Shown here: positions 1 to 64,000 of the stretch, piece after piece
Layout of the letters: every line of letters begins with the position of its first letter
Numbering within the stretch: position 1 is the stretch's first letter
NCBI RefSeq assembly: GCF_004803505.1
Contig: NZ_SSWH01000005.1
Location: 124,001 to 188,000, forward strand
Reading direction: 5' to 3'
DNA from: Arthrobacter echini
GTDB lineage: Bacteria > Actinomycetota > Actinomycetes > Actinomycetales > Micrococcaceae
Length of the DNA stretch: 64,000 nucleotides
Notes under the pieces: model-generated
What the model saw: only the letters and a program-made list of their open reading frames with translations
What the model was told of the DNA's origin: nothing
The model's database searches: none
Position numbers and translations under genes: made by a program

Positions 1-986
1 CCTGGATCCAGGACAAGGCCGTGGACGTCAGTGCGGACACACACACCGTCCTGTTGCACTCCGGCTCGGCCGTCACCTACGACCACCTCGTCATCTGCCC
101 CGGTATCCAGAACGACTGGACGGCGGTCCCCGGGCTGAAGGAGGCGATGGAAGGACCTCACGGAGCCTCCAACTACGAGTACGAGCTCGCACCCAAGGCC
201 TGGGATCTCCTCCGCACGCTGACGAGCGGGACCGTGGTCTTCACGCAACCGCCCGGACCGGCGTCATGCGCCGGAGCGGCACAGAAGCCGCTCTACCTCG
301 CCTGCGACCACTGGCGGCGAGAAGGCGTGCTGAAGGACATCCGGGTGATCCTGGCTGTGCCGACCCCCACCATCTTCGGCATGGAGATCATCGACGAGGA
401 GCTGAACAGGAAGACCGCGGAGTACGGCGTCGAGGTGCGCTTCAGCACGGAACTGGCCTCCGTGGAACCCGTGGGCCGTACGGTCGAGCTCGTCGGTACG
501 GTCACCGGCGTAGCGGAAACCGTGGCCTACGACGTCCTGCACGCGGTTCCGCCGCAGTCCGCGCCCCAGTGGCTGAAGTCCACCGATCTTCCCGCCCCCG
601 GCACCACGGACGGCTTCGTGGAGGTCGATCCCGTGATCCTGCGGCACCCGCGGTTCCCCCGGATCTGGTCGCTGGGCGACGCCGCCTCGACGCTGAACTC
701 GAAGTCCGGCGCAGCACTGCGCGAGCAGGCCACGGTGCTGGCCAAGAACCTGCGGGCCGTCCGCAAGGGCAGGAAGCCGGGCACAGAGTACAACCAGTAC
801 TCGGCGTGCCCCTTCGTGGTCAGCAGGAACACCGTGGTCTTCTCGGAGTTCGACGACAAGTACGATCCGATGCCCACCGTGCCGGGGTGGAACGATCTGG
901 CCCGCGAGCGCCGACTCACGTTCATCGCCGAACGCGTCATGCTGCCGTGGGTCTACTGGAATCTGATCCTGCGCGGACGTGCCTGA
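1..986 (+). CDS. sqr: sulfide:quinone oxidoreductase, mitochondrial-type (5' end outside window)
   Basis: The reading frame is open from base 3, so the N-terminal FAD-binding half lies outside the window; about 327 residues remain. Visible are the flavoprotein segment YDHLVICPG, the C-terminal FAD motif WSLGDAA, a cysteine in CAGAAQKPLYL and another in SACPFVVSRNTVVFSEFD. The spacing and context of these two cysteines resemble SQR-type sulfide:quinone reductases of the human SQRDL kind. Such proteins are membrane-associated, oxidise sulfide to a persulfide or polysulfide and pass electrons through FAD to quinone. The stop is followed by a convergent acetyltransferase gene. A general NAD(P)/FAD oxidoreductase is the alternative, but the paired cysteines favour SQR. 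Partners upstream (persulfide dioxygenase, rhodanese) cannot be checked here. Confidence 0.75.
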   Translation, partial: WIQDKAVDVSADTHTVLLHSGSAVTYDHLVICPGIQNDWTAVPGLKEAMEGPHGASNYEYELAPKAWDLLRTLTSGTVVFTQPPGPASCAGAAQKPLYLACDHWRREGVLKDIRVILAVPTPTIFGMEIIDEELNRKTAEYGVEVRFSTELASVEPVGRTVELVGTVTGVAETVAYDVLHAVPPQSAPQWLKSTDLPAPGTTDGFVEVDPVILRHPRFPRIWSLGDAASTLNSKSGAALREQATVLAKNLRAVRKGRKPGTEYNQYSACPFVVSRNTVVFSEFDDKYDPMPTVPGWNDLARERRLTFIAERVMLPWVYWNLILRGRA

Positions 987-1095
987 CCGCTGTCCACTGC
1001 AGCTGTGCACCGCCGCAGTCGTGCGGCGCCCACCCGACGGGCACCTCCGTGGGACACCGGCTGTGGGATACCGGCCCTGCTGGCCGCCGACCGGT

Positions 1096-1407
1096 CTAGT
1101 TCGTCAGATCCTGGTACTCGGGATGACGCTCGATGTACGCGGCGACGAACTGGCACTTCGGCACGACGGTGAGCTGCTGCTCACGGGCCTCGTCGAGCGC
1201 ATGACGGACCAAGGCGCTGCCGACCCCGCGGCCCTCCGCTGCGGGCTCCACCACGGTGTGCGTGAACACGATGGAGTCACCGGAGCGCTCGTAGGCTGCC
1301 GTGCCCACGCTCTCGCCGTCGAGACTGGCAGTGTACTGCTGCCCCGCTTCGTCGTTGGTGACACTCACGTCGCTGGTTCCGGACTCTTCTGTACCCTGGC
1401 TCGTCAT
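1096..1407 (-). CDS. GNAT-family N-acetyltransferase (YjdJ-like, small)
   Basis: A 103-residue protein. I start it at the ATG at 1407 (MTSQGTEESG) because the longer upstream frame is proline/arginine-rich and unlike a protein start. The C-terminal 80 residues carry the GNAT acetyl-CoA loop EGRGVGSALVRHAL, preceded by FTHTVV, and a closing strand AAYIERHPEY. This compact form (about 90-100 residues) is the YjdJ-like GNAT_2 subclass, which is widespread and usually of unknown substrate. It is convergent with the sulfide:quinone reductase gene and divergent from the NAD(P)H-binding gene at 1605. The catalytic fold is clear; the substrate is unknown. Confidence 0.8.
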   Translation of the reverse strand: MTSQGTEESGTSDVSVTNDEAGQQYTASLDGESVGTAAYERSGDSIVFTHTVVEPAAEGRGVGSALVRHALDEAREQQLTVVPKCQFVAAYIERHPEYQDLTN

Positions 1408-1604
1408 GGGATCACTGTGGCACGGCCTCCGCGGGACGGTCAACGAGCGACGCATCAGCATGGCCCGGCGCGCCGGGACCCGCGCCACGCCCGGGCCGGG
1501 AATAGGCCTCCGCCCGGGGCTGAAAACGGGTACCGGGCTGGTCAGCCCGCCACCGAGGGCGATAGCGTCGAAGACAAGCCATCCGATCGACAGAAGGAGT
1601 TCAC

Positions 1605-2258
1605 ATGTCACGCATCGCCATCATCGGTGGACACGGAAAAGTCGCCCTCCACCTCACGAGGATCCTCACCGGGCAGGACCACCAGGTGAGTTCCATCTTC
1701 CGTAACCCGGACCATTCGGACGACGTGGAGCAGGCCGGCGCCACCCCCGTCGTCGCCGACCTCGCGGAGCTCTCCGTGGAGCAGATGGCCGACGTGCTCC
1801 GCGGGCACGACGCCGTGGTGTGGTCCGCCGGCTCGGGCGGAGGCAGCCCGGAGGCGACCTACGCCGTGGACCGCGACGCCGCGATCCGCTCGATGGATGC
1901 CGCGAAGCAGGCCGCAGTGGGCCGCTACGTCATGGTGTCCTACCTCGGAGCGGGCAAGGACCACGGGGTTCCCGAGGACAACGACTTCTTCCCCTACGCC
2001 GAGTCGAAGGCTGCTGCGGACGAGCATCTGCGCAACTCCGAGCTGGCCTGGACCATCCTCGGCCCGGGAGCCCTGACCACCGATCCCGGTACCGGGAAGA
2101 TCGAGGTGTCGAGCAAGCCCGAGAACGATTCCGTGCCGCGTGAGGATGTGGCCCGCGTGGCCGCCGTCGTGCTCGCCAATCTCGGGACAGTCGACAAGAC
2201 GATCGAATTCACCAGCGGGGACACCGCGATCGACGAGGCCATCGAAGCCTCCCTGTAG
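1605..2258 (+). CDS. NAD(P)H-binding atypical SDR (NmrA/YwnB-like)
   Basis: A 217-residue protein that begins MSRIAIIGGHGKVALHL, an N-terminal Rossmann dinucleotide-binding loop (GGHGKVA). It keeps the central SYLGAG and the FPYAESKAAADEHLRNS helix typical of atypical short-chain dehydrogenases of the NmrA/YwnB type, which bind NAD(P)H and may act as reductases or redox sensors. The ATG has a good ribosome site (AGAAGGAG, 1590-1597). It is monocistronic: the upstream gene is divergent and a strong hairpin follows. The family is certain; the substrate is not. Confidence 0.85.
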   Translation: MSRIAIIGGHGKVALHLTRILTGQDHQVSSIFRNPDHSDDVEQAGATPVVADLAELSVEQMADVLRGHDAVVWSAGSGGGSPEATYAVDRDAAIRSMDAAKQAAVGRYVMVSYLGAGKDHGVPEDNDFFPYAESKAAADEHLRNSELAWTILGPGALTTDPGTGKIEVSSKPENDSVPREDVARVAAVVLANLGTVDKTIEFTSGDTAIDEAIEASL

Positions 2259-2271
2259 ATCCACCCGTACC

Positions 2272-2307
2272 ACGAAGGACGGCGCCCGAACCGGTGCCGT
2301 CCTTCGT
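2272..2307. terminator. bidirectional rho-independent-type hairpin
   Basis: Perfect 12-bp inverted repeat ACGAAGGACGGC / GCCGTCCTTCGT with a 12-base loop, between two convergent genes (ends at 2258 and 2329). It is well placed to end both transcripts. There is no long U-tract, as is usual in actinobacteria. Confidence 0.75.
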
Positions 2308-2328
2308 CGTGCTGGTGCCCGCGGAGGA

Positions 2329-4332
2329 TCAGGGGCAGCCCGTGATCTCGTACAGGCCTCTACCGCCCTCGGTGATGACGGGCGCGAGGCCCCGCTGGGT
2401 GTCGACGCCGTAGAATCCCGGCCAGGACTCGAGACCCGAGCTGCCGTGCGAGGAACCGGGAGCATCCTGGTAGAAGTGCGTTGCGCCGACATCGGCGATG
2501 GCCTCGCACACCGCCGGATCCGCCGTCAACCGGTTGAAGTTCGATCGCAGCAACTGTTGCGCAGCCGTCGGTGCCGGGGCACCGAGCTGGGTGTAGACGA
2601 CACGGCGCTTGGTCAGCGCGTAGAAGAAGGTCTCCCCGTTGAACGGATCGCCGATCACCACCGCGTCCTGCGGGATGAGACTGCCCGCCCTGCGGATGAA
2701 GTCCTGCTCCCCGCGAGACAGCACCCCGATGCCAGGCATCGCGTTCGTCGCGTAGTTGTGCGCCGCGACGGAGGCTCTCGCCTCTGCCCGGAAGCCGGCA
2801 GAGCCGACGTAGACTGCCGCGAGCAGCACGACGACGAGGACCGCCGTCACCGCCCGTGTCCCGCCGGGCGTGATCCGCAGCCGCGGCTGGACAGCGTCCG
2901 AGAGCAGTCGTACGATTCCCCCGACCACCACGGCGAGCGCGAAGGCCGCCAGGATGCTTCCCGCCATCGCGATGAACGGCGCCAGTCGTTGCGTGTCCTT
3001 GTACCAGACACCGGTCAGGAACCGCAGCGGGTTCTCGGGTCCGGCCGCCAGGACGTACAGGACGACGAACACCAGCCAGGAGGCGGCGAGTGGCCGCGCT
3101 TCCCGCAGCACCAGGGTCAGGACCACTCCGGCGAGGACGAGGATCCCCACGATCAGATTGACGTCGCCCACGGTCGGCGGTTCGACCGCCGGGAACCGGG
3201 GGAGGTCGAAGAGCGCGAGGGCGAGGGCGTCGGGCAGGACAGCCCTCGTGGCGCGCGGGTAGTTCATCACCCCCACGAGGAGTCGCGAGGTCATGAGCCC
3301 GACGACGACCACCGCACCGAACGCCGTCACCGCTGCCGCGGCAAGGAGGGTGGTGCGCCGTCGTCGTCGGAGACCGGACACGAGAGCCGGCACTGCGCGC
3401 GCCAGCAGGAAGGGAAGCGCAGCAGCACCCAGCCCGAACGCGGCACTCGGGTGCGCGGCCACGCACCCTGCCAGGACCGCCAGTGCCAGGGCCAGGGTCA
3501 GGATCCTGTCGCGCAGCCCGCCGGGCCGCGTGCCTCCGCCTCCCAGCAGGAGCAGGACGAGCGCGAGGGCTGCGGGGACCAAGGCTGTCGCCAGACCGTT
3601 GGGCCACTGACCACTGCGCAGCAGCTGCGAGGCAGGGAAGCTGACGAACGATGCGGCGAGCACCGGTACCGTCGCCCAGACCGCAGGACGTCGTGGCAGC
3701 ACGATCCTCGCCAGGAACATCAGACCGATGGGCCAGATGATGCCACCGATGACGATCGAGGAGGCATTCGCTGCCTCGACGAGATCCCCCGGATACAGAC
3801 CGACGACGTCGTGCCACCCCGCGGGGTAGTAGGTTCCCGGGCCGTCGCCGAAGATCGGGTTGAAGCTCCACGGGGTGGCCCGGCCGGACTCCTGGATCCA
3901 GGTGAGGGCGTTCACGTGGAAGATCGGATCCCACCCGTGGGAGGCCCTGCCCAGTGAACCCATGCCGCGCATCAGCGCCGCGCTGATCAGGGTGCCGCCC
4001 ACGAGCAGCCCCGCAGCGAGCCCGGCGGCGCGGAGAGGCTCCGGCGTCGGGACCAGTGGGGCGCGGAAGCTGACCCGGCGGGCCAGCACGTGGACCACGA
4101 TGGGTGGGACGAGCAGGAAGACGGCAACGGGTCCCAGGGACCACGGGACGCCGATGGCATCGAGGAGGAGCGAGCCCGTGGTGAGCACCAGCAGAGTCAC
4201 GGCGGGGCCGAGGGCCACGGCGGCGGGCCAGCCGGGTCGAAGTGGAAGCAGGGTCACGATGCCCGGGAGGAAGAAGGCTGCCAGCATGAAGAGGAGGGGG
4301 AGGGCGCTCTGAAGAAGATCAGGGGGGAGCAT
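2329..4332 (-). CDS. DUF6541-type polytopic membrane protein
   Basis: A 667-residue, very hydrophobic protein that starts MLPPDLLQSALPLLFML and has roughly a dozen or more predicted membrane segments before a soluble C-terminal third (about residues 510-667) with GVLSRGEQDFIR, DAVVIGDPFNGETFFYAL and VVYTQLG. Membrane proteins with this layout in Arthrobacter relatives are labelled DUF6541 and resemble GT-C-type glycosyltransferases: many membrane helices and an extracytoplasmic domain. The gene follows a polysaccharide pyruvyl transferase gene by 22 bases on the same strand, so a role in cell-surface glycan assembly is inferred. The family name is from memory; enzymatic activity is not shown by the sequence. 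Confidence 0.7.
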   Translation of the reverse strand: MLPPDLLQSALPLLFMLAAFFLPGIVTLLPLRPGWPAAVALGPAVTLLVLTTGSLLLDAIGVPWSLGPVAVFLLVPPIVVHVLARRVSFRAPLVPTPEPLRAAGLAAGLLVGGTLISAALMRGMGSLGRASHGWDPIFHVNALTWIQESGRATPWSFNPIFGDGPGTYYPAGWHDVVGLYPGDLVEAANASSIVIGGIIWPIGLMFLARIVLPRRPAVWATVPVLAASFVSFPASQLLRSGQWPNGLATALVPAALALVLLLLGGGGTRPGGLRDRILTLALALAVLAGCVAAHPSAAFGLGAAALPFLLARAVPALVSGLRRRRRTTLLAAAAVTAFGAVVVVGLMTSRLLVGVMNYPRATRAVLPDALALALFDLPRFPAVEPPTVGDVNLIVGILVLAGVVLTLVLREARPLAASWLVFVVLYVLAAGPENPLRFLTGVWYKDTQRLAPFIAMAGSILAAFALAVVVGGIVRLLSDAVQPRLRITPGGTRAVTAVLVVVLLAAVYVGSAGFRAEARASVAAHNYATNAMPGIGVLSRGEQDFIRRAGSLIPQDAVVIGDPFNGETFFYALTKRRVVYTQLGAPAPTAAQQLLRSNFNRLTADPAVCEAIADVGATHFYQDAPGSSHGSSGLESWPGFYGVDTQRGLAPVITEGGRGLYEITGCP

Positions 4333-4354
4333 GGAGACTGCCTCGCCCAGGGTC

Positions 4355-5638
4355 TCAGCGGAAGCGTCGGCGGCGCAGTGCGTCGCCGACCTGACTGGTC
4401 AGGGACCGCGGCCTGGGAGTCTCTTCGGTGGCAGGTGCCTCGGGGTAGAGCTCGAATGCCTCGGCCCTCTTCCCCGCCACGAGGTCAGCGAGCCCCGCAT
4501 TCAGCGGACCTGCGCTCACGGGCATCGTCGGGGCGTCGTCGTCGGACGCGAGTGCCCACCCGCTGCCCAGGGCGATAATCGATTCGTGCTTGACGTCGTA
4601 GTACCCGGGATTCATGGCGATGGCGATACCCGCACCGCCGGCGGCTGCGCCGAGCAGGTGGAAGTGGAAGCGGCTGGTGACCCAGCACTGACGGGGGGAG
4701 AGCGGTAATCCTTCGGTCCACAGCGTGGCAAAGGGCAGGAAGTTCGTCTCGGGGATGAGGTCGGCGAGCTGGTCGTACGCAGCACGGTCGGCTCCGGGGA
4801 TGGCCTCGAGGTAGAAGACCTCGCGGCCCTGCTCCGTGGCACGGATCGCTTCACGCCGTGCGATCGCGATCGCGGGGGCGATCCGGGACCGGTCCACGGT
4901 ATCGCTCTGGATGCAGATGAAGAGGCCGTCCGATCTGCCGTCGGGCTCGCTGCGTGCCTCCGCGTCTGCTGTACCGCTGGCGGTGCCCGCGCTCGGGATC
5001 GCGTGGGAGGTACCGGCGTCGTCTGCGGTGGGGATCACCTCGGAGGCGCCGAGAAAGGCGTCGTCAAGACCGAAGTCGACGCCGTAGGCCTCGGCTCCGC
5101 CCTGGTCGCGCGCCGTGACGTGATCGAATCCGTGGAAGAGGTCCTTCGCCGCGACCGGACCGGTGACCGCCGGGAGGAGGCCCTGCCCGGTTGCCAGCAG
5201 GCGTGCACCGCTCAGCGCCTGCGTGGCCTTCATGGCATGGACCAGGCCGGCGTGGTGCCTCCAGGTGGCATTGATGTAGCCGCCACCGATCAGGTGGAGG
5301 GTTCCCGCGTCGCGCATGGTGAGCAGCCCGAGGTCGTAGGTCGGGGTCCCGAGGCCCGTGACGCGTTCTGTGATCCCGGCGGCGGCTTCCTCAGCGGGCA
5401 GGTGCTGGTGGTCGTGCACCAGGCGCCACACCGTGTTCGTGAATCGCGCCCTCGGATGGGCATCCCTGAAGAGGATCTGCGCGTGCCCGGGCTGAGGGCA
5501 GTCCAGCCAGACGTCGTCGTCGGGCCGGACTCTGGCCAGGTGACGCAGCCAGGCAGCGGCGATGAACTCGTCGCCGTAGTTCGGATTGCCCGAGGGCCCG
5601 ATGAGATAGATGGGGCCCGGGCGCATGGGAAAAATCAT
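4355..5638 (-). CDS. polysaccharide pyruvyl transferase family protein
   Basis: A 427-residue protein. The N-terminus PIYLIGPSGNPNYGDEFIAAAWLRHL matches the opening of the PS_pyruv_trans (CsaB-like) domain, with the conserved G-N-x-G-D-E; the later HLIGGGYIN and SRFHFHLLGAA (about residues 330-340) fit the conserved glycine-rich loop and the SxRxH motif. Such enzymes add pyruvyl ketals to cell-wall or exopolysaccharide sugars. An insert rich in Ser/Ala/Glu (about residues 205-230) is probably a loop. The ATG at 5638 lies in an A/T-rich spot without a clear ribosome site; Met5 (5626) is an alternative start. It likely forms an operon with the membrane protein downstream. Confidence 0.82.
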   Translation of the reverse strand: MIFPMRPGPIYLIGPSGNPNYGDEFIAAAWLRHLARVRPDDDVWLDCPQPGHAQILFRDAHPRARFTNTVWRLVHDHQHLPAEEAAAGITERVTGLGTPTYDLGLLTMRDAGTLHLIGGGYINATWRHHAGLVHAMKATQALSGARLLATGQGLLPAVTGPVAAKDLFHGFDHVTARDQGGAEAYGVDFGLDDAFLGASEVIPTADDAGTSHAIPSAGTASGTADAEARSEPDGRSDGLFICIQSDTVDRSRIAPAIAIARREAIRATEQGREVFYLEAIPGADRAAYDQLADLIPETNFLPFATLWTEGLPLSPRQCWVTSRFHFHLLGAAAGGAGIAIAMNPGYYDVKHESIIALGSGWALASDDDAPTMPVSAGPLNAGLADLVAGKRAEAFELYPEAPATEETPRPRSLTSQVGDALRRRRFR

Positions 5639-5774
5639 AACTGAGGGTGTCGCCCCACCCGGCGCCGGTCCTTACCGCGCTGCGATTCGGGCGATGGTCC
5701 AGGGCGACGGCGTCCGCTCCGGCCGGGCGCCCACCGCACGATCCGTGGGTGTCTCCCGGCCCGGGGGCTCCCGG

Positions 5775-6491
5775 CTACTTCTTGGTGCGGCGGCTCCCGC
5801 CGTGCCAGTCCTCCTGCAGGCCGGCTTCGTCGTCGTCGACCCCGAAGCTGCGCAGCTGCGGGCGTTCCCGCAGGCTCCGCTTGAGCTCGGCGAAGCCCGG
5901 GAAGCGGGCCAGTCCCACCACGTGGTCCCAGAGGCCGACGGCGTCCTCGGCGGCGGGCAGTCTGCTGATGACGGGGCCGAAGAACGCGACACCGTCCGGC
6001 GGATCGAACTGGATGATCGGCGTCCCGACGTCCCGGCCGGTCAGCGCCAGTGCCTCGTCGGTCTCCGCCTGGATCACCGTGTCCAGGGACGTGTCCTCCA
6101 GTGCGTCGGCGAGCTTCGCCGGCAGGTCCAGGCCTGCGAGGATCGGCAGCAGGAAGTCAGGTGTGCCGCGGTGGCCGCCGTCGGAGTCGTCCGTCTGCGT
6201 ATCGAAGATCTCGGTGCCGAGCCGTTCGTAGAGGCGTGCGACGGCGCCCGGCCCGTGGTCGTCGCGCGTGCGCGCCGCGACGCGGAGCAGCCGGAGGCCG
6301 GCAGTGTGGCCGGCCTCGTACCCGGCGGGGAAGTGCGCGTCGTAGTCGATGTGGCTGTTGAGCAGGCGGAGTGAGATGAAGCGCCACTGCACCGAGTACT
6401 CACGCTGCTGGGCGACCATCCGCACCCACTTGCTGGTCATCCACGCGAAGGGGCATACGGGGTCGAAGTAGAACCTGATGTCGGAGGTCAT
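5775..6491 (-). CDS. DsbA-family protein, mycothiol-dependent nitroreductase (Rv2466c) type
   Basis: A 238-residue thioredoxin-fold protein that begins MTSDIRFYFDPVCPFAWMTSKW. The DPVCPFAW motif with a single active-site cysteine (Cys13) replaces the CxxC of classical DsbA, as in actinobacterial proteins annotated mycothiol-dependent nitroreductase Rv2466c family. A cis-proline segment GTPIIQF (about residues 158-164) is present. There is no signal peptide, so it is cytoplasmic. Family members use mycothiol to reduce electrophiles or nitro compounds; this is family knowledge, not shown here. A dispersed repeat copy lies directly upstream. Confidence 0.82.
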   Translation of the reverse strand: MTSDIRFYFDPVCPFAWMTSKWVRMVAQQREYSVQWRFISLRLLNSHIDYDAHFPAGYEAGHTAGLRLLRVAARTRDDHGPGAVARLYERLGTEIFDTQTDDSDGGHRGTPDFLLPILAGLDLPAKLADALEDTSLDTVIQAETDEALALTGRDVGTPIIQFDPPDGVAFFGPVISRLPAAEDAVGLWDHVVGLARFPGFAELKRSLRERPQLRSFGVDDDEAGLQEDWHGGSRRTKK

Positions 6492-6553
6492 CGCTTCACG
6501 CTAGGGACCGGTGTTCGCGGGGTCAAGGTGCGGTTGCATAAGCCTTCATGTTC

Positions 6554-6645
6554 CGGACCGGGGGACTTCGGACGAGTCAGCCCTCCTCCCGGCGGCGTGT
6601 CGCGTGAGGACACGCCGCCGGGGCGGTCGAAGCCCCCGGGATCGG
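6554..6645. repeat. dispersed palindromic repeat, copy A
   Basis: Intergenic imperfect palindrome. The inner hairpin is GGCGGCGTGTC (6591-6601) / GACACGCCGCC (6609-6619), perfect over 11 bp with a 7-base loop. The outer arms CCGGGGGACTTCGG and TCGAAGCCCCCGGG (6627-6640) pair almost fully. The same plan (outer GGGG-CTT-CGG arms around an inner CGTGTC/GACACG hairpin) recurs near 9.4, 18.0 and 33.0 kb. Confidence 0.7.
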
Positions 6646-6657
6646 TACCAGAGGACC

Positions 6658-7041
6658 TCACCGACGGTCGAGGCCGGGGATCGGTGCTTCCGACCTGGGT
6701 GCCGTGACTGCCAGTCCAGCACGCAGGACCGGTCCTGCGACGTCGGTCACGCCGGGCAGGGCGTCCTCCAACCGCCGTGTCAGACACGCCCAATCGCCGA
6801 AGGCGTGCTTCGTGTGGGCAGCCAGCGCTTCCCAGAGCTGTCCCACGGTGTCGCAGGCAGTGCTGGTGCCGGTCCTGCCGACCAGGACCCAGCTGTCCCC
6901 ACCCACCCGGACGACCGGCAGCCCGGCCAGTCCGGAGGTGACCGCATTGACCACTTGCGCAACGACGAGCAGATCCCGCCTCGTCCGTCGGGGTCCCAGC
7001 GTCGGATCGGCGACGACGACGCGCCCGCATGCTCCGCACAT
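6658..7041 (-). CDS. small hypothetical protein with N-terminal CxxC
   Basis: A 127-residue protein that starts MCGACGRVVVADPTLGPRRTRRD. The CxxC at residues 2-5 could be half of a zinc site or a redox pair. The middle (VVNAVTSGLAGLPVVRVGGDSWVLVG) is a hydrophobic, non-membrane fold, and the rest (TVGQLWEALAAH) is amphipathic. Codon use matches neighbouring genes and the frame is clearly the best of the six here. I do not recognise a family. It stands alone between the deacetylase gene and repeat copy A. Confidence 0.6.
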   Translation of the reverse strand: MCGACGRVVVADPTLGPRRTRRDLLVVAQVVNAVTSGLAGLPVVRVGGDSWVLVGRTGTSTACDTVGQLWEALAAHTKHAFGDWACLTRRLEDALPGVTDVAGPVLRAGLAVTAPRSEAPIPGLDRR

Positions 7042-7123
7042 CAGGGGACTCCCCGCAGTGGCCGGTCGTGGCGCCCAGCCACGTTCCGCGTGGAACGGTC
7101 TGCCCTTTCCTGCTGCATCGAGA

Positions 7124-8011
7124 TCAGCTGGATGTCTTCCGTGGGTTGCGCGTCAGGAAGGAGTCGGCGATCTGGTCGAAGGTGTGCCAGGAGACACCCT
7201 CGTGGGAGTTGAAGTACTGGATGAGCCGTTCCAGCATCAGCAGTACCTGCGGGCGGCCCGAGACGTCCGGGTGGATGGTCATGGTGAACACGGCCTGGTC
7301 CATCTCGGCGTAGACCCAGTCGAACTGGTCGCGCCACATCTGTTCGATGTCCCTCGGGTTGACGAAGCCGTGGGAGTTCGGCGATGCCTTGATGAACATC
7401 ATGGGAGGAAGGTCGTCGAGGTACCAGTTGGCCGGGATCTCGACGAGGTCGGTCTCCTCACCGCGCACCAGCGGCTTCATCCAGGCCTCGGCCGGCTTCG
7501 TGTAGTCGATCTTCGTCCAGCTGTCGCCCACCCGCACGTAGTACGGTTCGAAGTCGTTGTGCATGAGGGAGTGGTCGTACTTGATGCCCCGTTCGAGCAG
7601 GATCTCGTTGGTGATCGGGGAGAATTCCCACCACGGGGCCACATATCCGGTGGGGCGCCGCCCGGAGGCCTTCTCGATGAGCTCGATCGACCTGTCGAGG
7701 ATGGCCGTCTCCTGCTCGCGGGTCATCGCGATGGGGTTCTCGTGGGAGTAGCCGTGGACCCCGATCTCGTGGCCGGCGTCGACGATCATCCGGGTGAGGT
7801 CGGGGAAGGTCTCGAGGGAATGCCCCGGCACGAACCAGGTGGAGGGCAGGGAGTACTTCTCGAACAGGCGAAGGAGCCGTGGTGCTCCGACCTCCCCGCT
7901 GAAGAGCCCTCGTGAGATGTCACAGGGCGAGTCCTCACCGCCGTAGGAGCCGAGCATCCCGGCAACGGCGTCGACGTCGACGCCGAAGGCGATCTGGAGA
8001 TCTTTAGACAT
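7124..8011 (-). CDS. polysaccharide deacetylase family protein, HP0310/PgdA-like
   Basis: A 295-residue NodB-fold protein. The metal triad is visible as Asp14 (in GVDVDAV), His86 and His90 (in [10 protein letters not shown]), the same positions I recall for Helicobacter pylori HP0310. The surrounding [17 protein letters not shown] and TWFVPGHS also match that subfamily. HP0310-like enzymes have been described as peptidoglycan deacetylases, and relatives act on cyclic imides or allantoin. There is no signal peptide, which argues against extracellular peptidoglycan. It follows the asparaginase gene by 33 bases, so both probably share a transcript, suggesting an amide or cyclic-amide substrate (inference). 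Confidence 0.82.
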
Positions 8012-8044
8012 GGTCGGCCTTTCTGAGGGGGAACAGGGTCGGAG

Positions 8045-9067
8045 TCAGACCGGCGCAGGCCCACTGCGCTGACGTATGTGCTGGGCTATCACCTGCGGGG
8101 TCATCCCGAGGGTGAGCAGGGTCTGCAGGAGCATGCGCGCCTGGGACGGGCGGAGCAGGCCCGAGGGGATCGCGCCGGCATCCTCGAGAGTCTTCCCGCC
8201 TCCGTTGCCGTAGACCCCGCGGACCGGGCCTGCGTGAACGCGAGTGCTTGTGACGACGACGACGCCGTCCTCGATCGCCGTCCGTACTGCCTCGCTCAAT
8301 ACTGCGTTCGCATTACCGAGGCCGGTGGCCTCGAGGACGATCCCCCGGGCACCCGCGGCGAGAGCTGCCCGGAAGAGGGCGGCGTCGGCCCCCGGGTAGA
8401 CGGCGACGATATCGACGCGGACCGGTTCGGCGGGGTTCTGTTCAGTTCGGGGGAAGTCGAGCGGCGCCGGTCGTTTTCGTGCAGGGGTGAGGCGGACGGA
8501 ACCCTCCTCCGTCACTGTTCCCACGCTTCCCAGGTCAGGGTTGCTGAACGCCCTCGCCGTCGACGTTTCGGACTTCCGGGTGCCGGGGATGGAAAGGACC
8601 TCGCCGTCGAACACGATCAGTGCTCCGCGATCGCGTGCTTCGGGAGACATCGCCACCGTGATCGCCGCGCGGAGATTCCGCGGTCCGTCAGGATCGTCGT
8701 GGTCCGCCGCCCGCTGGGCGCCCGTGAAGACCACGGGCCGCGAATCGTCGTGGAGAAGATCGGCCAGGTACGCGGTCTCCTCCATGGTGTCCGTCCCATG
8801 GGTGACGACGACGCCGCGCGTGGACGTCACATCGAGCGCCCGCCTGATCGCGGCGCAGATGGCGAGCATGTCCTGGAAGGTCAGGAGGTAGGAGCCCTTC
8901 TGCATCAGATCCACCACCTCGACCGCGCCGGCGCTGCTGCAGGCCGCCTCGAGGACCGAGGCTCCCGAGTCGGCGGCGAGGGTGGAGCCGGTGGTGGAGT
9001 CCGCCCGCGAGGCGATCGTGCCTCCGGTTGCCAGCAGCACCACATGATCCGAGGTGAGGGATCCCAT
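8045..9067 (-). CDS. L-asparaginase family protein (type I/II fold)
   Basis: A 340-residue protein when started at the ATG at 9067, chosen because an AAGGAGGT ribosome site sits 7 bases upstream; a longer frame to 9172 is arginine-rich and unlikely. The N-terminal catalytic loop LLATGGTIAS carries the nucleophile Thr17, and the second signature VVTHGTDTMEETAYL supplies the Thr-Asp pair. The C-terminal domain has VLEATGLGNAN. There is no signal peptide, so it is cytoplasmic. It is first in a pair with the HP0310-like hydrolase. It hydrolyses asparagine or a related amide; the neighbour leaves the true substrate open. Confidence 0.88.
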   Translation of the reverse strand: MGSLTSDHVVLLATGGTIASRADSTTGSTLAADSGASVLEAACSSAGAVEVVDLMQKGSYLLTFQDMLAICAAIRRALDVTSTRGVVVTHGTDTMEETAYLADLLHDDSRPVVFTGAQRAADHDDPDGPRNLRAAITVAMSPEARDRGALIVFDGEVLSIPGTRKSETSTARAFSNPDLGSVGTVTEEGSVRLTPARKRPAPLDFPRTEQNPAEPVRVDIVAVYPGADAALFRAALAAGARGIVLEATGLGNANAVLSEAVRTAIEDGVVVVTSTRVHAGPVRGVYGNGGGKTLEDAGAIPSGLLRPSQARMLLQTLLTLGMTPQVIAQHIRQRSGPAPV

Positions 9068-9349
9068 CCGATGAACCTCCTTGCCGCGCAGCGCAGGCGA
9101 CCGTCGATGTGAAGTGCGCATCCGGATCCACCCGCGTCCCTGGGCGGAACGCGGAGAGCGGACGTCGCGCAATCGATTGGGGAGAAACCCTAGGATGTGG
9201 CGCCGGTCCCGTCAAGGGACCCGACGCTCTGTCGAGTCGAGGGCGGCGTCTCGACGGGGGGCAGAGTCATACGCGGCCCGATCAGATCCAGCACGATCGG
9301 TGCTGTCCTACCCGACGCCTGTCCCGATGGGGTCCCTGGTGCGCCCGGT

Positions 9350-9450
9350 GCTCGAAACTCGGGGGCTTCGGGGTCCAGGACTGAAGGCCCGACGGCGTGT
9401 TGCCGCACGACACACCGTCTGACAGGCCGAAGCCCCCGGCTTCGACACCG
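9350..9450. repeat. dispersed palindromic repeat, copy B (within the 9068-9506 gene-free stretch)
   Basis: Outer arms CGGGGGCTTCGG (9360-9371) and CCGAAGCCCCCG (9427-9438) are a perfect 12-bp inverted repeat. Between them is an inner near-palindrome GACGGCGTGT / ACACACCGTC. Further out, GGTGCTCGAA and TTCGACACC also nearly pair. It is the best preserved outer frame of the four copies. The rest of the 9068-9506 interval holds only the promoter side of the asparaginase gene and the end of the next gene; no other gene is seen. Confidence 0.75.
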
Positions 9451-9506
9451 GGTAGGCACGACGACGGCCCCGCCCCCACCCGGCCGGAGGCCGCCCGCCA
9501 CAAGCG

Positions 9507-10202
9507 TCAGGAGGTGGTGATGTCCTTCGTGGAGTAGTCGAAGCGGAACGTCACCGCGCTGTCCGAGAGCAGGTGCAGCTCGTGGTTGGCGCCATTGCGC
9601 ACACCGAAGCGGCCGTAGTTCTCGTCCCAGGAGCCGTTGACCAGGATCTTGTACTGGTACGTGCCCGCCGGCAGCTGCAGGGTCTGGCGCCACAGGTTCT
9701 CGTCCGCCTCGTACGAGAGCTGCAGCTCGCGTGTATCCGTGGACCAGTGACCGGCTTCCCCGAGGATCGGATCGAAGTCCCCGGAGAGGGCCACGGACTG
9801 CGGCTGGTCGAGCCAGGCCTCGTCCCCTGCGGAGTCCTCTGCAGCCGTCACGTCGAGATCCACCGCGGCGTCCGGGGGAGTGGGGTCCTCGGTGGGCGTG
9901 AACTGCGCCTCTTCGCTGAGCTGCTCGGGGGACTGCGGTGCGTGCTCCACCTCGAGCGGCTGTTCGGGGACGGGTTCACCGGTCAGCATGGCGGTGGCGA
10001 ACCGGTCGGCGTCGGGGAAGGCACGGACGGCGCGTACGCCCTCCTCCGTGGCGGTCCACCCGCTGCGGCCCTTGACGAGCCACCCGGCCTTGACGAGCTT
10101 CGACGTCGCCGTCGTCAGCGCTTTGAACCCGCGGGGTACCCCTCCGGAGAGGAGCTCGGCCTCCTTGTCGTCGAACGGGACCTCGGCCACCGCACGCGAC
10201 AT
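9507..10202 (-). CDS. hypothetical protein with C-terminal CBM48/glycogen-binding-like domain
   Basis: 231 residues from the ATG at 10202. Residues 1-65 look like a winged-helix fold (GFKALTTATSKLVKAGWLVKG, WTATEEGVRAVRAF); 70-135 are acidic and proline-rich; 135-231 form an early-set carbohydrate-binding module: VALSGDFDPILGEAGHW, LPAGTYQYKILVNGSWDENYG and a final FRFDYST. CBM48/AMPK-type modules bind glycogen-like glucans. The frame stays open for 46 codons upstream of 10202, and the nearest part reads like protein (RNNTNARLRATLAILADQDQ). It lacks ATG or GTG, although an AAGGAG sequence stands 6 bases before an ATC codon. The true start is therefore uncertain. Confidence 0.7.
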   Translation of the reverse strand: MSRAVAEVPFDDKEAELLSGGVPRGFKALTTATSKLVKAGWLVKGRSGWTATEEGVRAVRAFPDADRFATAMLTGEPVPEQPLEVEHAPQSPEQLSEEAQFTPTEDPTPPDAAVDLDVTAAEDSAGDEAWLDQPQSVALSGDFDPILGEAGHWSTDTRELQLSYEADENLWRQTLQLPAGTYQYKILVNGSWDENYGRFGVRNGANHELHLLSDSAVTFRFDYSTKDITTS

Positions 10203-10582
10203 CAGATCGCTCGGGGCGACGCCGTCCCCTGACTGATCCTGGTCGGCCAGGATCGCGAGCGTGGCGCGCAGGCGGGCATTCGTGTTGTTGCGGGTGGCGA
10301 TGACAGTCTCCTTCGTCGGCGTGGCAGCTCGATTTTATCGGATCATGCCGCGTTGCGGTGCTGGGCTCCGCCGGATGACCGTCGCCGTCCGCATCGGCCT
10401 GTTCCTCCAACCGGTGCTGGCGGTCCGGGCGGTGTGACCGACGGGCGCGTGGCGGGATCGGACGTTTCCGCGCAAGTCCGGACGCGGCGGCAAGTGATCG
10501 ACCGCGAGCGGCGAATCGTCAGTAGGCTACGGACAACACCGGGTGGCGCACGCCGCCTCGACCACTGACACCGGGAGAACCC

Positions 10583-11452
10583 ATGAAGACCCTCCGTCCC
10601 CTCCAGTACGTCGAGAACCTCGAGAACCTCACCTGGCTGGATCGGGTGGCGAACCCGATGCGCGATCTGGTGCACGCCGTCGTCAGGCCCAGCGCCGTCC
10701 GTGACCTCCTGCACGGGGTGCCGCTCGGACACCCGCTGCATCCGCTGATGGTCCTCGTGCCGACCGGTGCCTGGGTGTCCGCCGCCGTGCTGGACGTGGT
10801 ACCCGGGTCGAAGCCGGCAGCGACGATCCTCGTCGGCATGGGCGTGGCGAGCGCCGCGCCGACCGCTCTGGCAGGGTGGACCGACTGGGCCGACGGGCAC
10901 GAGCAGCAACTGCGCGTAGGAGTGGTCCACGCCGCCGCCAACCTCGTCGCCGTCGGGCTCTACTCGGTCTCCCTCGTCCAGCGGCTGCGGGGCGGCTCCG
11001 GCAGACTGCTCGCGTACTCGGGGCTCCTCGCGGTCTCGGCGGGAGGCTTCCTCGGCGGCCACATGGCGTACCGGCAGGCGATGGGCGCCAACCACGCCGA
11101 GGACGTGCCGCACCGCGTCGAGCCCGGCTGGCACTCCATCGGCCCGCTGACCGACCTGCCGGAGGGTGAGCTCGAGCAGCGGATGCTGGGCGAGATACCC
11201 CTCGTGGTGTTCCGTGAGGGTAACGAGGTCTCCGTGCTGTCGGGAACCTGCAGCCACCTCTCCGCACCGCTGATCGAGGGCACCATCAGCTACGACGACG
11301 GCGACCCGTGCCTGACCTGCCCCTGGCACCACAGCATGTTCTCCGTCAAAAACGGGGAGGTGCTGCACGGCCCGGCGACCTCGCCGCAGCCGTCCTTCGA
11401 CACGCGGGTCGTCGCGGGGAACGTCGAGGTGTCACTGCCCAACGCGGGGTGA
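10583..11452 (+). CDS. DUF2231 membrane domain fused to Rieske [2Fe-2S] domain
   Basis: A 289-residue protein. Residues 35-175 are a DUF2231-type domain with about four membrane helices (GHPLHPLMVLVPTGAW is its signature start). Residues 183-289 are a Rieske domain with ligand boxes CSHLSAPL and CPWHHSMFSVKNG, each giving a Cys and a His to the cluster. The start ATG has GGGAGA upstream. The fusion suggests a membrane-anchored electron carrier facing the cytoplasm; the partner is not known. It is followed closely (45 bases) by the SNF2 helicase gene on the same strand. Domain calls are firm, the role is not. Confidence 0.88.
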   Translation: MKTLRPLQYVENLENLTWLDRVANPMRDLVHAVVRPSAVRDLLHGVPLGHPLHPLMVLVPTGAWVSAAVLDVVPGSKPAATILVGMGVASAAPTALAGWTDWADGHEQQLRVGVVHAAANLVAVGLYSVSLVQRLRGGSGRLLAYSGLLAVSAGGFLGGHMAYRQAMGANHAEDVPHRVEPGWHSIGPLTDLPEGELEQRMLGEIPLVVFREGNEVSVLSGTCSHLSAPLIEGTISYDDGDPCLTCPWHHSMFSVKNGEVLHGPATSPQPSFDTRVVAGNVEVSLPNAG

Positions 11453-11497
11453 GCCGCACCGCTGCGGTGGCGAAGCGCACCTTGCTACCGTTGACGG

Positions 11498-14400
11498 GTG
11501 ACACCGACTGCGCCTCCCCTGATTCCGGAAGTGCTCATGCTCCGCATCATGGGTGGCGGCAGTTTCGAGCGCGGCCGCCGGTACGCAGACCAGGGCCTGG
11601 CGATGAAGCTCTCGTGGAACGACGATTTCACGGAGCTGAACGGACGCGTCCAGGGCACCGATCATGCGCCCTACCGCACGCGTGTCCGTTTCTCCGTCCG
11701 GGGTGGCGAGCTGACGAATCCGCGTGCCTCCTGCACCTGCCCCGTGCAGGAGAACTGCAAGCACGCCGCTGCATTGATGCTCACGAGCAACGCCATCACG
11801 ACCGCCGGCATGGCCCCGGATGACGACACACCGGCGGCGGTCGCGCCGGACAGTGCGCCGCCGAACAGGTCGCCACAACACCGTGCGCCGTCCGTCGCGA
11901 GAGCCGGGTACCGCGCTGAGCCCGGACGCCGGGTCGGCGAATCGGCCCGCGTCGGTGCGCCCATACAGGCCGACCAGCCTGCTCCCGCCTGGCAGCGGAC
12001 CCTCGACAAACTCGTCGACGGCACACGACAACCGGCTGCACGAGGAACCCATCAGCGCCGTCTGCAGACCGTCCGCCCCGAACCCCTCGGCCTGCGCTTC
12101 GAGCTCAAGGCCGACAGAGCGACCCGTCCTCGCCGTGGGACAGCAGCGACGACGGCGCAGCCTACGCCGATGCGTCTGGTCGCACGGCCCGTGCAGCGCA
12201 ACAGCAAGGGCCAGTGGGTCGCCGGGTCGCTCACGTGGGAGTCCCTGCGCTGGTCCTGGTATCCCCACGACTCCGATCCGCGGCAGCGCGAATGGCTCCG
12301 CGCCCTGGTGGCCGTGGTCGAGGACGACAACGTCAGCCCGGCGATGCTGCGCGTCGACACCGTGCGTACGCCGGTGTTCTGGGACCTGCTCGCCCGTGCC
12401 GGCGGTGAGGGGATCACGCTCGTCGGCGTGAAGAATGCGCCGTTCACCCTGCACGACGCCGTCGCTCCCGTCCTCGACGTCACGTCCCCCCGCACGAGGC
12501 TGCAGATCCGCCCGCGGGTCCAGGTGGGGGACGCGGTGCTCGACCCGGCGACGATCGGGGTGATCGGGTCCCCCGGACACGGCATCTTCTGGACCGACCC
12601 CAGCGAGGCTCCAGCGCCGCAGTCCGGCATCCATCTCGCGCCGACCACCGGGCCGCTGCCGCCCATCGTGGAGTCCCTGCTCACGACCCGCCGGACACTC
12701 GAGATCCCCGGCTCGGGACGGGATGCCTTCCTCGGGGAGTACTACCCGAGACTGCGGCAGCAGACCGGACTGGTCTCGAGTGACGGCTCGCTCGATCTTC
12801 CGGATGTCCCGCCGCCCACGCTCGTGCTGAGCCTGCGCTACAGAGCCGGTACCCCGAGCAGAGCGGGCAGACCCGGCAGGGCGGGAAGCCCTCGCCACGA
12901 GACCGTCGGAGTCGTCACCCTGCAGTGGTCCTTCGAGTACAGCTTCGCGGGGTCGACGGCGTCGCACGCGCTGGACGACGACGGCGCGGGCTACCGCGAT
13001 CACGCTGCCGAGCAGGATCTGCTCGCGCTGGCAGCCGGAACCCTCAGGGCAACGCAGGAGCCGTGGTCCACGATGGCTCCCCGGAGGGCCGAGCCGTTCG
13101 ACGTCGGGCACGCACCCTCGCAGCAGGCGGGCACACTCACCGGCACCGACGCCGCGCGCTTCGTCGCCGAGGCCGTACCCCTCCTGCAGGACATCGGGAA
13201 CATCCGGGTGGATCTCGCCGAGGATCTTCCCGACTTCGAGGAGATCACCGATCGCCCCTCGGTCTCCATCGGTGCGACCGACACCGATACCCGCGACTGG
13301 TTCGATCTCGCCGTCACCGTGTCGCTCGGGGGATCGGAGGTGCCCTTCGATCGGCTGTTCCGGGCGCTCGCCGAGGGGCAGGAGCATTTCCTGCTCGACG
13401 ACGGCCGCTACTTCGCCCTCGACCAGCCCGAGTTCTCCCAGCTGCGCCGCCTCATCGAGGAGGCCAGGCTGCTGCAGGACTCCGAGAGCGTCGGGCTGCG
13501 CATCAGCCGGTACCAGGCGGGTCTGTGGGACGAACTGCTCGAACTGTCGAGCGACGCCGAGCAGTCGGTGGCCTGGCGGGAGTCCGTCTCCGGTCTGCTG
13601 AAGCTCGACGGCGTGGAGCGGACGCCCGTACCCGCATCCGTCGCCGCCACCCTGCGGCCCTACCAGCAGGAGGGCTTCTCGTGGCTGGCGTTCCTCTGGG
13701 AGCACGGGCTCGGCGGGGTCCTCGCGGACGACATGGGCCTGGGGAAGACCCTGCAGACCCTGTCGCTGATCTGCCATGCACGCGAGCGGACGGCGGAGGC
13801 GAAGCCCTTCCTCGTCGTCGCCCCCACCTCCGTGGTGTCCAACTGGGCGACCGAGGCGCACCGGTTCGCCCCCGGTCTGGCCGTCCAGGCGATCAGTGAC
13901 ACGCTGCGCCGCAGCGGGGCCGATCTGGCGCAGGTGGTGGCGGCGAACGACGTCGTCATCACCTCCTACACGCTGTTCCGGCTCGACCACGACAGGTACG
14001 CCGCGCACGACTGGGCCGGGCTGATCCTCGACGAGGCGCAGTTCGTGAAGAACCCGGTGACCCAGGCCAGCCAGGGGGCGCGGACGTTCCCCGCGCCGTT
14101 CAAGCTCGCGATCACGGGGACGCCGCTGGAGAACAACCTGATGGAGCTCTGGTCCCTCTTCGCCATCACGGCGCCGGGCCTGTTCCCCAGTGCGAAGGTC
14201 TTCGCCGACTACTACCAGCGGCCCATCGAGAAGGAGTCCCACACCGAGCGGCTGGCGCAGTTACGGCGGCGGATCCGTCCCCTGATCCTGCGCCGGACCA
14301 AGGAGGTGGTGGCCAGTGAGCTGCCTCCGAAGCAGGAGCAGGTCCTCGAGCTCGACCTCGCACCGAAGCACCGGACCATCTATCAGCGGCATCTGCAGCG

Positions 14401-15037
14401 TGAGCGGCAGAAGGTCCTCGGATTGCTCGGTGACATGGACAGGAATCGCTTCGAGATCTTCAGGTCCCTCACCCTGCTGCGCCGGCTCTGCCTGGACGCC
14501 TCGCTGGTGGACGAGAAGTACGCGTCGACGCCCTCGAGCAAGCTCGACGTCCTGTTCGAGCAGCTGGAGGACATCGTCGCGGAAGGTCACCGCGCCCTGA
14601 TCTTCAGCCAGTTCACCGGCTTCCTCGGCAAGGCGGCGGAGAGGCTCGACGCCGCCGGGATCGAGTACGCATACCTGGACGGGTCGACGCGCAAGCGCGG
14701 TGCCGTGATCGAGACGTTCAAGTCCGGCACGGCACCGGTGTTCCTGATCAGCCTGAAGGCTGGCGGCTTCGGGCTCAATCTGGCCGAGGCGGACTACTGC
14801 TTCCTCCTGGACCCGTGGTGGAACCCGGCGAGCGAGAACCAGGCCGTGGACCGCGCGCACCGGATCGGTCAGCAGCGTCAGGTGATGGTGTACCGGCTGG
14901 TGGCCCGCGACACCATCGAGGAGAAGGTGATGGAGCTCAAGGAGCGCAAGGCCAAGCTGTTCAAGGCGGTGATGGACGACGACGCGGCGTTCTCCACGGC
15001 GCTGTCGGCCGGCGACATCCGGGGTCTCTTCGAGTAG
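11498..15037 (+). CDS. SWIM zinc-finger SNF2-family DEAD-like helicase
   Basis: A 1179-residue protein with a GTG start. The N-terminal SWIM finger is Cys79-x-Cys81-x5-Cys87-x-His89 (ASCTCPVQENCKHAA). After a low-complexity linker and a bacterial SNF2 N-terminal region comes the helicase core: Walker A DDMGLGKT (Lys750), DEAQ box ILDEAQFVKN (about 842-850), ITGTPLENN, and C-terminal motifs IFSQFTGFL, SLKAGGFGLNL and DRAHRIGQ. Such proteins (HepA/RapA relatives) remodel nucleic acid-protein complexes with ATP; in bacteria their exact target is usually unknown. A strong terminator follows. No nuclease or methylase gene is adjacent, so there is no sign it belongs to a defence operon. Confidence 0.92.
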   Translation: MTPTAPPLIPEVLMLRIMGGGSFERGRRYADQGLAMKLSWNDDFTELNGRVQGTDHAPYRTRVRFSVRGGELTNPRASCTCPVQENCKHAAALMLTSNAITTAGMAPDDDTPAAVAPDSAPPNRSPQHRAPSVARAGYRAEPGRRVGESARVGAPIQADQPAPAWQRTLDKLVDGTRQPAARGTHQRRLQTVRPEPLGLRFELKADRATRPRRGTAATTAQPTPMRLVARPVQRNSKGQWVAGSLTWESLRWSWYPHDSDPRQREWLRALVAVVEDDNVSPAMLRVDTVRTPVFWDLLARAGGEGITLVGVKNAPFTLHDAVAPVLDVTSPRTRLQIRPRVQVGDAVLDPATIGVIGSPGHGIFWTDPSEAPAPQSGIHLAPTTGPLPPIVESLLTTRRTLEIPGSGRDAFLGEYYPRLRQQTGLVSSDGSLDLPDVPPPTLVLSLRYRAGTPSRAGRPGRAGSPRHETVGVVTLQWSFEYSFAGSTASHALDDDGAGYRDHAAEQDLLALAAGTLRATQEPWSTMAPRRAEPFDVGHAPSQQAGTLTGTDAARFVAEAVPLLQDIGNIRVDLAEDLPDFEEITDRPSVSIGATDTDTRDWFDLAVTVSLGGSEVPFDRLFRALAEGQEHFLLDDGRYFALDQPEFSQLRRLIEEARLLQDSESVGLRISRYQAGLWDELLELSSDAEQSVAWRESVSGLLKLDGVERTPVPASVAATLRPYQQEGFSWLAFLWEHGLGGVLADDMGLGKTLQTLSLICHARERTAEAKPFLVVAPTSVVSNWATEAHRFAPGLAVQAISDTLRRSGADLAQVVAANDVVITSYTLFRLDHDRYAAHDWAGLILDEAQFVKNPVTQASQGARTFPAPFKLAITGTPLENNLMELWSLFAITAPGLFPSAKVFADYYQRPIEKESHTERLAQLRRRIRPLILRRTKEVVASELPPKQEQVLELDLAPKHRTIYQRHLQRERQKVLGLLGDMDRNRFEIFRSLTLLRRLCLDASLVDEKYASTPSSKLDVLFEQLEDIVAEGHRALIFSQFTGFLGKAAERLDAAGIEYAYLDGSTRKRGAVIETFKSGTAPVFLISLKAGGFGLNLAEADYCFLLDPWWNPASENQAVDRAHRIGQQRQVMVYRLVARDTIEEKVMELKERKAKLFKAVMDDDAAFSTALSAGDIRGLFE

Positions 15038-15065
15038 GGCCACGCGGGGAATGCCGGCCGGCACG

Positions 15066-15108
15066 AACGAGGAATGCCCGGCACAGGATATGCCGGGCAT
15101 TCCTCGTT
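15066..15108. terminator. strong bidirectional hairpin terminator
   Basis: Perfect 18-bp inverted repeat beginning AACGAGGAATGCCCGGCA, with a 7-base loop, between the convergent SNF2 gene (ends 15037) and the Excalibur gene (ends 15124). Confidence 0.85.
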
Positions 15109-15123
15109 GCGTGGAGCCGTGGG

Positions 15124-15603
15124 TCAGCCGGCGGTCACCCGACGGCGGACGACGTAGGCGCCGCCGAGTGCCACGAGGACCAGCCCGCCGCCGAGGGCGA
15201 GCGCTGCAGCGTCGTCGTTCTGCGGCGCCCGGGCGATGCCGGTATCGGCCGCGCCGACGGGCATCTGCTCCATCTGCTGTACCTCGGGCTGCTGTACCTC
15301 GGGCTGGGGCATGACGGTCGGATCGGGCTCCGGCGTCTCCTCGGGAGTGTTCTCGGCGACGATCCGTGCAACTGCATCGGCGTCGTACGCCGGAGTGCCT
15401 GCCGCGTCACAGCCGAAGCCGTCCTTGTCGGCGTCGAGGCTTGGCTGGTACCCCGGGGTCCCTTCGGGAATGTTGTACACGCCTGCAGCCGCAGCTTCCC
15501 CGCAGTTGTCGAACGGCAGGGCGACGGCGAGGGCCGGTGCGGCCGAGAACAGCGAGAGACCCGCGACAGCCGAGGTGGCAAGGGCGATGGATATTTTCTT
15601 CAT
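15124..15603 (-). CDS. Excalibur calcium-binding surface protein
   Basis: A 159-residue protein with an N-terminal signal peptide (MKKISIALATSAVAGLSLF, cut near AALA-VALPF). The Excalibur domain (about residues 30-70) has NCGEAAAAGV, GTPGYQPSLDADKDGFGCD and the Ca-binding DxDxDGxGCD loop. Residues 85-120 are a Pro/Glu/Gln-rich spacer with a VQQPEVQQ repeat, and a C-terminal membrane helix (LALGGGLVLVALGGAYVV) followed by RRR anchors it. There is no LPxTG motif. The ATG has a CAGGAG ribosome site. Function in the family is unknown beyond calcium binding at the cell surface. Confidence 0.88.
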   Translation of the reverse strand: MKKISIALATSAVAGLSLFSAAPALAVALPFDNCGEAAAAGVYNIPEGTPGYQPSLDADKDGFGCDAAGTPAYDADAVARIVAENTPEETPEPDPTVMPQPEVQQPEVQQMEQMPVGAADTGIARAPQNDDAAALALGGGLVLVALGGAYVVRRRVTAG

Positions 15604-15748
15604 TGGAAACTCCTGAGACCTGAAACATGCTGACCATCAGACCGTACTGCATGACGCGCGTTGTGAATCAGGAATTCCCGAACGAAGAGACCGTTGCATG
15701 TTTCGGCGGGGCCATCTATGGAACACGATCGCTCTGCTCGAGGGTCGC

Positions 15749-16087
15749 TCAGCCCCTGGCGTCAGGACGGTAGGGCGGGTAGCTCGGGGGCGGGACCGCG
15801 CCGACGCCGGTGGCACCGCGACGCACGAGCTCACCGGTGTTCTCCGCCGTCCTGATCGCTGCGATGAGGGATTCCAGGCCGACGCGTGCCAGCACCAGGT
15901 AGAGGATGCTGAAGATCGGTCCGATGACCACCAGCACCAAAATGCCGAGGAACGCATTCTGTTGGAAGCTGAGAATGACGAAGGTGAAATACGAGATCCC
16001 GATCACCACCATCACCAGGAGGTAGACGATCTTCGCGATGCTCGGTGCGATGAACCGGGTGAAGGAGATATCGAATAGAGCTTTCAT
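15749..16087 (-). CDS. DUF4282 small membrane protein
   Basis: 112 residues from the ATG at 16087 (MKALFDISFTRFIAPSIAKI). It has two membrane helices (about residues 15-40 and 45-70: IVYLLVMVVIGISYFTFVI, LGILVLVVIGPIFSILYLV) followed by ARVGLESLIAAIRTAENT, the typical DUF4282 plan, and a proline-rich cytoplasmic tail. The longer frame to 16144 has no membrane or SD features. Function unknown; probably monocistronic. Confidence 0.78.
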   Translation of the reverse strand: MKALFDISFTRFIAPSIAKIVYLLVMVVIGISYFTFVILSFQQNAFLGILVLVVIGPIFSILYLVLARVGLESLIAAIRTAENTGELVRRGATGVGAVPPPSYPPYRPDARG

Positions 16088-16173
16088 GGTCCCCGTATTT
16101 CTCGTATGGGTGATTGTCGGATCGACTGTACAGCGCGGACGCATCTGGTGGAGCGCAACTCGCCCTTCGTGCG

Positions 16174-17724
16174 CTACTGCGGAGCGCCGTCGTCGTCCGC
16201 CCAGGCCTGGGCGTAGAACTGCCGGGAACGCGATTCCAGCAGAGCGGAGTAGGTGTCCGGATCCAGGGCCTGCGCGGAGTCCTTCGGGATCCGGTCGGTG
16301 AAGGCGGAGACACCCAGCCCCGCCGCGCTGTCCTCCACTTCCAGGCCGGCGGCTTCCAGGATGGTGGGGTACAGGTTCAGCTGGTCGATCCGCGGGCGCA
16401 TGGCGCTGGCCGAGCCCGGGATCCAGAAGCGGTTGAAGATGGTGCGGTCCGGGTGGTCGTCCAGTTGCTCGTGGAAGGTCTCCGCCATGCCCAGGTGCTT
16501 GAGGTGGTCGCCCATGATCACCACCGCGGTGTCCTCCAGATAGCCCCTGCTCTCCAGGTGATCCACGAAGCCGGCCACCTGCGTCATGGAGCAGGAGAAC
16601 ACGGAGGTGACGGGGTTCTGCGTGTCGACGTCGCAGTAGTCGTAGACGTGCACGGGCTCGTGGGTGTCCAGCGTCAGCAGCGAGAGGTTGAACGGCTCGC
16701 CGGTCCGCTCCGACTCCGCGTGCAGCTCGTCGACCGTGTCCATCGCGTGGGCCATGAGGCGTTCATCGCTCAGGCCCCAGTCGCTGCGGAAACTGCTCTC
16801 CGGATCACCCGCCACCCGCCAGTCGGCGAGCCCGCTGATCTCCGAGTAGTCGTGGGTGCGCAGGAAGACGTCCTTCGCGGCGAACCGCAGATTGGCGCCG
16901 CCCAGGAACACGTTCGTGTAGCCGTGGTCGGCCAGGACGTCGCCCAGGCACGTGGTGCCCGCCAGGTAGGTCTCGACGTCGTCGCTCGGCTTCTCCGAGG
17001 AGCCCTCGACGAAGCCCAGGGCCGGTCTCAGCGGGACACCGCACTGCGTGGAGGTGAGGCCGGACATGGTCCAGCCCCCGCCGTCGTACTGTTGGAAACC
17101 GTCGATGCTCTGCCAGCCGTCGGCGGCCTCCGTGACGTCCTTCAGCGGAGTGAAGGCGTCCTTCTCGAAGAGCTGATCGTCCTCGAGGGTCGCCTCGCCG
17201 GACTCCAGGTAGATCAGGACGAGGTTGCGCTTGTTCTCGTCGCCGGTGATGACCGGTTCCACGTAGTAGTCGCCGAGGTCGTAGTCGGACGATGCTGCCT
17301 GGAGGTACTTCCCGACGCTCACCGTGCTCGCGAAGGCCGCGGTACCGCCGACGACGATCGCGGTCACCACGGCGCCGGAGAGCGCGCGCATCAGCCACCG
17401 TTCGCGGCGTGGACGCGGTCCGGCGTCGGCCCGACGGCGTGAGCGCCGGCGGAGGAACCGCCAGACGGCGATGCCTGCGGTGATGAGCAGGGGAGCGACG
17501 CCGACGCCCAGGATGCCGAGCCAGACGATGGCACCGCCTCCGCCGTCGAGCTCCACGGACGTGAGATTCAGGAGCAGCTGACCCACGGAGATCGTGCCCC
17601 AGTAGAACCGGATGCCGACGGCGGCGATGAGCATTACGAGCCCCGCCCAGATCAGCGCGTACACCAGCGTTCTGCCCACGACGACGCCGATGCGTCGGCT
17701 CAAGCGAAGACCCCGCTGATCCAT
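16174..17724 (-). CDS. LTA synthase-like sulfatase-fold membrane protein
   Basis: 516 residues from the ATG at 17724, chosen for its GAAGGG ribosome site; the longer frame to 17817 lacks one. Three or four N-terminal membrane helices (about residues 15-130) precede an extracytoplasmic alkaline-phosphatase-fold domain. NLVLIYLES holds the first metal acid, and GGGWTMSGLTSTQCGVPL places the likely nucleophile Thr. A C-terminal metal block VVIMGDHLKHLG also fits. LtaS-type enzymes transfer glycerol-phosphate from phosphatidylglycerol to glycolipid; in actinobacteria related proteins may modify other cell-wall glycans. It stands alone, divergent from the aldehyde dehydrogenase gene. Confidence 0.83.
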   Translation of the reverse strand: MDQRGLRLSRRIGVVVGRTLVYALIWAGLVMLIAAVGIRFYWGTISVGQLLLNLTSVELDGGGGAIVWLGILGVGVAPLLITAGIAVWRFLRRRSRRRADAGPRPRRERWLMRALSGAVVTAIVVGGTAAFASTVSVGKYLQAASSDYDLGDYYVEPVITGDENKRNLVLIYLESGEATLEDDQLFEKDAFTPLKDVTEAADGWQSIDGFQQYDGGGWTMSGLTSTQCGVPLRPALGFVEGSSEKPSDDVETYLAGTTCLGDVLADHGYTNVFLGGANLRFAAKDVFLRTHDYSEISGLADWRVAGDPESSFRSDWGLSDERLMAHAMDTVDELHAESERTGEPFNLSLLTLDTHEPVHVYDYCDVDTQNPVTSVFSCSMTQVAGFVDHLESRGYLEDTAVVIMGDHLKHLGMAETFHEQLDDHPDRTIFNRFWIPGSASAMRPRIDQLNLYPTILEAAGLEVEDSAAGLGVSAFTDRIPKDSAQALDPDTYSALLESRSRQFYAQAWADDDGAPQ

Positions 17725-17917
17725 CGCATCCCTTCGCGCTCCCCGTCTCAAAAGCTCCCCAGCCAACTCGTGCCCGAGCCGATAGCAGCCTAGTGCCGTC
17801 CTGCTTCGTGTCAACACTTCATGTTTCCTGTCGGCAGCTCGTCGCCAGTCCGGCGCCGACGTGTGGTTCGGTGCGAAGCGGCCGTCGTATCGGTCTCGGT
17901 GGTCCGGTTGGTCCGTG

Positions 17918-18030
17918 TCCGGGGTTCGGCTGGTTCGAATCCGGGGTCTTTGGCCCGTGACCCTGCCAGGATCACGGCGTGTCGTGCGGCGACACGAAGT
18001 CGTGGTGCTCGAACTCCCTCGAACCGCTAC
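17918..18030. repeat. dispersed palindromic repeat, copy C (within the 17725-18128 gene-free stretch)
   Basis: Inner perfect hairpin CGTGTCG (17978-17984) / CGACACG (17990-17996) with loop TGCGG. It shares a 15-base block AATCCGGGGTCTTTG (17938-17952) with copy D. Outer arms are more decayed. The rest of 17725-18128 holds the divergent promoters of the sulfatase-fold gene and the aldehyde dehydrogenase gene; no other gene is seen. Confidence 0.65.
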
Positions 18031-18128
18031 GGGCAGAAGCAGTTAGGCGGCATCGGCACTGGTGACAGGCAGCGATATCCTGTGAATCCGACCCATCATC
18101 GAGACCACGATCAGCTGGAGGAATCCTC

Positions 18129-19517
18129 ATGACCGAATACGCAGTAGTCGATCCCGCGACGGGCAGGACGGTGCGGGAGTACCCGCTCATCAGCGACGAA
18201 GAGCTCGACTCCGTCGTCGGCACCGCCGACGCCGCATACCGGCAGTGGGGGCGCGTCACCTCGGCCGCCGAGCGTGCCGCGGTCGTCCGGCGCGTCAGCG
18301 AGCTCCACCGTGAGCGGCGCGACGAGCTCGCCGAGATCATCGTGCGGGAAATGGGCAAACCCCTGGAGCAGGCCCTCGGCGAGGTGGACTTCTCCGCGGA
18401 CATCTACCTCTACTACGCGGACCACGCGGAGGAGTTCCTGGCCGACGAACCCATCTCCCTCGCCGATGGTTCCGGGAGCGCGTTCATCCGCCGCTCGCCG
18501 GTCGGCGTGCTGCTCGGCATCATGCCCTGGAACTTCCCGTACTACCAGGTTGCCCGGTTCGCCGGCCCGAACGTCGTCATCGGGAACTCGATCCTGCTCA
18601 AGCACGCGCCGCAGTGTCCGGAGTCCTCGGCGGCGATCGAGCAGATATTCCGGGATGCGTTGGCCCCCGAGGGCGTCTACACCAACATCTATGCGTCCAA
18701 CGATCAGGCGGCGACGCTCATCGCCGACCGGCGCCTGCAGGGCGTCTCCCTCACCGGTTCCGAGCGGGCCGGTGCAGCCGTCGCGGAGATCGCCGGGCGC
18801 AATCTCAAGAAGGTGGTCCTCGAACTCGGCGGTTCCGATCCGTTCATCGTCCTCTCCGCCGACAACCTCGACGAGGTCGTCGAAGGTGCGGTGGCGGCGC
18901 GCATGGACAACAACGGGCAGAGCTGCAACGCCGCCAAGCGCTTCATCGTCATCGATGAGCTGTACGAGCAGTTCGAGCAGAAGTTCGTCGACCGCATGCG
19001 TGGCATCACGCCGACTGATCCGCACAAGGCCGATGCCGAGCTCGGCCCGTTGTCCTCCAGTGCAGCGGCGTCGAACATCGAGGACCAGCTCGAGCGCGCG
19101 GCGGATCAGGGTGCCCAGGTACTGACCCGGGGTGAGCCCTCGGGCACCTTCGTCAGCCCGGCAGTACTGACGGACGTGACGCCGTCCATGGACGCCTTCA
19201 ACGAGGAGTTCTTCGGGCCCGTCGCGCAGCTCTACCGCGTGTCGAGCGAGGAGGAGGCGGTCGAGCTGGCCAATGCCACGGACTTCGGCCTGGGTTCCTA
19301 CGTCTTCACGACGGACCCGGAGCAGGCGGAGCGGGTGGCCGATCAGCTCGAGGCCGGCATGGTCTGGATCAACACCGTCCTGGGGGATGCGGCGGAACTG
19401 CCGTTCGGCGGCGTGAAGAAGTCGGGCTTCGGGCGGGAACTCGGCCGGCTGGGTGCCGAGGAGTTCGTGAACAAGAAGATGATCCGCATCGCAGGAACGA
19501 CGCCGGCCGGCAGCTAG
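18129..19517 (+). CDS. NAD(P)-dependent aldehyde dehydrogenase (succinate-semialdehyde type)
   Basis: A 462-residue aldehyde dehydrogenase. Cofactor motif PWNFPYYQVAR, SLTGSERAG, general base Glu in LELGGSDPF and the catalytic Cys in NNGQSCNAAKRF are all present, and the C-terminal PFGGVKKSGFGRELG is normal. The short form resembles GabD/Sad-type semialdehyde dehydrogenases. The ATG has TGGAGGA upstream. It precedes the GntR gene of the catabolic locus but is separated from it by a strong terminator, so it may or may not belong to that regulon. It could oxidise aspartate or succinate semialdehyde. Confidence 0.85.
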   Translation: MTEYAVVDPATGRTVREYPLISDEELDSVVGTADAAYRQWGRVTSAAERAAVVRRVSELHRERRDELAEIIVREMGKPLEQALGEVDFSADIYLYYADHAEEFLADEPISLADGSGSAFIRRSPVGVLLGIMPWNFPYYQVARFAGPNVVIGNSILLKHAPQCPESSAAIEQIFRDALAPEGVYTNIYASNDQAATLIADRRLQGVSLTGSERAGAAVAEIAGRNLKKVVLELGGSDPFIVLSADNLDEVVEGAVAARMDNNGQSCNAAKRFIVIDELYEQFEQKFVDRMRGITPTDPHKADAELGPLSSSAAASNIEDQLERAADQGAQVLTRGEPSGTFVSPAVLTDVTPSMDAFNEEFFGPVAQLYRVSSEEEAVELANATDFGLGSYVFTTDPEQAERVADQLEAGMVWINTVLGDAAELPFGGVKKSGFGRELGRLGAEEFVNKKMIRIAGTTPAGS

Positions 19518-19525
19518 CGTTCGAC

Positions 19526-19559
19526 GCTGACCCGCCGTGCTGCAGGACGGCGGGTCAGC
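19526..19559 (+). terminator. rho-independent-type terminator
   Basis: Perfect 13-bp inverted repeat GCTGACCCGCCGT / ACGGCGGGTCAGC, 8-base loop, starting 9 bases after the aldehyde dehydrogenase stop. Confidence 0.85.
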
Positions 19560-19643
19560 TGTGCTGTCGGGTGCTTGGGGCGGCAGGATCCGGTACGCGG
19601 CTCTGATCGGGGCGTTCTAGCGGACCCGGATACCGTAGAATTA

Positions 19644-19696
19644 TCGACAGTCCTCGCCGGTTCTGCGGGACTGCTAGGTCGAGGTCGACAGTCCTC
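19644..19696. promoter_or_regulatory. 12-bp direct repeat upstream of the GntR gene, possible autoregulatory site
   Basis: TCGACAGTCCTC occurs at 19644-19655 and again at 19685-19696, start to start 41 bases (about four helical turns). Bases 19640-19651 (ATTATCGACAGT) also loosely resemble the ATTGT-N2-ACAAT palindromes found elsewhere in the locus. It lies 83-135 bases ahead of the regulator start. Role as an operator is inference. Confidence 0.4.
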
Positions 19697-19778
19697 TGCC
19701 CGCGGGGTCCGTGGGGGAACAAACCTGTTGACGCCCCGGGAGGTCGTGATCGAACCTCCGAGTGGAAAGTGGTTACCG

Positions 19779-20516
19779 ATGCCGAGATTCGAGCCTGTCG
19801 TCCGCGAATCCACTCCATCGATCATCGCCGGCAAACTACGGAAGGCGATCGGCCTGGGGCATATTCCGCCCGGAGCCCAGCTCGGTGAGGCCGAGCTGGC
19901 CAGGGAGCTCGGCGTGAGCCGCGGGCCTCTTCGAGAAGCCATGCAGCGGCTGACCCAGGAGGGCCTCCTCATCAGCATCCGCAACCGCGGGCTGTTCGTC
20001 ATCACCATGACCGACGACGAGGTCCGGGACATGTACGTTGCACGGACCGCAGTGGAGCGGGCTGCCGCCGAACTCATCCTCCAAAAGGGTTTCGAGGATG
20101 TGGTGGCCCGGCTGCTGGACCTCGTGAAGGCCATGAAGAAGGCGGCCGACGCGGAAGACCTGGATGCGCTGTCCGAGGCGGACATGGCGTATCACGAGAC
20201 GCTCGTGGTGTCAGCCGGTAGCACCCGGCTGACGCGGATGCATCAAACCCTGCTGACCGAGACGCGGATGTGCCTGACGGCTCTGGAGAAGAAATATCCG
20301 GACCCTCATACTCGGGTGGCTGAACACCAAGCCATCGCCGAAGCGTTGGGCGCCGGCAACGCCGAACTGGTGGAGGAGCTCCTGATCAGCCACATGGACG
20401 ATGCCCTGCAGCGGCTCACCGATAACGAGAACGAAGGCCTTGCCAGCGGGTGCGATGGGAACAGGAGCAGTAGGATCGGCGGCATTGAGAGCGGCAAGCA
20501 ACCGGCGACCGCCTAG
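19779..20516 (+). CDS. GntR-family (FadR/FCD) transcriptional regulator of the catabolic locus
   Basis: A 245-residue protein from the ATG at 19779. The N-terminal winged helix has IIAGKLRKAIGLGHIPPGAQL, LARELGVSRGPLREAMQRL and the wing EGLLISIRNRGLFV; the C-terminal all-helical FCD domain (about residues 85-220) has DMYVARTAVERAAAELI, MAYHETLVVSAGS and HQAIAEALGAGN. FCD regulators bind an organic-acid or amino-acid effector and usually repress palindromic T-N-G-T-N2-A-C-N-A sites. Such sites occur at 24279-24296 and 25359-25370 within the divergent gene set it adjoins. The effector is unknown; known ectoine regulators (EnuR) are MocR-type, so this is a different class. Confidence 0.88.
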   Translation: MPRFEPVVRESTPSIIAGKLRKAIGLGHIPPGAQLGEAELARELGVSRGPLREAMQRLTQEGLLISIRNRGLFVITMTDDEVRDMYVARTAVERAAAELILQKGFEDVVARLLDLVKAMKKAADAEDLDALSEADMAYHETLVVSAGSTRLTRMHQTLLTETRMCLTALEKKYPDPHTRVAEHQAIAEALGAGNAELVEELLISHMDDALQRLTDNENEGLASGCDGNRSSRIGGIESGKQPATA

Positions 20517-20584
20517 CTCCGGAACCGCCGGCTGCATTCGGCGTGGAGCCGGCGCTCCTTCCTGGCGGGTGGTCTCCTGAAGGA

Positions 20585-21823
20585 TCACTTCCCGCCGTGG
20601 CGCAGGCACATGAGCGCGTAGGCACGCGCAGCCGCGACGATCTCCGCAATGCGGACGGATTCGTTCACTTGGTGGGCCTGGTCGTTCAGGCCCCCGGGGC
20701 CCATGACGATGGTCGGTACGCCGAGGTCGCGGGCGACGAAGCCGCCGTCGCAGGCCGCCGTCCAGCCGCTGATGCTGCTGTCCACGCCCAGATCGGCCAG
20801 CGCGGAGACGGCATTGGCCACGAGCGGGTGGGTCTCCGGAGTGCGGAAGCCCGGCATTTCCATGGTGACCTCCGCCTCGACCGAGATGCCGTCCGTGTCG
20901 ATGCCGGCGTCCCTGATCTGCGCCTTCAGCCTGTCCAGGATCAGTGGTGCGTCGTCATCGGGCATCAGCCGCCGGTCCAGGGATACCGCGCAGGTGTCCG
21001 CCACCATGGATGTTCCGGTTCCACCTCTGATGAGGCCGATGTTCCAGGTCCCGGCGCCGAGCAGCGGGTCCGGCTCGGACTGTAGCCGGGCGTGGTCGGT
21101 GCGGACGAGGTCCAGGATCCTCGCAGCGGCGTCGATAGCGTTTCGCCCGTCCGCGGGCCGGCCGGAGTGGGCCGACCTGCCGGTGATCTCCAGTTCGATG
21201 TAGCTGTCCCCGCGGCAGCCGATCACCGTGGCGAGGTCGGTGGGCTCGGCCACGACGCACGCCGAGTAGGAGAACGCCGTATCGGCGCTGGCGGCTGCGG
21301 TGTACGCCCGGATGCCGATGCCGCGGTCCTCCTCGTCCACGGTGCACGCCAGCGAGATCCGGAAGGGCAGTTCCGCCCTGGCCTCCTTCAGCGCCTTCAG
21401 TGCGACGACGACGGCGGCGAGCCCACCCTTCATGTCCGTGGACCCGCGTCCGACGAGTCGACCGTCCACGAGGTACGGCTCGAACGGAGCCCGATCCCAG
21501 CCCGTCCCGGCCGGTACGACATCCGAGTGGCCGAGGAACAGGACGCCCGGCAGGGTACCGCCCGGCAGGAGGACCGTGAGGTTCGGTCGACCGGGTGCCA
21601 CCGTGTTCGTCGATACGTCAAGACCGGAGCGTTCACAGAAGTCCTTCAGAACCTCCACCGTGGCCTCTTCGGTTCCGCCGGGGTTCTCCCCACCGGCGGC
21701 CACCAGCGCCGAAGTCAGGGAGACCAGCTCGGACTCGCTGATCAGACCCAGGACCTCCTGTTCATACGGGTCTGGCTCGGGGGACGTCTGCTCAGGAGGC
21801 ACTCGTGCAGGAGCCGGCGTCAA
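20585..21823 (-). CDS. M20 peptidase-family deacylase (ArgE/DapE-like)
   Basis: 412 residues. The metal motif LFLGHSDVVPAG (His then Asp), GRGSTDMKGGLAA (second Asp), CTVDEEDRGIG (catalytic and metal Glu pair), VAEPTD and late GPGGLNDQAHQVNE (His) are the full M20 set; the dimerisation lid begins GRSAHSGRPADG. Family members remove acyl groups from amino acids such as acetylornithine or succinyl-diaminopimelate. The start is a TTG that overlaps the previous stop (TTGA at 21820-21823), so it is translationally coupled to the aminotransferase gene. In this locus it could deacetylate N-acetyl-2,4-diaminobutyrate, the job done by the unrelated DoeB/EutE elsewhere (inference). Confidence 0.85.
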   Translation of the reverse strand: MTPAPARVPPEQTSPEPDPYEQEVLGLISESELVSLTSALVAAGGENPGGTEEATVEVLKDFCERSGLDVSTNTVAPGRPNLTVLLPGGTLPGVLFLGHSDVVPAGTGWDRAPFEPYLVDGRLVGRGSTDMKGGLAAVVVALKALKEARAELPFRISLACTVDEEDRGIGIRAYTAAASADTAFSYSACVVAEPTDLATVIGCRGDSYIELEITGRSAHSGRPADGRNAIDAAARILDLVRTDHARLQSEPDPLLGAGTWNIGLIRGGTGTSMVADTCAVSLDRRLMPDDDAPLILDRLKAQIRDAGIDTDGISVEAEVTMEMPGFRTPETHPLVANAVSALADLGVDSSISGWTAACDGGFVARDLGVPTIVMGPGGLNDQAHQVNESVRIAEIVAAARAYALMCLRHGGK

Positions 21824-23073
21824 GAGTTCCCCGAGCCGTTCAGTGCATCGAGTTCCAGATCCATCGCGCGGCGGAGGCGGATGATGCCCTCCTCGGTCCG
21901 CTCGGGCGTGGTGGAGGCGAAGCAGAGCCGCAGGGCGTCGTCGAACCTGCCACTGGCGGACAGGGCCGGCCCGGGGATGAAGGCCACCCCTTCCGCGAGA
22001 GCCGTCTCGAAGAGCTTCTGCGTGGAGATCCGCGCATCCTCGCCCTGGAGCGTCAGCCAGAGGAAGAAGCCACCTTCAGGGTCGGTCGTGGTGACCCTGC
22101 TGCCCAAATTCCGGTGCAGGCTCTCCTGCATGGAGTCCTTGCGGTGCCTGTACTCCGTGCGGAGGCCGGCGAGGTGCTTGTCCAGACCACCGCGGCGGAT
22201 GAACTCGGCCACGATGTGCTGAGCGGGGACGTTGGTGCAGGTGTCCATGGCCTGCTTGGCGTTGATGACCAGTTGGCGTAACGCCGGATCCGTGTCCACC
22301 CAGCCCACGCGTAGTCCCGGGGCCAGGATCTTGGAGAAGGTGCGCACGGAGAACAGCAGCGGATCCGCCGGGCTCAGGGCCTGCAGGGAGGGCAGGTCCT
22401 CGCCCTCGAATCGCAGCAGCCCGTAGGGGTCGTCGTCGATGATCACGGCGTTCCACTCGTGCGCCAACTCCAGGAGCTGGTGGCGGCGTGGCAGGGAAAG
22501 TGTGGTCCCGGAGGGGTTCTGGAAGTTCGGGATGGTGTAGATGGCCTTGGGAGTGCGGCCAGCGGCGGCAACCAGGTCCGGCAGGGCCTCCACGATGAGG
22601 CCGTTCTCGTCGGTGGGTGCCTCGAGCAGCTCGGCGCCGTAGCTGAGGGCAGTGGCGCTGCCGTTGGTGTACGTAGGGCTTTCCACGATGACCAGGTCGC
22701 CGGGATTGATGAAGATCTTGCAGGCCAGGTCCAGGCCCTGCATTCCGCCGGCAGTGATGGTGACGCGGTCCTCCGTGGTGGGGTCCGACGTCCCTGCCAG
22801 GTACTCGACAAGGTTGTCCAGCAGGACGGGCTCGCCCTCGGTGGCACCGTAGGTCATGGAGCTGTGGTCGAAGACCTGGTCCGCGATGTCGCGGAATTCG
22901 GCCAGGGGCACGGCCTCGTCCGCCGGCGATCCCATCGCGAAGCGGACGATGTCGTGCGTCTGCGCGGCCAGCAGCGACGTGCTGGAGTCGATGACGGAGC
23001 CGACGAGACCGGCTGCGCGATCCGCCAGAGGCAGCGTGTCGCGGGATCTGGTAGCACTGTGGTCAACGGTCAT
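21820..23073 (-). CDS. PLP-dependent fold-I aminotransferase (2-aminoadipate/LysN-like)
   Basis: 417 residues. The fold-I pattern is clear: VTITAGGMQGLDLACKIFI, IYTIPNFQNPSGTTLSL, VIIDDDPYGLLRFEG and the PLP lysine region VRTFSKILAPGLRVGW. This is the class found as stand-alone 2-aminoadipate-type transaminases and as the C-terminal half of MocR regulators; here there is no DNA-binding domain. It lies 3 bases after the M24 hydrolase gene and overlaps the M20 gene, so the three form a tight operon. Its substrate may be an amino acid made in the pathway; ectoine regulators of the MocR type have a related domain, which is suggestive only. Confidence 0.85.
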   Translation of the reverse strand: MTVDHSATRSRDTLPLADRAAGLVGSVIDSSTSLLAAQTHDIVRFAMGSPADEAVPLAEFRDIADQVFDHSSMTYGATEGEPVLLDNLVEYLAGTSDPTTEDRVTITAGGMQGLDLACKIFINPGDLVIVESPTYTNGSATALSYGAELLEAPTDENGLIVEALPDLVAAAGRTPKAIYTIPNFQNPSGTTLSLPRRHQLLELAHEWNAVIIDDDPYGLLRFEGEDLPSLQALSPADPLLFSVRTFSKILAPGLRVGWVDTDPALRQLVINAKQAMDTCTNVPAQHIVAEFIRRGGLDKHLAGLRTEYRHRKDSMQESLHRNLGSRVTTTDPEGGFFLWLTLQGEDARISTQKLFETALAEGVAFIPGPALSASGRFDDALRLCFASTTPERTEEGIIRLRRAMDLELDALNGSGNS

Positions 23074-23076
23074 GGC

Positions 23077-24258
23077 CTAGCCGCCTTTCTGGATGAGTTC
23101 GCGGGGGAAGCTGGTGAACGTCTCCACGCCGTCGGCGGTGACGCGGATCGATTCGGAGAGTTCGTAGCCGTAGTTGTCCATCCACATTCCGCCGATGACG
23201 TGGAAGGTCATGTTCTCCGCCAGGACGGATTCGTCCTCGGAGCGGATGGAGATGGTCCGCTCACCCCAGTCCGGCGGGTAACCGATGCCGATCGAGTACC
23301 CGACACGGGAGGGCTTCTCCAGCCCGTACCTGGCCAGCGTCCAGTTCCAGGTGCGGGCGAGTTCGCGCACGGGTACGCCCGGCTGGACGTGGTCCAGCAC
23401 GGCGTCGAGGCCTTCGGCGACGGCGTCGGCCAGCTTCGCGAGACGCGCCGGCCTCCTGCCCAGTGTCAGGGTGCGAGCCAGCGGAGTGTGGTAGCGCCGA
23501 TAGGCGCCGGCCAGTTCGACGACGACCGACTGACCGGCCTCGAAGCGGTCCTCGTTCCAGGTCAGGTGCGGGGTGTCGGATGCCTCGCCCGTCGGGAGAA
23601 GCGGCACGATGGCGGGGTAGTCACCGCCGATCTCGTCGGTGCCCCTGATCTGGGCCTGGCTGATGGCCGCAGCGGCGTCGCACTGACGGACACCGACGTC
23701 GATCGTGTCGACCGCGGCCTCCATGGCCGCCTGGCAGACCTGCGCTGCGCTGCGCATCAACTGGATCTCTGCCGGTGACTTGACGGCGCGCACCCAGTTG
23801 ACCAGCTCGAAGCTGTCCACGAGCGTCCATTCCGGAATGGCATTGACCAGGGAGCGGTAGGCCTTCGGGGAGAAGAAGTGCGAGTCCATTTCCAGCCCGA
23901 CGCACCCCTTGGCCGCCGCGGCTACGAGATAGCGCTCGCGGAGGGCGAAGGCCACCCAGTCGAAGGGGTGCAGGTGCGGGCGATGCACATACCGCTCGGG
24001 GTAGCCCACGATGCATTCCTTCGGCAGCCAGGTGGTGCGGAAGGCACCGTCGGCATCCATGGCACGGGCGAAGAGCAGCATGGGGCCGTCAGCAGGGACG
24101 AAGACCACCTGCGGGGTGTAGAAGGACCACGCGTTGTACCCGGTCAGGTAGTAGATATTGGCGGGGTCGGTCACCAGCAGGGCCGAGAGGCCCTGCTTCG
24201 CCAGGCGTTCACGGACGCCGGCCAGCCGGGCGTCGTACTCCTCTTGGCTGAACAGCAA
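23077..24258 (-). CDS. M24-fold hydrolase, ectoine hydrolase (DoeA/EutD)-like
   Basis: 393 residues with a creatinase-type N-domain and a pita-bread C-domain. Several stretches match what I recall of ectoine hydrolases: YLTGYNAWSFYTPQ, IVGYPERYVHRPHLHPFDW, NWVRAVKSPAEI, GGDYPAIVPLLPTG, PHLTWNEDRFEAGQ, ELAGAYRRYHTPLART and GIGYPPDWGERTISIR. Glu248 in VVVELAG sits where the covalent catalytic Glu of EutD is expected. Ectoine hydrolase opens the ectoine ring to N-acetyl-2,4-diaminobutyrate in the cytoplasm. It starts with TTG, supported by GGAGGT (24264-24269) upstream, and is first in the operon behind the palindrome at 24279-24296. A creatinase or Xaa-Pro peptidase role is the alternative. Confidence 0.72.
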   Translation of the reverse strand: MLFSQEEYDARLAGVRERLAKQGLSALLVTDPANIYYLTGYNAWSFYTPQVVFVPADGPMLLFARAMDADGAFRTTWLPKECIVGYPERYVHRPHLHPFDWVAFALRERYLVAAAAKGCVGLEMDSHFFSPKAYRSLVNAIPEWTLVDSFELVNWVRAVKSPAEIQLMRSAAQVCQAAMEAAVDTIDVGVRQCDAAAAISQAQIRGTDEIGGDYPAIVPLLPTGEASDTPHLTWNEDRFEAGQSVVVELAGAYRRYHTPLARTLTLGRRPARLAKLADAVAEGLDAVLDHVQPGVPVRELARTWNWTLARYGLEKPSRVGYSIGIGYPPDWGERTISIRSEDESVLAENMTFHVIGGMWMDNYGYELSESIRVTADGVETFTSFPRELIQKGG

Positions 24259-24278
24259 GAGCTACCTCCGATGAGTAG

Positions 24279-24296
24279 TAGATTGTCTACAATCTA
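24279..24296. promoter_or_regulatory. palindromic operator of FadR/GntR type
   Basis: TAGATTGT-CT-ACAATCTA: perfect 8-bp arms with a 2-base centre, 20 bases upstream of the M24 hydrolase start. It contains the T-N-G-T-N2-A-C-N-A core typical of FCD GntR regulators and matches the site at 25359-25370 (ATTGT-N2-ACAAT). Confidence 0.75.
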
Positions 24297-24344
24297 GGGG
24301 ATGTGGTGCTGCTCACACAAACTGTGGGACGAGCGGTTCGGGGA

Positions 24345-25334
24345 TCAGCGGCGGCTGATGTAGCCGCGGTCCTTGTCCACGACGTTGGCGAGGTTCCGGC
24401 CCCTTGTCCAGAGCTCCAGGTTGTCCAGGAACTGTCGCGCCAGCGCGTCACGCCAACCGACCACGTCACCACTCATATGGTCGGACATGTGGACGTTCTC
24501 CATGGTCCAGAACGGATGGCCTGACGGGAGGGGCTCCTCACTGAAGACGTCCAGCGAGGCAGCCGCGATCCGGCCCTCCCCGAGGGCCTCGATGAGGGCC
24601 GGTTCGTCCACCAGGGCGCCTCGGCCGACGTTGACGAGATGCGCGGACGGTTTCATGGCGGCGAGGACGCGGCCGTCCAGCACGTGCCGGGTCTGCTCGG
24701 TGAGCGGCGCGACCAGTACCAGATGGTCCGCCCATCCCGCGTGCTCCGCCAGGTCCGCGCTCCGGTGGACCCGTCCGAAGTCAGGATCATCCTCGCGCGC
24801 CGTGCGGCCGATCCCGCGGACCTCCAGCCCCACGGCGCGCAGGAGCCTCGCTGTGGCGCGTCCGATGCCGCCCGTCCCCACGACCAGCACCCGCGAGCCG
24901 CCACTGCGGGTGACCTCGCGGTGCTCCCAGATCCCCCGGCGCTGGAGGGCCTTGCTCAGGTGCAGCTGCTTGTCGTGGCCCAGGATGGAGGCCAGGACGA
25001 ACTCCGCGATGGGTTGATCGAACGTGCCGTGGGCGTTGGTCACCACGACGTCGGAGGAGCGCAGCTCGTCGAACATCAGGGTGTCGACGCCTGCGGCGGC
25101 CACGTGCACCCACTTCAGTGCGTCCGCGTGCGGCCACGCATCCCTCAGTGCCGAGGAGAAGAAGTCCCAGAGGAGGAGGACATCGGCCCCGGCGGAGGCC
25201 CGGGCAAGGCCGGCGGCATCCGTCACGGTGACCTCTGCCAGCGCCTCGATCCCGGCCATGTTGTAGGGGAGGGGCTGTCCTTCGGCGGTGAGCACGACGA
25301 CGCGGGGCGCTCGGTCCTCTTCAGTAATGGGCAC
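24345..25334 (-). CDS. D-isomer-specific 2-hydroxyacid dehydrogenase
   Basis: 329 residues, GTG start. The Rossmann loop VLVVGTGGIGRATARLLRAVG (about residues 144-164), the catalytic Arg region VNVGRGALVDEPAL, a Glu in the SEEPLPSGHPFW segment and the His in MSDHMSGD make it a D-2-hydroxyacid dehydrogenase. Such enzymes interconvert 2-oxoacids and D-2-hydroxyacids with NAD(P)H. It is transcribed leftward from a 65-base divergent promoter shared with the class III aminotransferase gene, and it ends 86 bases before the start of the M24 hydrolase gene on the same strand. Together with the FAD/Fe-S oxidoreductase it could cycle a 2-oxoacid of the pathway. Confidence 0.85.
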   Translation of the reverse strand: MPITEEDRAPRVVVLTAEGQPLPYNMAGIEALAEVTVTDAAGLARASAGADVLLLWDFFSSALRDAWPHADALKWVHVAAAGVDTLMFDELRSSDVVVTNAHGTFDQPIAEFVLASILGHDKQLHLSKALQRRGIWEHREVTRSGGSRVLVVGTGGIGRATARLLRAVGLEVRGIGRTAREDDPDFGRVHRSADLAEHAGWADHLVLVAPLTEQTRHVLDGRVLAAMKPSAHLVNVGRGALVDEPALIEALGEGRIAAASLDVFSEEPLPSGHPFWTMENVHMSDHMSGDVVGWRDALARQFLDNLELWTRGRNLANVVDKDRGYISRR

Positions 25335-25358
25335 GGCCCAACCGTACGATACGAAAAG

Positions 25359-25370
25359 ATTGTTGACAAT
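25359..25370. promoter_or_regulatory. palindromic operator between divergent genes
   Basis: ATTGT-TG-ACAAT, a perfect 12-base palindrome in the 65-base gap between the hydroxyacid dehydrogenase gene (leftward) and the aminotransferase gene (rightward). It shares its arms with the core of the site at 24279-24296. Confidence 0.72.
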
Positions 25371-25399
25371 AGACAGATGTGACCTGCATCATATGAACC

Positions 25400-26683
25400 A
25401 TGACTTCGCTCAGCCCGGCACTCAAGCAAGCAACTCCCGTCGTCGTGGATCATGCCCTCGGGAGCTGGATCTACGGGACCGACGGCAGGGACTACCTGGA
25501 CTTCACCACCGGCATCGGCGTGACGAGCACCGGCCACTGCCACCCGAAGGTGGTCGCTGCCGCGCGCGAGCAGGTGGGCAAGATCATCCACGCCCAATAC
25601 ACCACGGTGATGCACACCCCGCTGCTGGAGCTCACCGAGAAGCTCGGAGAGGTCCTTCCCTCCGGTCTCGACTCCGTGTTCTACGCAACCTCGGGGTCCG
25701 AGGCCGTCGAGGCCTCGATCCGTCTGGCGCGGATGGCCACCGGACGCCCCAACATCGTGGTGTTCCAGGGAGGATTCCACGGCCGCACCGTCGCCGCTGC
25801 CTCCATGACCACGGCGGGGACCAGGTTCTCCGCAGGGTTCGCCCCGCTGATGGCAGGCGTCCACATGTCCGCCTTCCCGTATGCCTACCGTTATGGCTGG
25901 GACGAGGACGCCGCCGTCGCCTTCGCGCTGCAGGAACTCGACTACCTGCTGCAGACGCGCACCGCGCCGAACGACACCGCGGCTTTCCTCATCGAGCCCG
26001 CACTGGGCGACGGCGGCTACCTGCCCACACCACCGGCCTTCATGGAAGGGTTGCGGGAACGCGCCGACACCCACGGCATCCAGCTGATCTTCGACGAGGT
26101 CCAGGCCGGCGTGGGCCGCACCGGAAGGTTCTGGGGTCATCAGTACTCCTCCGCCACACCGGACATCCTCATCACGGCGAAGGGCATCGCCTCCGGTTTC
26201 CCGATCTCCGCGATCGCCGCATCCACCGAGACCATGTCCAAGGCATGGCCCGGATCCCAGGGCGGTACGTACGGCGGTAATGCCGTGGCGGCCGCCGCCG
26301 GCGTCGCGACGCTCGGGGTGGTGGAGGAGGAAGGCCTCGTGGAGAACTCACGTATTCGCGGTGAGCAATTACAGGGTGGCCTGGAGGCGATCCAGGGGCG
26401 CTTCCCCGTGATCGGCGACGTCCGCGGACGCGGCCTCATGCAGGGCATCGAGTTCACCGGCGAGGACGGCACGCCCGACGGCGCCACGGCCGCGGCGGTC
26501 CAGCAGGCCACTGTGGATCAGGGCCTGCTCACCCTGACCTGCGGGCCCGCCGGCAACGTGATCCGCCTGATACCCGCCCTGGTGGTCACCGCCGAGGAGA
26601 TCTCCATGGGCCTGGAACGTTTCGAGGCGGCGGTCGGCGCCGTCGTCGGCGGTGTCCCGGCGACTGCTGCTTCCACGGCCTGA
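25400..26683 (+). CDS. class III aminotransferase (diaminobutyrate/4-aminobutyrate type, DoeD-like)
   Basis: 427 residues. It opens with VVDHALGSWIYGTDGRDYLDFTTGIGVTSTGH and keeps YATSGSEAVEASIRLAR, FQGGFHGRTVA, the PLP Asp in LIFDEVQAGVGRTG and the Schiff-base Lys in ITAKGIASGFPI. Enzymes of this class move a terminal amino group from 4-aminobutyrate, ornithine or 2,4-diaminobutyrate to 2-oxoglutarate. In the proposed pathway it would convert 2,4-diaminobutyrate to aspartate semialdehyde. It is the first gene of the rightward operon, directly behind the palindrome at 25359. Substrate is inferred from context. Confidence 0.87.
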   Translation: MTSLSPALKQATPVVVDHALGSWIYGTDGRDYLDFTTGIGVTSTGHCHPKVVAAAREQVGKIIHAQYTTVMHTPLLELTEKLGEVLPSGLDSVFYATSGSEAVEASIRLARMATGRPNIVVFQGGFHGRTVAAASMTTAGTRFSAGFAPLMAGVHMSAFPYAYRYGWDEDAAVAFALQELDYLLQTRTAPNDTAAFLIEPALGDGGYLPTPPAFMEGLRERADTHGIQLIFDEVQAGVGRTGRFWGHQYSSATPDILITAKGIASGFPISAIAASTETMSKAWPGSQGGTYGGNAVAAAAGVATLGVVEEEGLVENSRIRGEQLQGGLEAIQGRFPVIGDVRGRGLMQGIEFTGEDGTPDGATAAAVQQATVDQGLLTLTCGPAGNVIRLIPALVVTAEEISMGLERFEAAVGAVVGGVPATAASTA

Positions 26684-26691
26684 GTCGAACG

Positions 26692-29600
26692 ATGTCCGTA
26701 TCCTCCCCGCCTGACGCGTCCTCCGTCGCTGTGTCTGCCGCTGCGCCCGATCCGGCGCAGCAGGTGGTGCTCGAGCGGCTGGCTGCGGCCGGGATCGACG
26801 CCGACAGCTCGCCCCGGCGCCTGGCGGAGTACTCCTACGATGCCTCCAACTATCGTGTCCCGCCGCTCGCCGTGGTGTTCCCGCGGTCGACGGAGGACGT
26901 GGTGGCGACGCTGACGGTATGCAGGGAAACCGGGACACCGCTGATCAGCCGCGGCGGTGGCACGTCCATGGCGGGCAACGCGATCGGTCCCGGCGTGGTG
27001 CTCGACTTCTCACGGCACCTGACCCGGATCCACAGGGTCGATGAAGCGGCAGGCACGGTGTCCGTGGACCCCGGCGTCGTGCTCGCCGTGCTGTCCCGAG
27101 AGGTGGAACACGCCACCGGGAACCGCTGCACGTTCGCCCCGGATCCGTCGTCCAGGACCCGCGCCACGGTAGGCGGTTCGCTGGGCAACGACGCCTGCGG
27201 CAACCACTCCGTGCGCTACGGCCGCACCTCGGACCACGTGGTGGAGCTCGACGTCGTCTCCGCCGACGGCGCGCGCCTCACCGCCACGGCCACCGGACTG
27301 CGTGCCACGCACCCGGAGGACGGCTTCGCCGCAGCCCGTGCTGCCACCCTCACCACCTCCCTCAAGGAGCTCGCCCACCGCAACCTGGCAGGATTCCGGA
27401 CCGAGCTGGGACGCATCCCGAGGCAGGTCTCGGGGTACCACCTTGCCAACCTGCTGCCGGAGAACGGCTTCGACGTGGCCCGTGCCCTGGTGGGTTCGGA
27501 GGGCACCTGCGTGATCGTGGTCGGTGCCCGCATGAAGCTCGTGCCCAAGCCGGCCAGCGCACTGCTGGTCTGCCTCGGCTACGCGGACGTGGTGGAGGCC
27601 GCACGGGACATCGGAACCATCCTGGAGTTCTCCCCGGCAGCCGTCGAGGGCATCGACGAGGCGATCGTGGACACCATGCGGTTCCGCCGTGGTGAGGACG
27701 CGGTGCTCGGTCTGCCGGACGGCAGGGCCTGGCTGTACGTGGATCTCGACGGTGAGGATCCCGCCGCCGTGGAGGCCGAGGCCGGGCGCCTCCTGGCCCG
27801 GCTCCGGGAGAACGGCCGCCTCGTGGAGGGCCGACCGGTTCCCGACGCGGTCGAGCGCGCCTCCCTCTGGAGGGTCCGCGAGGACGGCGCCGGGCTGTCG
27901 TCCCGCCTCTCCACCGGCGGCGAGTCGTGGCCCGGCTGGGAGGACTCCGCCGTCGCGCCGGAGAACCTCGCCGATTACCTCTCCGACGTGCGCGATCTCC
28001 TCGACGGCTACGGCCTTCGAGGCGTCATGTACGGGCACTTCGGGGCCGGCTGCATGCACATCCGCATCACCTACGATCTGCGCACAGAGGAGGGCCGCGA
28101 GGTCTTCCGGCAATTCTCGGACGCGGCGGCCCGGCTGGTGGTCCGGCACGGCGGCTCGCTCTCCGGCGAACACGGGGACGGGCGGGCCCGCTCCCAGCTG
28201 CTGCCCCTGATGTACTCGCCTTCCATGCTGGAGGCCTTCGGCGCCTACCGCCGGCTGTGGGATCCCGCCGGAGTCCTCAACCCGGGCTCTCTCACGGACC
28301 CTGACCCGCTGGACGCGAACCTGGCCCTGGACGGTGTGCCGCAGCGCGCATGGCGGACCAGCTTCGATCTGCGGCCGCTGCACTCCGGCGGAGGATCCGC
28401 CGTCGAGACGGACGATTCCGCGGACGAGGGTGGCAGCGGCACGGATCCGTGGGTCCACGCCGTCCAGGCCTGCATCGGCGTGGGACGCTGCCGCGCCGAC
28501 TCCGGCGGCGTGATGTGCCCCAGTTACCGGGCCACGGGGGACGAGAAGGATTCCACCCGCGGCCGTGCCCGCGTCCTGCAGGACATGGTCCGCGGCGCCC
28601 GCACCGTGGAGGAGGGCTGGAAGTCCGAGGAGGTCCGGGAGGCCCTGGACCTCTGCCTGTCGTGCAAGGCCTGCTCGAGCGACTGCCCTACGGGTGTGGA
28701 CATGGCCGGCTACAAATCCGAGTTCTTCGACCACTACTACCGGGGCCGGCTGCGGCCGCTCTCGCACTTCTCCCTGGGCTGGTTGCCGCGATGGCTCAAG
28801 CTCACCGGCCGCGTTGCACCGCTCGTCAACGCCGTGCTGGCCACGCCGCTCGGGAAACTGGCTGCCCTGCTCGGCGGCCTCACCACAGCGCGTGCCCTGC
28901 CGCGGTTCGCCGGTGGCGCAGAATGGCGCGGGGAGGTCGCCGCGGCCGGCGTGGTGATGCCGCGACGGCAGTGGGGAGGCAGGAGGCGCGACGGCGAAGC
29001 ACGCCGGGCTTCCGCCGTCGATCCCGCGACGGACGGTGTGGTCCTGTTCGTGGACACCTTCACGCGCGGCTTCCGCCCCGAGGTGGCCGGTGCTGCGGCC
29101 CGTGTCCTCACGGATGCGGGGGAGCGCACCGAATGCTCGGCGGACGCGTGCTGCGGCCTGACCTGGATCTCCACGGGCCAGCTGGACACCGCGAAGCGAC
29201 TGCTGGGCAATGCCGCCGAGGCGCTCGACGACGGCACGGACCGTCCGATCGTGGTTGTGGAACCCAGCTGCGCGGCGGCGCTTCGGAAGGACCTGCCCGA
29301 ACTGGTCCACACCGACCAGGCGCGGCGCGTCGCGGCCAGGGTGTGCAGCTTCGCCGCGCACATCGACCAGCTCGGGCGTGCCGGCTGGACACCCGCTCCG
29401 GCGAAGCCGCTGCCCGACCGCGTGGTGCTGCAGACGCACTGCCACGAATACTCCGTATTCGGTGCCGGCACGCAGAAAGCCGCACTGACCACCGTCGGTA
29501 TCACCGACGTCGTTGACGCCACCGGCTGCTGCGGCGTGGCAGGGAACTTCGGCTTCGAGAAGGACCACTACGAGGTGAGCATGCTCGTCGCGGAGCAGGC

Positions 29601-29826
29601 CCTGGCTCCGGCTCTTCGCAGCACCGGTGGGGACGCCGTGGTACTGACCGACGGCTTCTCCTGCGCCATGCAGGTCCAGCAGCTCGACGGCGAGCGTCAG
29701 GGCCATCACCTCGCCCAGCTGCTCGACCCGGGAACCAGCAAGGGTGGCGCACCCGATCCCGACCAGCACACCTGGCCGCCCGGTCGCGGCCCCGATTCCA
29801 CGCCTCATCACGCAAAGGACTCCTGA
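26692..29826 (+). CDS. FAD-linked oxidase fused to 4Fe-4S ferredoxin / CCG domains (D-lactate dehydrogenase-like)
   Basis: 1044 residues. Residues 40-560 form an FAD-binding-4 oxidase (SRGGGTSMAGNAIGPGVVLDF, GGSLGNDACGNHSVRYG, SGEHGDGRARS, WDPAGVLNPGS). Residues 585-680 carry two Fe-S motifs: CIGVGRCRADSG..MCPSYR and CLSCKACSSDCPTGVDM. The C-terminal third has two CCG-type motifs (CCGLTWI and CCGVAGNFG). This YdiJ/Dld3 layout oxidises D-2-hydroxyacids and passes electrons onward, probably to the quinone pool. It starts 8 bases after the aminotransferase gene and is followed one base later by the aldehyde dehydrogenase gene, a tight operon. The exact hydroxyacid is unknown. Confidence 0.88.
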   Translation: MSVSSPPDASSVAVSAAAPDPAQQVVLERLAAAGIDADSSPRRLAEYSYDASNYRVPPLAVVFPRSTEDVVATLTVCRETGTPLISRGGGTSMAGNAIGPGVVLDFSRHLTRIHRVDEAAGTVSVDPGVVLAVLSREVEHATGNRCTFAPDPSSRTRATVGGSLGNDACGNHSVRYGRTSDHVVELDVVSADGARLTATATGLRATHPEDGFAAARAATLTTSLKELAHRNLAGFRTELGRIPRQVSGYHLANLLPENGFDVARALVGSEGTCVIVVGARMKLVPKPASALLVCLGYADVVEAARDIGTILEFSPAAVEGIDEAIVDTMRFRRGEDAVLGLPDGRAWLYVDLDGEDPAAVEAEAGRLLARLRENGRLVEGRPVPDAVERASLWRVREDGAGLSSRLSTGGESWPGWEDSAVAPENLADYLSDVRDLLDGYGLRGVMYGHFGAGCMHIRITYDLRTEEGREVFRQFSDAAARLVVRHGGSLSGEHGDGRARSQLLPLMYSPSMLEAFGAYRRLWDPAGVLNPGSLTDPDPLDANLALDGVPQRAWRTSFDLRPLHSGGGSAVETDDSADEGGSGTDPWVHAVQACIGVGRCRADSGGVMCPSYRATGDEKDSTRGRARVLQDMVRGARTVEEGWKSEEVREALDLCLSCKACSSDCPTGVDMAGYKSEFFDHYYRGRLRPLSHFSLGWLPRWLKLTGRVAPLVNAVLATPLGKLAALLGGLTTARALPRFAGGAEWRGEVAAAGVVMPRRQWGGRRRDGEARRASAVDPATDGVVLFVDTFTRGFRPEVAGAAARVLTDAGERTECSADACCGLTWISTGQLDTAKRLLGNAAEALDDGTDRPIVVVEPSCAAALRKDLPELVHTDQARRVAARVCSFAAHIDQLGRAGWTPAPAKPLPDRVVLQTHCHEYSVFGAGTQKAALTTVGITDVVDATGCCGVAGNFGFEKDHYEVSMLVAEQALAPALRSTGGDAVVLTDGFSCAMQVQQLDGERQGHHLAQLLDPGTSKGGAPDPDQHTWPPGRGPDSTPHHAKDS

Positions 29827-29827
29827 T

Positions 29828-31321
29828 ATGACAACCCCGACCACCAGCACCGCCGGGACCTCACAGCAGGCGCTCGACGCGATCTCCCGTGTCAGCACCG
29901 GCCTGTTCATCGACGGCGAATGGGCCGAAGCAGCTTCCGGCAAACGGTTCAACGTCGTCAATCCCGCCACCGAGGAGGTCATCGCCAGTGTGGCCGACGG
30001 CGGTCCGGACGATGCGCAGCGCGCCATCGAGACCGCCGGCCGCGTGCAGCAGGAGTGGGCGAGGACGGCCCCTCGGGAGCGCAGCGAGATCCTGCGCCGC
30101 GCCTACGACCTGATCATGGCCCGCCAGGACGATCTGGCCCTGATCATGACCACCGAGATGGGCAAGCCCTTCGCGGAGGCCAGGGGCGAGGTCGCCTACG
30201 CGGCAGAGTTCTTCCGCTGGTTCTCCGAAGAGGCGGTGCGGATCGGCGGTGACCTCACCAGCACGGGTGACGGCAGGAACCGGATCCTCGTCTCGAAGGA
30301 ACCCGTGGGCCCCTGCGTGCTGATCACGCCCTGGAACTTCCCGCTGGCGATGGGCACCCGCAAGATCGGCCCCGCGATCGCTGCCGGCTGCACCATGGTG
30401 TTCAAGCCCGCGAACCTCACCCCGCTGTCGTCCCTCGCGCTGGTGGACATCCTCGTCGAGGCAGGCCTGCCCAGGGGCGTGCTCAATGTCGTCTGCACCA
30501 CCAAGGCCTCGGATGTCGTGACGCCCTGGATGGCGAGCGGCATTGCCCGCAAGGTCAGCTTCACCGGCTCCACCGCGGTGGGTGTCCTGCTCCTGCAGCA
30601 GGCAGCCCAGCACGTGATGCGGTCCTCAATGGAACTGGGTGGGAACGCTCCGTTCATCGTGTTCGAGGACGCGGACCTGGACCGCGCTGTGGAAGGCGCC
30701 GTGGCCGCCAAGATGCGGAACATGGGTGAGGCCTGCACCGCCGCCAACCGACTGTTCGTCCAGCGACCGGTCGCCGATGAATTCGCCCGTCGGCTCGGCG
30801 CGCGCCTGAGCCGGCTGTCGGTGGGCGACGGCGCCGAGCCCGGTACCGACGTCGGGCCCCTGGTGGAGGAGAAGGCGCTCACCAAGGTGCAGGAGCTGGT
30901 GGGCGACGCCGTGTCCAGGGGCGCCACCGTGGTCTGCGGCGGCTCCCGACCTGAGCGCCCCGGCTACTTCTACACCCCCACCGTGCTCTCCGGCGTCGAT
31001 CCGGGATCCGACCTGATGAGCCAGGAGATCTTCGGCCCGGTGGCACCGGTGGTGCCCTTCGACACGGAGGAGGACGTTGTCCGCCTGGCCAACGACACCC
31101 CGTGGGGCCTGGTGGGTTACCTCTTCACGCAGGACGTGGACCGAGGCTTCCGGGTCGGAGACGCGCTCGAGGTGGGCATGGTGGGCCTCAATACAGGCAT
31201 CGTCTCCAATCCTGCCGCGCCCTTCGGCGGAATCAAGGCCTCCGGGCTCGGACGTGAGGGCGGTCGCGTGGGAATCGAGGAATTCCTCGAGACCAAGTAC
31301 ATGGCCATGCCGCGCAGCTGA
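29828..31321 (+). CDS. semialdehyde dehydrogenase (GabD/DoeC-like)
   Basis: 497 residues from the ATG at 29828, one base after the preceding stop. Motifs: GLFIDGEWAEAASGKRF, TPWNFPLAMGTRKIGPA, FTGSTAVG, catalytic Glu in MELGGNAPF, catalytic Cys in NMGEACTAANRLF and PFGGIKASGLGREGG. The sequence is most like NAD(P)-dependent succinate-semialdehyde dehydrogenases. In the proposed pathway it would oxidise aspartate semialdehyde to aspartate (DoeC role). It is the third gene of the rightward operon and precedes the transporter gene. Confidence 0.88.
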   Translation: MTTPTTSTAGTSQQALDAISRVSTGLFIDGEWAEAASGKRFNVVNPATEEVIASVADGGPDDAQRAIETAGRVQQEWARTAPRERSEILRRAYDLIMARQDDLALIMTTEMGKPFAEARGEVAYAAEFFRWFSEEAVRIGGDLTSTGDGRNRILVSKEPVGPCVLITPWNFPLAMGTRKIGPAIAAGCTMVFKPANLTPLSSLALVDILVEAGLPRGVLNVVCTTKASDVVTPWMASGIARKVSFTGSTAVGVLLLQQAAQHVMRSSMELGGNAPFIVFEDADLDRAVEGAVAAKMRNMGEACTAANRLFVQRPVADEFARRLGARLSRLSVGDGAEPGTDVGPLVEEKALTKVQELVGDAVSRGATVVCGGSRPERPGYFYTPTVLSGVDPGSDLMSQEIFGPVAPVVPFDTEEDVVRLANDTPWGLVGYLFTQDVDRGFRVGDALEVGMVGLNTGIVSNPAAPFGGIKASGLGREGGRVGIEEFLETKYMAMPRS

Positions 31322-31391
31322 TGCCCGTGCTGCCGGACACCGAGATGGACCTCACTTTCCGACGAGAACCACCTACCCGAAGGACGAACCA

Positions 31392-32849
31392 ATGATGACC
31401 AGTCCCCAGCACGTGGATCAGACTCATCCGGAACTTCTTGCCGCGCCCGGCGAGGAGCCCGGCACCGAGGAGGGCAAGCGGTCACTCCACCGTTCCATCC
31501 TGGGTTCCGCCCTCGGTAACGCCGTCGAGTGGTTCGACTACGGAGTGTACGGCTACCTCACCATCTACATGGCCACCAACTTCTTCGGCTCCGCCGACGG
31601 CGACGGCGGCCTCGGCGTCACGCTCACCCTCGCCACCCTCGCGCTGTCCTTCCTGGTAAGGCCGTTGGGCGGCCTCATCCTCGGACCGCTCGGCGACAGG
31701 GTGGGGCGGCAGAAGGTCATGGTGCTCACCGTGACGATGATGACCGTGGCCACCGGCGCCATCGGCCTGCTGCCGACGCTGGACACGGTGGGCCTGCTCG
31801 CCCCGGCGCTGCTGCTGCTCTGCCGGCTGGTGCAGGGCTTCTCCGCGGGTGGCGAGTACGGGGGTGCTGCCGTGTACATGGCCGAGTGCGCTCCCGACCG
31901 GCGCCGCGGATTCTTCGGGTCCTTCCTGGAGTTCGGCACCACGGTGGGCTTCATCCTGGCGGCCGTGGTCTGCACGTCGCTGATCACCATCGTGGGGGAC
32001 CAGGGCATGGAGGACGGCTGGTGGCGTCTGCCGTTCCTGCTGACCATCCCGCTCGGCCTCACAGCACTGTGGATCAGGACCCGGCTGGTCGAGGCCCCGG
32101 TCTTCTCAGAGGCCTCGCAGCACCGGGAGACCGCCAAGTCGCCGATCCTGAACGTGCTGAGGAAGAACTGGCGCCAGATCTTGGTCCTGGCCGGCTTCGT
32201 GGTGCTGCTCAACGTGGCGTTCTACCTGATCCTCGGGTACATGCCCACCTACATGAGCAGCCAGCTCGGCCACAGCACGGCGCAGGGCAACTGGATGCTC
32301 GTGGCCATCATGGCGCTGATGCTCGTGGCCATACCGTTCGCGGGCAAGCTGTCCGATCGCGTGGGACGCAAGCCGCTGCTGCTCGTGGCCGCCGCCGGGT
32401 ACACGCTGCTGTCAGTGCCCGCGATCATGCTGCTGGGCACGTCGAGCCTGATCCTGCGGTTCATCGGCCTGGCGGCACTCGGGCTGCTGCTGGTGATCCT
32501 GGTGTCGTCGGTGTCCTCGACGCTTCCGGCACTGTTCCCCACGGCGGTGCGGTACACGGGCTTCGCGATCGGCTACAACTTCTCCACCGCATTCTTCGCC
32601 GGGCCGTCGCAGACCGTGGCCAACCAGCTGATCGAGACCACCGGGAACCAGCTGGTACCCGGGTGGTACATGGCCATCGCCGGCGCGATCGGCCTCGTGA
32701 GCGTCCTGTGCATGCGGGAGACCGCGCAGGCCACCCTTCGCGGTGAGGAGCTTCCGGGTCTGCCCGAGTCCGTCGGCTTCCCGAAGCGCGGCTACGTGGA
32801 GGCAAACCGTGTGGACGCCGAGACGCGCCGCGCGAGCTTCGTGAGCTGA
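31392..32849 (+). CDS. MFS metabolite:H+ symporter, ProP-like (compatible solute uptake)
   Basis: 485 residues with about 12 membrane helices. NAVEWFDYGVYGYL, FLVRPLGGLILGPLGDRVGRQKVM, LVQGFSAGGEYGGAAVYMAEC, DRRRGFFGSFLEFG and the mid-protein PFAGKLSDRVGRKPLL align closely with E. coli ProP as I recall it. ProP and its relatives import proline, betaine and ectoine with protons. The long C-terminal coiled coil of E. coli ProP is absent; the tail here is short (PESVGFPKRGYVEANR). It closes the rightward operon, 70 bases after the aldehyde dehydrogenase gene. Substrate by context: ectoine-type solute (inference). Confidence 0.85.
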   Translation: MMTSPQHVDQTHPELLAAPGEEPGTEEGKRSLHRSILGSALGNAVEWFDYGVYGYLTIYMATNFFGSADGDGGLGVTLTLATLALSFLVRPLGGLILGPLGDRVGRQKVMVLTVTMMTVATGAIGLLPTLDTVGLLAPALLLLCRLVQGFSAGGEYGGAAVYMAECAPDRRRGFFGSFLEFGTTVGFILAAVVCTSLITIVGDQGMEDGWWRLPFLLTIPLGLTALWIRTRLVEAPVFSEASQHRETAKSPILNVLRKNWRQILVLAGFVVLLNVAFYLILGYMPTYMSSQLGHSTAQGNWMLVAIMALMLVAIPFAGKLSDRVGRKPLLLVAAAGYTLLSVPAIMLLGTSSLILRFIGLAALGLLLVILVSSVSSTLPALFPTAVRYTGFAIGYNFSTAFFAGPSQTVANQLIETTGNQLVPGWYMAIAGAIGLVSVLCMRETAQATLRGEELPGLPESVGFPKRGYVEANRVDAETRRASFVS

Positions 32850-32853
32850 GTCT

Positions 32854-32890
32854 CGGGCTGAGCAGCTGGGTCGGCTGACCGCTGAGCCCG
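32854..32890 (+). terminator. hairpin after the transporter gene
   Basis: CGGGCTGAGC (32854-32863) pairs with GCTGAGCCCG (32881-32890) over 9 of 10 positions, 4 bases after the transporter stop. It probably ends the rightward operon. Confidence 0.5.
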
Positions 32891-32949
32891 CACGTGGAGG
32901 GCGGTCGCCTGGATCGGGCGGCCGTCCTCTGTTGTCTGCGGGTGCTGGG

Positions 32950-33085
32950 GCCCGGGTCTTCGGCTGGGCGGTTCCGACTGGGTGAAATCCGGGGTCTTTG
33001 CCGGGCGGATGCCTCCGAGGAACGGCGTGTCGTGCCGCGACACGGTGTCGGAGCGGTCAAAGCCCCGCGATTCGGCACCGGACAC
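32950..33085. repeat. dispersed palindromic repeat, copy D
   Basis: Inner perfect hairpin CGTGTCG (33026-33032) / CGACACG (33038-33044) with loop TGCCG. The block AATCCGGGGTCTTTG (32986-33000) is identical to copy C. The outer arm GGGGTCTTTG faces GTCAAAGCCCC. It lies in the 316-base gap between the transporter gene and the vapC remnant, at the left edge of the accessory island; nothing else is recognised in that gap. Confidence 0.7.
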
Positions 33086-33165
33086 CGGGCGTGGATCTCG
33101 AGGTGCTGCCAGTCATGCGGCGACTGGTGCTGGGAGGGCTGCTGTCCGTCGACCGTGCAGAGTAG

Positions 33166-33378
33166 GCTCGCGCCCACCTCGGCGATCTTCCTCTCCGTCG
33201 CGCACCTCACCTGCCACTTCTGGCACGGTGCTGGGAGCTTCGGCAGAACCTGACCACGTACGACGCGTCCTACGTGGCGCTCGCCGAGAAGCTGGAGGTT
33301 CTCCTGCCGACCGCGGACGCGCAGTTATCGCGTGCGCCAGGGACTCGATGCGAGGTGGAAGTGCTGCGCGCGGCTTGA
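33166..33378 (+). pseudogene. vapC (PIN-domain toxin) C-terminal remnant
   Basis: After an in-frame TAG the frame reads DLPLRRAPHLPLLARCWELR, then QNLTTYDASYVALAEKL and a final TADAQLSRAPGTRCEVEVL, the C-terminal half of a VapC toxin including the conserved TYDASYVALAE helix and the TADAQL Asp. The N-terminal half with the first catalytic Asp is missing and no vapB is found upstream. VapC proteins are Mg-dependent RNases. This is a relic, frequent at insertion-prone borders. Confidence 0.72.
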
Positions 33379-33384
33379 GGCTAT

Positions 33385-33442
33385 GCGCAGCGCACCCCTG
33401 GGTGCCGACGACGGCGGGCTGGCGTCCCTGGGTGCGCTGCGC
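33385..33442. repeat. long inverted repeat downstream of the vapC remnant
   Basis: GCGCAGCGCACCC (33385-33397) and GGGTGCGCTGCGC (33430-33442) form a perfect 13-bp stem with a 32-base loop; the left arm can also fold locally (GCACCC-CTG-GGTGC). It may be an old terminator or an end of a lost element. The rest of 33379-33637 shows no gene. Confidence 0.55.
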
Positions 33443-33637
33443 CCGCTGGGTCGGATCGGTTATTCGCACCGACCACCGTGATCGCACCAAATAGCCCAGT
33501 GTCATGTTGATTCTTAGCACCCGGGTTGCCACCCGTGCGGCGAGATTCGAGAGGATGCGACCCTCGGGAGTAGCTCTGTGAAGAAGTTGCGACGACGTGA
33601 GGCACGGGAGCGGTTCGCCGAGAGCTCGACGCGGAGG

Positions 33638-33957
33638 TCAGTCATCACCCGAGCACTCCGTCGGACTGGTTTTCTCCTCCGGCTCGTCGACCTCTGCGTA
33701 GAGACGCACGCCGGTGGCGCGCAGCATCTCGAAGAGCCGTTCAATGAGCAGTCCGGGCTTGCCCTGTTCCATCTCCCAACCCACTTCGGGCCGATGCCGA
33801 GCTGTTCGGCCAACTGTCGCTGGCTCAGCCCCTGGAGCATGCGCCCCTGCTGAAGCATGCGGCCGAGGGCTTCGGCGTTTCGAACCCGTGCTCGCAGTGG
33901 CATCCCTTGGTCCACCTCGGTGAAGTCGATATCGAAGTCAACCAAAATCGGCGGCAC
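33638..33957 (-). pseudogene. HipB-like XRE/HTH regulator, frameshifted
   Basis: The minus strand reads RNAEALGRMLQQGRMLQGLS, then QRQLAEQLGIGPKWVG, a clean Cro/C1 helix-turn-helix, then breaks at a run that lacks one G (near 33775). In the neighbouring frame the protein resumes as EMEQGKPGLLIERLFEMLRA, TGVRLYAEVDEPEEKTS and stops at 33638. The W-V-x-E-M-E-Q-G-K-P signature is that of HipB-type antitoxins. No hipA gene follows. A sequencing error would also explain the shift, but the neighbouring vapC relic favours decay. Confidence 0.7.
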
Positions 33958-34069
33958 AAGTGACGTCAGCGGCCGTGTCTCTGTTGCCTCGGCGTGATCT
34001 GTCGCACCTTCGTACTACGCTGTCCCCAGCGATGCGGCGAACGCCACCGCAGGGGACATAGGGGACATC

Positions 34070-37000
34070 ATGGGGCTATCGAATCGCGAGTTCATCGGGC
34101 GTGCTCTGGACATCATGGCCGAAGGGCTCGAGCCGGTCATACGTACGACGATCGAGCAGGTGGTCCCAGGCTTGGAGTGGCCGCGGATCCTGGAGCACAA
34201 GGACGAACTTCAGCACCGGGAGCCCAAGCAGCTCAAGGCCACCGATCCGCAGGTCCAACTGCGGATGCTCACCGAGCGTCTCGGTGAGCTGGGCTACCCC
34301 TTCAATCTGTCGCCGGAAGGTCGCGCCTATGCGAGCGAGATGCGCCAGGTGCGCAATCTGTGGGCCCACAACGAATCGTTCACCGACGACGACGTGCTGC
34401 GGTATCTCGATACCTCCCACCGGCTCCTCCGCGCGCTGGACGCCGAGGTGGATCAGGCCCAGTCCCTCCTGGCCGATTTCAAGAAGCGGGTGCCGGAGCA
34501 GGATCCGGACCGTGCGCAGGAACCGGACGAAAGCGACGATCACGACATCACGCCGTCCGCTGTCGATGATTCACCGTCGATGACCGAGCGCCCGCGAGAG
34601 GTAACGCCCCTCGCGCTCACGTTCGACTCCGCCCCCGAGCTGAGCTATGCGATGGCCTACAACGGTCAGCGCATCATCAGCAGACTCACGATCACCAACG
34701 CCGGGCCTGAAATCAGGGGAGCGGTCCTGAAGCTGAGCGTCACTGGCGAATCGGGTCTCGTGACGCAGCCGTCAGAGCATTACCTCGACATGCCACCGCA
34801 CAAGACGGTGATGATCGCCGAACCCGAGGTGCGTGCCGATCCCGCTGTGCTGCTGCAACTCCAGGATCGACAGCAGGGGATCATTCGAGCCGACCTCGAA
34901 GCCGACGGTCAACTCCTGGCCCACCACACTGCGCCGATCGAACTGCTGGCAGCGCATCACTGGCGCCACCACTCCGGCCTGCTCACTCTGGAATCCCTCG
35001 CCGCCTTCGTTCAACCGAATCACCCGGCTATCACGACGCTCTGCTCGGAGGCCTCGGACCTTCTGGTTGCGGCGACGGGCAGCGGTTCGCTGGAGGGGTA
35101 CCAGGCCGGGCCAGAGCGCGCTGACCGGATCGCGGAAGCGCTCGCGCACGCTCTGCGGAATCGCAATATTCGTTACAGCGAGCCACCCGCATCATGGGGC
35201 CAGAATGCACAGCGTGTCCGCACCGCCGACGAGGTCCTCAACGACCGCTTCGGCACCTGCCTCGATACCGTCGTCGTGCTGGCCGCAGCGATGGAGTTCG
35301 CAGGACTCCAAGCAAATCTCTGGCTCGTGCAGGGGCACATCTTCCTCGGCTACTGGAGGGACGAGGCCAACTTCAAGACGCCGGCCGTCGAGGATCCCGC
35401 GTCGCTGGTCAACGCGATCGACCTCGACCGGATCCGGCTCATCGAGACCACGCTGCTGACCGACGGAAAACAACACAGCATGCAGGAGCTGCACGATCGG
35501 CCCTACTCGCGGTGGCTGACCGGCGATCTGGACGAGGTGGAGGGGGTGGTGGATCTCTACGCGGCCAGGCACTCCGGCATCCGCCCGATCCCAGTCCGGT
35601 TCACCGACGATTCCGGAACTGTCGCAGTCATCGAGTACACGCCACCCCGCCGGGAGAAGCGTGTCGTAGTGCCTGCGCAGGAGCAGACGGATCGTCGGCG
35701 TACGCAACGGCCCGAACCGCCCAGCCGAGTCACACAGTGGAAGAACACGCTCCTCGACCTGAGTCTGCGGAACCGCCTCATCAACTTCACCCCAACAGCT
35801 CGATTCCCACTCGCCGTGCCTGACGCGCAGGTGGGCGAGTTCGAGGACATGATCAACCGCGGCAAGGACATCGTGTTGATGCCCTCCGACGACGTCTCGG
35901 CAATGCAGGCCGAGCGCGGAGTCCGCTTCGGGCGGGACCTGCCCCAGGACGAACTTGCCGATGTGCTCGTGAGCGATCAGGCGGTATTCGCTGACGTCAC
36001 CCGAGGCGCTTATCAGACCCGCATGCGCAACCTCGCGTACAAGGCGAAGACACTGATCGAGGAAACGGGTGCCAACAACCTCTACCTGGCACTGGGTTCG
36101 CTCGCCTGGACTCTCGATGGACGCGATCTGAGGTCGCCACTGGTCCTTGTGCCGGTCCGGCTCCGCCCCACCTCCAAGCAGGGCCCATACCAGATCAGTC
36201 TCGACGACGCCGGCACTTCCACCCCCAACTACTGCCTCCTCGAGAAGCTCCGGCTCGCGCTGGGTCTGGAGATCCCCGGACTCGCCGAACCAGTGGAGGA
36301 CGATGCCGGCATCGACTTGCACAAGGCGTTCGAAGCGGTGCGGATAGCCGTCGCGGAGAAGGGTCTACCGTTCCGCGTCGAGCCGACGGTGGACCTGTCC
36401 ATCCTCCAGTTCGCCAAGTTCAGATTGTGGAAGGATCTCGACGAGCAGTGGGGGGAACTGGGTAAGAACCCGCTGGTGCATCACCTGATCCACTCACCGA
36501 CGGAATCGTTCACCGATCCGGTGCACACCGCCTCCGCCGACGATCTCGACCTCCTCGCCACCAAGGTGCCGATTCCGGCGGACTCGTCCCAATTGCAGGC
36601 TATCGCCGAGGCCGTCGCCGGGAAGACCTTCGTGCTGGAAGGCCCTCCCGGAACCGGAAAATCACAGACGATCACGAATCTGCTCACCCGCGCGATTGCC
36701 GACGGCAAGCGCGTCCTGTTCGTCGCCGAGAAGCGGGCAGCTCTCGACGTCGTTCAGAAACGCCTTGACGAGGTCGGCATGGGGGTCTTCTCGCTCGACC
36801 TGCACGACAAGGGAAGTAAGCCCGCAGCCGTGCGCCGTCAGATCCGGCAGGCCCTGGACCATACAGCGCACCCGGACCGCCAGGGTCTTGATGCGGCGCT
36901 CGGCGAGCTCAACAATGCGCGTCGGGGTCTGGTGCGCTATGCGGCGCGGCTGCATGAGGAGAACGGTGCTGAGCTCTCGCTGTACTCCGCCCGGACGCAG

Positions 37001-40000
37001 GAGCTCACCATCGGCGATGAGATCCATGCCCTTCCTGTTCCCGAAGTCTTCGTGGAGACAGTGTCCCTCGGCACATTGCAGCAACTCCGAACCGTCCTGG
37101 CGGAACTACCCGACGCTTCAGAACCGGCCCACCCGAGCGAGGATCATCCCTGGGGCTTCCTCGACTCCCCGCTGAACGAGGACGAGGGAGCAGCACTGCT
37201 CGACGCTGCCCGGCGGTTACAAGCGGCAGTGGACAGGTTGCCCGTGTCCGGCCCGCTCCTTGCGGTGCTCCGGGCTGCCCGAGACGCGGGTGACTTCGAA
37301 AAATTCGCGTCCCTGCTGCCTGCTCGGACGGTGGACCTCGACGTGCTCGATGAAGCGGGGACGGAACGATGGGCCACGGCCACCAAGGATCTCCAGGCCT
37401 ACCTGGGTGTGTTCCTCGCGGCGTCACACCCTGGCCTGGACAGGGTGGTACCCGAGGTCCTCGACCTGCCGATCGCCGACATCCACGCCGAAGCGGTCGC
37501 GGCGGCCGCGTCGAGCGTCTTCGGGCGGAAGAAACGGCTCGTCGAGGTACGCGAGAAGATCGCGCCCCACATCCGGCCCGGCGTGGAGGTCAAGCCCAGC
37601 ACGCTGCCCGAGCTGACCGGTGCGCTGATGGCAGTTCAGGGCGCTGTCCGGGGACTGGCGTCAGGTGCAAACACCATCCCCGGAATCGAACTGCCGCCCT
37701 CCTGGAGTCCCTTCACCGTTGAGGGACAGCAATACCTCGCACGCAATGTGCAGTGGCTCGAGTGGGCATCACAATTGGTCAAGGCTCCTCCTGCCCACGC
37801 TGAGGAGGACTTCGTCCAAACCATGCGGGCCTTCTTCCGTCGGGGGTCTGCCGTGGACCAGCCGACGGTCGACGTCGTCGGCTCACTGTCCCGTGCGGTC
37901 CGCGATCTGGTGTCAGCGGCAGGGTTGGACGAGCCCGGTCTAGCAAGGTGGCTGAACGGCCTGCCGTTCCTCATTCGATGGGAGCAGACCGCGCAGAATC
38001 GAGGTACCGAGGGCTCAGAGTCGCCGTCTCTCCGCCGCTGGCTCGTCTTCCTGCGAGCGCTGGAACCGTTGCGCGTAGAAGGTCTCCTTCAAGCATGGGA
38101 GGAGTTGAGGCTCGGACACCTGGATGCCGATGACGCCGCTCGCGCCTTCGAGCGTGGACTCGCCGAAGCATCGCAACGTGAACGGGGCGCGGCAACGGGT
38201 TTGAGCAGCTTCGAGCCCCGTACTCACGAGCGGATGATCAACCGCTTCACAACCCGGTCGGCTCAGGTGCGGCAGGAATTGAGGACGGCGTTGCCCGATG
38301 ACGTGCTGAAAGCGCGCACCTTCGGAGCGGATTCCAGTGCAGGCCGCATGGGTCTGCTGCAACGCCAGTTGAACTACAAGACCGGCGGACTGCGCGTCCG
38401 TGCGTTGCTGGAGACCCACGGTGACCTCATCACGCGGATTATGCCCTGCGTGCTCGTCAGTCCTGACTCGGTGGCACGGTTCTTCCCCGCGACGTCGGAG
38501 CTCTTCGATCTGGTGGTCTTCGACGAGGCGTCGCAGATCCGCGTCGCGGACGCCGTGGGTGCCATGGGTCGTGGCCGGGCCGTCGTCGTCGTGGGCGACA
38601 GCAAGCAGATGCCACCGACGTCCTTCGCGGAGACCACGACGGACCGCGACGAGGAGACCGAGCTGGTCAACGAGACAGTGGAGGACGAGGAATCGATCCT
38701 GTCCGAATGTGTGCTGGCACGAGTCCCTCGGCAGTGGTTGTCCTGGCACTACCGAAGTCAGGACGAATCGCTCATCGCATTCAGCAACCAGCAGTACTAC
38801 GACAACAAGCTGTCGTCCTTTCCCGCGCCGGTCCATGGCCCGGCGAGCGCCGGCCCCGGAGGCTTCGGCATCAACTTCGTCCGCGTGGACGGGCATTTCC
38901 ACCGGTCCGGGGCCGGCAAACTCCTCCGCACCAACCCCGTCGAGGCCGCCGCCGTAGTGGAGGAGATCAAGCGCCGCTTCAACGATTCGCCGTCCGTGGC
39001 ACCCTCTGTAGGGGTGGTCACCTTTAACCTGCAGCAGCGGGCCCACATCGAGGCGCTTCTGCGTGACTCGGAGGACCCTCGAATCGTCGATGCGCTCGAT
39101 GTTCCCGATGGGCTGTTCGTGAAGAATCTCGAGAACGTCCAGGGCGACGAGCGGGACACCATCCTGTTCTCGACGGGCTTCAGCAAGAATGACCGCGGAT
39201 ATCTGCCACTGAACTTCGGTCCGCTGAACCGCAGTGGTGGTGAGCGCAGGCTCAATGTCGCTGTGACCCGTGCTCGACGTCAGGTGGTCGTGTTCTCCAG
39301 CTTCGACCCGACCGACCTGCGGGCGGAGGACACCTCGTCGGTCGGCGTCAAGCACCTCCGGACTTACCTCGAGATCGCGGCGCACGGTCCCACCGCGTTG
39401 CCGTTCGACGGGCGCCGGAAGCCTGCGGTCGACCGCCATCGGGAGCAGGTCGCAAGTTCCTTGCGCGAGCTGGGGTTCGTTGTCACCACGGACGTCGGCC
39501 TGTCGGACTTCAAGGTTGATCTCAGCGTCGCGACCGCGGAGGAGCCTGACAAGCCGTTGATGGCGGTGCTTCTGGACTCTCCGGCATGGGCTGCTCGTGC
39601 GACCGTGGGGGACCGGGACGGTCTCCCTTCCGATGTGCTCTCCAGAATGCTGAGATGGCCGGCAGTGGAACGCGTCTGGCTTCCCGAATGGTTGGCCGAT
39701 TCCGCAGGGGTGGTCGAGCGACTCCGCGCCGCGATGGCATCCGCAGAACATCGGGGCGAGGAGCGCCCCGAGCCCGGGCCGGAGAGCGCGAACGACGATC
39801 CCTTTGGTGAGGGCCACGAGGCTTCATCGGGCGGTTCCTCGCGCCAAGATCACGCTGAGCAACTACCTGATGTGCCGGTGCCCGCTCCCGAGATGGAGCC
39901 GCCACTCGATAGTGAGGACTTCGAGCCGGTTCGGACGCTACAAACTGCAGCCCCCCAGGCGCCTGATGTCACTGCCTACCGGCCGTGGATCCCGCGGGTG

Positions 40001-40531
40001 TTAGGAAGGGTGGACGTGCTTAACACGCTCTCGTCGTCAGTACAGTCAAGGGCGCTGGTCGTCGCCGCGCTCGGCCAGATCATCGATGCGGAAGGGCCGG
40101 TCCACACCGGTCGCCTCGCGAAGCTGGCATGTGCTGAATTCTCGCTGAACAAGGTCAGCAGCCAACGCGCCGAGGCGGTCGTCCGGCTGATCGACCAGCA
40201 GAAGTACCGGATCGACGACGATGGCTTCGTGTGGCCCATCGGGTTCTACTCGGACAGGTGGCGTGGGTATCGCGAGAATGGACCGGAGATCGATCGGAAG
40301 ATCGAACACATCAGCACCGTGGAGATCGCAAACGCCATGGTAGCTGTGAGCCGGGACGCCCACGGTATCGAGCCGGAGGAACTTAAGCGCCGAGCCCTCC
40401 GCGTGTTCGGGGGCAAGCGGATGACTGCTGGGATCGGCGAGCGTCTGGACGACGCGGTGCGGTACGCGGAGCACGCCGGACGGCTCCACACCGACGACGC
40501 CGGTCTCCTTCGTGCATCGTCGGACAGCTGA
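34070..40531 (+). CDS. giant HEPN / transglutaminase-like / DUF4011 SF1 helicase / Vsr-like nuclease protein
   Basis: 2153 residues in one intact frame. Residues 1-150 are a Swt1-type HEPN domain with RNLWAH (Arg95-x4-His100), the RNase-type motif. Residues 190-330 look like a beta-rich Ig-like region. About 375-430 is transglutaminase-like (Cys397 in FGTCLDTVVVL, His423 in QGHIFLGYW). From about 550 a DUF4011 domain starts (WKNTLLDLSLRNRLINFTP). The helicase core has Walker A EGPPGTGKS (about 857-866), Walker B VVFDEAS (Asp1485) with GDSKQMPPTSF, and VAVTRARRQVVVF (about 1730). Residues 1785-1890 are an MTES_1575/Vsr-like nuclease (Asp1813-x3-Asp1817, VLLDSPAWAARATVGDRDG), and 1965-2040 a DUF3320 domain. 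Single-gene anti-phage proteins with HEPN, DUF4011 helicase and Vsr parts (Hhe-like) are known. Defence by nucleic-acid sensing is likely but inferred. Confidence 0.88.
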   Translation: MGLSNREFIGRALDIMAEGLEPVIRTTIEQVVPGLEWPRILEHKDELQHREPKQLKATDPQVQLRMLTERLGELGYPFNLSPEGRAYASEMRQVRNLWAHNESFTDDDVLRYLDTSHRLLRALDAEVDQAQSLLADFKKRVPEQDPDRAQEPDESDDHDITPSAVDDSPSMTERPREVTPLALTFDSAPELSYAMAYNGQRIISRLTITNAGPEIRGAVLKLSVTGESGLVTQPSEHYLDMPPHKTVMIAEPEVRADPAVLLQLQDRQQGIIRADLEADGQLLAHHTAPIELLAAHHWRHHSGLLTLESLAAFVQPNHPAITTLCSEASDLLVAATGSGSLEGYQAGPERADRIAEALAHALRNRNIRYSEPPASWGQNAQRVRTADEVLNDRFGTCLDTVVVLAAAMEFAGLQANLWLVQGHIFLGYWRDEANFKTPAVEDPASLVNAIDLDRIRLIETTLLTDGKQHSMQELHDRPYSRWLTGDLDEVEGVVDLYAARHSGIRPIPVRFTDDSGTVAVIEYTPPRREKRVVVPAQEQTDRRRTQRPEPPSRVTQWKNTLLDLSLRNRLINFTPTARFPLAVPDAQVGEFEDMINRGKDIVLMPSDDVSAMQAERGVRFGRDLPQDELADVLVSDQAVFADVTRGAYQTRMRNLAYKAKTLIEETGANNLYLALGSLAWTLDGRDLRSPLVLVPVRLRPTSKQGPYQISLDDAGTSTPNYCLLEKLRLALGLEIPGLAEPVEDDAGIDLHKAFEAVRIAVAEKGLPFRVEPTVDLSILQFAKFRLWKDLDEQWGELGKNPLVHHLIHSPTESFTDPVHTASADDLDLLATKVPIPADSSQLQAIAEAVAGKTFVLEGPPGTGKSQTITNLLTRAIADGKRVLFVAEKRAALDVVQKRLDEVGMGVFSLDLHDKGSKPAAVRRQIRQALDHTAHPDRQGLDAALGELNNARRGLVRYAARLHEENGAELSLYSARTQELTIGDEIHALPVPEVFVETVSLGTLQQLRTVLAELPDASEPAHPSEDHPWGFLDSPLNEDEGAALLDAARRLQAAVDRLPVSGPLLAVLRAARDAGDFEKFASLLPARTVDLDVLDEAGTERWATATKDLQAYLGVFLAASHPGLDRVVPEVLDLPIADIHAEAVAAAASSVFGRKKRLVEVREKIAPHIRPGVEVKPSTLPELTGALMAVQGAVRGLASGANTIPGIELPPSWSPFTVEGQQYLARNVQWLEWASQLVKAPPAHAEEDFVQTMRAFFRRGSAVDQPTVDVVGSLSRAVRDLVSAAGLDEPGLARWLNGLPFLIRWEQTAQNRGTEGSESPSLRRWLVFLRALEPLRVEGLLQAWEELRLGHLDADDAARAFERGLAEASQRERGAATGLSSFEPRTHERMINRFTTRSAQVRQELRTALPDDVLKARTFGADSSAGRMGLLQRQLNYKTGGLRVRALLETHGDLITRIMPCVLVSPDSVARFFPATSELFDLVVFDEASQIRVADAVGAMGRGRAVVVVGDSKQMPPTSFAETTTDRDEETELVNETVEDEESILSECVLARVPRQWLSWHYRSQDESLIAFSNQQYYDNKLSSFPAPVHGPASAGPGGFGINFVRVDGHFHRSGAGKLLRTNPVEAAAVVEEIKRRFNDSPSVAPSVGVVTFNLQQRAHIEALLRDSEDPRIVDALDVPDGLFVKNLENVQGDERDTILFSTGFSKNDRGYLPLNFGPLNRSGGERRLNVAVTRARRQVVVFSSFDPTDLRAEDTSSVGVKHLRTYLEIAAHGPTALPFDGRRKPAVDRHREQVASSLRELGFVVTTDVGLSDFKVDLSVATAEEPDKPLMAVLLDSPAWAARATVGDRDGLPSDVLSRMLRWPAVERVWLPEWLADSAGVVERLRAAMASAEHRGEERPEPGPESANDDPFGEGHEASSGGSSRQDHAEQLPDVPVPAPEMEPPLDSEDFEPVRTLQTAAPQAPDVTAYRPWIPRVLGRVDVLNTLSSSVQSRALVVAALGQIIDAEGPVHTGRLAKLACAEFSLNKVSSQRAEAVVRLIDQQKYRIDDDGFVWPIGFYSDRWRGYRENGPEIDRKIEHISTVEIANAMVAVSRDAHGIEPEELKRRALRVFGGKRMTAGIGERLDDAVRYAEHAGRLHTDDAGLLRASSDS

Positions 40532-40782
40532 GGCCGGGCGCTACCGCAATTTCGGGAGCTTCTCTGCGCGAGGAAACCGAGGCGTCGTGTAGGCGGCCGC
40601 GGTCCATCGTCACTGCTCAATTCCATGACCCCGACAACAGCACACGTTTTGTCCTCCTCGTCCGACACGCGGGCAGACGTTCGGAGGTCGCCACCGGTGG
40701 CACTGCATAGCGGTACCGTCGGTGGTTCGACCGAACAACTTTGCGCCTGGACCACCCGGGCTCTGGTAGAAACGAGCGCACC

Positions 40783-41469
40783 GTGACGTACCACGAGATA
40801 CTCGATGCCGATCACGTCGCCGAGGCGGCCGGACTGGTCCGGCGCTACTACACGCCCATCGGCGGGCACACCGTTCCTCGCACCGGCACCCGCTTCGATG
40901 GCTGGGCAGGAGGAGGAGATCACCTCGACGTCGCTGATCGCATCACGGCCGACGATCTCGTGGCGGTGTCCTTCCTCTCCGTTGATATCAAGGGACGGGC
41001 GGCCATCGGGCTGCTCGAGACCCATGCCGAGGAGATCACGGGCTTGCTTGAGCAGCTACCCGTCGACGTCGATCTGTGGACGACGGACGTCGATGAGTTC
41101 GAGGCGCCGAATAGCCCCGCTAACGAGCTGTGGGACTTGATCCGGGGAAAGAAGTACGGGAAGTGGGACATTGGACCCACCAAGGCGAGCAAGCTCATGG
41201 CACGCAAGCGCCCTCGGCTCATCCCCATCTACGACTCCGTCGTCCGCCCGCTGATGGGTCTGAAGAACTCTGCTGCGCAGTGGACCACCTGGCACGCGGC
41301 GTTGAAGGACACGGGCCTTCCGGAGCGGCTTGAGGCCATCCGGCAGGCAGCAGAAGCACCGGAGCACATCTCGACCCTGCGGGTGATGGATATCGTGCTG
41401 TGGATGCACGGCATCGAGCTCGGTCTGGAACCCGCCGACGACGACGATGACGTCGCCGTCGAGCTGTAG
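40783..41469 (+). CDS. DUF6308 family protein
   Basis: 228 residues from a GTG at 40783. It contains YYTPIGGHTVPRTGTRFDGW, AGGGDHLDVADRITADDLVAV, SLLSVDIKG-like LSVDIKGRAAIGLLE, WDIGPTKASKLMARKRPRLIPIYD and a final TLRVMDIVLWMHG, a pattern I associate with actinobacterial DUF6308. The KLLARKRPRLIPVYD-type segment recalls helix-hairpin-helix DNA-binding proteins (GPTKASKLMARKRP), so nucleic-acid contact is possible. It lies 252 bases after the giant helicase gene and 2 bases before the nuclease pseudogene, as if in one island operon. Function unknown. Confidence 0.72.
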   Translation: MTYHEILDADHVAEAAGLVRRYYTPIGGHTVPRTGTRFDGWAGGGDHLDVADRITADDLVAVSFLSVDIKGRAAIGLLETHAEEITGLLEQLPVDVDLWTTDVDEFEAPNSPANELWDLIRGKKYGKWDIGPTKASKLMARKRPRLIPIYDSVVRPLMGLKNSAAQWTTWHAALKDTGLPERLEAIRQAAEAPEHISTLRVMDIVLWMHGIELGLEPADDDDDVAVEL

Positions 41470-42528
41470 CAGTGGCTTCCATCCTGACGCGGCCACTGGG
41501 CGGTGACTGGGCCGAACCGGACGAGGTCGGCTACGGGCGGGAGGCGGAGCTGCAACAGATCCTGGCGGACCATCCCCGACTCATCCCCGGCGTGGGGGAC
41601 CAGGCCGTGGCGTGCAGGGAAATGCAGTCGGGTGCCGGACCGGCCGACCTGATCGTCGTCGATCAGGAGGGTGGGCTGACCCTGGTCGAGTGCAAGCTCG
41701 CCTCCAACCGCCAGGTGCGGCGCGAGATCGTCGGGCAGATGTTCGACTACGCGTCGGCGTTCTGGCAGATGTCCCTGAGGGAGTTCGAACAGCGATGGCT
41801 GGCTCGAACGGGCCGGACGCTGGCGGAGTCTGTTCGCCTCGGCCAATCCTGACTTCTCCAGCGCGGTGGCGGCGAACTTGGCGGCCGGACGCTTCAAAAT
41901 CGTCTTGGCCGTCGATGCGATCAACGACGATCTGCGGCGCATCCTGGAGTATCTCAATGCGACGTCGGGACCGACGACGTCGGTCATCGCCGTCGCGTAC
42001 AAGCGCCCGCGCACACCGAGATGCTCCTCCCGACGACGTACGGAGAGGAACTTGCCGCGGCGAAGGCGGCAGCAGCGGAGCGTGCTGAGGGTCGCTGGAC
42101 CGAGAGCGAGTGCCGGGACTGGATCAAGAGCAATGACGCAGAGAATCTCTCGAGGTTCGATCTCCTGCTCGAGGAGGCTCGACGCCGCATGTGCGGTCGT
42201 CAAGTTCTTGAGACAGTTTCGTAGTGTTTCTTTTATGCGGCCAGGGGTTCCTGGCTGCGGGTCTGGTGGGCGGTAAGAGCTGTTGCTGGTGGGACGCCGC
42301 CGGCCCGGCGGTTGGGCCTGCGACGGTTGTACCAGGACTCGATGTAGTCCATGACGGCGGTCCTGGCATCGGCGCGGTTGGTGAAGCGTTCGTGGTGGTA
42401 GAACTCGGTCTTCAGGTGCGAGAAGAAGTTCTCGGCCACGGCGTTGTCCCAGCACACCCCGACGGCTCCCATCGACTGGGTGATGCCGTTGCCTGAGCAC
42501 CATCTCTGGAACTCATCGGAGGTGTATT

Positions 42529-44017
42529 GGGCAGGTTCAACTGGTCGTTGCAACACCGGGTTGTTGGAGTAACTGTAACTGCTCACTGAATACCTCGGCC
42601 GGGGTCTTCCAGCCAAGCACTTTACGAGGCCGGTTGTTCAGGGCGAGAGCGACGGCTTCGAGGTCTTCCGCGCTCCACCGCGCGAGGTCCGTGCCCTTCG
42701 GGAAGTACTGCCGGAGCAGCCCATTGGTGTTCTCATTCGTCGGTCGCTGCCACGGCGAGTGAGGGTCCGCGAAAAACACTCTCGTGCCGGTGTCGAGGGT
42801 GAACTGGGCGTGCGCGGATAGTTCCTTCCCGCGGTCCCAGGTGAGGGTCTTGCGGAGCTGTTCGGGCAGTTTGGTCATCGACATCGTGAGCGCGGCGTTC
42901 ATGGCGGTGGCACCGTACCCGCCGAGCGATGAGCCGTTCTTCACGGGTGGTTTCTCGCCCCAGCCCTCCAGCCGGGGTAGGTGCACCAGGAGCGTGGAGC
43001 GGCTGCTGCGCTCGATGAGCGTACCGATAGCCGATCGCCCGGTCCCGATGATCAGATCACCCTCCCAGTGCCCAGGGACAGCACGGTCCGCGGCCTCGGC
43101 GGGCCGTTCGCTGAGGACGACATCGGCGCTGACATGACCCTGCGGCTTGCTCCGCGACCGGGCACGAGGCTCCCGTAGCGCACGCCCGGTACGCAAGCAC
43201 GTGACCAGCTCCCGCTTGAGCGCCCCGCGGCCTTCGATGAACAGGCACTGGTAGATCGCCTCGTGACTGATGCGCATGGACTCATCTTCCGGGAAATCAA
43301 CGCGGAGCCGGTGCGAGATCTGCTCCGGGCTCCACGCTATCGACCACCGCCTGTCAGCCCGATGCGGTTTGTTCAACCCCTTCCACCTAGGCGTCGCCGG
43401 ACCCGCGATGATCGAACCGTCCGTGCGGCGTAGGCTCCCGGCAAGTCGTTCCTGCACGTACTCACGCAACCTCTCGTTGCCCACGAGCTTCGCGGTCTTG
43501 GGTCGCTTCGCGGCCTGCTGCGCCTTCCACTGCGCCACCAGAGCCCGGTAAACCGGTTTCCCGCCCCTGGTCGCCGCGTTGCGGCGCAACTCGCGCGAGA
43601 TCGTTCCCGGGTCGCGTCCGATCCTGCGCGCGATCTCCCGCACGCCAACATCCTGAGCGCGCAGCACCGCGATCTCCTCCCGCTCAGCGAACGACAGATA
43701 ACGACCCGAGGGCTCATCCAGACTGATCGGCGGCATACCACCAGCGTGACGGAACCAACGAGACCCCACCGGCCATGACACCCCGATAACCTCCGCAGCC
43801 TCTGCCGTCGTCACCCCTGAGGCGATCCGCCGCCAGAACTCCCGCTGCACCGCACGAGAGGGCTCCGGCCGGCCCGGGGAACGCATCGCAGGCCGCAATG
43901 CCCGATCCGCACGCCACTGCCGCCGCGCCCCCACCGACTCCTCAACACCCTGCTTCGTTCCACGTCCCACCGCGCACCTCCCTGATCAAGGTGTTGCGAC
44001 GACCAATTGAATCCACC
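42529..44017 (-). mobile_element. IS30-family insertion sequence, complete, nested in IS3
   Basis: 28-base inverted repeats: left end reads GGCAGGTTCAACTGGTCGTT then GCAACACC, right end (reverse complement) GGTGGATTCAATTGGTCGTC then GCAACACC. The total is 1489 bp. A 2-bp TT duplication flanks it (42527-42528 and 44018-44019), which fits IS30 habits; removing the element and one TT restores the IS3 reading frame. The element contains one intact transposase gene, so it may be the youngest event in the island. Confidence 0.85.
42537..43970 (-). CDS. IS30-family transposase
   Basis: 477 residues, uninterrupted. The N-terminal part has two helix-turn-helix regions (TTAEAAEVIGVSWPVGSRWF; VREIARRIGRDPGTISRELR). 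The DDE catalytic core shows HWEGDLIIGTG (first Asp), LTWDRGKELSAH (second Asp) and PWQRPTNENTNGLLRQYFPK (Glu). The C-terminal RPRKVLGWKTPAEVF is typical. The stop lies within the left inverted repeat. Likely functional. Confidence 0.93.
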   Translation of the reverse strand: MGRGTKQGVEESVGARRQWRADRALRPAMRSPGRPEPSRAVQREFWRRIASGVTTAEAAEVIGVSWPVGSRWFRHAGGMPPISLDEPSGRYLSFAEREEIAVLRAQDVGVREIARRIGRDPGTISRELRRNAATRGGKPVYRALVAQWKAQQAAKRPKTAKLVGNERLREYVQERLAGSLRRTDGSIIAGPATPRWKGLNKPHRADRRWSIAWSPEQISHRLRVDFPEDESMRISHEAIYQCLFIEGRGALKRELVTCLRTGRALREPRARSRSKPQGHVSADVVLSERPAEAADRAVPGHWEGDLIIGTGRSAIGTLIERSSRSTLLVHLPRLEGWGEKPPVKNGSSLGGYGATAMNAALTMSMTKLPEQLRKTLTWDRGKELSAHAQFTLDTGTRVFFADPHSPWQRPTNENTNGLLRQYFPKGTDLARWSAEDLEAVALALNNRPRKVLGWKTPAEVFSEQLQLLQQPGVATTS

Positions 44018-44637
44018 TTGGCTCCCTCGGTCGGAATGAAAGACAGTGCCCGGGTCGGTGAGATGGTTGTGGTCCCGGGCCATGGTCAGGGCTGCGGTGC
44101 ACAGGCTCGCGCGCATGTGGTCGGCCATCGACCAGCCGATCACCATGCCCGTGCACAGATCGATCACCGTGGCCAGGAACAGCCATCCTTCCCCGGTGCG
44201 CAGGTAGGTGATATCCCCGACGAGCCGGGTACCCGGTGCCTGCGAGGTGAAGTCCCGGACCCCGTCATCGTCGAGCATGTGGTTCTGGATATGCGCGGTC
44301 CTGGCCTGCGGGTCCTGCACCGTGGTGGTCTTCCAGGCCCGCGTACGTACCGCACGCAACCCCTTGACGCGCATGATGGACCCGACGGTAGGGGCGGAGA
44401 TTTTGGTACCGGCGCTGTTGAGCATCAGCGTCAGCTGATCCCGGCCGGCACGTCCCTTCTCCTTCTCGTAGAGTTCGGTGACGGCATTCGTGAGCTGGGC
44501 GTGGCGCACCATCCTGGGTGAAGGACCGGCAGGGTTCCGCCACCGGTAGAACGAGACCCTGGAGACCTTCAGGACCCGGCACAGCCAAGCGATCGGGTAG
44601 GTGGCCTTCTCTGCTTCGATGAACGCGTAGAAATCCT

Positions 44638-44958
44638 CTACCGTTGCTTCGCTGCAAAGAAGGCGCTGACTTTTCCCAGGAACTCGACCTCGGCCTTGAG
44701 CTTCGCGTTCTCCGTCAGCGCCCGCTGGTGCTCCTCCCACGCCACCGGGCCACGAGCATCAGCGGCACCGGTTGTCCCGGGGTTCGCCTCACGATACTGG
44801 CGGACCCAATTACCCAGCGTGCTCGGCTTCACCCCGATATCGGCAGCGACCTGCTTCACCGGGCGGCCCGAGGTCACGACCAACTGCACGGACTCCTCAC
44901 GGAACGATGGATCGTAGTTCTTCTTATCCCTGACGGTCATCTGAAACGAGCGCTCCAA
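44638..44958 (-). CDS. IS3-family transposase OrfA
   Basis: 106 residues. It begins MERSFQMTVRDKKNYDPSFR and has the helix-turn-helix PVKQVAADIGVKPSTLGNWV (about residues 33-52) followed by a leucine-zipper-like helix RALTENAKLKAEVEFLGKVS. OrfA binds the IS ends and is normally fused to OrfB by programmed frameshifting near the FFAAKQ end. Here OrfB is broken, so no active transposase can be made from this copy. Confidence 0.85.
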   Translation of the reverse strand: MERSFQMTVRDKKNYDPSFREESVQLVVTSGRPVKQVAADIGVKPSTLGNWVRQYREANPGTTGAADARGPVAWEEHQRALTENAKLKAEVEFLGKVSAFFAAKQR

Positions 44959-45351
44959 TCAAGCTGTCTCACAAAACCATACGACCGCACGTTCGTCGGA
45001 TCGATGCGCCGGGCGAAGCGGATCCCTGCTGGATTCTTTCAGGTGTCGTTGGACAGCACAGGCGAGGTGGGGCACCTGTACGTGTATCACTACACGACGT
45101 CGTCGACCACGCTCGAGCTGAGTTTCACCCACGTGCCGAAAGTGGCGGCCACCCCGGCGAATGTCAGGCGATTCGACGGCTTCCTGAGCGCTCTGGGGGA
45201 GATCAACGAGTTCAGGACGGCGGCGGAGACCCTGAAGGAGTCGGGGTGGAAGCGCCGTCCGAATATGCCGCTCACAGATCTCTCCACGGAAGCCCTGCGA
45301 CGCCTCGTGGACGCGGTGGACAGCATGAGGTCGGAAGGCCCGGTCAGCTGA

Positions 45352-45826
45352 CGGGAGTCGATCGACGGCCGACCGGAGCCTCACTGGCCGCCGTCACCGA
45401 CTCAGCCGAATATCTCCGGTCATTGTCAGCTCAGGTAGATGTTGAGCTTGCGCGAGCACCCTCCCGCTGATCGGGATCGGCGAGGAGAACTTCCTCACCG
45501 ACTCCGGCGAGGGCGGGGAACGTCCATCAGTGCTGTTAATACTGTTGAGTCGCAAGAAGCTAGGCGCTGTGTGGTTCGCATAAGCGATGTATACGTTGTT
45601 CTCGAAGGCGCGCGCCGGGACCGGGCAGGGTCGAAATGCACCATGGGACCCGCCGTCGAGCCGGCATCACCGGAAGCGACCTGGATCGCCGACGCCGACG
45701 CCGACGCGCAAACGGCACTTCGCTGGCGCATTCTCTGGTGCCGCGCTGGCAGCACCTCGGTCGGATCTAAGCTTCGAAGTAGGCATAACGGCAATCATCG
45801 CCCACCTCTCGACCTTCGTGTGAGCC
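45352..45826. other. gene-free stretch between island and aldonate operon
   Basis: 475 bases after the end of the broken nuclease gene. Short frames here have no recognisable motif, no convincing ribosome site and unusual composition. No hairpin terminator stands out for the operon that ends at 45827. I see nothing else. Confidence 0.5.
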
Positions 45827-46684
45827 CTAATTACGGTGGGCCACCACCTGCTGGTGCTGTTCGCCCAGCCCGGCAATCCCAATGGTCATGGTGTCACCGG
45901 CTGTCAGGTAGGGGAATCGGCCGGACAGCGCTACGCCCTGCGGTGTTCCCGTGTTGACCACGTCCCCGGGGTCGAGGGCCATGTACTGCGACAGGTCGCG
46001 GATGAGCTCAGCGACATCGAAGACCATGTCCGCCGTCGTCGAATCCTGGCGTGGTTCACCGTTGACCGCCGAGTAGAGCCGCAGCGCCTGCGGATCGGCA
46101 ATCTCGTCAGTGGGAACCAGGGCCGGACCCAGCGGGTTGAAAGTCGGCGCACACTTCCCCTTGGACCACTGGCCCCCGGAGTGTTTCAGCTGGTAGTCCC
46201 GCTCGGAGACATCGTTACTGACGGTGAAGCCGGCAATACACGCCAGGGCCTCCTCGTGGCTACTCAGGTAGGAAGCGCGCGTACCGATCACCACGGCCAG
46301 TTCCACCTCCCAGTCCACCTTTTCGGCTCCGGGCGGCAGGACGACGTCGTCGTCGGGTCCCACCACCGTGTTGGGGTGCTTGAAGAAGATGATCGGTGCC
46401 GCAGGCGGGGTGTCCCCGGTCTCGGCGGCATGAGCCGCATAGTTCTGGCCTACACACACCACGGCGCCGATCCCGGACAGCGGGGGACCCACACGCAGCG
46501 TGCCCGCATCCTCGACCTCGGGTAACGTGCCCGCGGCCAAAGCTGAGCGCACCTGCCCGATACCTTCCGCAGCCAGGAAGGCGCCGTCGATGTCCGCGGT
46601 GAGTCCGCGCAGATCGTAGGTGGTCCCGCCGTCACGGACCACGGGGATCTCCCGGCCGGGTTCCCCGAGTCGCATCAGTTCCAT
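45827..46684 (-). CDS. fumarylacetoacetate hydrolase family, 2,4-diketo-3-deoxy-L-fuconate hydrolase-like
   Basis: 285 residues from the ATG at 46684 with AAGGAG upstream (a TTG 3 bases earlier is less likely). The FAH core is seen in VVCVGQNYAAHAAETG, IIFFKHPNTVVGPDDDV, the metal acids in KVDWEVELAVVIG and SNDVSERDYQ, and NTGTPQGVALS. In non-phosphorylating L-fucose catabolism such an enzyme cleaves 2,4-diketo-3-deoxy-L-fuconate to pyruvate and L-lactate. It is the last gene of the operon, 39 bases after the SDR gene. Ureidoglycolate-lyase-type names are given to the same family, but the operon supports the sugar-acid role. Confidence 0.82.
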   Translation of the reverse strand: MELMRLGEPGREIPVVRDGGTTYDLRGLTADIDGAFLAAEGIGQVRSALAAGTLPEVEDAGTLRVGPPLSGIGAVVCVGQNYAAHAAETGDTPPAAPIIFFKHPNTVVGPDDDVVLPPGAEKVDWEVELAVVIGTRASYLSSHEEALACIAGFTVSNDVSERDYQLKHSGGQWSKGKCAPTFNPLGPALVPTDEIADPQALRLYSAVNGEPRQDSTTADMVFDVAELIRDLSQYMALDPGDVVNTGTPQGVALSGRFPYLTAGDTMTIGIAGLGEQHQQVVAHRN

Positions 46685-46723
46685 CAAAAGCTCCTTGTCG
46701 TATCGAAGAGGGAAATCGGTTTC

Positions 46724-47479
46724 TCACAGTTCCGGGCGGAGCAGCAAGCTGTGCATGCCGCCGTCCACCGCGAGGGACACCCCCGAGGTTGACCCGTTGG
46801 CCGGATCGGCGAGGAACAATATCGATGCCGCGACCTCGTCGGCGGATACGAGCCGGCCGTGGGGCTGCCGTGCTTCCAGGGCCACACGCTCCGCGGCCGG
46901 ATCCGCAGCGGCCTCCAGGAGCCGCGCCACCCACGGGGTGTCGGCGGTACCGGGGTTCACGCAGTTCACGCGGATGCCCTCGCGGAGGTGATCGGCGGCC
47001 ATGGCGCGGGTCAGCGCCGCCACAGCACCCTTGCTCGCCGAATACAAAACCCGCTGCGGCAGGCCGTGGGTAGCCGCGACGGATGCCGTGTTGACGATCG
47101 CGGCCTTTGTCGATGCGCGCAGATGGGGCAGGGCTGCTGCGGAGACCCGGGCGATGCCCACCACATTGATGCTCAGCACGCGCAGCCATTCCTCGTCGTC
47201 GTTGTCCGCCACCGTCCCAGCAGCACCGAGGCCGGCATTGTTAACGACGACGTCGATCCCACCCAGCGCCTGCGCCGCAGCATCCACGGCCTCGTCCACC
47301 GAGCCGCGGTCCGCGACATCGCATCGGTACCCGACGACGCCGTCGGGCAGGTCCTCGACGCGCAGGTCCAGCACCGCGACCTGTGCCCCGCGGCCCAGGA
47401 GCCCGGCCGTCACTGCGGCCCCGATCCCGGAGGCTCCACCTGTCACCAGGGCGCGCACGCCCGCAAAGCTCTTCATCAT
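46724..47479 (-). CDS. SDR oxidoreductase, 2-keto-3-deoxy-L-fuconate dehydrogenase-like
   Basis: 251 residues from the double ATG at 47479/47476 with GAGGAG upstream. Classical SDR: cofactor loop ALVTGGASGIGAAV, VLDLRVEDL (an acid after the second strand, favouring NAD), NNAG, catalytic Ser in NTASVA and YSASKGAV (Tyr-x3-Lys), and the C-terminal SGVSLAVDGG. In this operon it most likely oxidises C4 of 2-keto-3-deoxy-L-fuconate to the diketo acid used by the next enzyme. An L-fucose dehydrogenase role is the other option, since no other sugar dehydrogenase is present. Confidence 0.83.
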   Translation of the reverse strand: MMKSFAGVRALVTGGASGIGAAVTAGLLGRGAQVAVLDLRVEDLPDGVVGYRCDVADRGSVDEAVDAAAQALGGIDVVVNNAGLGAAGTVADNDDEEWLRVLSINVVGIARVSAAALPHLRASTKAAIVNTASVAATHGLPQRVLYSASKGAVAALTRAMAADHLREGIRVNCVNPGTADTPWVARLLEAAADPAAERVALEARQPHGRLVSADEVAASILFLADPANGSTSGVSLAVDGGMHSLLLRPEL

Positions 47480-47514
47480 CAGGTACTCCTCGAACGTCGG
47501 AAAAAGTCGTGGTG

Positions 47515-48222
47515 TCAGCGCAAGGTGGCCGGCGGCGGAAGCCGAAGATCCGAGCCGCCGTCCTGCGCGAAGGCTTCGTTGAAGCGGTGGTATGCACCGA
47601 TCAGGTGCTGATGCATCGCTGCCTCGGCAGCATCGGGATCGCACGCCTGGATCGCGGTGACGATGCTGCGGTGCTCCTCGACCGTCTGGGTACCGCGGTA
47701 ATCGGCCGGGTGCAGCCGGAACAGATGCAAATGGCAGTGCGTGGCGCGGAAGGCGTGCAGGGCAAAGGCATTGTTGCTGGCCGTCAGGATGTGATCGTGG
47801 AACTGCGTGTCGTGTGTCACGAGTCGGTGGCGGACGTCGTCGTCGGCCCTGCTGCCGTCCTCGAAGTCATCCAGCGAGGACTGCAGGGTGCGCCCCGGGT
47901 TGCTGAGCCGATTGACCGCCGATTCCCGCGCCGCCCACGGCTCGACCAGCAATCGGAACTCGAAGAGTTCCCGTAACTCCGCCGTGCCGAGCAGGGGGGT
48001 GGTCCGGTAGCCCTTACCGGGCGTCTTCACAATCAGATTGTCGCCCTCGAGTTGGCTCAGAGCCTCACGGATCGGAGTTTGCGAGACCCCGAACTCACGG
48101 GCCAGGGCATCGATGTTGATCTTCCCGTCGGGGGGAAGCTGCAGGTCCAGAATCTTGGCGCGAAGGGCCCCATAGACATCCGATATCGACCGGTTCCTGG
48201 TCTCCAGTTCCCCGACGCTCAC
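47515..48222 (-). CDS. GntR-family (FCD) regulator inside the aldonate operon
   Basis: 235 residues, GTG start in a 4-base overlap with the gene upstream. The winged helix has VYGALRAKILDLQLPPDGKI, LAREFGVSQTPIREALSQLE, and GKGYRTTPL; the FCD domain has LFEFRLLVEPWAARESA, a metal-type HDTQFHDHI and VEEHRSIVTAIQACD (Asp/His ligands for a metal-bound acid). Regulators of this kind sense sugar acids. Being inside the operon implies self-control. The palindrome at 56303-56325 in front of the first gene is the natural candidate operator. Confidence 0.88.
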   Translation of the reverse strand: MSVGELETRNRSISDVYGALRAKILDLQLPPDGKINIDALAREFGVSQTPIREALSQLEGDNLIVKTPGKGYRTTPLLGTAELRELFEFRLLVEPWAARESAVNRLSNPGRTLQSSLDDFEDGSRADDDVRHRLVTHDTQFHDHILTASNNAFALHAFRATHCHLHLFRLHPADYRGTQTVEEHRSIVTAIQACDPDAAEAAMHQHLIGAYHRFNEAFAQDGGSDLRLPPPATLR

Positions 48223-49418
48223 GGTGTCCTCTCGGGCATGTGCCGCATCCCGGCCTGGGTCAGTACGTAAGTCAACAGATCATTGATCCCGAACGTCCAC
48301 GGCAGAAGGTCCTCGGCCGGTGCCACCATATTGGTCAGTGTACCGAGGCGCGCGCTGCTGATCCCGACGACGTCTCCGGGCTTGTGAGTGAAGCCCATAC
48401 CTGGTGCATCGCGGTCCTCGTTGGGTGCGAAGAGTGTCCCCGTAAACAGGACGAAGCCGTCCGGATACTGGTGATGCGGCCCGTAGGCGGCGCGGACGAG
48501 CTCCTCGAAGGGCCTGCTGAGCCGGTCCACGCTGTTGGTGCCGGCCAGGATGTAGCCGTCCCGTCCGCGCACGGTCAGGTGGATCGACTCGGAGCGGGCG
48601 TCGTCCAGGGTGTAGCTGTCGGTGAACAGCCGGACAAAAGGCCCCACTGCGGCAGAACCGTTGTTGTCCTTGGCCATGCCCAGGAGCAGCGCGCTGCGGC
48701 CTTCGACGTCGCGCAGGTTGACGTCGTTGCCCAAAGCGCAGCCGCGGATCCGGCCGCCACTGTCCACCACCAGGACCAGTTCGGGCTCGGGGTTGTTCCA
48801 GGCGGAGAAGGCGGGTATGCCGATCCGTTCACCCGGCCCGACGGCGGAGAGCACCGGCGCCTTGGTGAAGACCTCCGGATCCGGGCCGATACCCACTTCG
48901 AGGTACTGGGACCAGACGCCCTGGGAGATCAGTACCTCCTTCACCCGCGCAGCCTCCGGCGATCCGGGTCTGAGTCCAGCCACGCTGCCGCCGATGGCCT
49001 GCAGGACCTCGGTGCGCATCCGGTCGGCCAGGGTGAAGTCTCCCGCGCACCGCTCCTCGATGACACGCTCGATCATGCTGTCCACAAAGGTGACGCCGCA
49101 GGCCTTCACCGCCTGCAGATCCACCGGCGCCAGCAATCGCAGGGCGGACGCGTCCTCCTGTGCGGTGCCGTCGGCTGGGACGACGTCGGCCAACGACCAG
49201 CGCCTCGCATCACCGGCCAGCACCTGCCGGACAACCGATTCCGGGTCGTCGAGTTCGAGCAGGGCTGAAACGGTCGGCGCGTATCCGAACAGGTCCACCA
49301 AGTCATCGCCGTCGACGACGACGGGTCGGGGCCCGGCGGTCTCCGGGTCGAACAGGCGCCCGATCAGGAGGGCTTCGGCAGGGTCGTCGGGCAGGAGAGC
49401 GGAACCCATGATCGTCAT
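48219..49418 (-). CDS. FAH-family 2-keto-3-deoxy-D-arabinonate dehydratase-like
   Basis: 399 residues, longer than the hydrolase at the operon end. The C-terminal FAH domain shows QAVKACGVTFVDSMIE, a metal acid set in AWNNPEPELVLVVDSGG and GNDVNLRDVEGRSALLLGMA, and GTNSVDRLSRPFEELVRA. Long FAH proteins of this form dehydrate 2-keto-3-deoxy-pentonates to 2-oxoglutarate semialdehyde in oxidative pentose pathways. The gene overlaps both neighbours by 4 bases, one of them the semialdehyde dehydrogenase that would use its product, which supports the call. Catalysis as hydrolase rather than dehydratase cannot be excluded from sequence. Confidence 0.78.
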   Translation of the reverse strand: MTIMGSALLPDDPAEALLIGRLFDPETAGPRPVVVDGDDLVDLFGYAPTVSALLELDDPESVVRQVLAGDARRWSLADVVPADGTAQEDASALRLLAPVDLQAVKACGVTFVDSMIERVIEERCAGDFTLADRMRTEVLQAIGGSVAGLRPGSPEAARVKEVLISQGVWSQYLEVGIGPDPEVFTKAPVLSAVGPGERIGIPAFSAWNNPEPELVLVVDSGGRIRGCALGNDVNLRDVEGRSALLLGMAKDNNGSAAVGPFVRLFTDSYTLDDARSESIHLTVRGRDGYILAGTNSVDRLSRPFEELVRAAYGPHHQYPDGFVLFTGTLFAPNEDRDAPGMGFTHKPGDVVGISSARLGTLTNMVAPAEDLLPWTFGINDLLTYVLTQAGMRHMPERTP

Positions 49419-50896
49419 CGAACCTCACCCGCCGGTTCGATCCGGCCGTCCACCCGGCGGGGTATGCCCCACGGGTTGGCATCCTGCAGCGCCGGCGGCA
49501 GAGCGGCGTCGGGCACGTCCTGGTACGCGACCGGGCGCTGGAAGCGTTTCATCGCCGCCGTCCCCACGGAGGTGGTGCCGGGCGCCGTCGTCGCGGGGTA
49601 GGGCCCGCCGTGCTGCTGGGCGTGTGAGACGGTGACGCCGGTGGGCCAGCCGTTCCACAGCACGCGGCCGGCGAGCCCGGTCAGGGTATCCAACAGGGCC
49701 GCAGTCTGGTCCTCGGGATCGGCATGGACGGTCGCTGTGAGCTGGCCCTCCAGCAGGGCTGCCAGCCGCGGCAGGTCTTTCGCATCCGGGTAGCGGACCA
49801 CCACGGTGGCCGGCCCGAACATCTCCTGGTGCAGGATCTCCGGGGTGCGCCCGATGGCGTCCGCGTCGACCAGCAGCACGGTGGGCGCCGGGATGTCGTC
49901 GTCGGATCCGGCCACGAGGGTGGTGACACCGGCGGTGGCAGCGACGGCGTCGCGCGCGGCGCCGAAGCCCTCGCGCAGACCCGGGGTGAGCATGGGTGCC
50001 CGCGCGCCGCCGGCCAGCGCAGTATCGAGGACTGCGTGCAGATCCTCCTCCGTGGCGGTGTCCGGGACGAACAGGACCCCGGGCTTGGTGCAGAACTGGC
50101 CCATGCCCAGGGTGAAGGATCCGGCGTACCCGGTCAGTACGTCTTCGGATCGGTTCGCCCAGGCGCCGGGCAGGACAAAGACCGGATTGATGCTGCCCAG
50201 TTCTCCGTAGAAGGGGATGGGAGTGGGGCGCGCCGCAGCCCGATCGAAGAGCGCGCGTCCGCCGGCCGTCGATCCGGTGAAGCCGATGGCCTTCACCAGC
50301 GGATGATCGACCAGCGCCTCGGCGCCCGTGCGGCCGTCGACGACGGCGAAGAGGCCTTCCGGTGCGCCGACCGAGTGCAGCGCGTCGACGACGATCTCAG
50401 CGGTGCGCAGAGCGAGCCGGCGGTGCCCGGGGTGGATCTTGTGCAGCACGGCACAGCCGGCAGCGAGCGCCGACGCGCTGTCCCCTCCCATCACGCTGAA
50501 GGCGAAGGGGAAATTGGAGGCGCCGAACACCCCGACGGCACCGAGTGGGACATTGACCCGCCGCAGATCGGGGCGCGGCCCCATACCCCAGTCAGCATCC
50601 GCGTGGTCGAGGGTCGCCTCCAGTGCGATGCCGGAACGGACCTCGTCCGAGAACAGGTCCAGCTGGAACGCCGTGCGCAGCAGCTCGCCCTGGAGCCGTG
50701 CTTCGGCGAGGTGGGTCTCCTCGACAGCGATCTGCACGAGCTCGGCGGCTTCGCTGCGCAGTGCCGTTGCGATGGCGGTCAGTCTGTCGGCGCGGATAGC
50801 CGGGGTCTCCCCCGCGATCTGCAGGAAGGCTTCGTGCGCGGCTCGCGCGGCGACGTCGACCTGCTCGGAGGTGGTGGCGATGGTGGGGGTGGTCAT
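49415..50896 (-). CDS. 2-oxoglutarate semialdehyde (2,5-dioxovalerate) dehydrogenase
   Basis: 493 residues of the aldehyde-dehydrogenase superfamily. It lacks the usual N-terminal strand signature and begins VDVAARAAHEAFLQIAGETP, as in KGSADH-III-type enzymes. NVPLGAVGVFGASNFPFAFS (cofactor), GFTGSTAGGRALF, Glu in FYGELGSINPVFVLP and Cys in MGQFCTKPGVLFV are present. It oxidises 2,5-dioxovalerate to 2-oxoglutarate with NAD(P)+. It overlaps the FAH-family dehydratase gene and follows the fuconate dehydratase gene by 31 bases. Confidence 0.87.
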   Translation of the reverse strand: MTTPTIATTSEQVDVAARAAHEAFLQIAGETPAIRADRLTAIATALRSEAAELVQIAVEETHLAEARLQGELLRTAFQLDLFSDEVRSGIALEATLDHADADWGMGPRPDLRRVNVPLGAVGVFGASNFPFAFSVMGGDSASALAAGCAVLHKIHPGHRRLALRTAEIVVDALHSVGAPEGLFAVVDGRTGAEALVDHPLVKAIGFTGSTAGGRALFDRAAARPTPIPFYGELGSINPVFVLPGAWANRSEDVLTGYAGSFTLGMGQFCTKPGVLFVPDTATEEDLHAVLDTALAGGARAPMLTPGLREGFGAARDAVAATAGVTTLVAGSDDDIPAPTVLLVDADAIGRTPEILHQEMFGPATVVVRYPDAKDLPRLAALLEGQLTATVHADPEDQTAALLDTLTGLAGRVLWNGWPTGVTVSHAQQHGGPYPATTAPGTTSVGTAAMKRFQRPVAYQDVPDAALPPALQDANPWGIPRRVDGRIEPAGEVR

Positions 50897-50927
50897 GATC
50901 GGTCTCCTTTCAAAAGGGGGTGCAGGG

Positions 50928-52232
50928 TCAGTGCTCGGTCAGGGCCTGCCAGCCCGCACCTGATGGGAATGTCCAGTGCGCCGTGGACTGCGCGAGCATC
51001 TCGGCTCCGACACCGGCACGCGTCGGAGCCTGGTAGCGGCCATTGGCGACGACGGCCGGCTCGGCGAAGTGTTCGTGGAGGTGGTCCACGAACTCGATGA
51101 CGCGATCGTCCATGGAGCCGGAGATCGCGGCGTAGTCGAAGAAGGAGAAGTGCTGCACCAGTTCGCACAAACCCACTCCTCCTGCGTGCGGGCAGACAGG
51201 GGTGTCGAAGCGGGCCGCGAGCAGCAGGTTCGCGATGTTTTCGTTCACCCCTGCGACACGGGTGGAATCGATCTGCAGGATGTCGATCGCTCCTGCCTGG
51301 AGGAGTTGCTTGAAGATGATGCGGCTCTGTACTGCCTCGCCGGTGGCTACCTTGATCGGGTGGACGGCTTTCCGGATAGCGGCGTGGGCCAGGATGTCGT
51401 CGGTGCTGGTCGGCTCCTCGATCCAGTACGGTGCGAAGTCCTGGAGCTGATTGACCCAGTCAATGGCCTCCTGCTCCTCCCAGCGCTGGTTGGCATCGAT
51501 GGCGATCCGCACATCGGGGCCCACTGCCTCGCGGGCAAGCCGCAGGCGGCGGCGATCGTCCTCGATACTCCCGGCGACCTTCAGCTTGATCATGCCGAAA
51601 CCGTCCGCAACTGCTTCCTGGGAGAGGCGCACCAGTTTCTCGTCGCTGTAGCCGAGCCACCCGGGAGTGGTGGTGTAGGCGGGGTAGCCGTACTGGCGCA
51701 GCTCACTGATGCGCTCCTGCTTGCCGGCCTGCCCGCGCTGCAAAATGTCTGTGGCGTCGGCGGGGGTGAGGGCGTTGCCGATGTGCGTGAAGTCGACAGC
51801 GCTGACAACCTCCTCGACCGGCATCTCACTGAGCAGCAGCCACAGCGGCTTGCCCTCCCGCCGGGCGCGGATATCCCAGAGCGCATTCACCAGACCGCCG
51901 CAGGCCATGTGGGAGACGCCCTTCTCCGGTCCCAGCCAGCGCAATTGGGAGTCGTGCACAAGCCGCCGCGAGGCATCGCCGAGATTGTGGACCAGCTCGT
52001 CGGTATCCCGGCCCACGAGCAGTTCGCCGTAGCTGTCCATACCTGCAGTGACCAGCTCGTTGCCACGGCCGCAGGTGAACACGAGACCGTAGCCGTGCTC
52101 GCCGTCATCGGTGGCGATGTCCACGTAGGCGGCCGAGTAGTCGGGGTCCACGTTGACGGCGTCGGAGCCATCCAGGTCGAGGGAGGTGGGGAAGCGCACG
52201 TCGGTGGTCGTGACGGACATGATGCGGGACAT
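50928..52232 (-). CDS. L-fuconate dehydratase (enolase superfamily)
   Basis: 434 residues. The substrate lid FPTSLDLDGSDAVNVDPDYS and GPEKGVSHMACGGLVNALWD is characteristic of fuconate dehydratases including human ENOSF1. Catalytic residues line up: Lys216-x-Lys218 (MIKLKVAG), metal ligands Asp246 (IDANQRW), Glu272 (IEEPT) and Glu299 (TGEAVQSR), and His349 (CPHAGGVG). They are two residues earlier than the positions I recall for the Xanthomonas enzyme. It removes water from L-fuconate to give 2-keto-3-deoxy-L-fuconate; the enzyme class also accepts D-arabinonate, which would feed the second branch in this operon. Confidence 0.93.
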   Translation of the reverse strand: MSRIMSVTTTDVRFPTSLDLDGSDAVNVDPDYSAAYVDIATDDGEHGYGLVFTCGRGNELVTAGMDSYGELLVGRDTDELVHNLGDASRRLVHDSQLRWLGPEKGVSHMACGGLVNALWDIRARREGKPLWLLLSEMPVEEVVSAVDFTHIGNALTPADATDILQRGQAGKQERISELRQYGYPAYTTTPGWLGYSDEKLVRLSQEAVADGFGMIKLKVAGSIEDDRRRLRLAREAVGPDVRIAIDANQRWEEQEAIDWVNQLQDFAPYWIEEPTSTDDILAHAAIRKAVHPIKVATGEAVQSRIIFKQLLQAGAIDILQIDSTRVAGVNENIANLLLAARFDTPVCPHAGGVGLCELVQHFSFFDYAAISGSMDDRVIEFVDHLHEHFAEPAVVANGRYQAPTRAGVGAEMLAQSTAHWTFPSGAGWQALTEH

Positions 52233-52258
52233 AGTGATTCCTTGAAGGTCAGGGGTGG

Positions 52259-53539
52259 TCAGAGGAAGCCGAGTAGTGACGGCAGTCCGAGGGTCAGCGC
52301 GGGAACGAAGGTGATGAGCAGCAGGGTCGCCACCATCGGGGCGAAGAAGGGCAGGATGCCCTTGATCACGATGGGGACCGGGGCCTTGGTAACGCTGGAG
52401 AGGACGAACAGGACGAGTCCGACCGGCGGGGTGATCAGCCCGATGAGCAGATTGAAGATCACCATGATGCCCAGGTGGACCGGATCGATCCCGAAGGTCT
52501 CCGCGACAGGCTGGAGGACCGGCACGAGGATGAGGATCGCGGCGGTGGGTTCCAGGACACAGCCGACCAGCAGCAGGAGCACGTTAACGAGGATCAGGAA
52601 GACGATCGGCTGATTCGTGATCTCAAGGATGAGATTCGCAGCGACCTGCGGTGCCTGTTCGCGGGCGAGGACCCACCCGAAGAGGGCCGCGGCAGCGACG
52701 ATCAGCAGCACGGAGCCGGAGGTCTCCACCGTGGTCAGCAGCGTCCGGTACAGCTTGCGCCAGGACAGCGCCTTGTACACGAGGGCCAGGACCAGGATGT
52801 AGACGACGCCGATCCCGCTGGCCTCCGTCGGAGTGAAGACCCCACTCAGAATTCCGCCCAGGATCACCAGGGCGGAGCCGGCGGCGGGCAGCGCGGCCAC
52901 AGCCGTCCGCCCGCGGGTCCGCCACGTGGACTTCGGCAGCCGGAGCTCCTCGTGCTTGCGCATCAGCAACCAGACGGTGGTGCAGAGGGCGGCCACGAGG
53001 ATCAGGGCCGGGACAATCCCGGCCATGAAGAGTGCGCCCACCGATACGCCGGCGGTGACGGCGTAGATCACGGCGGGGATGCTCGGTGGGATCATGGGGG
53101 CGATCAGGCTCGATGCTCCCGTGACACCGAGGGCGAACTCCCGCTTGTAGCCGCGCTCCACCATGGCCGGCACCTGCACCCGGCCCATGGCCGCGGCGTC
53201 CGCGATGGCGGCGCCGCTCATCCAGGAAAAACCGAAACTGGTAGCCACGTTGACGTACCCGAGACTGCCGCGTAGATGGCCGATGCCAGCCACCGCGGCG
53301 TCGTAGAGCTTGTCTGTCACGCCGGAGACGTTGGCCATGTTGCCCAGCAGGATGAACATGGGCACGGCGAGGATCGCGAAGCTGTCCACGCCCGAGACGG
53401 TCTGCTGCACGGCCGTCCCGATCCGCGCGGTAGGATCCATGATCACGTAGGCCACGGACGGGATGAGCAGGGCGAAGGAGACCGGCACCCGCAGCGCGAG
53501 CAGTACGAGCAGCGCGACGAGCATGATCAGAAGTGTCAC
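52259..53539 (-). CDS. dctM: TRAP transporter large permease (DctM)
   Basis: 426 residues, GTG start, with 11-12 membrane helices. GVDSFAILAVPMFILLGNMAN and AAIADAAAMGRVQVPAMVERGY, GASSLIAPMIPPSIPAVIYA and IGLITPPVGLVLFV are the DctM signatures. It uses the sodium gradient to import organic acids delivered by the binding protein. It follows DctQ by 5 bases and precedes fuconate dehydratase, so the cargo is probably an aldonate. Confidence 0.93.
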   Translation of the reverse strand: MTLLIMLVALLVLLALRVPVSFALLIPSVAYVIMDPTARIGTAVQQTVSGVDSFAILAVPMFILLGNMANVSGVTDKLYDAAVAGIGHLRGSLGYVNVATSFGFSWMSGAAIADAAAMGRVQVPAMVERGYKREFALGVTGASSLIAPMIPPSIPAVIYAVTAGVSVGALFMAGIVPALILVAALCTTVWLLMRKHEELRLPKSTWRTRGRTAVAALPAAGSALVILGGILSGVFTPTEASGIGVVYILVLALVYKALSWRKLYRTLLTTVETSGSVLLIVAAAALFGWVLAREQAPQVAANLILEITNQPIVFLILVNVLLLLVGCVLEPTAAILILVPVLQPVAETFGIDPVHLGIMVIFNLLIGLITPPVGLVLFVLSSVTKAPVPIVIKGILPFFAPMVATLLLITFVPALTLGLPSLLGFL

Positions 53540-53544
53540 AGGCG

Positions 53545-54153
53545 CTACACCGCTTCCCGTTCGAGATTGTCCATGGCGTTCGGCACCACTTCGGGATGCC
53601 GGATATTGAGATAGATGTGCAGCAGTGCGTGCAGGAAGATCAGGCCGAAGCCGACGACGGCGGCACTGTAGACCACGCTCATCGGTAGGGAGGTGGCAGG
53701 TGCCAGCAGGCGGTCGGCGCCGGCCGCGAACCGGGCACCCGCAAACGCCATGAGTCCGGCCACCGCAGCCACCACGACGAGGGCGAACGTGTCGAGCACG
53801 ATGCCACCCGTCCGTCCGAGCTTGCTCGCCAGGAGATCCACGGCGATGTGGATACGGCGGGCCATGACGAAGCCCGCCGAGACGAAGGTGAACCAGATCA
53901 GCGCGAAACGGGCGAGTTCCTCGGTCCAGCTGAAGGGTGTGCTGAACACGTAGCGGCTCACCACCTGGAGGATGATCAGGCCAAGTGTGCCGACCAGGAG
54001 CGCGCAGGTGGCCGCGCGCTCCACATTGATGGCGAAACGGTACAACCTGCTGCGCTGTTCGGGGAAATCGGGCTCATCGGGCTCCTGCGGGATGGTGTAC
54101 CCCGCAGCGATGTTGTTCTCGTTCGAGCCCCCCAAGCGCGATTCTTCGGTCAC
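53545..54153 (-). CDS. dctQ: TRAP transporter small permease (DctQ)
   Basis: 202 residues from a GTG at 54153 that overlaps the dctP stop (GTGA); the longer frame to 54189 is unlikely because it reaches back into dctP without a ribosome site. Four membrane helices are visible, with VVSRYVFSTPFSWTEELARF, the DctQ signature. It pairs with DctM. Confidence 0.88.
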   Translation of the reverse strand: MTEESRLGGSNENNIAAGYTIPQEPDEPDFPEQRSRLYRFAINVERAATCALLVGTLGLIILQVVSRYVFSTPFSWTEELARFALIWFTFVSAGFVMARRIHIAVDLLASKLGRTGGIVLDTFALVVVAAVAGLMAFAGARFAAGADRLLAPATSLPMSVVYSAAVVGFGLIFLHALLHIYLNIRHPEVVPNAMDNLEREAV

Positions 54154-55193
54154 TGTCCGTCCTTGATCTCCTGGTACAGCTCGCCCCACGGCTGCTGCAG
54201 CATGGCTTCTTCTGCGGCAGAGGCGAAGCCCTCGCGGTCCACGTCCTCGTTGACCTCAATGCCGTCGCCGGCCTTCCATTCCTCGAGGATGCTCTGCTCC
54301 TGGTCCTCTACGCAGGTGCGCGTTGCGTCCGCGGCCGCTGCCATGGCGTCGTCGAGCGCTGAGCGCTCGTCATCGGTCAGTCCTTCGTAGACAGCCCTGC
54401 CGGTGGTGATCTGGACTCCCTGGATCATGTGGCCGGTCAGGTTGATGTAGTCCTGCACCTCATTGAACTTGGCGGTGGAAATGGTGGGGATGGGATTTTC
54501 CTGGGCGTCGATCACGCCCTGCTGGAGGGCCAGGTACACCTCGTCCAGCGCCATCGGTGTGGCGGTCCCACCCATCGCCTTGATGTTCTCGAGGTAGAGC
54601 GGGGCATTCGGGGTGCGGATCTTCAGGCCTTCGAAGTCCTCGGCGGTCTTGATCTCCTTGTTCGCGGTGACCTGGCGGGTTCCGTAGTACCAGCTGGAGA
54701 GCACCTTGATGTCCGAACTCTCGTAGAGGTTGTCGAAGACCTCCGTCATGGTGTCTCCCTCCACCGTATCCACGAAGTTGTCCACATCGTCGAAGAGGTA
54801 GGCAGCGTCGAGGACCGCGGCGTTCTCTTCCCACACGCCGAGGAATGACGGGCCTGCAATCGCCATGTCGAGCGCGCCCGAGGCGACCTGCTCCAGCGAT
54901 TCTGCTTCGTTGCCGAGTTGCGCGGCGGGGAAGCTCTCGATCTGCAGGCCGCTACCGTCGAGCTCCTCCTTTAAAGTGGTGATGCCGCATTCTTCGACCG
55001 GATGCCCGGCGTCGTACACGTGGGACAGGCGAAGCGTCTTCGCATCCGCGTCGCCTGCAGCGGCTTCGTCGCGGTCGACGGGAGTGCCGACGTTGCAGCC
55101 CGAGAGTAGCAGCGCCGCGCTCGCGGCCAGCCCGAGTGCGGCTGCGGTACGACGGCGCACAGAGGTCTGGGTGTGGGAGTGTTCGAGCTTCAT
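54150..55193 (-). CDS. dctP: TRAP transporter substrate-binding protein (DctP), lipoprotein
   Basis: 347 residues. A lipoprotein signal peptide ends ASAALLLSGCNVG (lipobox LSGC, Cys33). The DctP fold is shown by LRLSHVYDAGHPV, ESFPAAQLGNEAESLEQVAS, the substrate Arg in FEGLKIRTPNAP and DEVYLALQQGVIDAQENPIP. The conserved Arg binds the carboxylate of the ligand. It is the second gene of the operon. The ligand is probably L-fuconate or D-arabinonate judged from the catabolic genes. Confidence 0.92.
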   Translation of the reverse strand: MKLEHSHTQTSVRRRTAAALGLAASAALLLSGCNVGTPVDRDEAAAGDADAKTLRLSHVYDAGHPVEECGITTLKEELDGSGLQIESFPAAQLGNEAESLEQVASGALDMAIAGPSFLGVWEENAAVLDAAYLFDDVDNFVDTVEGDTMTEVFDNLYESSDIKVLSSWYYGTRQVTANKEIKTAEDFEGLKIRTPNAPLYLENIKAMGGTATPMALDEVYLALQQGVIDAQENPIPTISTAKFNEVQDYINLTGHMIQGVQITTGRAVYEGLTDDERSALDDAMAAAADATRTCVEDQEQSILEEWKAGDGIEVNEDVDREGFASAAEEAMLQQPWGELYQEIKDGQ

Positions 55194-55223
55194 TGCTTGA
55201 TCCTTCCGTAGGTACTGCGGGTG

Positions 55224-56276
55224 TTAGGAGTGGGATGAAACGGGTGTGAGCGAGAGGTCCTCGGCAAGTTGTGCGAGCTGTCGGACCGTGGAACCGGCAA
55301 GGCTGATGGTGTCTGTGGACGCGGACTCCCGAATACGCTCGGGATCTCCGGGGGAGTGCACAGTGCGGTCCCCGGCCCCGGACTCGCGGACCTGCTGCTG
55401 GAGACTCGCCACTCGGGATCTTGTATGGTCGCTTCCGCCGAAGGCTGCGCTGTCGATCCCAATGATCAGGTGACCGTTGTTCATGCGGGACGCCGGGTTG
55501 GACCAGATGTCCACGGTCTCGAAGGCGAAGGTCGCCTCGGTCAGGGACGCAGCGAAGGCTTCGAGGAGCACGGCGACGGCGGATCCCTTATAGCCACCGA
55601 ACGGGATCATCGAGCCCTTGGCCGCAGCCACCGGATCGGTGGTGGGCTCTCCATGGGCGTCGACGGCCCAGCCCTCCGGCAGCGGGGTGCCCTCGTTCTT
55701 CGCGGCGATGACCTTGCCGTAGGCACCGTTGCTGGTGGCGAGGTCCGCGGTGAGCGGCCAGGCGTTGTCGCTGGGAGCGCCGAGGGTGAGCGGGTTGGTG
55801 CCGAGCACCTTGGTGGAGCCGCCGTGGGGCGCCACCACCGGTCCGGTGGAGGAGGTGATGACAGACAACAGGCCTGCCGCGGCCAATTGGTCACTCCAGA
55901 AGGCGCCGGCACCGTAGTGGCTGCTGTTGTGCACCGCGACGGCGGCGATCCCCTGCGATCCGGCCAGCTCCAGCACGCGGTCCACGGCTGCCTGCATTGC
56001 CACCTGCCCCAGGGCGGCATCGGCGTCGAGAGTAGCGACCCCGGCCGCGCCCTGCTTGAAGCGCATCGACGGGGTGGGGTTGACACCACCCAGGCGCAGG
56101 GCCTCGGAGTACAGCGGAAGCCGGAGGGTGCCGTGGGAGTGGATGCCGCGCTGGTCGGCCTGGACGAGCGATCGGGCAGTGAGCTGTGCATCGTCGGCCG
56201 GAACGCCTCGCGACGTGAGAACGTCGACCACGAATCGGGAGAGGTCCTGGCACTGAACTGTCATCGGGAGAATCAT
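55224..56276 (-). CDS. Ldh2-family (malate/L-lactate/sugar-acid) dehydrogenase
   Basis: 350 residues from the ATG at 56276, favoured by GAAGG 8 bases upstream; a GTG at 56303 and ATGs at 56291 and 56264 are possible. Family features: DQRGIHSHGTLRLPLY (catalytic His), AVHNSSHYGAGAFW, TNPLTLGAPS, and MIPFGGYKGSAVAVLLE. Ldh2 enzymes use NAD(P) to oxidise or reduce 2-hydroxy or 2-keto acids such as lactate, malate or 2,3-diketogulonate. As first gene of the operon it may oxidise the L-lactate released by the hydrolase, or act on a sugar acid. Confidence 0.82.
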   Translation of the reverse strand: MILPMTVQCQDLSRFVVDVLTSRGVPADDAQLTARSLVQADQRGIHSHGTLRLPLYSEALRLGGVNPTPSMRFKQGAAGVATLDADAALGQVAMQAAVDRVLELAGSQGIAAVAVHNSSHYGAGAFWSDQLAAAGLLSVITSSTGPVVAPHGGSTKVLGTNPLTLGAPSDNAWPLTADLATSNGAYGKVIAAKNEGTPLPEGWAVDAHGEPTTDPVAAAKGSMIPFGGYKGSAVAVLLEAFAASLTEATFAFETVDIWSNPASRMNNGHLIIGIDSAAFGGSDHTRSRVASLQQQVRESGAGDRTVHSPGDPERIRESASTDTISLAGSTVRQLAQLAEDLSLTPVSSHS

Positions 56277-56302
56277 CGTCGAAACCTTCATATAGGAATT
56301 CA

Positions 56303-56325
56303 CCGAATACTATATGGATATTCGG
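56303..56325. promoter_or_regulatory. palindromic candidate operator of the aldonate operon
   Basis: CCGAATA-N9-TATTCGG, perfect 7-bp arms around an A/T-rich centre (CTATATGGA), 26 bases upstream of the preferred start of the first gene. A candidate site for the operon's own GntR regulator; not related to the ATTGT-N2-ACAAT sites of the 20-32 kb locus. Confidence 0.6.
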
Positions 56326-56464
56326 AGAGCTACAAGGGGTTCGGGCAGCACAAGCTGACGTACGCGGTGCAACTGCGCCGCTGTGCGCGATGAGTCGGCG
56401 ATCACCGACGTCGGCGCGATGTCGGTGTCATGCCTATGATTCTGCAACCTACTAGGTTGACGGA

Positions 56465-56785
56465 ATGTTCGAACCGTCCGTGAGAGCCGAGCTTGCAGCG
56501 TTCGTTGCGGAGCGCGACTGGGCCCAGTTCCATACCCCGCAGAACCTCGCAGAGAGCATAGTCATCGAGGCCGCTGAGCTGCTTGAGTGTTTCCAGTGGG
56601 ACGAAGAGGCAGACATCGAGCGCGTACAAGAGGAACTGGCCGACGTCCTCACCTACTGTGTGCTGCTCGCCGACCGATTGGGCGTCGAGCCCGATGCGGT
56701 CGTGCTCGAGAAGCTGGTGAAGACGCGCGAGAAGTACCCGGTCGAGAAGGCTCGCGGGCGGAGCACGAAGTATGACGCCCTCTGA
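56465..56785 (+). CDS. MazG-like nucleotide pyrophosphohydrolase
   Basis: 106 residues. The four-helix NTP-PPase core is intact: RDWAQFHTPQNLAESIVIEA, AELLECFQW (EExxE-type metal acids), EELADVLTYCVLLADRLG (E-x-x-D) and KLVKTREKYPVEKARGR. Such proteins hydrolyse (d)NTPs to monophosphates. Its stop overlaps the next gene start by 14 bases, a coupling that is common with DUF2075/GIY-YIG helicase genes; here that partner is truncated. The intact state of this half is notable. Confidence 0.88.
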   Translation: MFEPSVRAELAAFVAERDWAQFHTPQNLAESIVIEAAELLECFQWDEEADIERVQEELADVLTYCVLLADRLGVEPDAVVLEKLVKTREKYPVEKARGRSTKYDAL

Positions 56786-57023
56786 CATCAGCTGGTTGGG
56801 TTTCACCAACGCAGAGGTAACGAATTGGGCCGGGCTGGACCACCGCACCACCAATTGGCTCATCGTCTACATTCTGGACGATGCCGGTGGCTCAACGTCC
56901 GGCGCCAGGGGAAAGGCTCTTAAGGACGTCTATGTGGGCGAGTCGCACAACGCGGCTGCGCATCTACGCCAGCATCTCGTCTCGCCGGAGAAGAAACATC
57001 TGAGGCACATCCGCGCCACGTCT
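56772..57023 (+). pseudogene. GIY-YIG/DUF2075 helicase N-terminal remnant
   Basis: About 84 residues of a GIY-YIG-like start: NWLIVYILDDA, KDVYVGESHNAAAHLRQHL, SPEKKHLRHIRA. This is the usual N-terminus of DUF2075 (Schlafen-like) DNA/RNA helicases, which are normally 600 or more residues. The homology stops at about 57020 and the sequence changes directly into the tail of a rhamnulokinase gene. Confidence 0.65.
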
Positions 57024-57560
57024 CGAGCCTGTGGCTGCTGAGCGAATCCGTCAGGCAGTGGGAGCGCGAGTCGGGCGAGACCATCGATCTCCCCATGCTG
57101 CTCGCGGCGGCTGAGGAGGTATCCGGCGCGGTCACGATGTTTGAAACTGGAGACCCGGCGTTCATCCCGCCGGGTAACACACCCGCACGCATATGTGCCT
57201 GGTTCACCTCAGAGGGCTCGAGGCTCCGCGTCGGTGCGCTGCGATCACCGCAGCATTATGGAGAGCCTGGCCGAGGCATACTCAAGGGCTATTCGACAGG
57301 CCGCTGAGCTCTCCGGGCTCCCGGTCTCGGTCGTGCACGATGTGGGCGGCGGATCCTAAAACGCCTGGCCCTGCCAGCTAGCCGCCGACCGCACCGGATT
57401 GACTGTGTTCGCCGGGCCCGTGGAGGCGACCGCTCTCGGCAACGTGCTCATTCAGGCGCGAGCGCACGGACTCGTTCCCCGGGATTCGAGCCTGGAGTCA
57501 CTGCGGGCATTGGTGGCGCGTGCGTTGCCGCCGATCTGCTACCTTCCGACAAGAGGATGA
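57023..57560 (+). pseudogene. rhaB: rhamnulokinase (rhaB) C-terminal remnant
   Basis: The first frame reads SLWLLSESVRQWERESGETI, DLPMLLAAAEEVSGAV and DPAFIPPGNTPARICAWF. A shift then gives IMESLAEAYSRAIRQAAELS, GLPVSVVHDVGGGS, an in-frame TAA at 57357 where GGGSQN should follow, and then NAWPCQLAADRTGLTVFAGP, VEATALGNVLIQARAHGLVP. These are the conserved C-terminal blocks of FGGY-family rhamnulokinases. The first two thirds of the gene are missing, so it is inactive. Confidence 0.75.
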
Positions 57561-57670
57561 CCCACCTACTCATACACGTTCGAGCGGAGGTGGTGCGTGT
57601 GAAATATTTGTGGACATTCGGTGGCCCCCGCCACAGATGAGTGCACCTTCCAACTTGAAAGGACCATGCC

Positions 57671-58933
57671 ATGGTTAAGCGCCAACTTCCTGTGCCCGCG
57701 GAAATGCTCGAACTGATGCAGTTCAAAAAGATCGAGCTCAACGGCAAGAAGCGCCGGCTTGACTCCGCGCTCACCATCGGGGACCTGCGCACGATCGCCC
57801 AGCGTCGCACCCCGAAGGCTGCATTCGACTACACCGACGGTGGGGCCGAGGGTGAGCTGTCCCTGAATCGTGCCCGTCAGGCCTTCGAGGACATCGAATT
57901 CCACCCCTCGATCCTCCGTCCTGCCGAGCACGTCGACACCTCCGTAGAGATCCTCGGTGGGCCCAGCGCACTGCCCTTCGGCATCGCCCCGACCGGATTT
58001 ACCCGGCTCATGCAGACTGAGGGTGAGACGGCCGGTGCCGGTGCCGCAGCGGCAGCCGGCATCCCCTTCACTCTCTCGACCCTCGGCACGACGTCCATAG
58101 AGGGTGTGAAAGCGGCGAACCCGACCGGGCGCAACTGGTTCCAGCTGTACGTGATGCGGCAGCGGGAAATTTCATACGAACTTGTCCGCCGGGCTGGCGA
58201 AGCAGGGTTCGACACGCTCATGTTCACCGTTGACACGCCGGTCGCGGGTGCTCGGCTCCGGGACAAGCGTAACGGGTTCTCGATCCCGCCGCAGCTGTCG
58301 ATCGGAACGGTCCTCAACGCCGTCCCGCGACCGTGGTGGTGGATCGATTTCCTCACTACCCCGAAGCTGGAGTTCGCTTCCCTGACCGATACCGGTGGCA
58401 CGGTGGGCGATCTGCTCAATGCGGCGATGGACCCCACGATTAGCTACGATGACCTCGACATCATCCGGGACCTGTGGCCCGGCAAGATCGTCATCAAGGG
58501 CGTGCAGAACGTCGAGGACTCAGTACGCCTCGTCAATTTGGGCGTGGATGGGATTATCCTGTCCAACCACGGCGGCCGCCAGCTCGACCGGGCACCCATC
58601 CCGTTCCACCTGCTACCGCAGGTCGTCCGCGAGGTCGGAGCCGATGCCACGATTATGGTGGACACGGGCATCATGAACGGAGCAGATATCGTCGCTTCCA
58701 TGGCTTTGGGTGCGAAGTTCGCCCTCATTGGCCGTGCCTACCTGTACGGGCTCATGGCCGGCGGCCGCGAAGGCGTCGACAAGACCATCGCGATCCTCCG
58801 AGACGAGATCGAACGGACTATGCGCCTGCTCGGCGTCTCGCACCTCGGCGAACTCGAATCCCGGCACGTCACACAACTCACCCGGCTCGTACCGGTCGCC
58901 CACGCGCTCAGCGAAGTGTCGAGAGCCATCTGA
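57671..58933 (+). CDS. lldD: FMN-dependent alpha-hydroxyacid oxidase, L-lactate dehydrogenase/oxidase type
   Basis: 420 residues. FMN and active-site motifs: [76 protein letters not shown] (Lys), [13 protein letters not shown] (catalytic His with Arg) and [20 protein letters not shown]. The family oxidises L-lactate or similar 2-hydroxyacids to 2-oxoacids. A GAAAGGA ribosome site precedes the ATG. It follows the rhaB relic; rhamnose breakdown ends in L-lactaldehyde and L-lactate, and the aldonate operon at 45.8-56.3 kb also makes L-lactate, so either could have supplied its substrate. Confidence 0.87.
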
Positions 58934-58951
58934 GCGCACCTAGCCTTGATC

Positions 58952-59170
58952 GGGTCTGTCCAGAATTCGGTGTAACTGGATATCGTCTTGTTGGTTAGCG
59001 GCCGATGGAGAGTCGGCCGTTGGAGGTGATGTCGAAGGCGCTCAGCGCTGCGTTCCACTTTTGGGTCCAGCGTGCTCGTCCTTTCCCGGTCCAGTCGAGG
59101 CTCATCACGGCGAGGTAGACGCATTTGAGCGCGGCTTGCTCGTTCGGGAAGTGGCCTCGAGCTCGCCGGG
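58952..59170 (-). mobile_element. IS256-family remnant (right end and transposase C-terminus)
   Basis: On the minus strand RARGHFPNEQAALKCVYLAV, MSLDWTGKGRARWTQKWNAA, LSAFDITSNGRLSIGR then stop (58995) is the C-terminus of IS256-type transposases. Just beyond lies a terminus-like GGTCTGTCCAGAATTCGGTG (58958 onward). The rest of the element is gone. It lies 18 bases after the lactate oxidase-type gene. Confidence 0.72.
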
Positions 59171-59421
59171 GAGATCGATCGGTGGGAACGCCCCGGTGTG
59201 GAATGTCCGTGCTGAGCGCCGGACGACGACGACCGCCTGCGGAAACTATCTACTCGTCCGGGCTGTCGGGCGGGGGAGTGCCGTCGTCGTCGTGCTCTTA
59301 GATCAACCGGCCGTCGTGCACCCGCTTCAGCTCGATGCCCTCGAGGTAGCTGGGCACCGGCGGGTCCAGGTCTCCATCGCTCGTCATGCCTCGATCCTAG
59401 ACGCCGACCGTCCGGTAACAA
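59171..59421. other. gene-poor stretch between IS256 remnant and pdxA remnant
   Basis: Contains one possible 29-residue minus-strand frame (59298-59387, MTSDGDLDPPVPSYLEG...), too short to judge, and a run of GACGAC-type repeats. Nothing else is recognised. Confidence 0.35.
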
Positions 59422-59961
59422 TTACTGCTGCGCGGTCCACCAGACGACATCCCAGCCCGGCGCCAGCTGCGCGGCCCGCCGAAGAGACAGCACCAGGCTC
59501 GCCTCGCGGGCGATGCCCTGCCCTGCGATGTCGAACGCCGTGCCGTGGTCCACCGAGACGCGGACGACGGGCAGGCCGACGGTGATGTTTACCCCGTCGT
59601 CGCCGGAGACCGCCTTGAAGGGTGCGTGGCCCTGGTCGTGGTAGTAGGCGATGACCATGTTCCACTTGCCCTTGACCGCTGCGGGGATGAGCGCATCCGC
59701 GGGGATGGGCCCGTGCACGTTGATGCCCTTCTTTCGGGCGGCCGCGACGGCGGCGACGAGGATGTCGGCATCCTCGTCGCCGAACAGGCGGTTCTCCCCG
59801 GCGTGCGGGTTGAGCCCGGCGAGGCCGATCGGCTCGTCCCGGTTGCCGAGTGCCTTCGTGAAGGCGCTGACGAGCTCTATGACGTTGCCGGTGCGCTCCG
59901 GCGTGACGTTCTCGATGGCCTGCCGCAGGGAGACGTGGGTGGTGAGGTGGAAACGCAGCAC
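59422..59961 (-). pseudogene. PdxA-like 4-phosphate dehydrogenase, C-terminal half only
   Basis: About 180 residues: LTTHVSLRQAIENVTPERTG, GLAGLNPHAGENRLFGDED, HGPIPADALIP, MVIAYYHDQGHAPFKAV and VNITVGLPVVRVSVDHGTAF. These are the C-terminal metal and substrate blocks of PdxA/PdxA2-type enzymes, usually about 330 residues. The N-terminal half is lost: sequence upstream of HLTTHVSL no longer matches and meets the IS30 remnant. PdxA2 relatives act on four-carbon sugar-acid phosphates (threonate, erythronate). Confidence 0.78.
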
Positions 59962-59974
59962 ACCCCTCGGTGAG

Positions 59975-60060
59975 CGGAAAGGGAGGCCACCTTGGGATTC
60001 CTCACACCACGGGAAGTCTTCACCAAATTACTCACCGACAACGTTGCTACCACCGGTTGA
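59975..60060 (+). mobile_element. IS30-family transposase C-terminal remnant
   Basis: The plus strand reads ATLGFLTPREVFTKLLTDNV, ATTG and stop (60058-60060), matching the end of IS30 transposases (R-K-x-L-G-F/W-x-T-P-x-E-V). It abuts the truncated pdxA-like gene, so an IS30 insertion with later deletion probably removed its first half. It is different in sequence from the intact IS30 copy at 42.5 kb. Confidence 0.55.
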
Positions 60061-60244
60061 CACCAAGGGCCACTGTGCTGAAATATGCGGTTCCAACCGT
60101 CGAAGAAGGGCGACTGGCCCATCGGGCGGCCAGGGAGTCCGCAAGCGGGACACAGCGCGGTACATGCCCGGATTGCTCGTTGTGGGGTCCACGAGTACTA
60201 GCATTGGCAACGCAGCAGTAGAAGCACAAGAAGAATGGGGACGC

Positions 60245-61705
60245 GTGAGTCACGCGATTGCAATGGTGCCGGATCCACATTTAATGGAGTCCATGAGGGC
60301 CGTCGGCTACACACTGGAGACCGCGGTCGCCGACATAATCGATAACTCGATTACGGCTGGCGCGACTGAGGTGAGCCTGCTGTTTTCCCCTCAGCCCGAA
60401 CCCTACGTTGCGATCGTTGATAATGGAACGGGTATGTCGTCTGGGGCAGCCCAAAACGCCATGCGATTGGCTGGCTCGAACTCGAGGGATCACCGAAACT
60501 CCCATGACCTTGGGCGGTTTGGCTTGGGGTTGAAAACGGCGTCGATATCTCAATGCAGGGACTTGGTCTTGGTTACCAAGCAAGACGGTTCCCTCAGCGG
60601 TTACCGATGGGATCTCGACTATCTGGTGGAAACGAAGAGCTGGAGCCTGCTGGAGCTAACCGAGGACGAGTGTCGGTTACTGCCGGGCTTTGATGAGCTC
60701 GACAAGCATCAAAACGGAACGCTTGTGCTGTGGAGGAAGCTCGACCAGCTAGAAGCGGCGGTGGGAGACCTGATTGCAGGGCTGGATGCTCACATGATCG
60801 ACGTGCGCAAGCACCTAGCCCTCGTGTTTCACCGGTTCCTTGCCGGCGAGCACGGCAGCAAGTTCTCAATCGCCATCAACTACCGCAATGTATCTGGCGC
60901 AGATCCGCTCCTGCAGAACCACAAAGCAACCCTTCCTGGCCCTATCGAACGTATTGACGTCGAAGGCGAGTCCATCGAGCTTCGTCCGTACACTCTTCCT
61001 CACCTGAATAAGCTCTCTACTGCGGATCGACAGCGTGCGCAGGTTGAAGGCTCGATGCGCGACAGCCAAGGATTCTATATCTATCGTGAGAAGCGTTTGG
61101 TGATTTGGGGCACTTGGTTCCGCATTGCACCCAAGCACGAATTAGGCAAACTCGCTCGGGTGCGGGTCGATGTGCCGAACTCCCTTGATCACCTATGGGC
61201 TCTCGACATCAAGAAGGCTCAAGCGGTTCCGCCGCCGAGCATCCAACGCCGTCTTCGTCAGGTTGCCAACAACATAATCGCTCCGAGCCGCAAGGTTCAC
61301 GAGTACAGGGGCCGTCGCACGGGAGCTCAACAGCACACGAGGCTCTGGAACGTATACGACGACCGCAACTCGTTCCGGTACGAGATCAACAGGGAGCATC
61401 CCGCAGTGATTGCACTAGGTTCCCAGCCGGCAAGTGACGGTCAATCAGTGGACTCTCTGCTTCGGCTGCTGGAGAGAAGCTTCCCAGTGGATGACGTCTA
61501 CAACCGTATGGGCCAGGACCAGACCCAGCTGGACAGTAAGGACTCCGACTTAGACTTGATGCTTCTCGCCTCATCCCTATGGAACTCACTTCAAGGAACG
61601 CTGGCGCCGGAAGCTTTCGTGCAGTCGATCGCCGGCACCGAACCATTCGACTCCAACCCTAAGTCACGCCAAATACTGGAAGAAGCGGTTACTAACCATG
61701 ACTGA
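60245..61705 (+). CDS. MORC-type GHKL ATPase (paraMORC) of a defence operon
   Basis: 486 residues from the GTG at 60245; an ATG at 60164 in frame is possible. The GHKL ATP site is complete: ETAVADIIDNSITAGA (motif I, Asn), VAIVDNGTGMSSGA (motif II), LGRFGLGLKTASISQ (motif III with the lid glycines). A second domain follows with SMRDSQGFYIYREKRLVIWG and the S5-fold basic region DIKKAQAVPPPS. Prokaryotic MORC proteins occur in restriction-like operons with Z1 ATPases, nucleases and methylases. It overlaps the Z1 gene by 8 bases. DNA-loop or remodelling action is family inference. Confidence 0.85.
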   Translation: MSHAIAMVPDPHLMESMRAVGYTLETAVADIIDNSITAGATEVSLLFSPQPEPYVAIVDNGTGMSSGAAQNAMRLAGSNSRDHRNSHDLGRFGLGLKTASISQCRDLVLVTKQDGSLSGYRWDLDYLVETKSWSLLELTEDECRLLPGFDELDKHQNGTLVLWRKLDQLEAAVGDLIAGLDAHMIDVRKHLALVFHRFLAGEHGSKFSIAINYRNVSGADPLLQNHKATLPGPIERIDVEGESIELRPYTLPHLNKLSTADRQRAQVEGSMRDSQGFYIYREKRLVIWGTWFRIAPKHELGKLARVRVDVPNSLDHLWALDIKKAQAVPPPSIQRRLRQVANNIIAPSRKVHEYRGRRTGAQQHTRLWNVYDDRNSFRYEINREHPAVIALGSQPASDGQSVDSLLRLLERSFPVDDVYNRMGQDQTQLDSKDSDLDLMLLASSLWNSLQGTLAPEAFVQSIAGTEPFDSNPKSRQILEEAVTNHD

Positions 61706-64000
61706 ACTTAAATTTGCTTTCCCGCTGTCCTCTGTCGAAGGTGCAGTATTAGGTTTGCTGACCGACCCAAAGACCGGCGAAAGCTACATTGGTCTCACGG
61801 AGTCGCAGGTCGAGGATGCGTTCAAGCTGGTGCTTCCTAACATGTCTGTAGATGCGACGGACGAACAACTTCGCCAGTTGCGGAGACGGGTGATGGATCG
61901 TGTAGGTGCTCACATACCTACCGGGCGAGGTAATGGTCCGGTTGTGAAAAACCACATCCCATGGCTGCCGGACGCGAAGGCCGAGATTAAGTGGAACAGG
62001 TGGCGAGCCTATCGGACGATGCTCGCACGAGCAGGGCGCTCGGGGCAGATGCTGGAACGGCTGGACAAGTTTACAGATGACATCCTCGACCTTGCCGGTG
62101 ATCCGAAAGCAGCGGGTCCTTGGAACCGGCGAGGGCTCATCATTGGAGATGTTCAATCAGGTAAGACGCAGAACTACTTGGGCTTGATCAACAAGGCAGC
62201 TGATGCAGGGTACCGGCTGGTGATTATCCTGTCGGGCAACACTGAGTACCTCCGTCGGCAAACTCACGAGCGCGTTGATGAGGGCTTCATCGGTCGTGAC
62301 ACAGCTCGAGTAGACACACCGAAGGGTGCTTCTTTGACGAAGGATGTTCACATCGGTGTTGGTCAAATTGATCGCAGCGTCGCAAATACAATCAGCCAGA
62401 CGACTGTGCTGATGGACTACCTCCAAGCAAGCAAGAAGGCTTCGAGTATGCCTTTGCCTAATGATTCATCAGCTCCCGTTGTGTTCGTACTTAAGAAAAA
62501 CAAACACGTCCTCAACGCGGTAACAGGCTGGGCTCGCAGCCAAACGGAGCACGGTCGGAAGATCGATCTGCCACTACTTCTACTCGACGATGAGTCTGAT
62601 TACGCATCTATCAATACGGCCGCAGAAGAAGACCCGACGGCTATCAACGCTGCCATCCGCACTATCCTCGGCAGCTTCAGCAGGTCTTCCTACGTTGCCA
62701 TTACCGCGACGCCTTTTGCCAACATCTTCATCGACCATGAGGCGTCCGGTGCCGTTGAAGAGGACGGCGAAGTCTATGATGACCTCTTCCCTGAGGATTA
62801 CATCTACCCGTTGGAAGCGCCTTCGAATTATGTCGGCATCAGGGCTACGTTCGGGCGTTCGGAAGCGAGTAGCACTGGGCTGATGAATCTGTCGGATGCC
62901 CAGTCATGGATCCCCATTAAGCATAAGAAAACGCAAGCGGTATCAACCCTGCCGGAGAGTCTTCGGAAAGCTGTGCGCGTATTTCTACTGGCTAACGCAG
63001 TCATGGACCTTCGGGTTCAACCACCAAAGCGTAGATCGATGCTCGTGAATGTGTCCCGCTTCACTGCCGTTCAGGACAAGGTTGGGGACCTGCTGACGCA
63101 GGAGCTTTTCAGCTACAAGTCGGTTATTGAGCTACACAGTCTGGCTTATGCGCAGGGTGTAGGGAACGCGATACTCGATGAGTTCCGCGAGACGTTCCAG
63201 GAGACCTACGCCGAGAGCGATGAGGAGTGGGATGCTGTGCTCGAGCGGCTTCATAGTGCTGCGTCCGAAGTTAGGGTCAAGGTCTATAACTCGGCGGTGA
63301 ACAGCCAAGGCGAGGACGACGAGTTCGAGGAACAAGTCCCGTCGCGACAGATAGCCGTGGGTGGCGATTTGCTTAGCCGTGGTCTCACCCTTGACGGGTT
63401 GGTTGTTAGCTACTTCCACAGGAGTGTTGGAGCCGCCGACACTATGATGCAGATGGCGCGGTGGTTCGGGTATAGGGACGGATTCCGGGACCTATGTCGC
63501 CTGTGGATTAGTGACAAGTCGGCGGCGGATTATAGATTTGTCGCCGATGCAATCGAGGAGCTTCGCGAGGACCTCGCGCAGATGCGTCGGAATAATATGA
63601 CGCCGCGGGATTTTGGGCTGGCGGTTCAGCAGCATCCGGAATCACTGCTCATCACAGCGCGGAACAAGTCGAAGCACACTCTCGTGTCAGAGAAGGAGGT
63701 CAATCTGCTTGGACGGAATCTCGAAACAAAGCGCCTTTCCACCAACTTGGACGAGCAGCAGGGCAATCTCACTGCGCTTGAGAATTTGATGTCCGTGGGA
63801 GCAGAGTCAGCTTCCGCGCTTGACCAGACAAGTCGCGGGTATAACCGACTCAATGGTGTACCAAAGGAACTGGTGGCTGATTTTCTACATCAGTTCAAGG
63901 CGGCGAATGATGATATTTTCTTCACCGGGCCGGGTCTGGAAAGTATGATTCGGGCAAGCCAAGGGGATAAGTTTCGCGAATGGGATGTCGTCCTGATGAA
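61698..64000 (+). CDS. Z1-domain P-loop ATPase/helicase-like protein (3' end outside window)
   Basis: 767 codons are open to the window edge. The start ATG at 61698 overlaps the MORC gene. Walker A is IIGDVQSGKTQNYLGLINKA (about residues 148-167), followed by LVIILSGNTEYLRRQT, the Walker B-like LLLLDDESDYASIN (about 295), ITATPFANIFID and the later SRQIAVGGDLLSRGLTLDGL and ARWFGYRDGF, which are the Z1 superfamily-2-like signatures. Z1 proteins are partners of MORC ATPases in predicted defence operons, usually followed by a PD-(D/E)XK protein and a DNA methylase or AIPR protein. Base composition is lower in G+C than the left part of the window, consistent with transfer. Confidence 0.87.
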   Translation, partial: MTELKFAFPLSSVEGAVLGLLTDPKTGESYIGLTESQVEDAFKLVLPNMSVDATDEQLRQLRRRVMDRVGAHIPTGRGNGPVVKNHIPWLPDAKAEIKWNRWRAYRTMLARAGRSGQMLERLDKFTDDILDLAGDPKAAGPWNRRGLIIGDVQSGKTQNYLGLINKAADAGYRLVIILSGNTEYLRRQTHERVDEGFIGRDTARVDTPKGASLTKDVHIGVGQIDRSVANTISQTTVLMDYLQASKKASSMPLPNDSSAPVVFVLKKNKHVLNAVTGWARSQTEHGRKIDLPLLLLDDESDYASINTAAEEDPTAINAAIRTILGSFSRSSYVAITATPFANIFIDHEASGAVEEDGEVYDDLFPEDYIYPLEAPSNYVGIRATFGRSEASSTGLMNLSDAQSWIPIKHKKTQAVSTLPESLRKAVRVFLLANAVMDLRVQPPKRRSMLVNVSRFTAVQDKVGDLLTQELFSYKSVIELHSLAYAQGVGNAILDEFRETFQETYAESDEEWDAVLERLHSAASEVRVKVYNSAVNSQGEDDEFEEQVPSRQIAVGGDLLSRGLTLDGLVVSYFHRSVGAADTMMQMARWFGYRDGFRDLCRLWISDKSAADYRFVADAIEELREDLAQMRRNNMTPRDFGLAVQQHPESLLITARNKSKHTLVSEKEVNLLGRNLETKRLSTNLDEQQGNLTALENLMSVGAESASALDQTSRGYNRLNGVPKELVADFLHQFKAANDDIFFTGPGLESMIRASQGDKFREWDVVLM

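Follow-up and report, generated by a model that had tools for sequence, protein, structure and literature searches.

What does a conserved gene cluster built around a putative ectoine hydrolase do in Arthrobacter echini, by which route could its enzymes degrade ectoine, and is ectoine indeed the substrate? The cluster lies in a 64,000-nucleotide stretch (the window) of a genome that is 3.18 Mb in size and 99.99% complete. An initial annotation had read the locus as ectoine catabolism with a swapped deacetylase. All the genes it named are real and lie near the positions it gave, while three further genes within the same coordinates (AT12, HADH and FADFeS) had been missed. The features are as follows.

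18129..19517, plus strand: second aldehyde dehydrogenase (ALDH), outside the conserved module
19779..20516, plus strand: GntR/FCD transcriptional regulator, proposed repressor of the module (Pfam FCD 84.5 bits, GntR 59.3 bits; open reading frame listed from 19575, likely ATG at 19779)
20585..21823, minus strand: M20 deacylase of ArgE/DapE type (TIGR01910 209.3 bits, just below the cut-off of 217.6)
21820..23073, minus strand: class I/II aminotransferase (AT12), 2-aminoadipate/LysN-like, without helix-turn-helix
23077..24258, minus strand: predicted M24-fold ectoine hydrolase, DoeA/EutD relative (TIGR02993 425 bits)
24282..24293: palindromic putative operator ATTGTCTACAAT, on the 5' side of M24
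24345..25334, minus strand: D-2-hydroxyacid dehydrogenase (HADH; Pfam 2-Hacid_dh_C 163.6 bits)
25359..25370: palindromic putative operator ATTGTTGACAAT in the divergent HADH/AT3 promoter
25400..26683, plus strand: class III aminotransferase (AT3) of GABA-transaminase type (profile and PDB matches)
26692..29826, plus strand: FAD/4Fe-4S D-2-hydroxyacid dehydrogenase (FADFeS), YdiJ/GlcD-like (NF049975 419 bits, cut-off 1350)
29828..31321, plus strand: SSADH-type aldehyde dehydrogenase (ALDH2; TIGR01780 585.9 bits, cut-off 646; likely start re-set)
31392..32849, plus strand: ProP-like MFS solute:H+ symporter (NF007927 405.8 bits, cut-off 544; likely start re-set)

Nine of these genes (M24, M20, AT12, AT3, HADH, FADFeS, ALDH2, ProP-like and GntR/FCD) constitute a conserved actinobacterial module. 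At least 595 related stretches were matched in a contig scan and the best 80 were used, hence the M24-locus family is larger than counted here. The 80 loci comprise 67 from Actinobacteria and 13 from Bacillota or archaea; co-occurrence was counted on the 56 actinobacterial loci with full flanks (>20 kb), the 13 others being left out. In these counts over mutually related loci, with thresholds fixed after the locus list was viewed and absence referring to about 10 kb each side of M24 rather than to the genome, orthologues of M20 are found at 47 loci, AT12 at 42, HADH at 34 and AT3 at 30, while the regulator (≥33% identity) is present at 31. HADH is always accompanied by AT12 (34/34) and AT3 by HADH (30/30), FADFeS is lacking at 5 of the 34 HADH loci, and M24 stands without any of the eight other module genes at 6/56. 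Their grouping goes beyond chance, since the set is found again in actinobacterial families that are distant from one another. Module-bearing culturable genera include Arthrobacter, Kocuria, Williamsia, Gordonia, Rhodococcus and Cryobacterium. Many relatives also carry EutA-like proteins, an amidase and a small protein next to it. Both aldehyde dehydrogenases had been assigned to the pathway: ALDH2 is indeed a module member, but the second ALDH is kept (≥48% identity) at only one of the 80 best loci (L086). A counterpart just below 48% identity is seen at locus L040.

The palindrome ATTGTNNACAAT is common to the module and ehuB, which it precedes in relatives. It occurs at exactly two sites in the 3.2-Mb genome, both at the module, and these two sites in the window compare with none in 100 shuffles. 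A site is located within 400 bp upstream of 32/33 AT3 orthologues. These observations, like the gene families and the conservation of the module, are direct results of computation. The window regulator passes the Pfam cut-offs for both the GntR winged helix and FCD, and co-occurrence suggests that GntR/FCD is the protein binding the palindrome. As a repressor on these sites, it would control both transcription units.

The swapped deacetylase can be considered in the light of EutE (TIGR02994), for which no match at E≤1e-10 was found in the window genome. None of the 48 genomes searched exceeds the 402.7-bit cut-off, with sub-cut-off matches in eight (best 250 bits); two Arthrobacter carriers possess such a relative, of 241–250 bits, elsewhere in the genome. 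The M20 enzyme is proposed to replace EutE/DoeB as N-acetyl-diaminobutyrate deacetylase, and its residues H99, D101, D130, E164, E165, E193 and H384, which we take to be metal or catalytic residues, are invariant in all 55 aligned rows. M20-type deacetylation itself has a precedent in DoeB2 (NF038260), so the idea, also represented in abgB clusters, is not new. The window M20 instead appears ArgE/DapE-like: DoeB2 was rejected, as it is missing from the top 25 of 48 NCBIfam families (25th, 70.7 bits). The M20-type amidohydrolases of Bacillota do match NF038260, below its cut-off. With the Priestia M20, the window enzyme shows no BLAST similarity at E≤1e-5; with that of Shinella, it shares 27% identity over 182 aa.

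Downstream of deacetylation, AT12 retains K248, presumably the PLP lysine, in 49/49 rows. In 39/39 rows, HADH holds R238, E267, H286 and, following the second Rossmann strand, R177; going by the roles usually assigned to such residues, it is probably an NADPH-type reductase. AT3 scores 328.7 bits on TIGR00700 (GABA-AT) versus 249.2 on the diaminobutyrate family, and reaches only 30% identity with its class III counterpart in a Salinivibrio doeA-doeB cluster, which we take to be Atf from its position and which falls in another class III group. By sequence, AT3 thus appears to resemble GABA transaminases more than Atf/DoeD. FADFeS combines FAD-oxidase_C, FAD_binding_4, Fer4_8 and CCG domains, and its PDB matches include D-lactate and D-2-hydroxyglutarate dehydrogenases; a role as D-malate dehydrogenase is proposed. 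ALDH2 matches SSADHs and 8s33 in the PDB. As the Ssd of a classical cluster scores alike on TIGR01780 (587.5 bits), ALDH2 is uninformative as to whether malic or aspartate semialdehyde is involved.

A route can be proposed that employs all of these enzymes, of which we infer every reaction. The ProP-like symporter would import ectoine, and the M24 hydrolase would open the ring to yield N-acetyl-2,4-diaminobutyrate. M20 would then remove acetate to give diaminobutyrate (DABA), deacetylation taking place before or after the first transamination. AT12, acting as an alpha-transaminase, would convert DABA to 4-amino-2-oxobutyrate, which HADH would reduce to (R)-4-amino-2-hydroxybutyrate. AT3 would then form (R)-malic semialdehyde, ALDH2 would oxidise this to D-malate and FADFeS would produce oxaloacetate, the alpha carbon being kept as an (R)-hydroxyl. 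Counting in favour of this proposal are the occurrence of HADH only with AT12 and of AT3 only with HADH, the two D-2-hydroxyacid enzymes, expected to run in opposite directions, and the GABA-AT-like AT3. The same enzyme types do have other possible uses, and we put the D-malate route from DABA to oxaloacetate forward tentatively, at somewhat below even confidence. In carnitine catabolism, a malic semialdehyde dehydrogenase (PDB 8s33, SSADH by its PDB table name) yields D-malate from malic semialdehyde, much like the lower end proposed here; the D-malate is then turned into pyruvate by a beta-decarboxylating NAD enzyme, as opposed to the FAD/Fe-S enzyme proposed here (PMC11353897, available text). 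Within the open-access PMC papers searched, neither the lower route and regulon nor any text combining ectoine, catabolism and a hydrolase with D-malate was found, and none of the matches listed for 4-amino-2-hydroxybutyrate or malate semialdehyde concerns ectoine by title.

The initial annotation had instead led the pathway to aspartate. In such a classical lower route, AT3 and ALDH2 would take DABA via aspartate semialdehyde to aspartate, AT12 would convert aspartate to oxaloacetate, and HADH and FADFeS would serve some accessory or neighbouring reaction. Every enzyme type required is present, and the route is published for Halomonas and methylotrophs (PMC7192451 and PMC5924519, in the text available). 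However, it leaves AT12, HADH and FADFeS unused in the conversion to aspartate, sits poorly with the affinity of AT3 for GABA-AT rather than Atf/DoeD, and does not explain why AT3 never occurs without HADH, or HADH without AT12, at the 56 loci drawn from the best 80. We regard it as a real but lesser possibility.

Both routes presuppose that M24 acts on ectoine. The protein matches TIGR02993 (DoeA/EutD) over residues 4–390 of 391, at 188 bits short of the NCBI cut-off of 613; within the class, 0/394 genomes exceed that cut-off and 7/394 have a match at E≤1e-60. On the DoeA_2 model it scores 219 bits, as opposed to 425 on DoeA. Of the 185 positions that do not vary among five proteobacterial DoeA, it retains 123 (most, not all), compared to 47 in the other alignable M24 of the same genome. 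In a midpoint-rooted tree, it falls outside the proteobacterial DoeA clade, as actinobacterial M24 form one clade of 70 rows (100/99) and DoeA another of 7 rows (100/100). A Shinella row branches as the sister of the former (92/82), and all of these join at 95/73, neither node being starred. Rows L014 and L017 (identical to L023 and L074) and L013 (89% identical to L045) were omitted from this tree, and three of the other four same-genome M24 genes (L001–L003), for which no tblastn match was obtained, lie outside both the tree and the position counts. A presumed EutA-M24 fusion in Ornithinicoccus (735-aa open reading frame, L063) was dropped because no EutA model hit the part ahead of M24 at E≤1e-6. 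Viral contigs searched with query P0001 returned four pattern matches, none confirmed. All 590 matches in plasmid records fall below 60% identity (best 50% among the matches listed), and the actinobacterial module was not found in the nine plasmid regions inspected for context.

The score below cut-off and the separate clade would also fit an M24 lineage with shifted specificity, acting on another cyclic amidine or an N-acyl amino acid, or in a sub-case on 5-hydroxyectoine, imported by EhuABCD- or ProP-type carriers. The EutA-like proteins, amidase and small protein alongside the module, and the existence, in other gene contexts, of M24 relatives (M24ri1 type) that share about 41% identity but have altered motifs, lean the same way. 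On the other hand, the five DoeA motif blocks are largely kept, at 52/66 invariant positions; M24ri1 keeps 41 of these and an unrelated M24 from the same genome 10. Furthermore, the AlphaFold model of M24 superposes on ectoine-bound DoeA (6twk) with a TM of 0.95 at 1.7 Å, which would favour the same substrate, and ectoine-linked genes cluster around the lineage (Ehu and EutA-like in Actinobacteria, EutB in Bacillota). A substrate other than ectoine hence appears unlikely. Use of peptides, proline or creatine, with M24 as Xaa-Pro peptidase or creatinase and M20 as peptidase, is suggested by Pfam names (Peptidase_M24, Creatinase_N, Peptidase_M20) but is most improbable, as creatinase or prolidase identity is ruled out computationally both by PDB sequence scores (353 bits for DoeA, 81 for the next match, a prolidase, and 38 for creatinase) and by the fold search, in which DoeA structures give TM 0.93–0.95 at 1.7 Å and 41% identity, and the other 45 of the 50 listed structures TM 0.69–0.85 at 2.6–6.0 Å and 15–24%. 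At two positions that we take to align with prolidase metal ligands, M24 holds E248 and P259, as does DoeA. By sequence, fold and motifs, M24 is related to DoeA/EutD over its full length, and the proposed placement with DoeA/EutD, apart from creatinase and Xaa-Pro peptidases, was borne out.

The genomic context of relatives points towards ectoine. In a Nakamurella MAG, EhuA, B, C and D are all above NCBI cut-offs and inside the module, while in an Arthrobacter MAG, its M24 sharing 89% identity with the window protein, EhuA, C and D above cut-off and EhuB (269 versus 190.9 bits) adjoin it. EhuB exceeds its cut-off in 24 of 69 distinct carrier genomes and lies within about 10 kb of M24 in 7 of these 24, where random placement would give about 0.1 (assuming roughly 20 kb in a 4-Mb genome; coordinate-matched, two Cryobacterium species included). 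The presence of Ehu by itself does not indicate catabolism specifically, since EhuB above its cut-off is common in the class (64/394 genomes) and is not near M24 in 17 of the 24 carriers. On a Priestia plasmid, the Bacillota sister of M24 is located beside EutB, a cyclodeaminase, M20 and ProP. The window ProP-like protein is 41% identical to this ProP, and is proposed as the ectoine importer. The locus thus looks like part of what appears to be an ectoine regulon in relatives. We consider it highly likely that ectoine is the substrate of the module, which very probably, judging from sequence, lets the bacterium use ectoine; that the function of the locus is ectoine catabolism with an M20 deacetylase is likely.

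In the window genome itself, EutB gives a single sub-cut-off match (263.5 versus 413 bits), at a level also seen in 6/14 control genomes. EutA has no match at E≤1e-3, a weaker negative as the control genomes likewise gave none anywhere. No match was obtained for EutC at E≤1e-5, EhuB at E≤1e-30 or ectoine synthase at E≤1e-10. The EhuR model, which we take to be EnuR, has 10 sub-cut-off matches and none over, one being AT12 of the locus. No member of the canonical set beside the hydrolase (EutABC, EnuR, and the ectoine ABC transporter as judged by EhuB) thus exceeds its cut-off in this genome. The reported absence of EutE, EutABC and EnuR is in agreement with this, and the FCD GntR regulator and M20 enzyme are both present at the locus. 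With EhuB, EutA, EutC, EutE and ectoine synthase unmatched and EutB only below cut-off, the link of this genome to ectoine runs via its relatives.

Compared to the proteobacterial DoeABCD/EutDE-Ssd-Atf pathway, which comes with EutABC, EnuR and EhuABCD or Ueh, the module shares an M24 hydrolase, an N-acetyl deacetylase, a class III aminotransferase and an SSADH-type dehydrogenase, and EhuABCD and EutA-like proteins of that pathway also occur in its relatives. In contrast, it has an ArgE/DapE-type M20 rather than EutE, a GABA-AT-type rather than Atf-type aminotransferase and GntR/FCD with ATTGTNNACAAT rather than the MocR regulator EnuR, the window holds a ProP-like MFS, and AT12 and two D-2-hydroxyacid dehydrogenases are added. 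EutD/EutE structures are credited to Mais et al. 2020 in the available text of PMC8739950. According to the text available of PMC7192451, doeBDAC is known from methylotrophs and the actinobacterial Tsukamurella paurometabola, the Methylomicrobium alcaliphilum DoeB is 22% identical to that of H. elongata, and in its doeB mutant N-alpha-acetyl-DAB appears after down-shock. This DoeB would belong to the NCBIfam DoeB2/DoeA_2 system, which has an alternative deacetylase in common with the window; the scores of M24 and the M20, which is not DoeB2-like, set the two apart. Also comparable are the provisional Gram-positive ectoine clusters published in 2026 (PMC13188858), the available text of which describes eutD homologues in Actinomycetota and Bacillota, the amidohydrolase abgB, MFS/Ehu/BCCT transporters, no eutE (Bacillaceae examined) and no EnuR (Bacillota). 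The arrangements given there are abgB-thrA-adh and pucR-eutBCD-atf, not a module of AT12, two D-2-hydroxyacid dehydrogenases and a shared palindrome; the same text notes that ectoine consumption has been proven experimentally only in a few Proteobacteria. The claim of a distinct pathway version would hold for the deacetylase and regulator, and probably for the lower steps, while M20-type deacetylases and Gram-positive clusters have precedent.

Taken together, a second lower pathway of ectoine degradation may operate in Actinobacteria, leading to oxaloacetate by way of (R)-2-hydroxy intermediates and D-malate instead of to aspartate via its semialdehyde. Its deacetylase, of ArgE/DapE type, would have been recruited independently, and a GntR/FCD regulon with ATTGTNNACAAT as operator would extend to ehuBCDA and EutA-like genes. 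This combined proposal we advance with more caution still than the lower route by itself. The ectoine role is directly testable, as the conserved module and its defined palindrome occur in culturable genera. If the lower route is true, it would constitute a new way of diaminobutyrate breakdown and guide annotators in renaming the M24, M20 and D-2-hydroxyacid genes.

Nine genes occupy window positions 19779-32849, arranged as two divergent four-gene units and one regulator gene. Two copies of the palindrome ATTGTNNACAAT, a candidate operator, lie among them:

19779-20516, plus strand: GntR/FCD regulator
leftwards from ~25.3 kb, minus strand: D-2-hydroxyacid dehydrogenase (HADH), M24 hydrolase, class I/II aminotransferase (AT12), M20 deacylase
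24282: palindrome ATTGTNNACAAT, before the M24 gene
25359: palindrome ATTGTNNACAAT, in the divergent HADH/AT3 promoter
from 25.4 kb, plus strand: class III aminotransferase (AT3), FAD/4Fe-4S D-2-hydroxyacid dehydrogenase (FADFeS), aldehyde dehydrogenase (ALDH2), ProP-like MFS transporter

The initial annotation correctly named the M24, M20, AT3, dehydrogenases, transporter and regulator, while AT12, HADH and FADFeS were missing from its gene list. It also counted in an aldehyde dehydrogenase at 18129-19517; of 80 related loci just one (L086) carries this gene with at least 48% identity, and the gene does not belong to the set. Adjoining the module is a 2153-aa protein (34070-40531, plus strand) with Swt1-like HEPN, DUF4011, AAA helicase and REase_MTES_1575 domains, matching the PADLOC candidate defence family PDC-S37 with 909 bits. 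The GC content is 0.555 at 60001-64000, compared to 0.64-0.70 elsewhere in the window.

The M24 protein matches the NCBI DoeA (ectoine hydrolase) model over its full length with 425 bits, not reaching the cut-off of 613, and a second DoeA model with 219 bits. Sequence identity is 41% to Halomonas elongata DoeA and 44.5% to the Sinorhizobium meliloti and Rhizobium enzymes. Five proteobacterial DoeA share 185 invariant positions, of which M24 retains 123; it also keeps the blocks GYxxWSFY, GDYPAIVPxLPTG...PHLTW, ExAG..RYH.PLxRT and YPPDWGERT. A creatinase- or peptidase-like identity is not borne out: among solved structures H. elongata DoeA scores 353 bits, all others 81 or less and creatinase 38. 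An AlphaFold model (mean pLDDT 91.9) superposes on substrate-bound DoeA with a TM-score of 0.95 at 1.7 Å, compared to 0.69-0.85 at 2.6-6.0 Å for the non-DoeA structures (45 of the 50 listed), creatinase reaching 0.83-0.85 at 3.1-3.2 Å. In a midpoint-rooted tree, M24 falls within a 70-row actinobacterial clade (100/99), with a Shinella row, whose gene adjoins EutA and an amidohydrolase, as sister (92/82). The proteobacterial DoeA clade (100/100) follows next, and Bacillota and haloarchaeal rows lie outside with support of only 95/73. The placement thus supports relatedness within the same radiation, but puts M24 outside the characterised DoeA clade. M24 hence looks like DoeA, while remaining under the strict NCBI threshold. 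One tree entry (L037), titled Kocuria yet Acidobacteriota in the taxonomy used, looks mislabelled.

At least 80 related loci were found, 67 of them actinobacterial, and co-occurrence was counted in the 56 of these with full flanks. The M24 gene is accompanied by M20 in 47, AT12 in 42, ALDH2 in 36, HADH in 34, FADFeS in 33, GntR in 31, AT3 in 30 and the MFS transporter in 28. Within these 56 stretches HADH never occurs without AT12 (34/34), nor AT3 without HADH (30/30), and FADFeS is accompanied by AT12 in 32 of 33 loci. The module as such is also carried by Arthrobacter pullicola and A. crystallopoietes. In six loci all eight partner genes are missing beside M24 at the thresholds used, and a smaller M24-M20-MFS set is seen in Agrococcus and Citricoccus. 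In Brevibacterium, M24 occurs with an AsnC regulator and a different class III aminotransferase. Seven Brevibacterium loci (L041, L038, L042, L052, L056, L057, L070) encode an M24 66-68% identical to that of the window, a distant class III aminotransferase replacing the module; L041, the only annotated one, has genes for an AsnC/Lrp regulator and a lactate-permease-like protein alongside. None of the seven has a ATTGTNNACAAT site, and they represent another wiring around the same hydrolase.

The two ATTGTNNACAAT sites in the window compare to none in 100 shuffles, and no others exist in the 3.18-Mb genome. Across eight whole genomes, 28 of 32 sites lie at the module locus (G000 2/2, G441 6/6, G409 5/7, G394 1/1, G433 4/4, G411 6/6, G424 3/3, G404 1/3); a reversed control pattern occurred just twice in these eight genomes, both times in G441. 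The at-locus G404 site is C260:37250 (L031:4029), and a second one, on another contig, heads an EutA1-EutA2 pair. At least one site is present in 44 of the 67 actinobacterial loci, and of the 115 sites in total 93 precede a module gene by no more than 400 bp; three control palindromes of equal make-up gave zero sites in the same loci. Such sites precede 32 of 33 AT3 genes and in 39 of 40 HADH-bearing loci (the exception being L044), and AT12 is present in 6 of the 23 loci devoid of a site. Two Lentibacillus loci carry sites before M24 and GntR. The GntR/FCD protein is the predicted binder of this palindrome.

As the initial annotation had claimed, EutE, EutA and EutC are unmatched in the window genome at the limits used and EutB gives a sub-cut-off match only; EhuB and ectoine synthase are likewise unmatched. 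By itself this genome is insufficient to settle the link to ectoine, and its relatives are more informative. In the Arthrobacter MAG locus L060 (M24 89%, AT12 90% and AT3 92% identical to the window), the module continues into a GntR gene and genes for a small protein, an amidase and a pair of EutA-like proteins, behind which stand EhuA, D and C, scoring 375.5, 262.1 and 265 against cut-offs of 345.4, 205.2 and 197, respectively; EhuB (269, cut-off 190.9) lies directly beyond the locus end. A Nakamurella MAG has four Ehu genes within the module, all over cut-off, EhuA by one bit (346.4 versus 345.4). The five remaining loci with EhuB nearby were model-tested for EhuB, and one additionally for EhuA. 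In total, over-cut-off EhuB is present in 24 of 69 distinct carrier genomes searched, within ~10 kb of M24 in seven (random expectation ~0.1) and not near it in 17. It is the proximity that counts: with 64 of 394 genomes of the class positive, EhuB as such is widespread. Furthermore, ATTGTNNACAAT directly precedes ehuB in Arthrobacter, Homoserinimonas, Cryobacterium and Nakamurella genomes, the exact site being absent from the ehu-bearing loci L027 and L085. Of 30 carriers searched for ectoine synthase, 16 gave a match. The Ehu genes and palindrome of the relatives, together with the DoeA likeness of M24, support ectoine as the substrate, as first proposed.

The extension of L060 (14598-20993) recurs in L036, L021, L030, L033 and L062-L093; it consists of a small protein, an amidase, which in L079 is of the PRK06169 type, and two different EutA-like proteins, joined in some loci by EhuABCD. 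These EutA-like proteins are distant (81-100 bits, cut-off 318), one of four scoring slightly higher on arylmalonate decarboxylase. The extension is possibly a hydroxyectoine branch devoid of EutBC. On a Priestia megaterium plasmid (L102, pPmT-3) the row reads PucR, EutB, PdxS, M24, cyclodeaminase, a cystathionine-gamma-synthase relative, M20, homoserine dehydrogenase, ALDH and ProP. The cystathionine-gamma-synthase family of PLP enzymes recurs beside M24/DoeA in Bacillota and an enterobacterial doeAB cluster (L077, L071, L107 from Pluralibacter pFB2.3). The PLP synthase subunit PdxS, inside the Priestia cluster, is divergent to ehuB around the shared palindrome in an Arthrobacter MAG (L140); both arrangements would fit joint regulation of PLP supply and the PLP-rich pathway. 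In Mesorhizobium (L104, pMspAR02c), annotated ehuB, ehuA, ehuC and ehuD are directly followed by M24, M20, a racemase of the Asp/Glu type that shares 35% identity with EutA, and an oxidoreductase; this is an alphaproteobacterial ectoine-type cluster with M20 in the usual EutE position.

The M20 protein resembles the ArgE/DapE deacylases, scoring 209.3 bits against a cut-off of 217.6, and the positions we take to be its metal and catalytic residues are invariant in 55/55 rows. No EutE exceeded the cut-off in 48 genomes searched; two Arthrobacter genomes encode a 241-250-bit relative elsewhere. An M20 enzyme in place of EutE has a precedent in kind: M20-type amidohydrolases of Bacillota clusters match the NCBI-named DoeB2, though below its cut-off. 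DoeB2 was rejected as the identity of the window M20: its model is outside the 25 best matches, and BLAST similarity to the Priestia and Shinella M20 proteins is none or marginal. The actinobacterial M20 looks like a separate recruitment.

Excerpts of PMC7192451 describe a doeBDAC cluster of methylotrophs whose DoeB is divergent, and name the actinobacterium Tsukamurella paurometabola. Those of PMC13188858 report clusters, termed provisional, from Bacillota, Actinomycetota and haloarchaea, eutE absence in the Bacillaceae examined, and recurrent abgB, thrA and adh in Gram-positive clusters. A survey cited in the excerpted PMC5924519 confined consumers to Proteobacteria. Among the open-access matches listed, no hydroxy/D-malate route in ectoine catabolism was found, and none combining Arthrobacter, Rhodococcus or GntR with ectoine describes the route by title or abstract start.

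The initial annotation led diaminobutyrate (DABA) to aspartate via aspartate semialdehyde, overlooking three enzymes of the module. HADH is D-specific by family, with an Arg-Glu-His triad invariant in 39/39 rows; its second Rossmann strand is followed by an arginine, never an acid, which presumably favours NADPH and hence reduction. The matches of FADFeS include dehydrogenases of D-lactate and of D-2-hydroxyglutarate, which are oxidising enzymes. Making a D-hydroxyacid only to re-oxidise it is pointless unless it is altered in between, a change that AT3 (GABA-transaminase type) and ALDH2 (SSADH type) would supply if they act on 4-amino-2-hydroxybutyrate and malic semialdehyde, respectively. 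The route would thus run from DABA via 4-amino-2-oxobutyrate, (R)-4-amino-2-hydroxybutyrate, malic semialdehyde and D-malate to oxaloacetate. Carnitine breakdown offers a documented case in which malic semialdehyde is converted to D-malate (PDB 8S33; PMC11353897), and 8S33 ranks fourth among 11 structures listed for ALDH2. Against this, ALDH2 is equally similar to Ssd of a classical cluster, and FADFeS is missing from 5 of 34 HADH loci. On balance, the route to aspartate is probably wrong, the D-malate route being slightly favoured over it. The window locus itself is real and conserved, and very probably an ectoine module.
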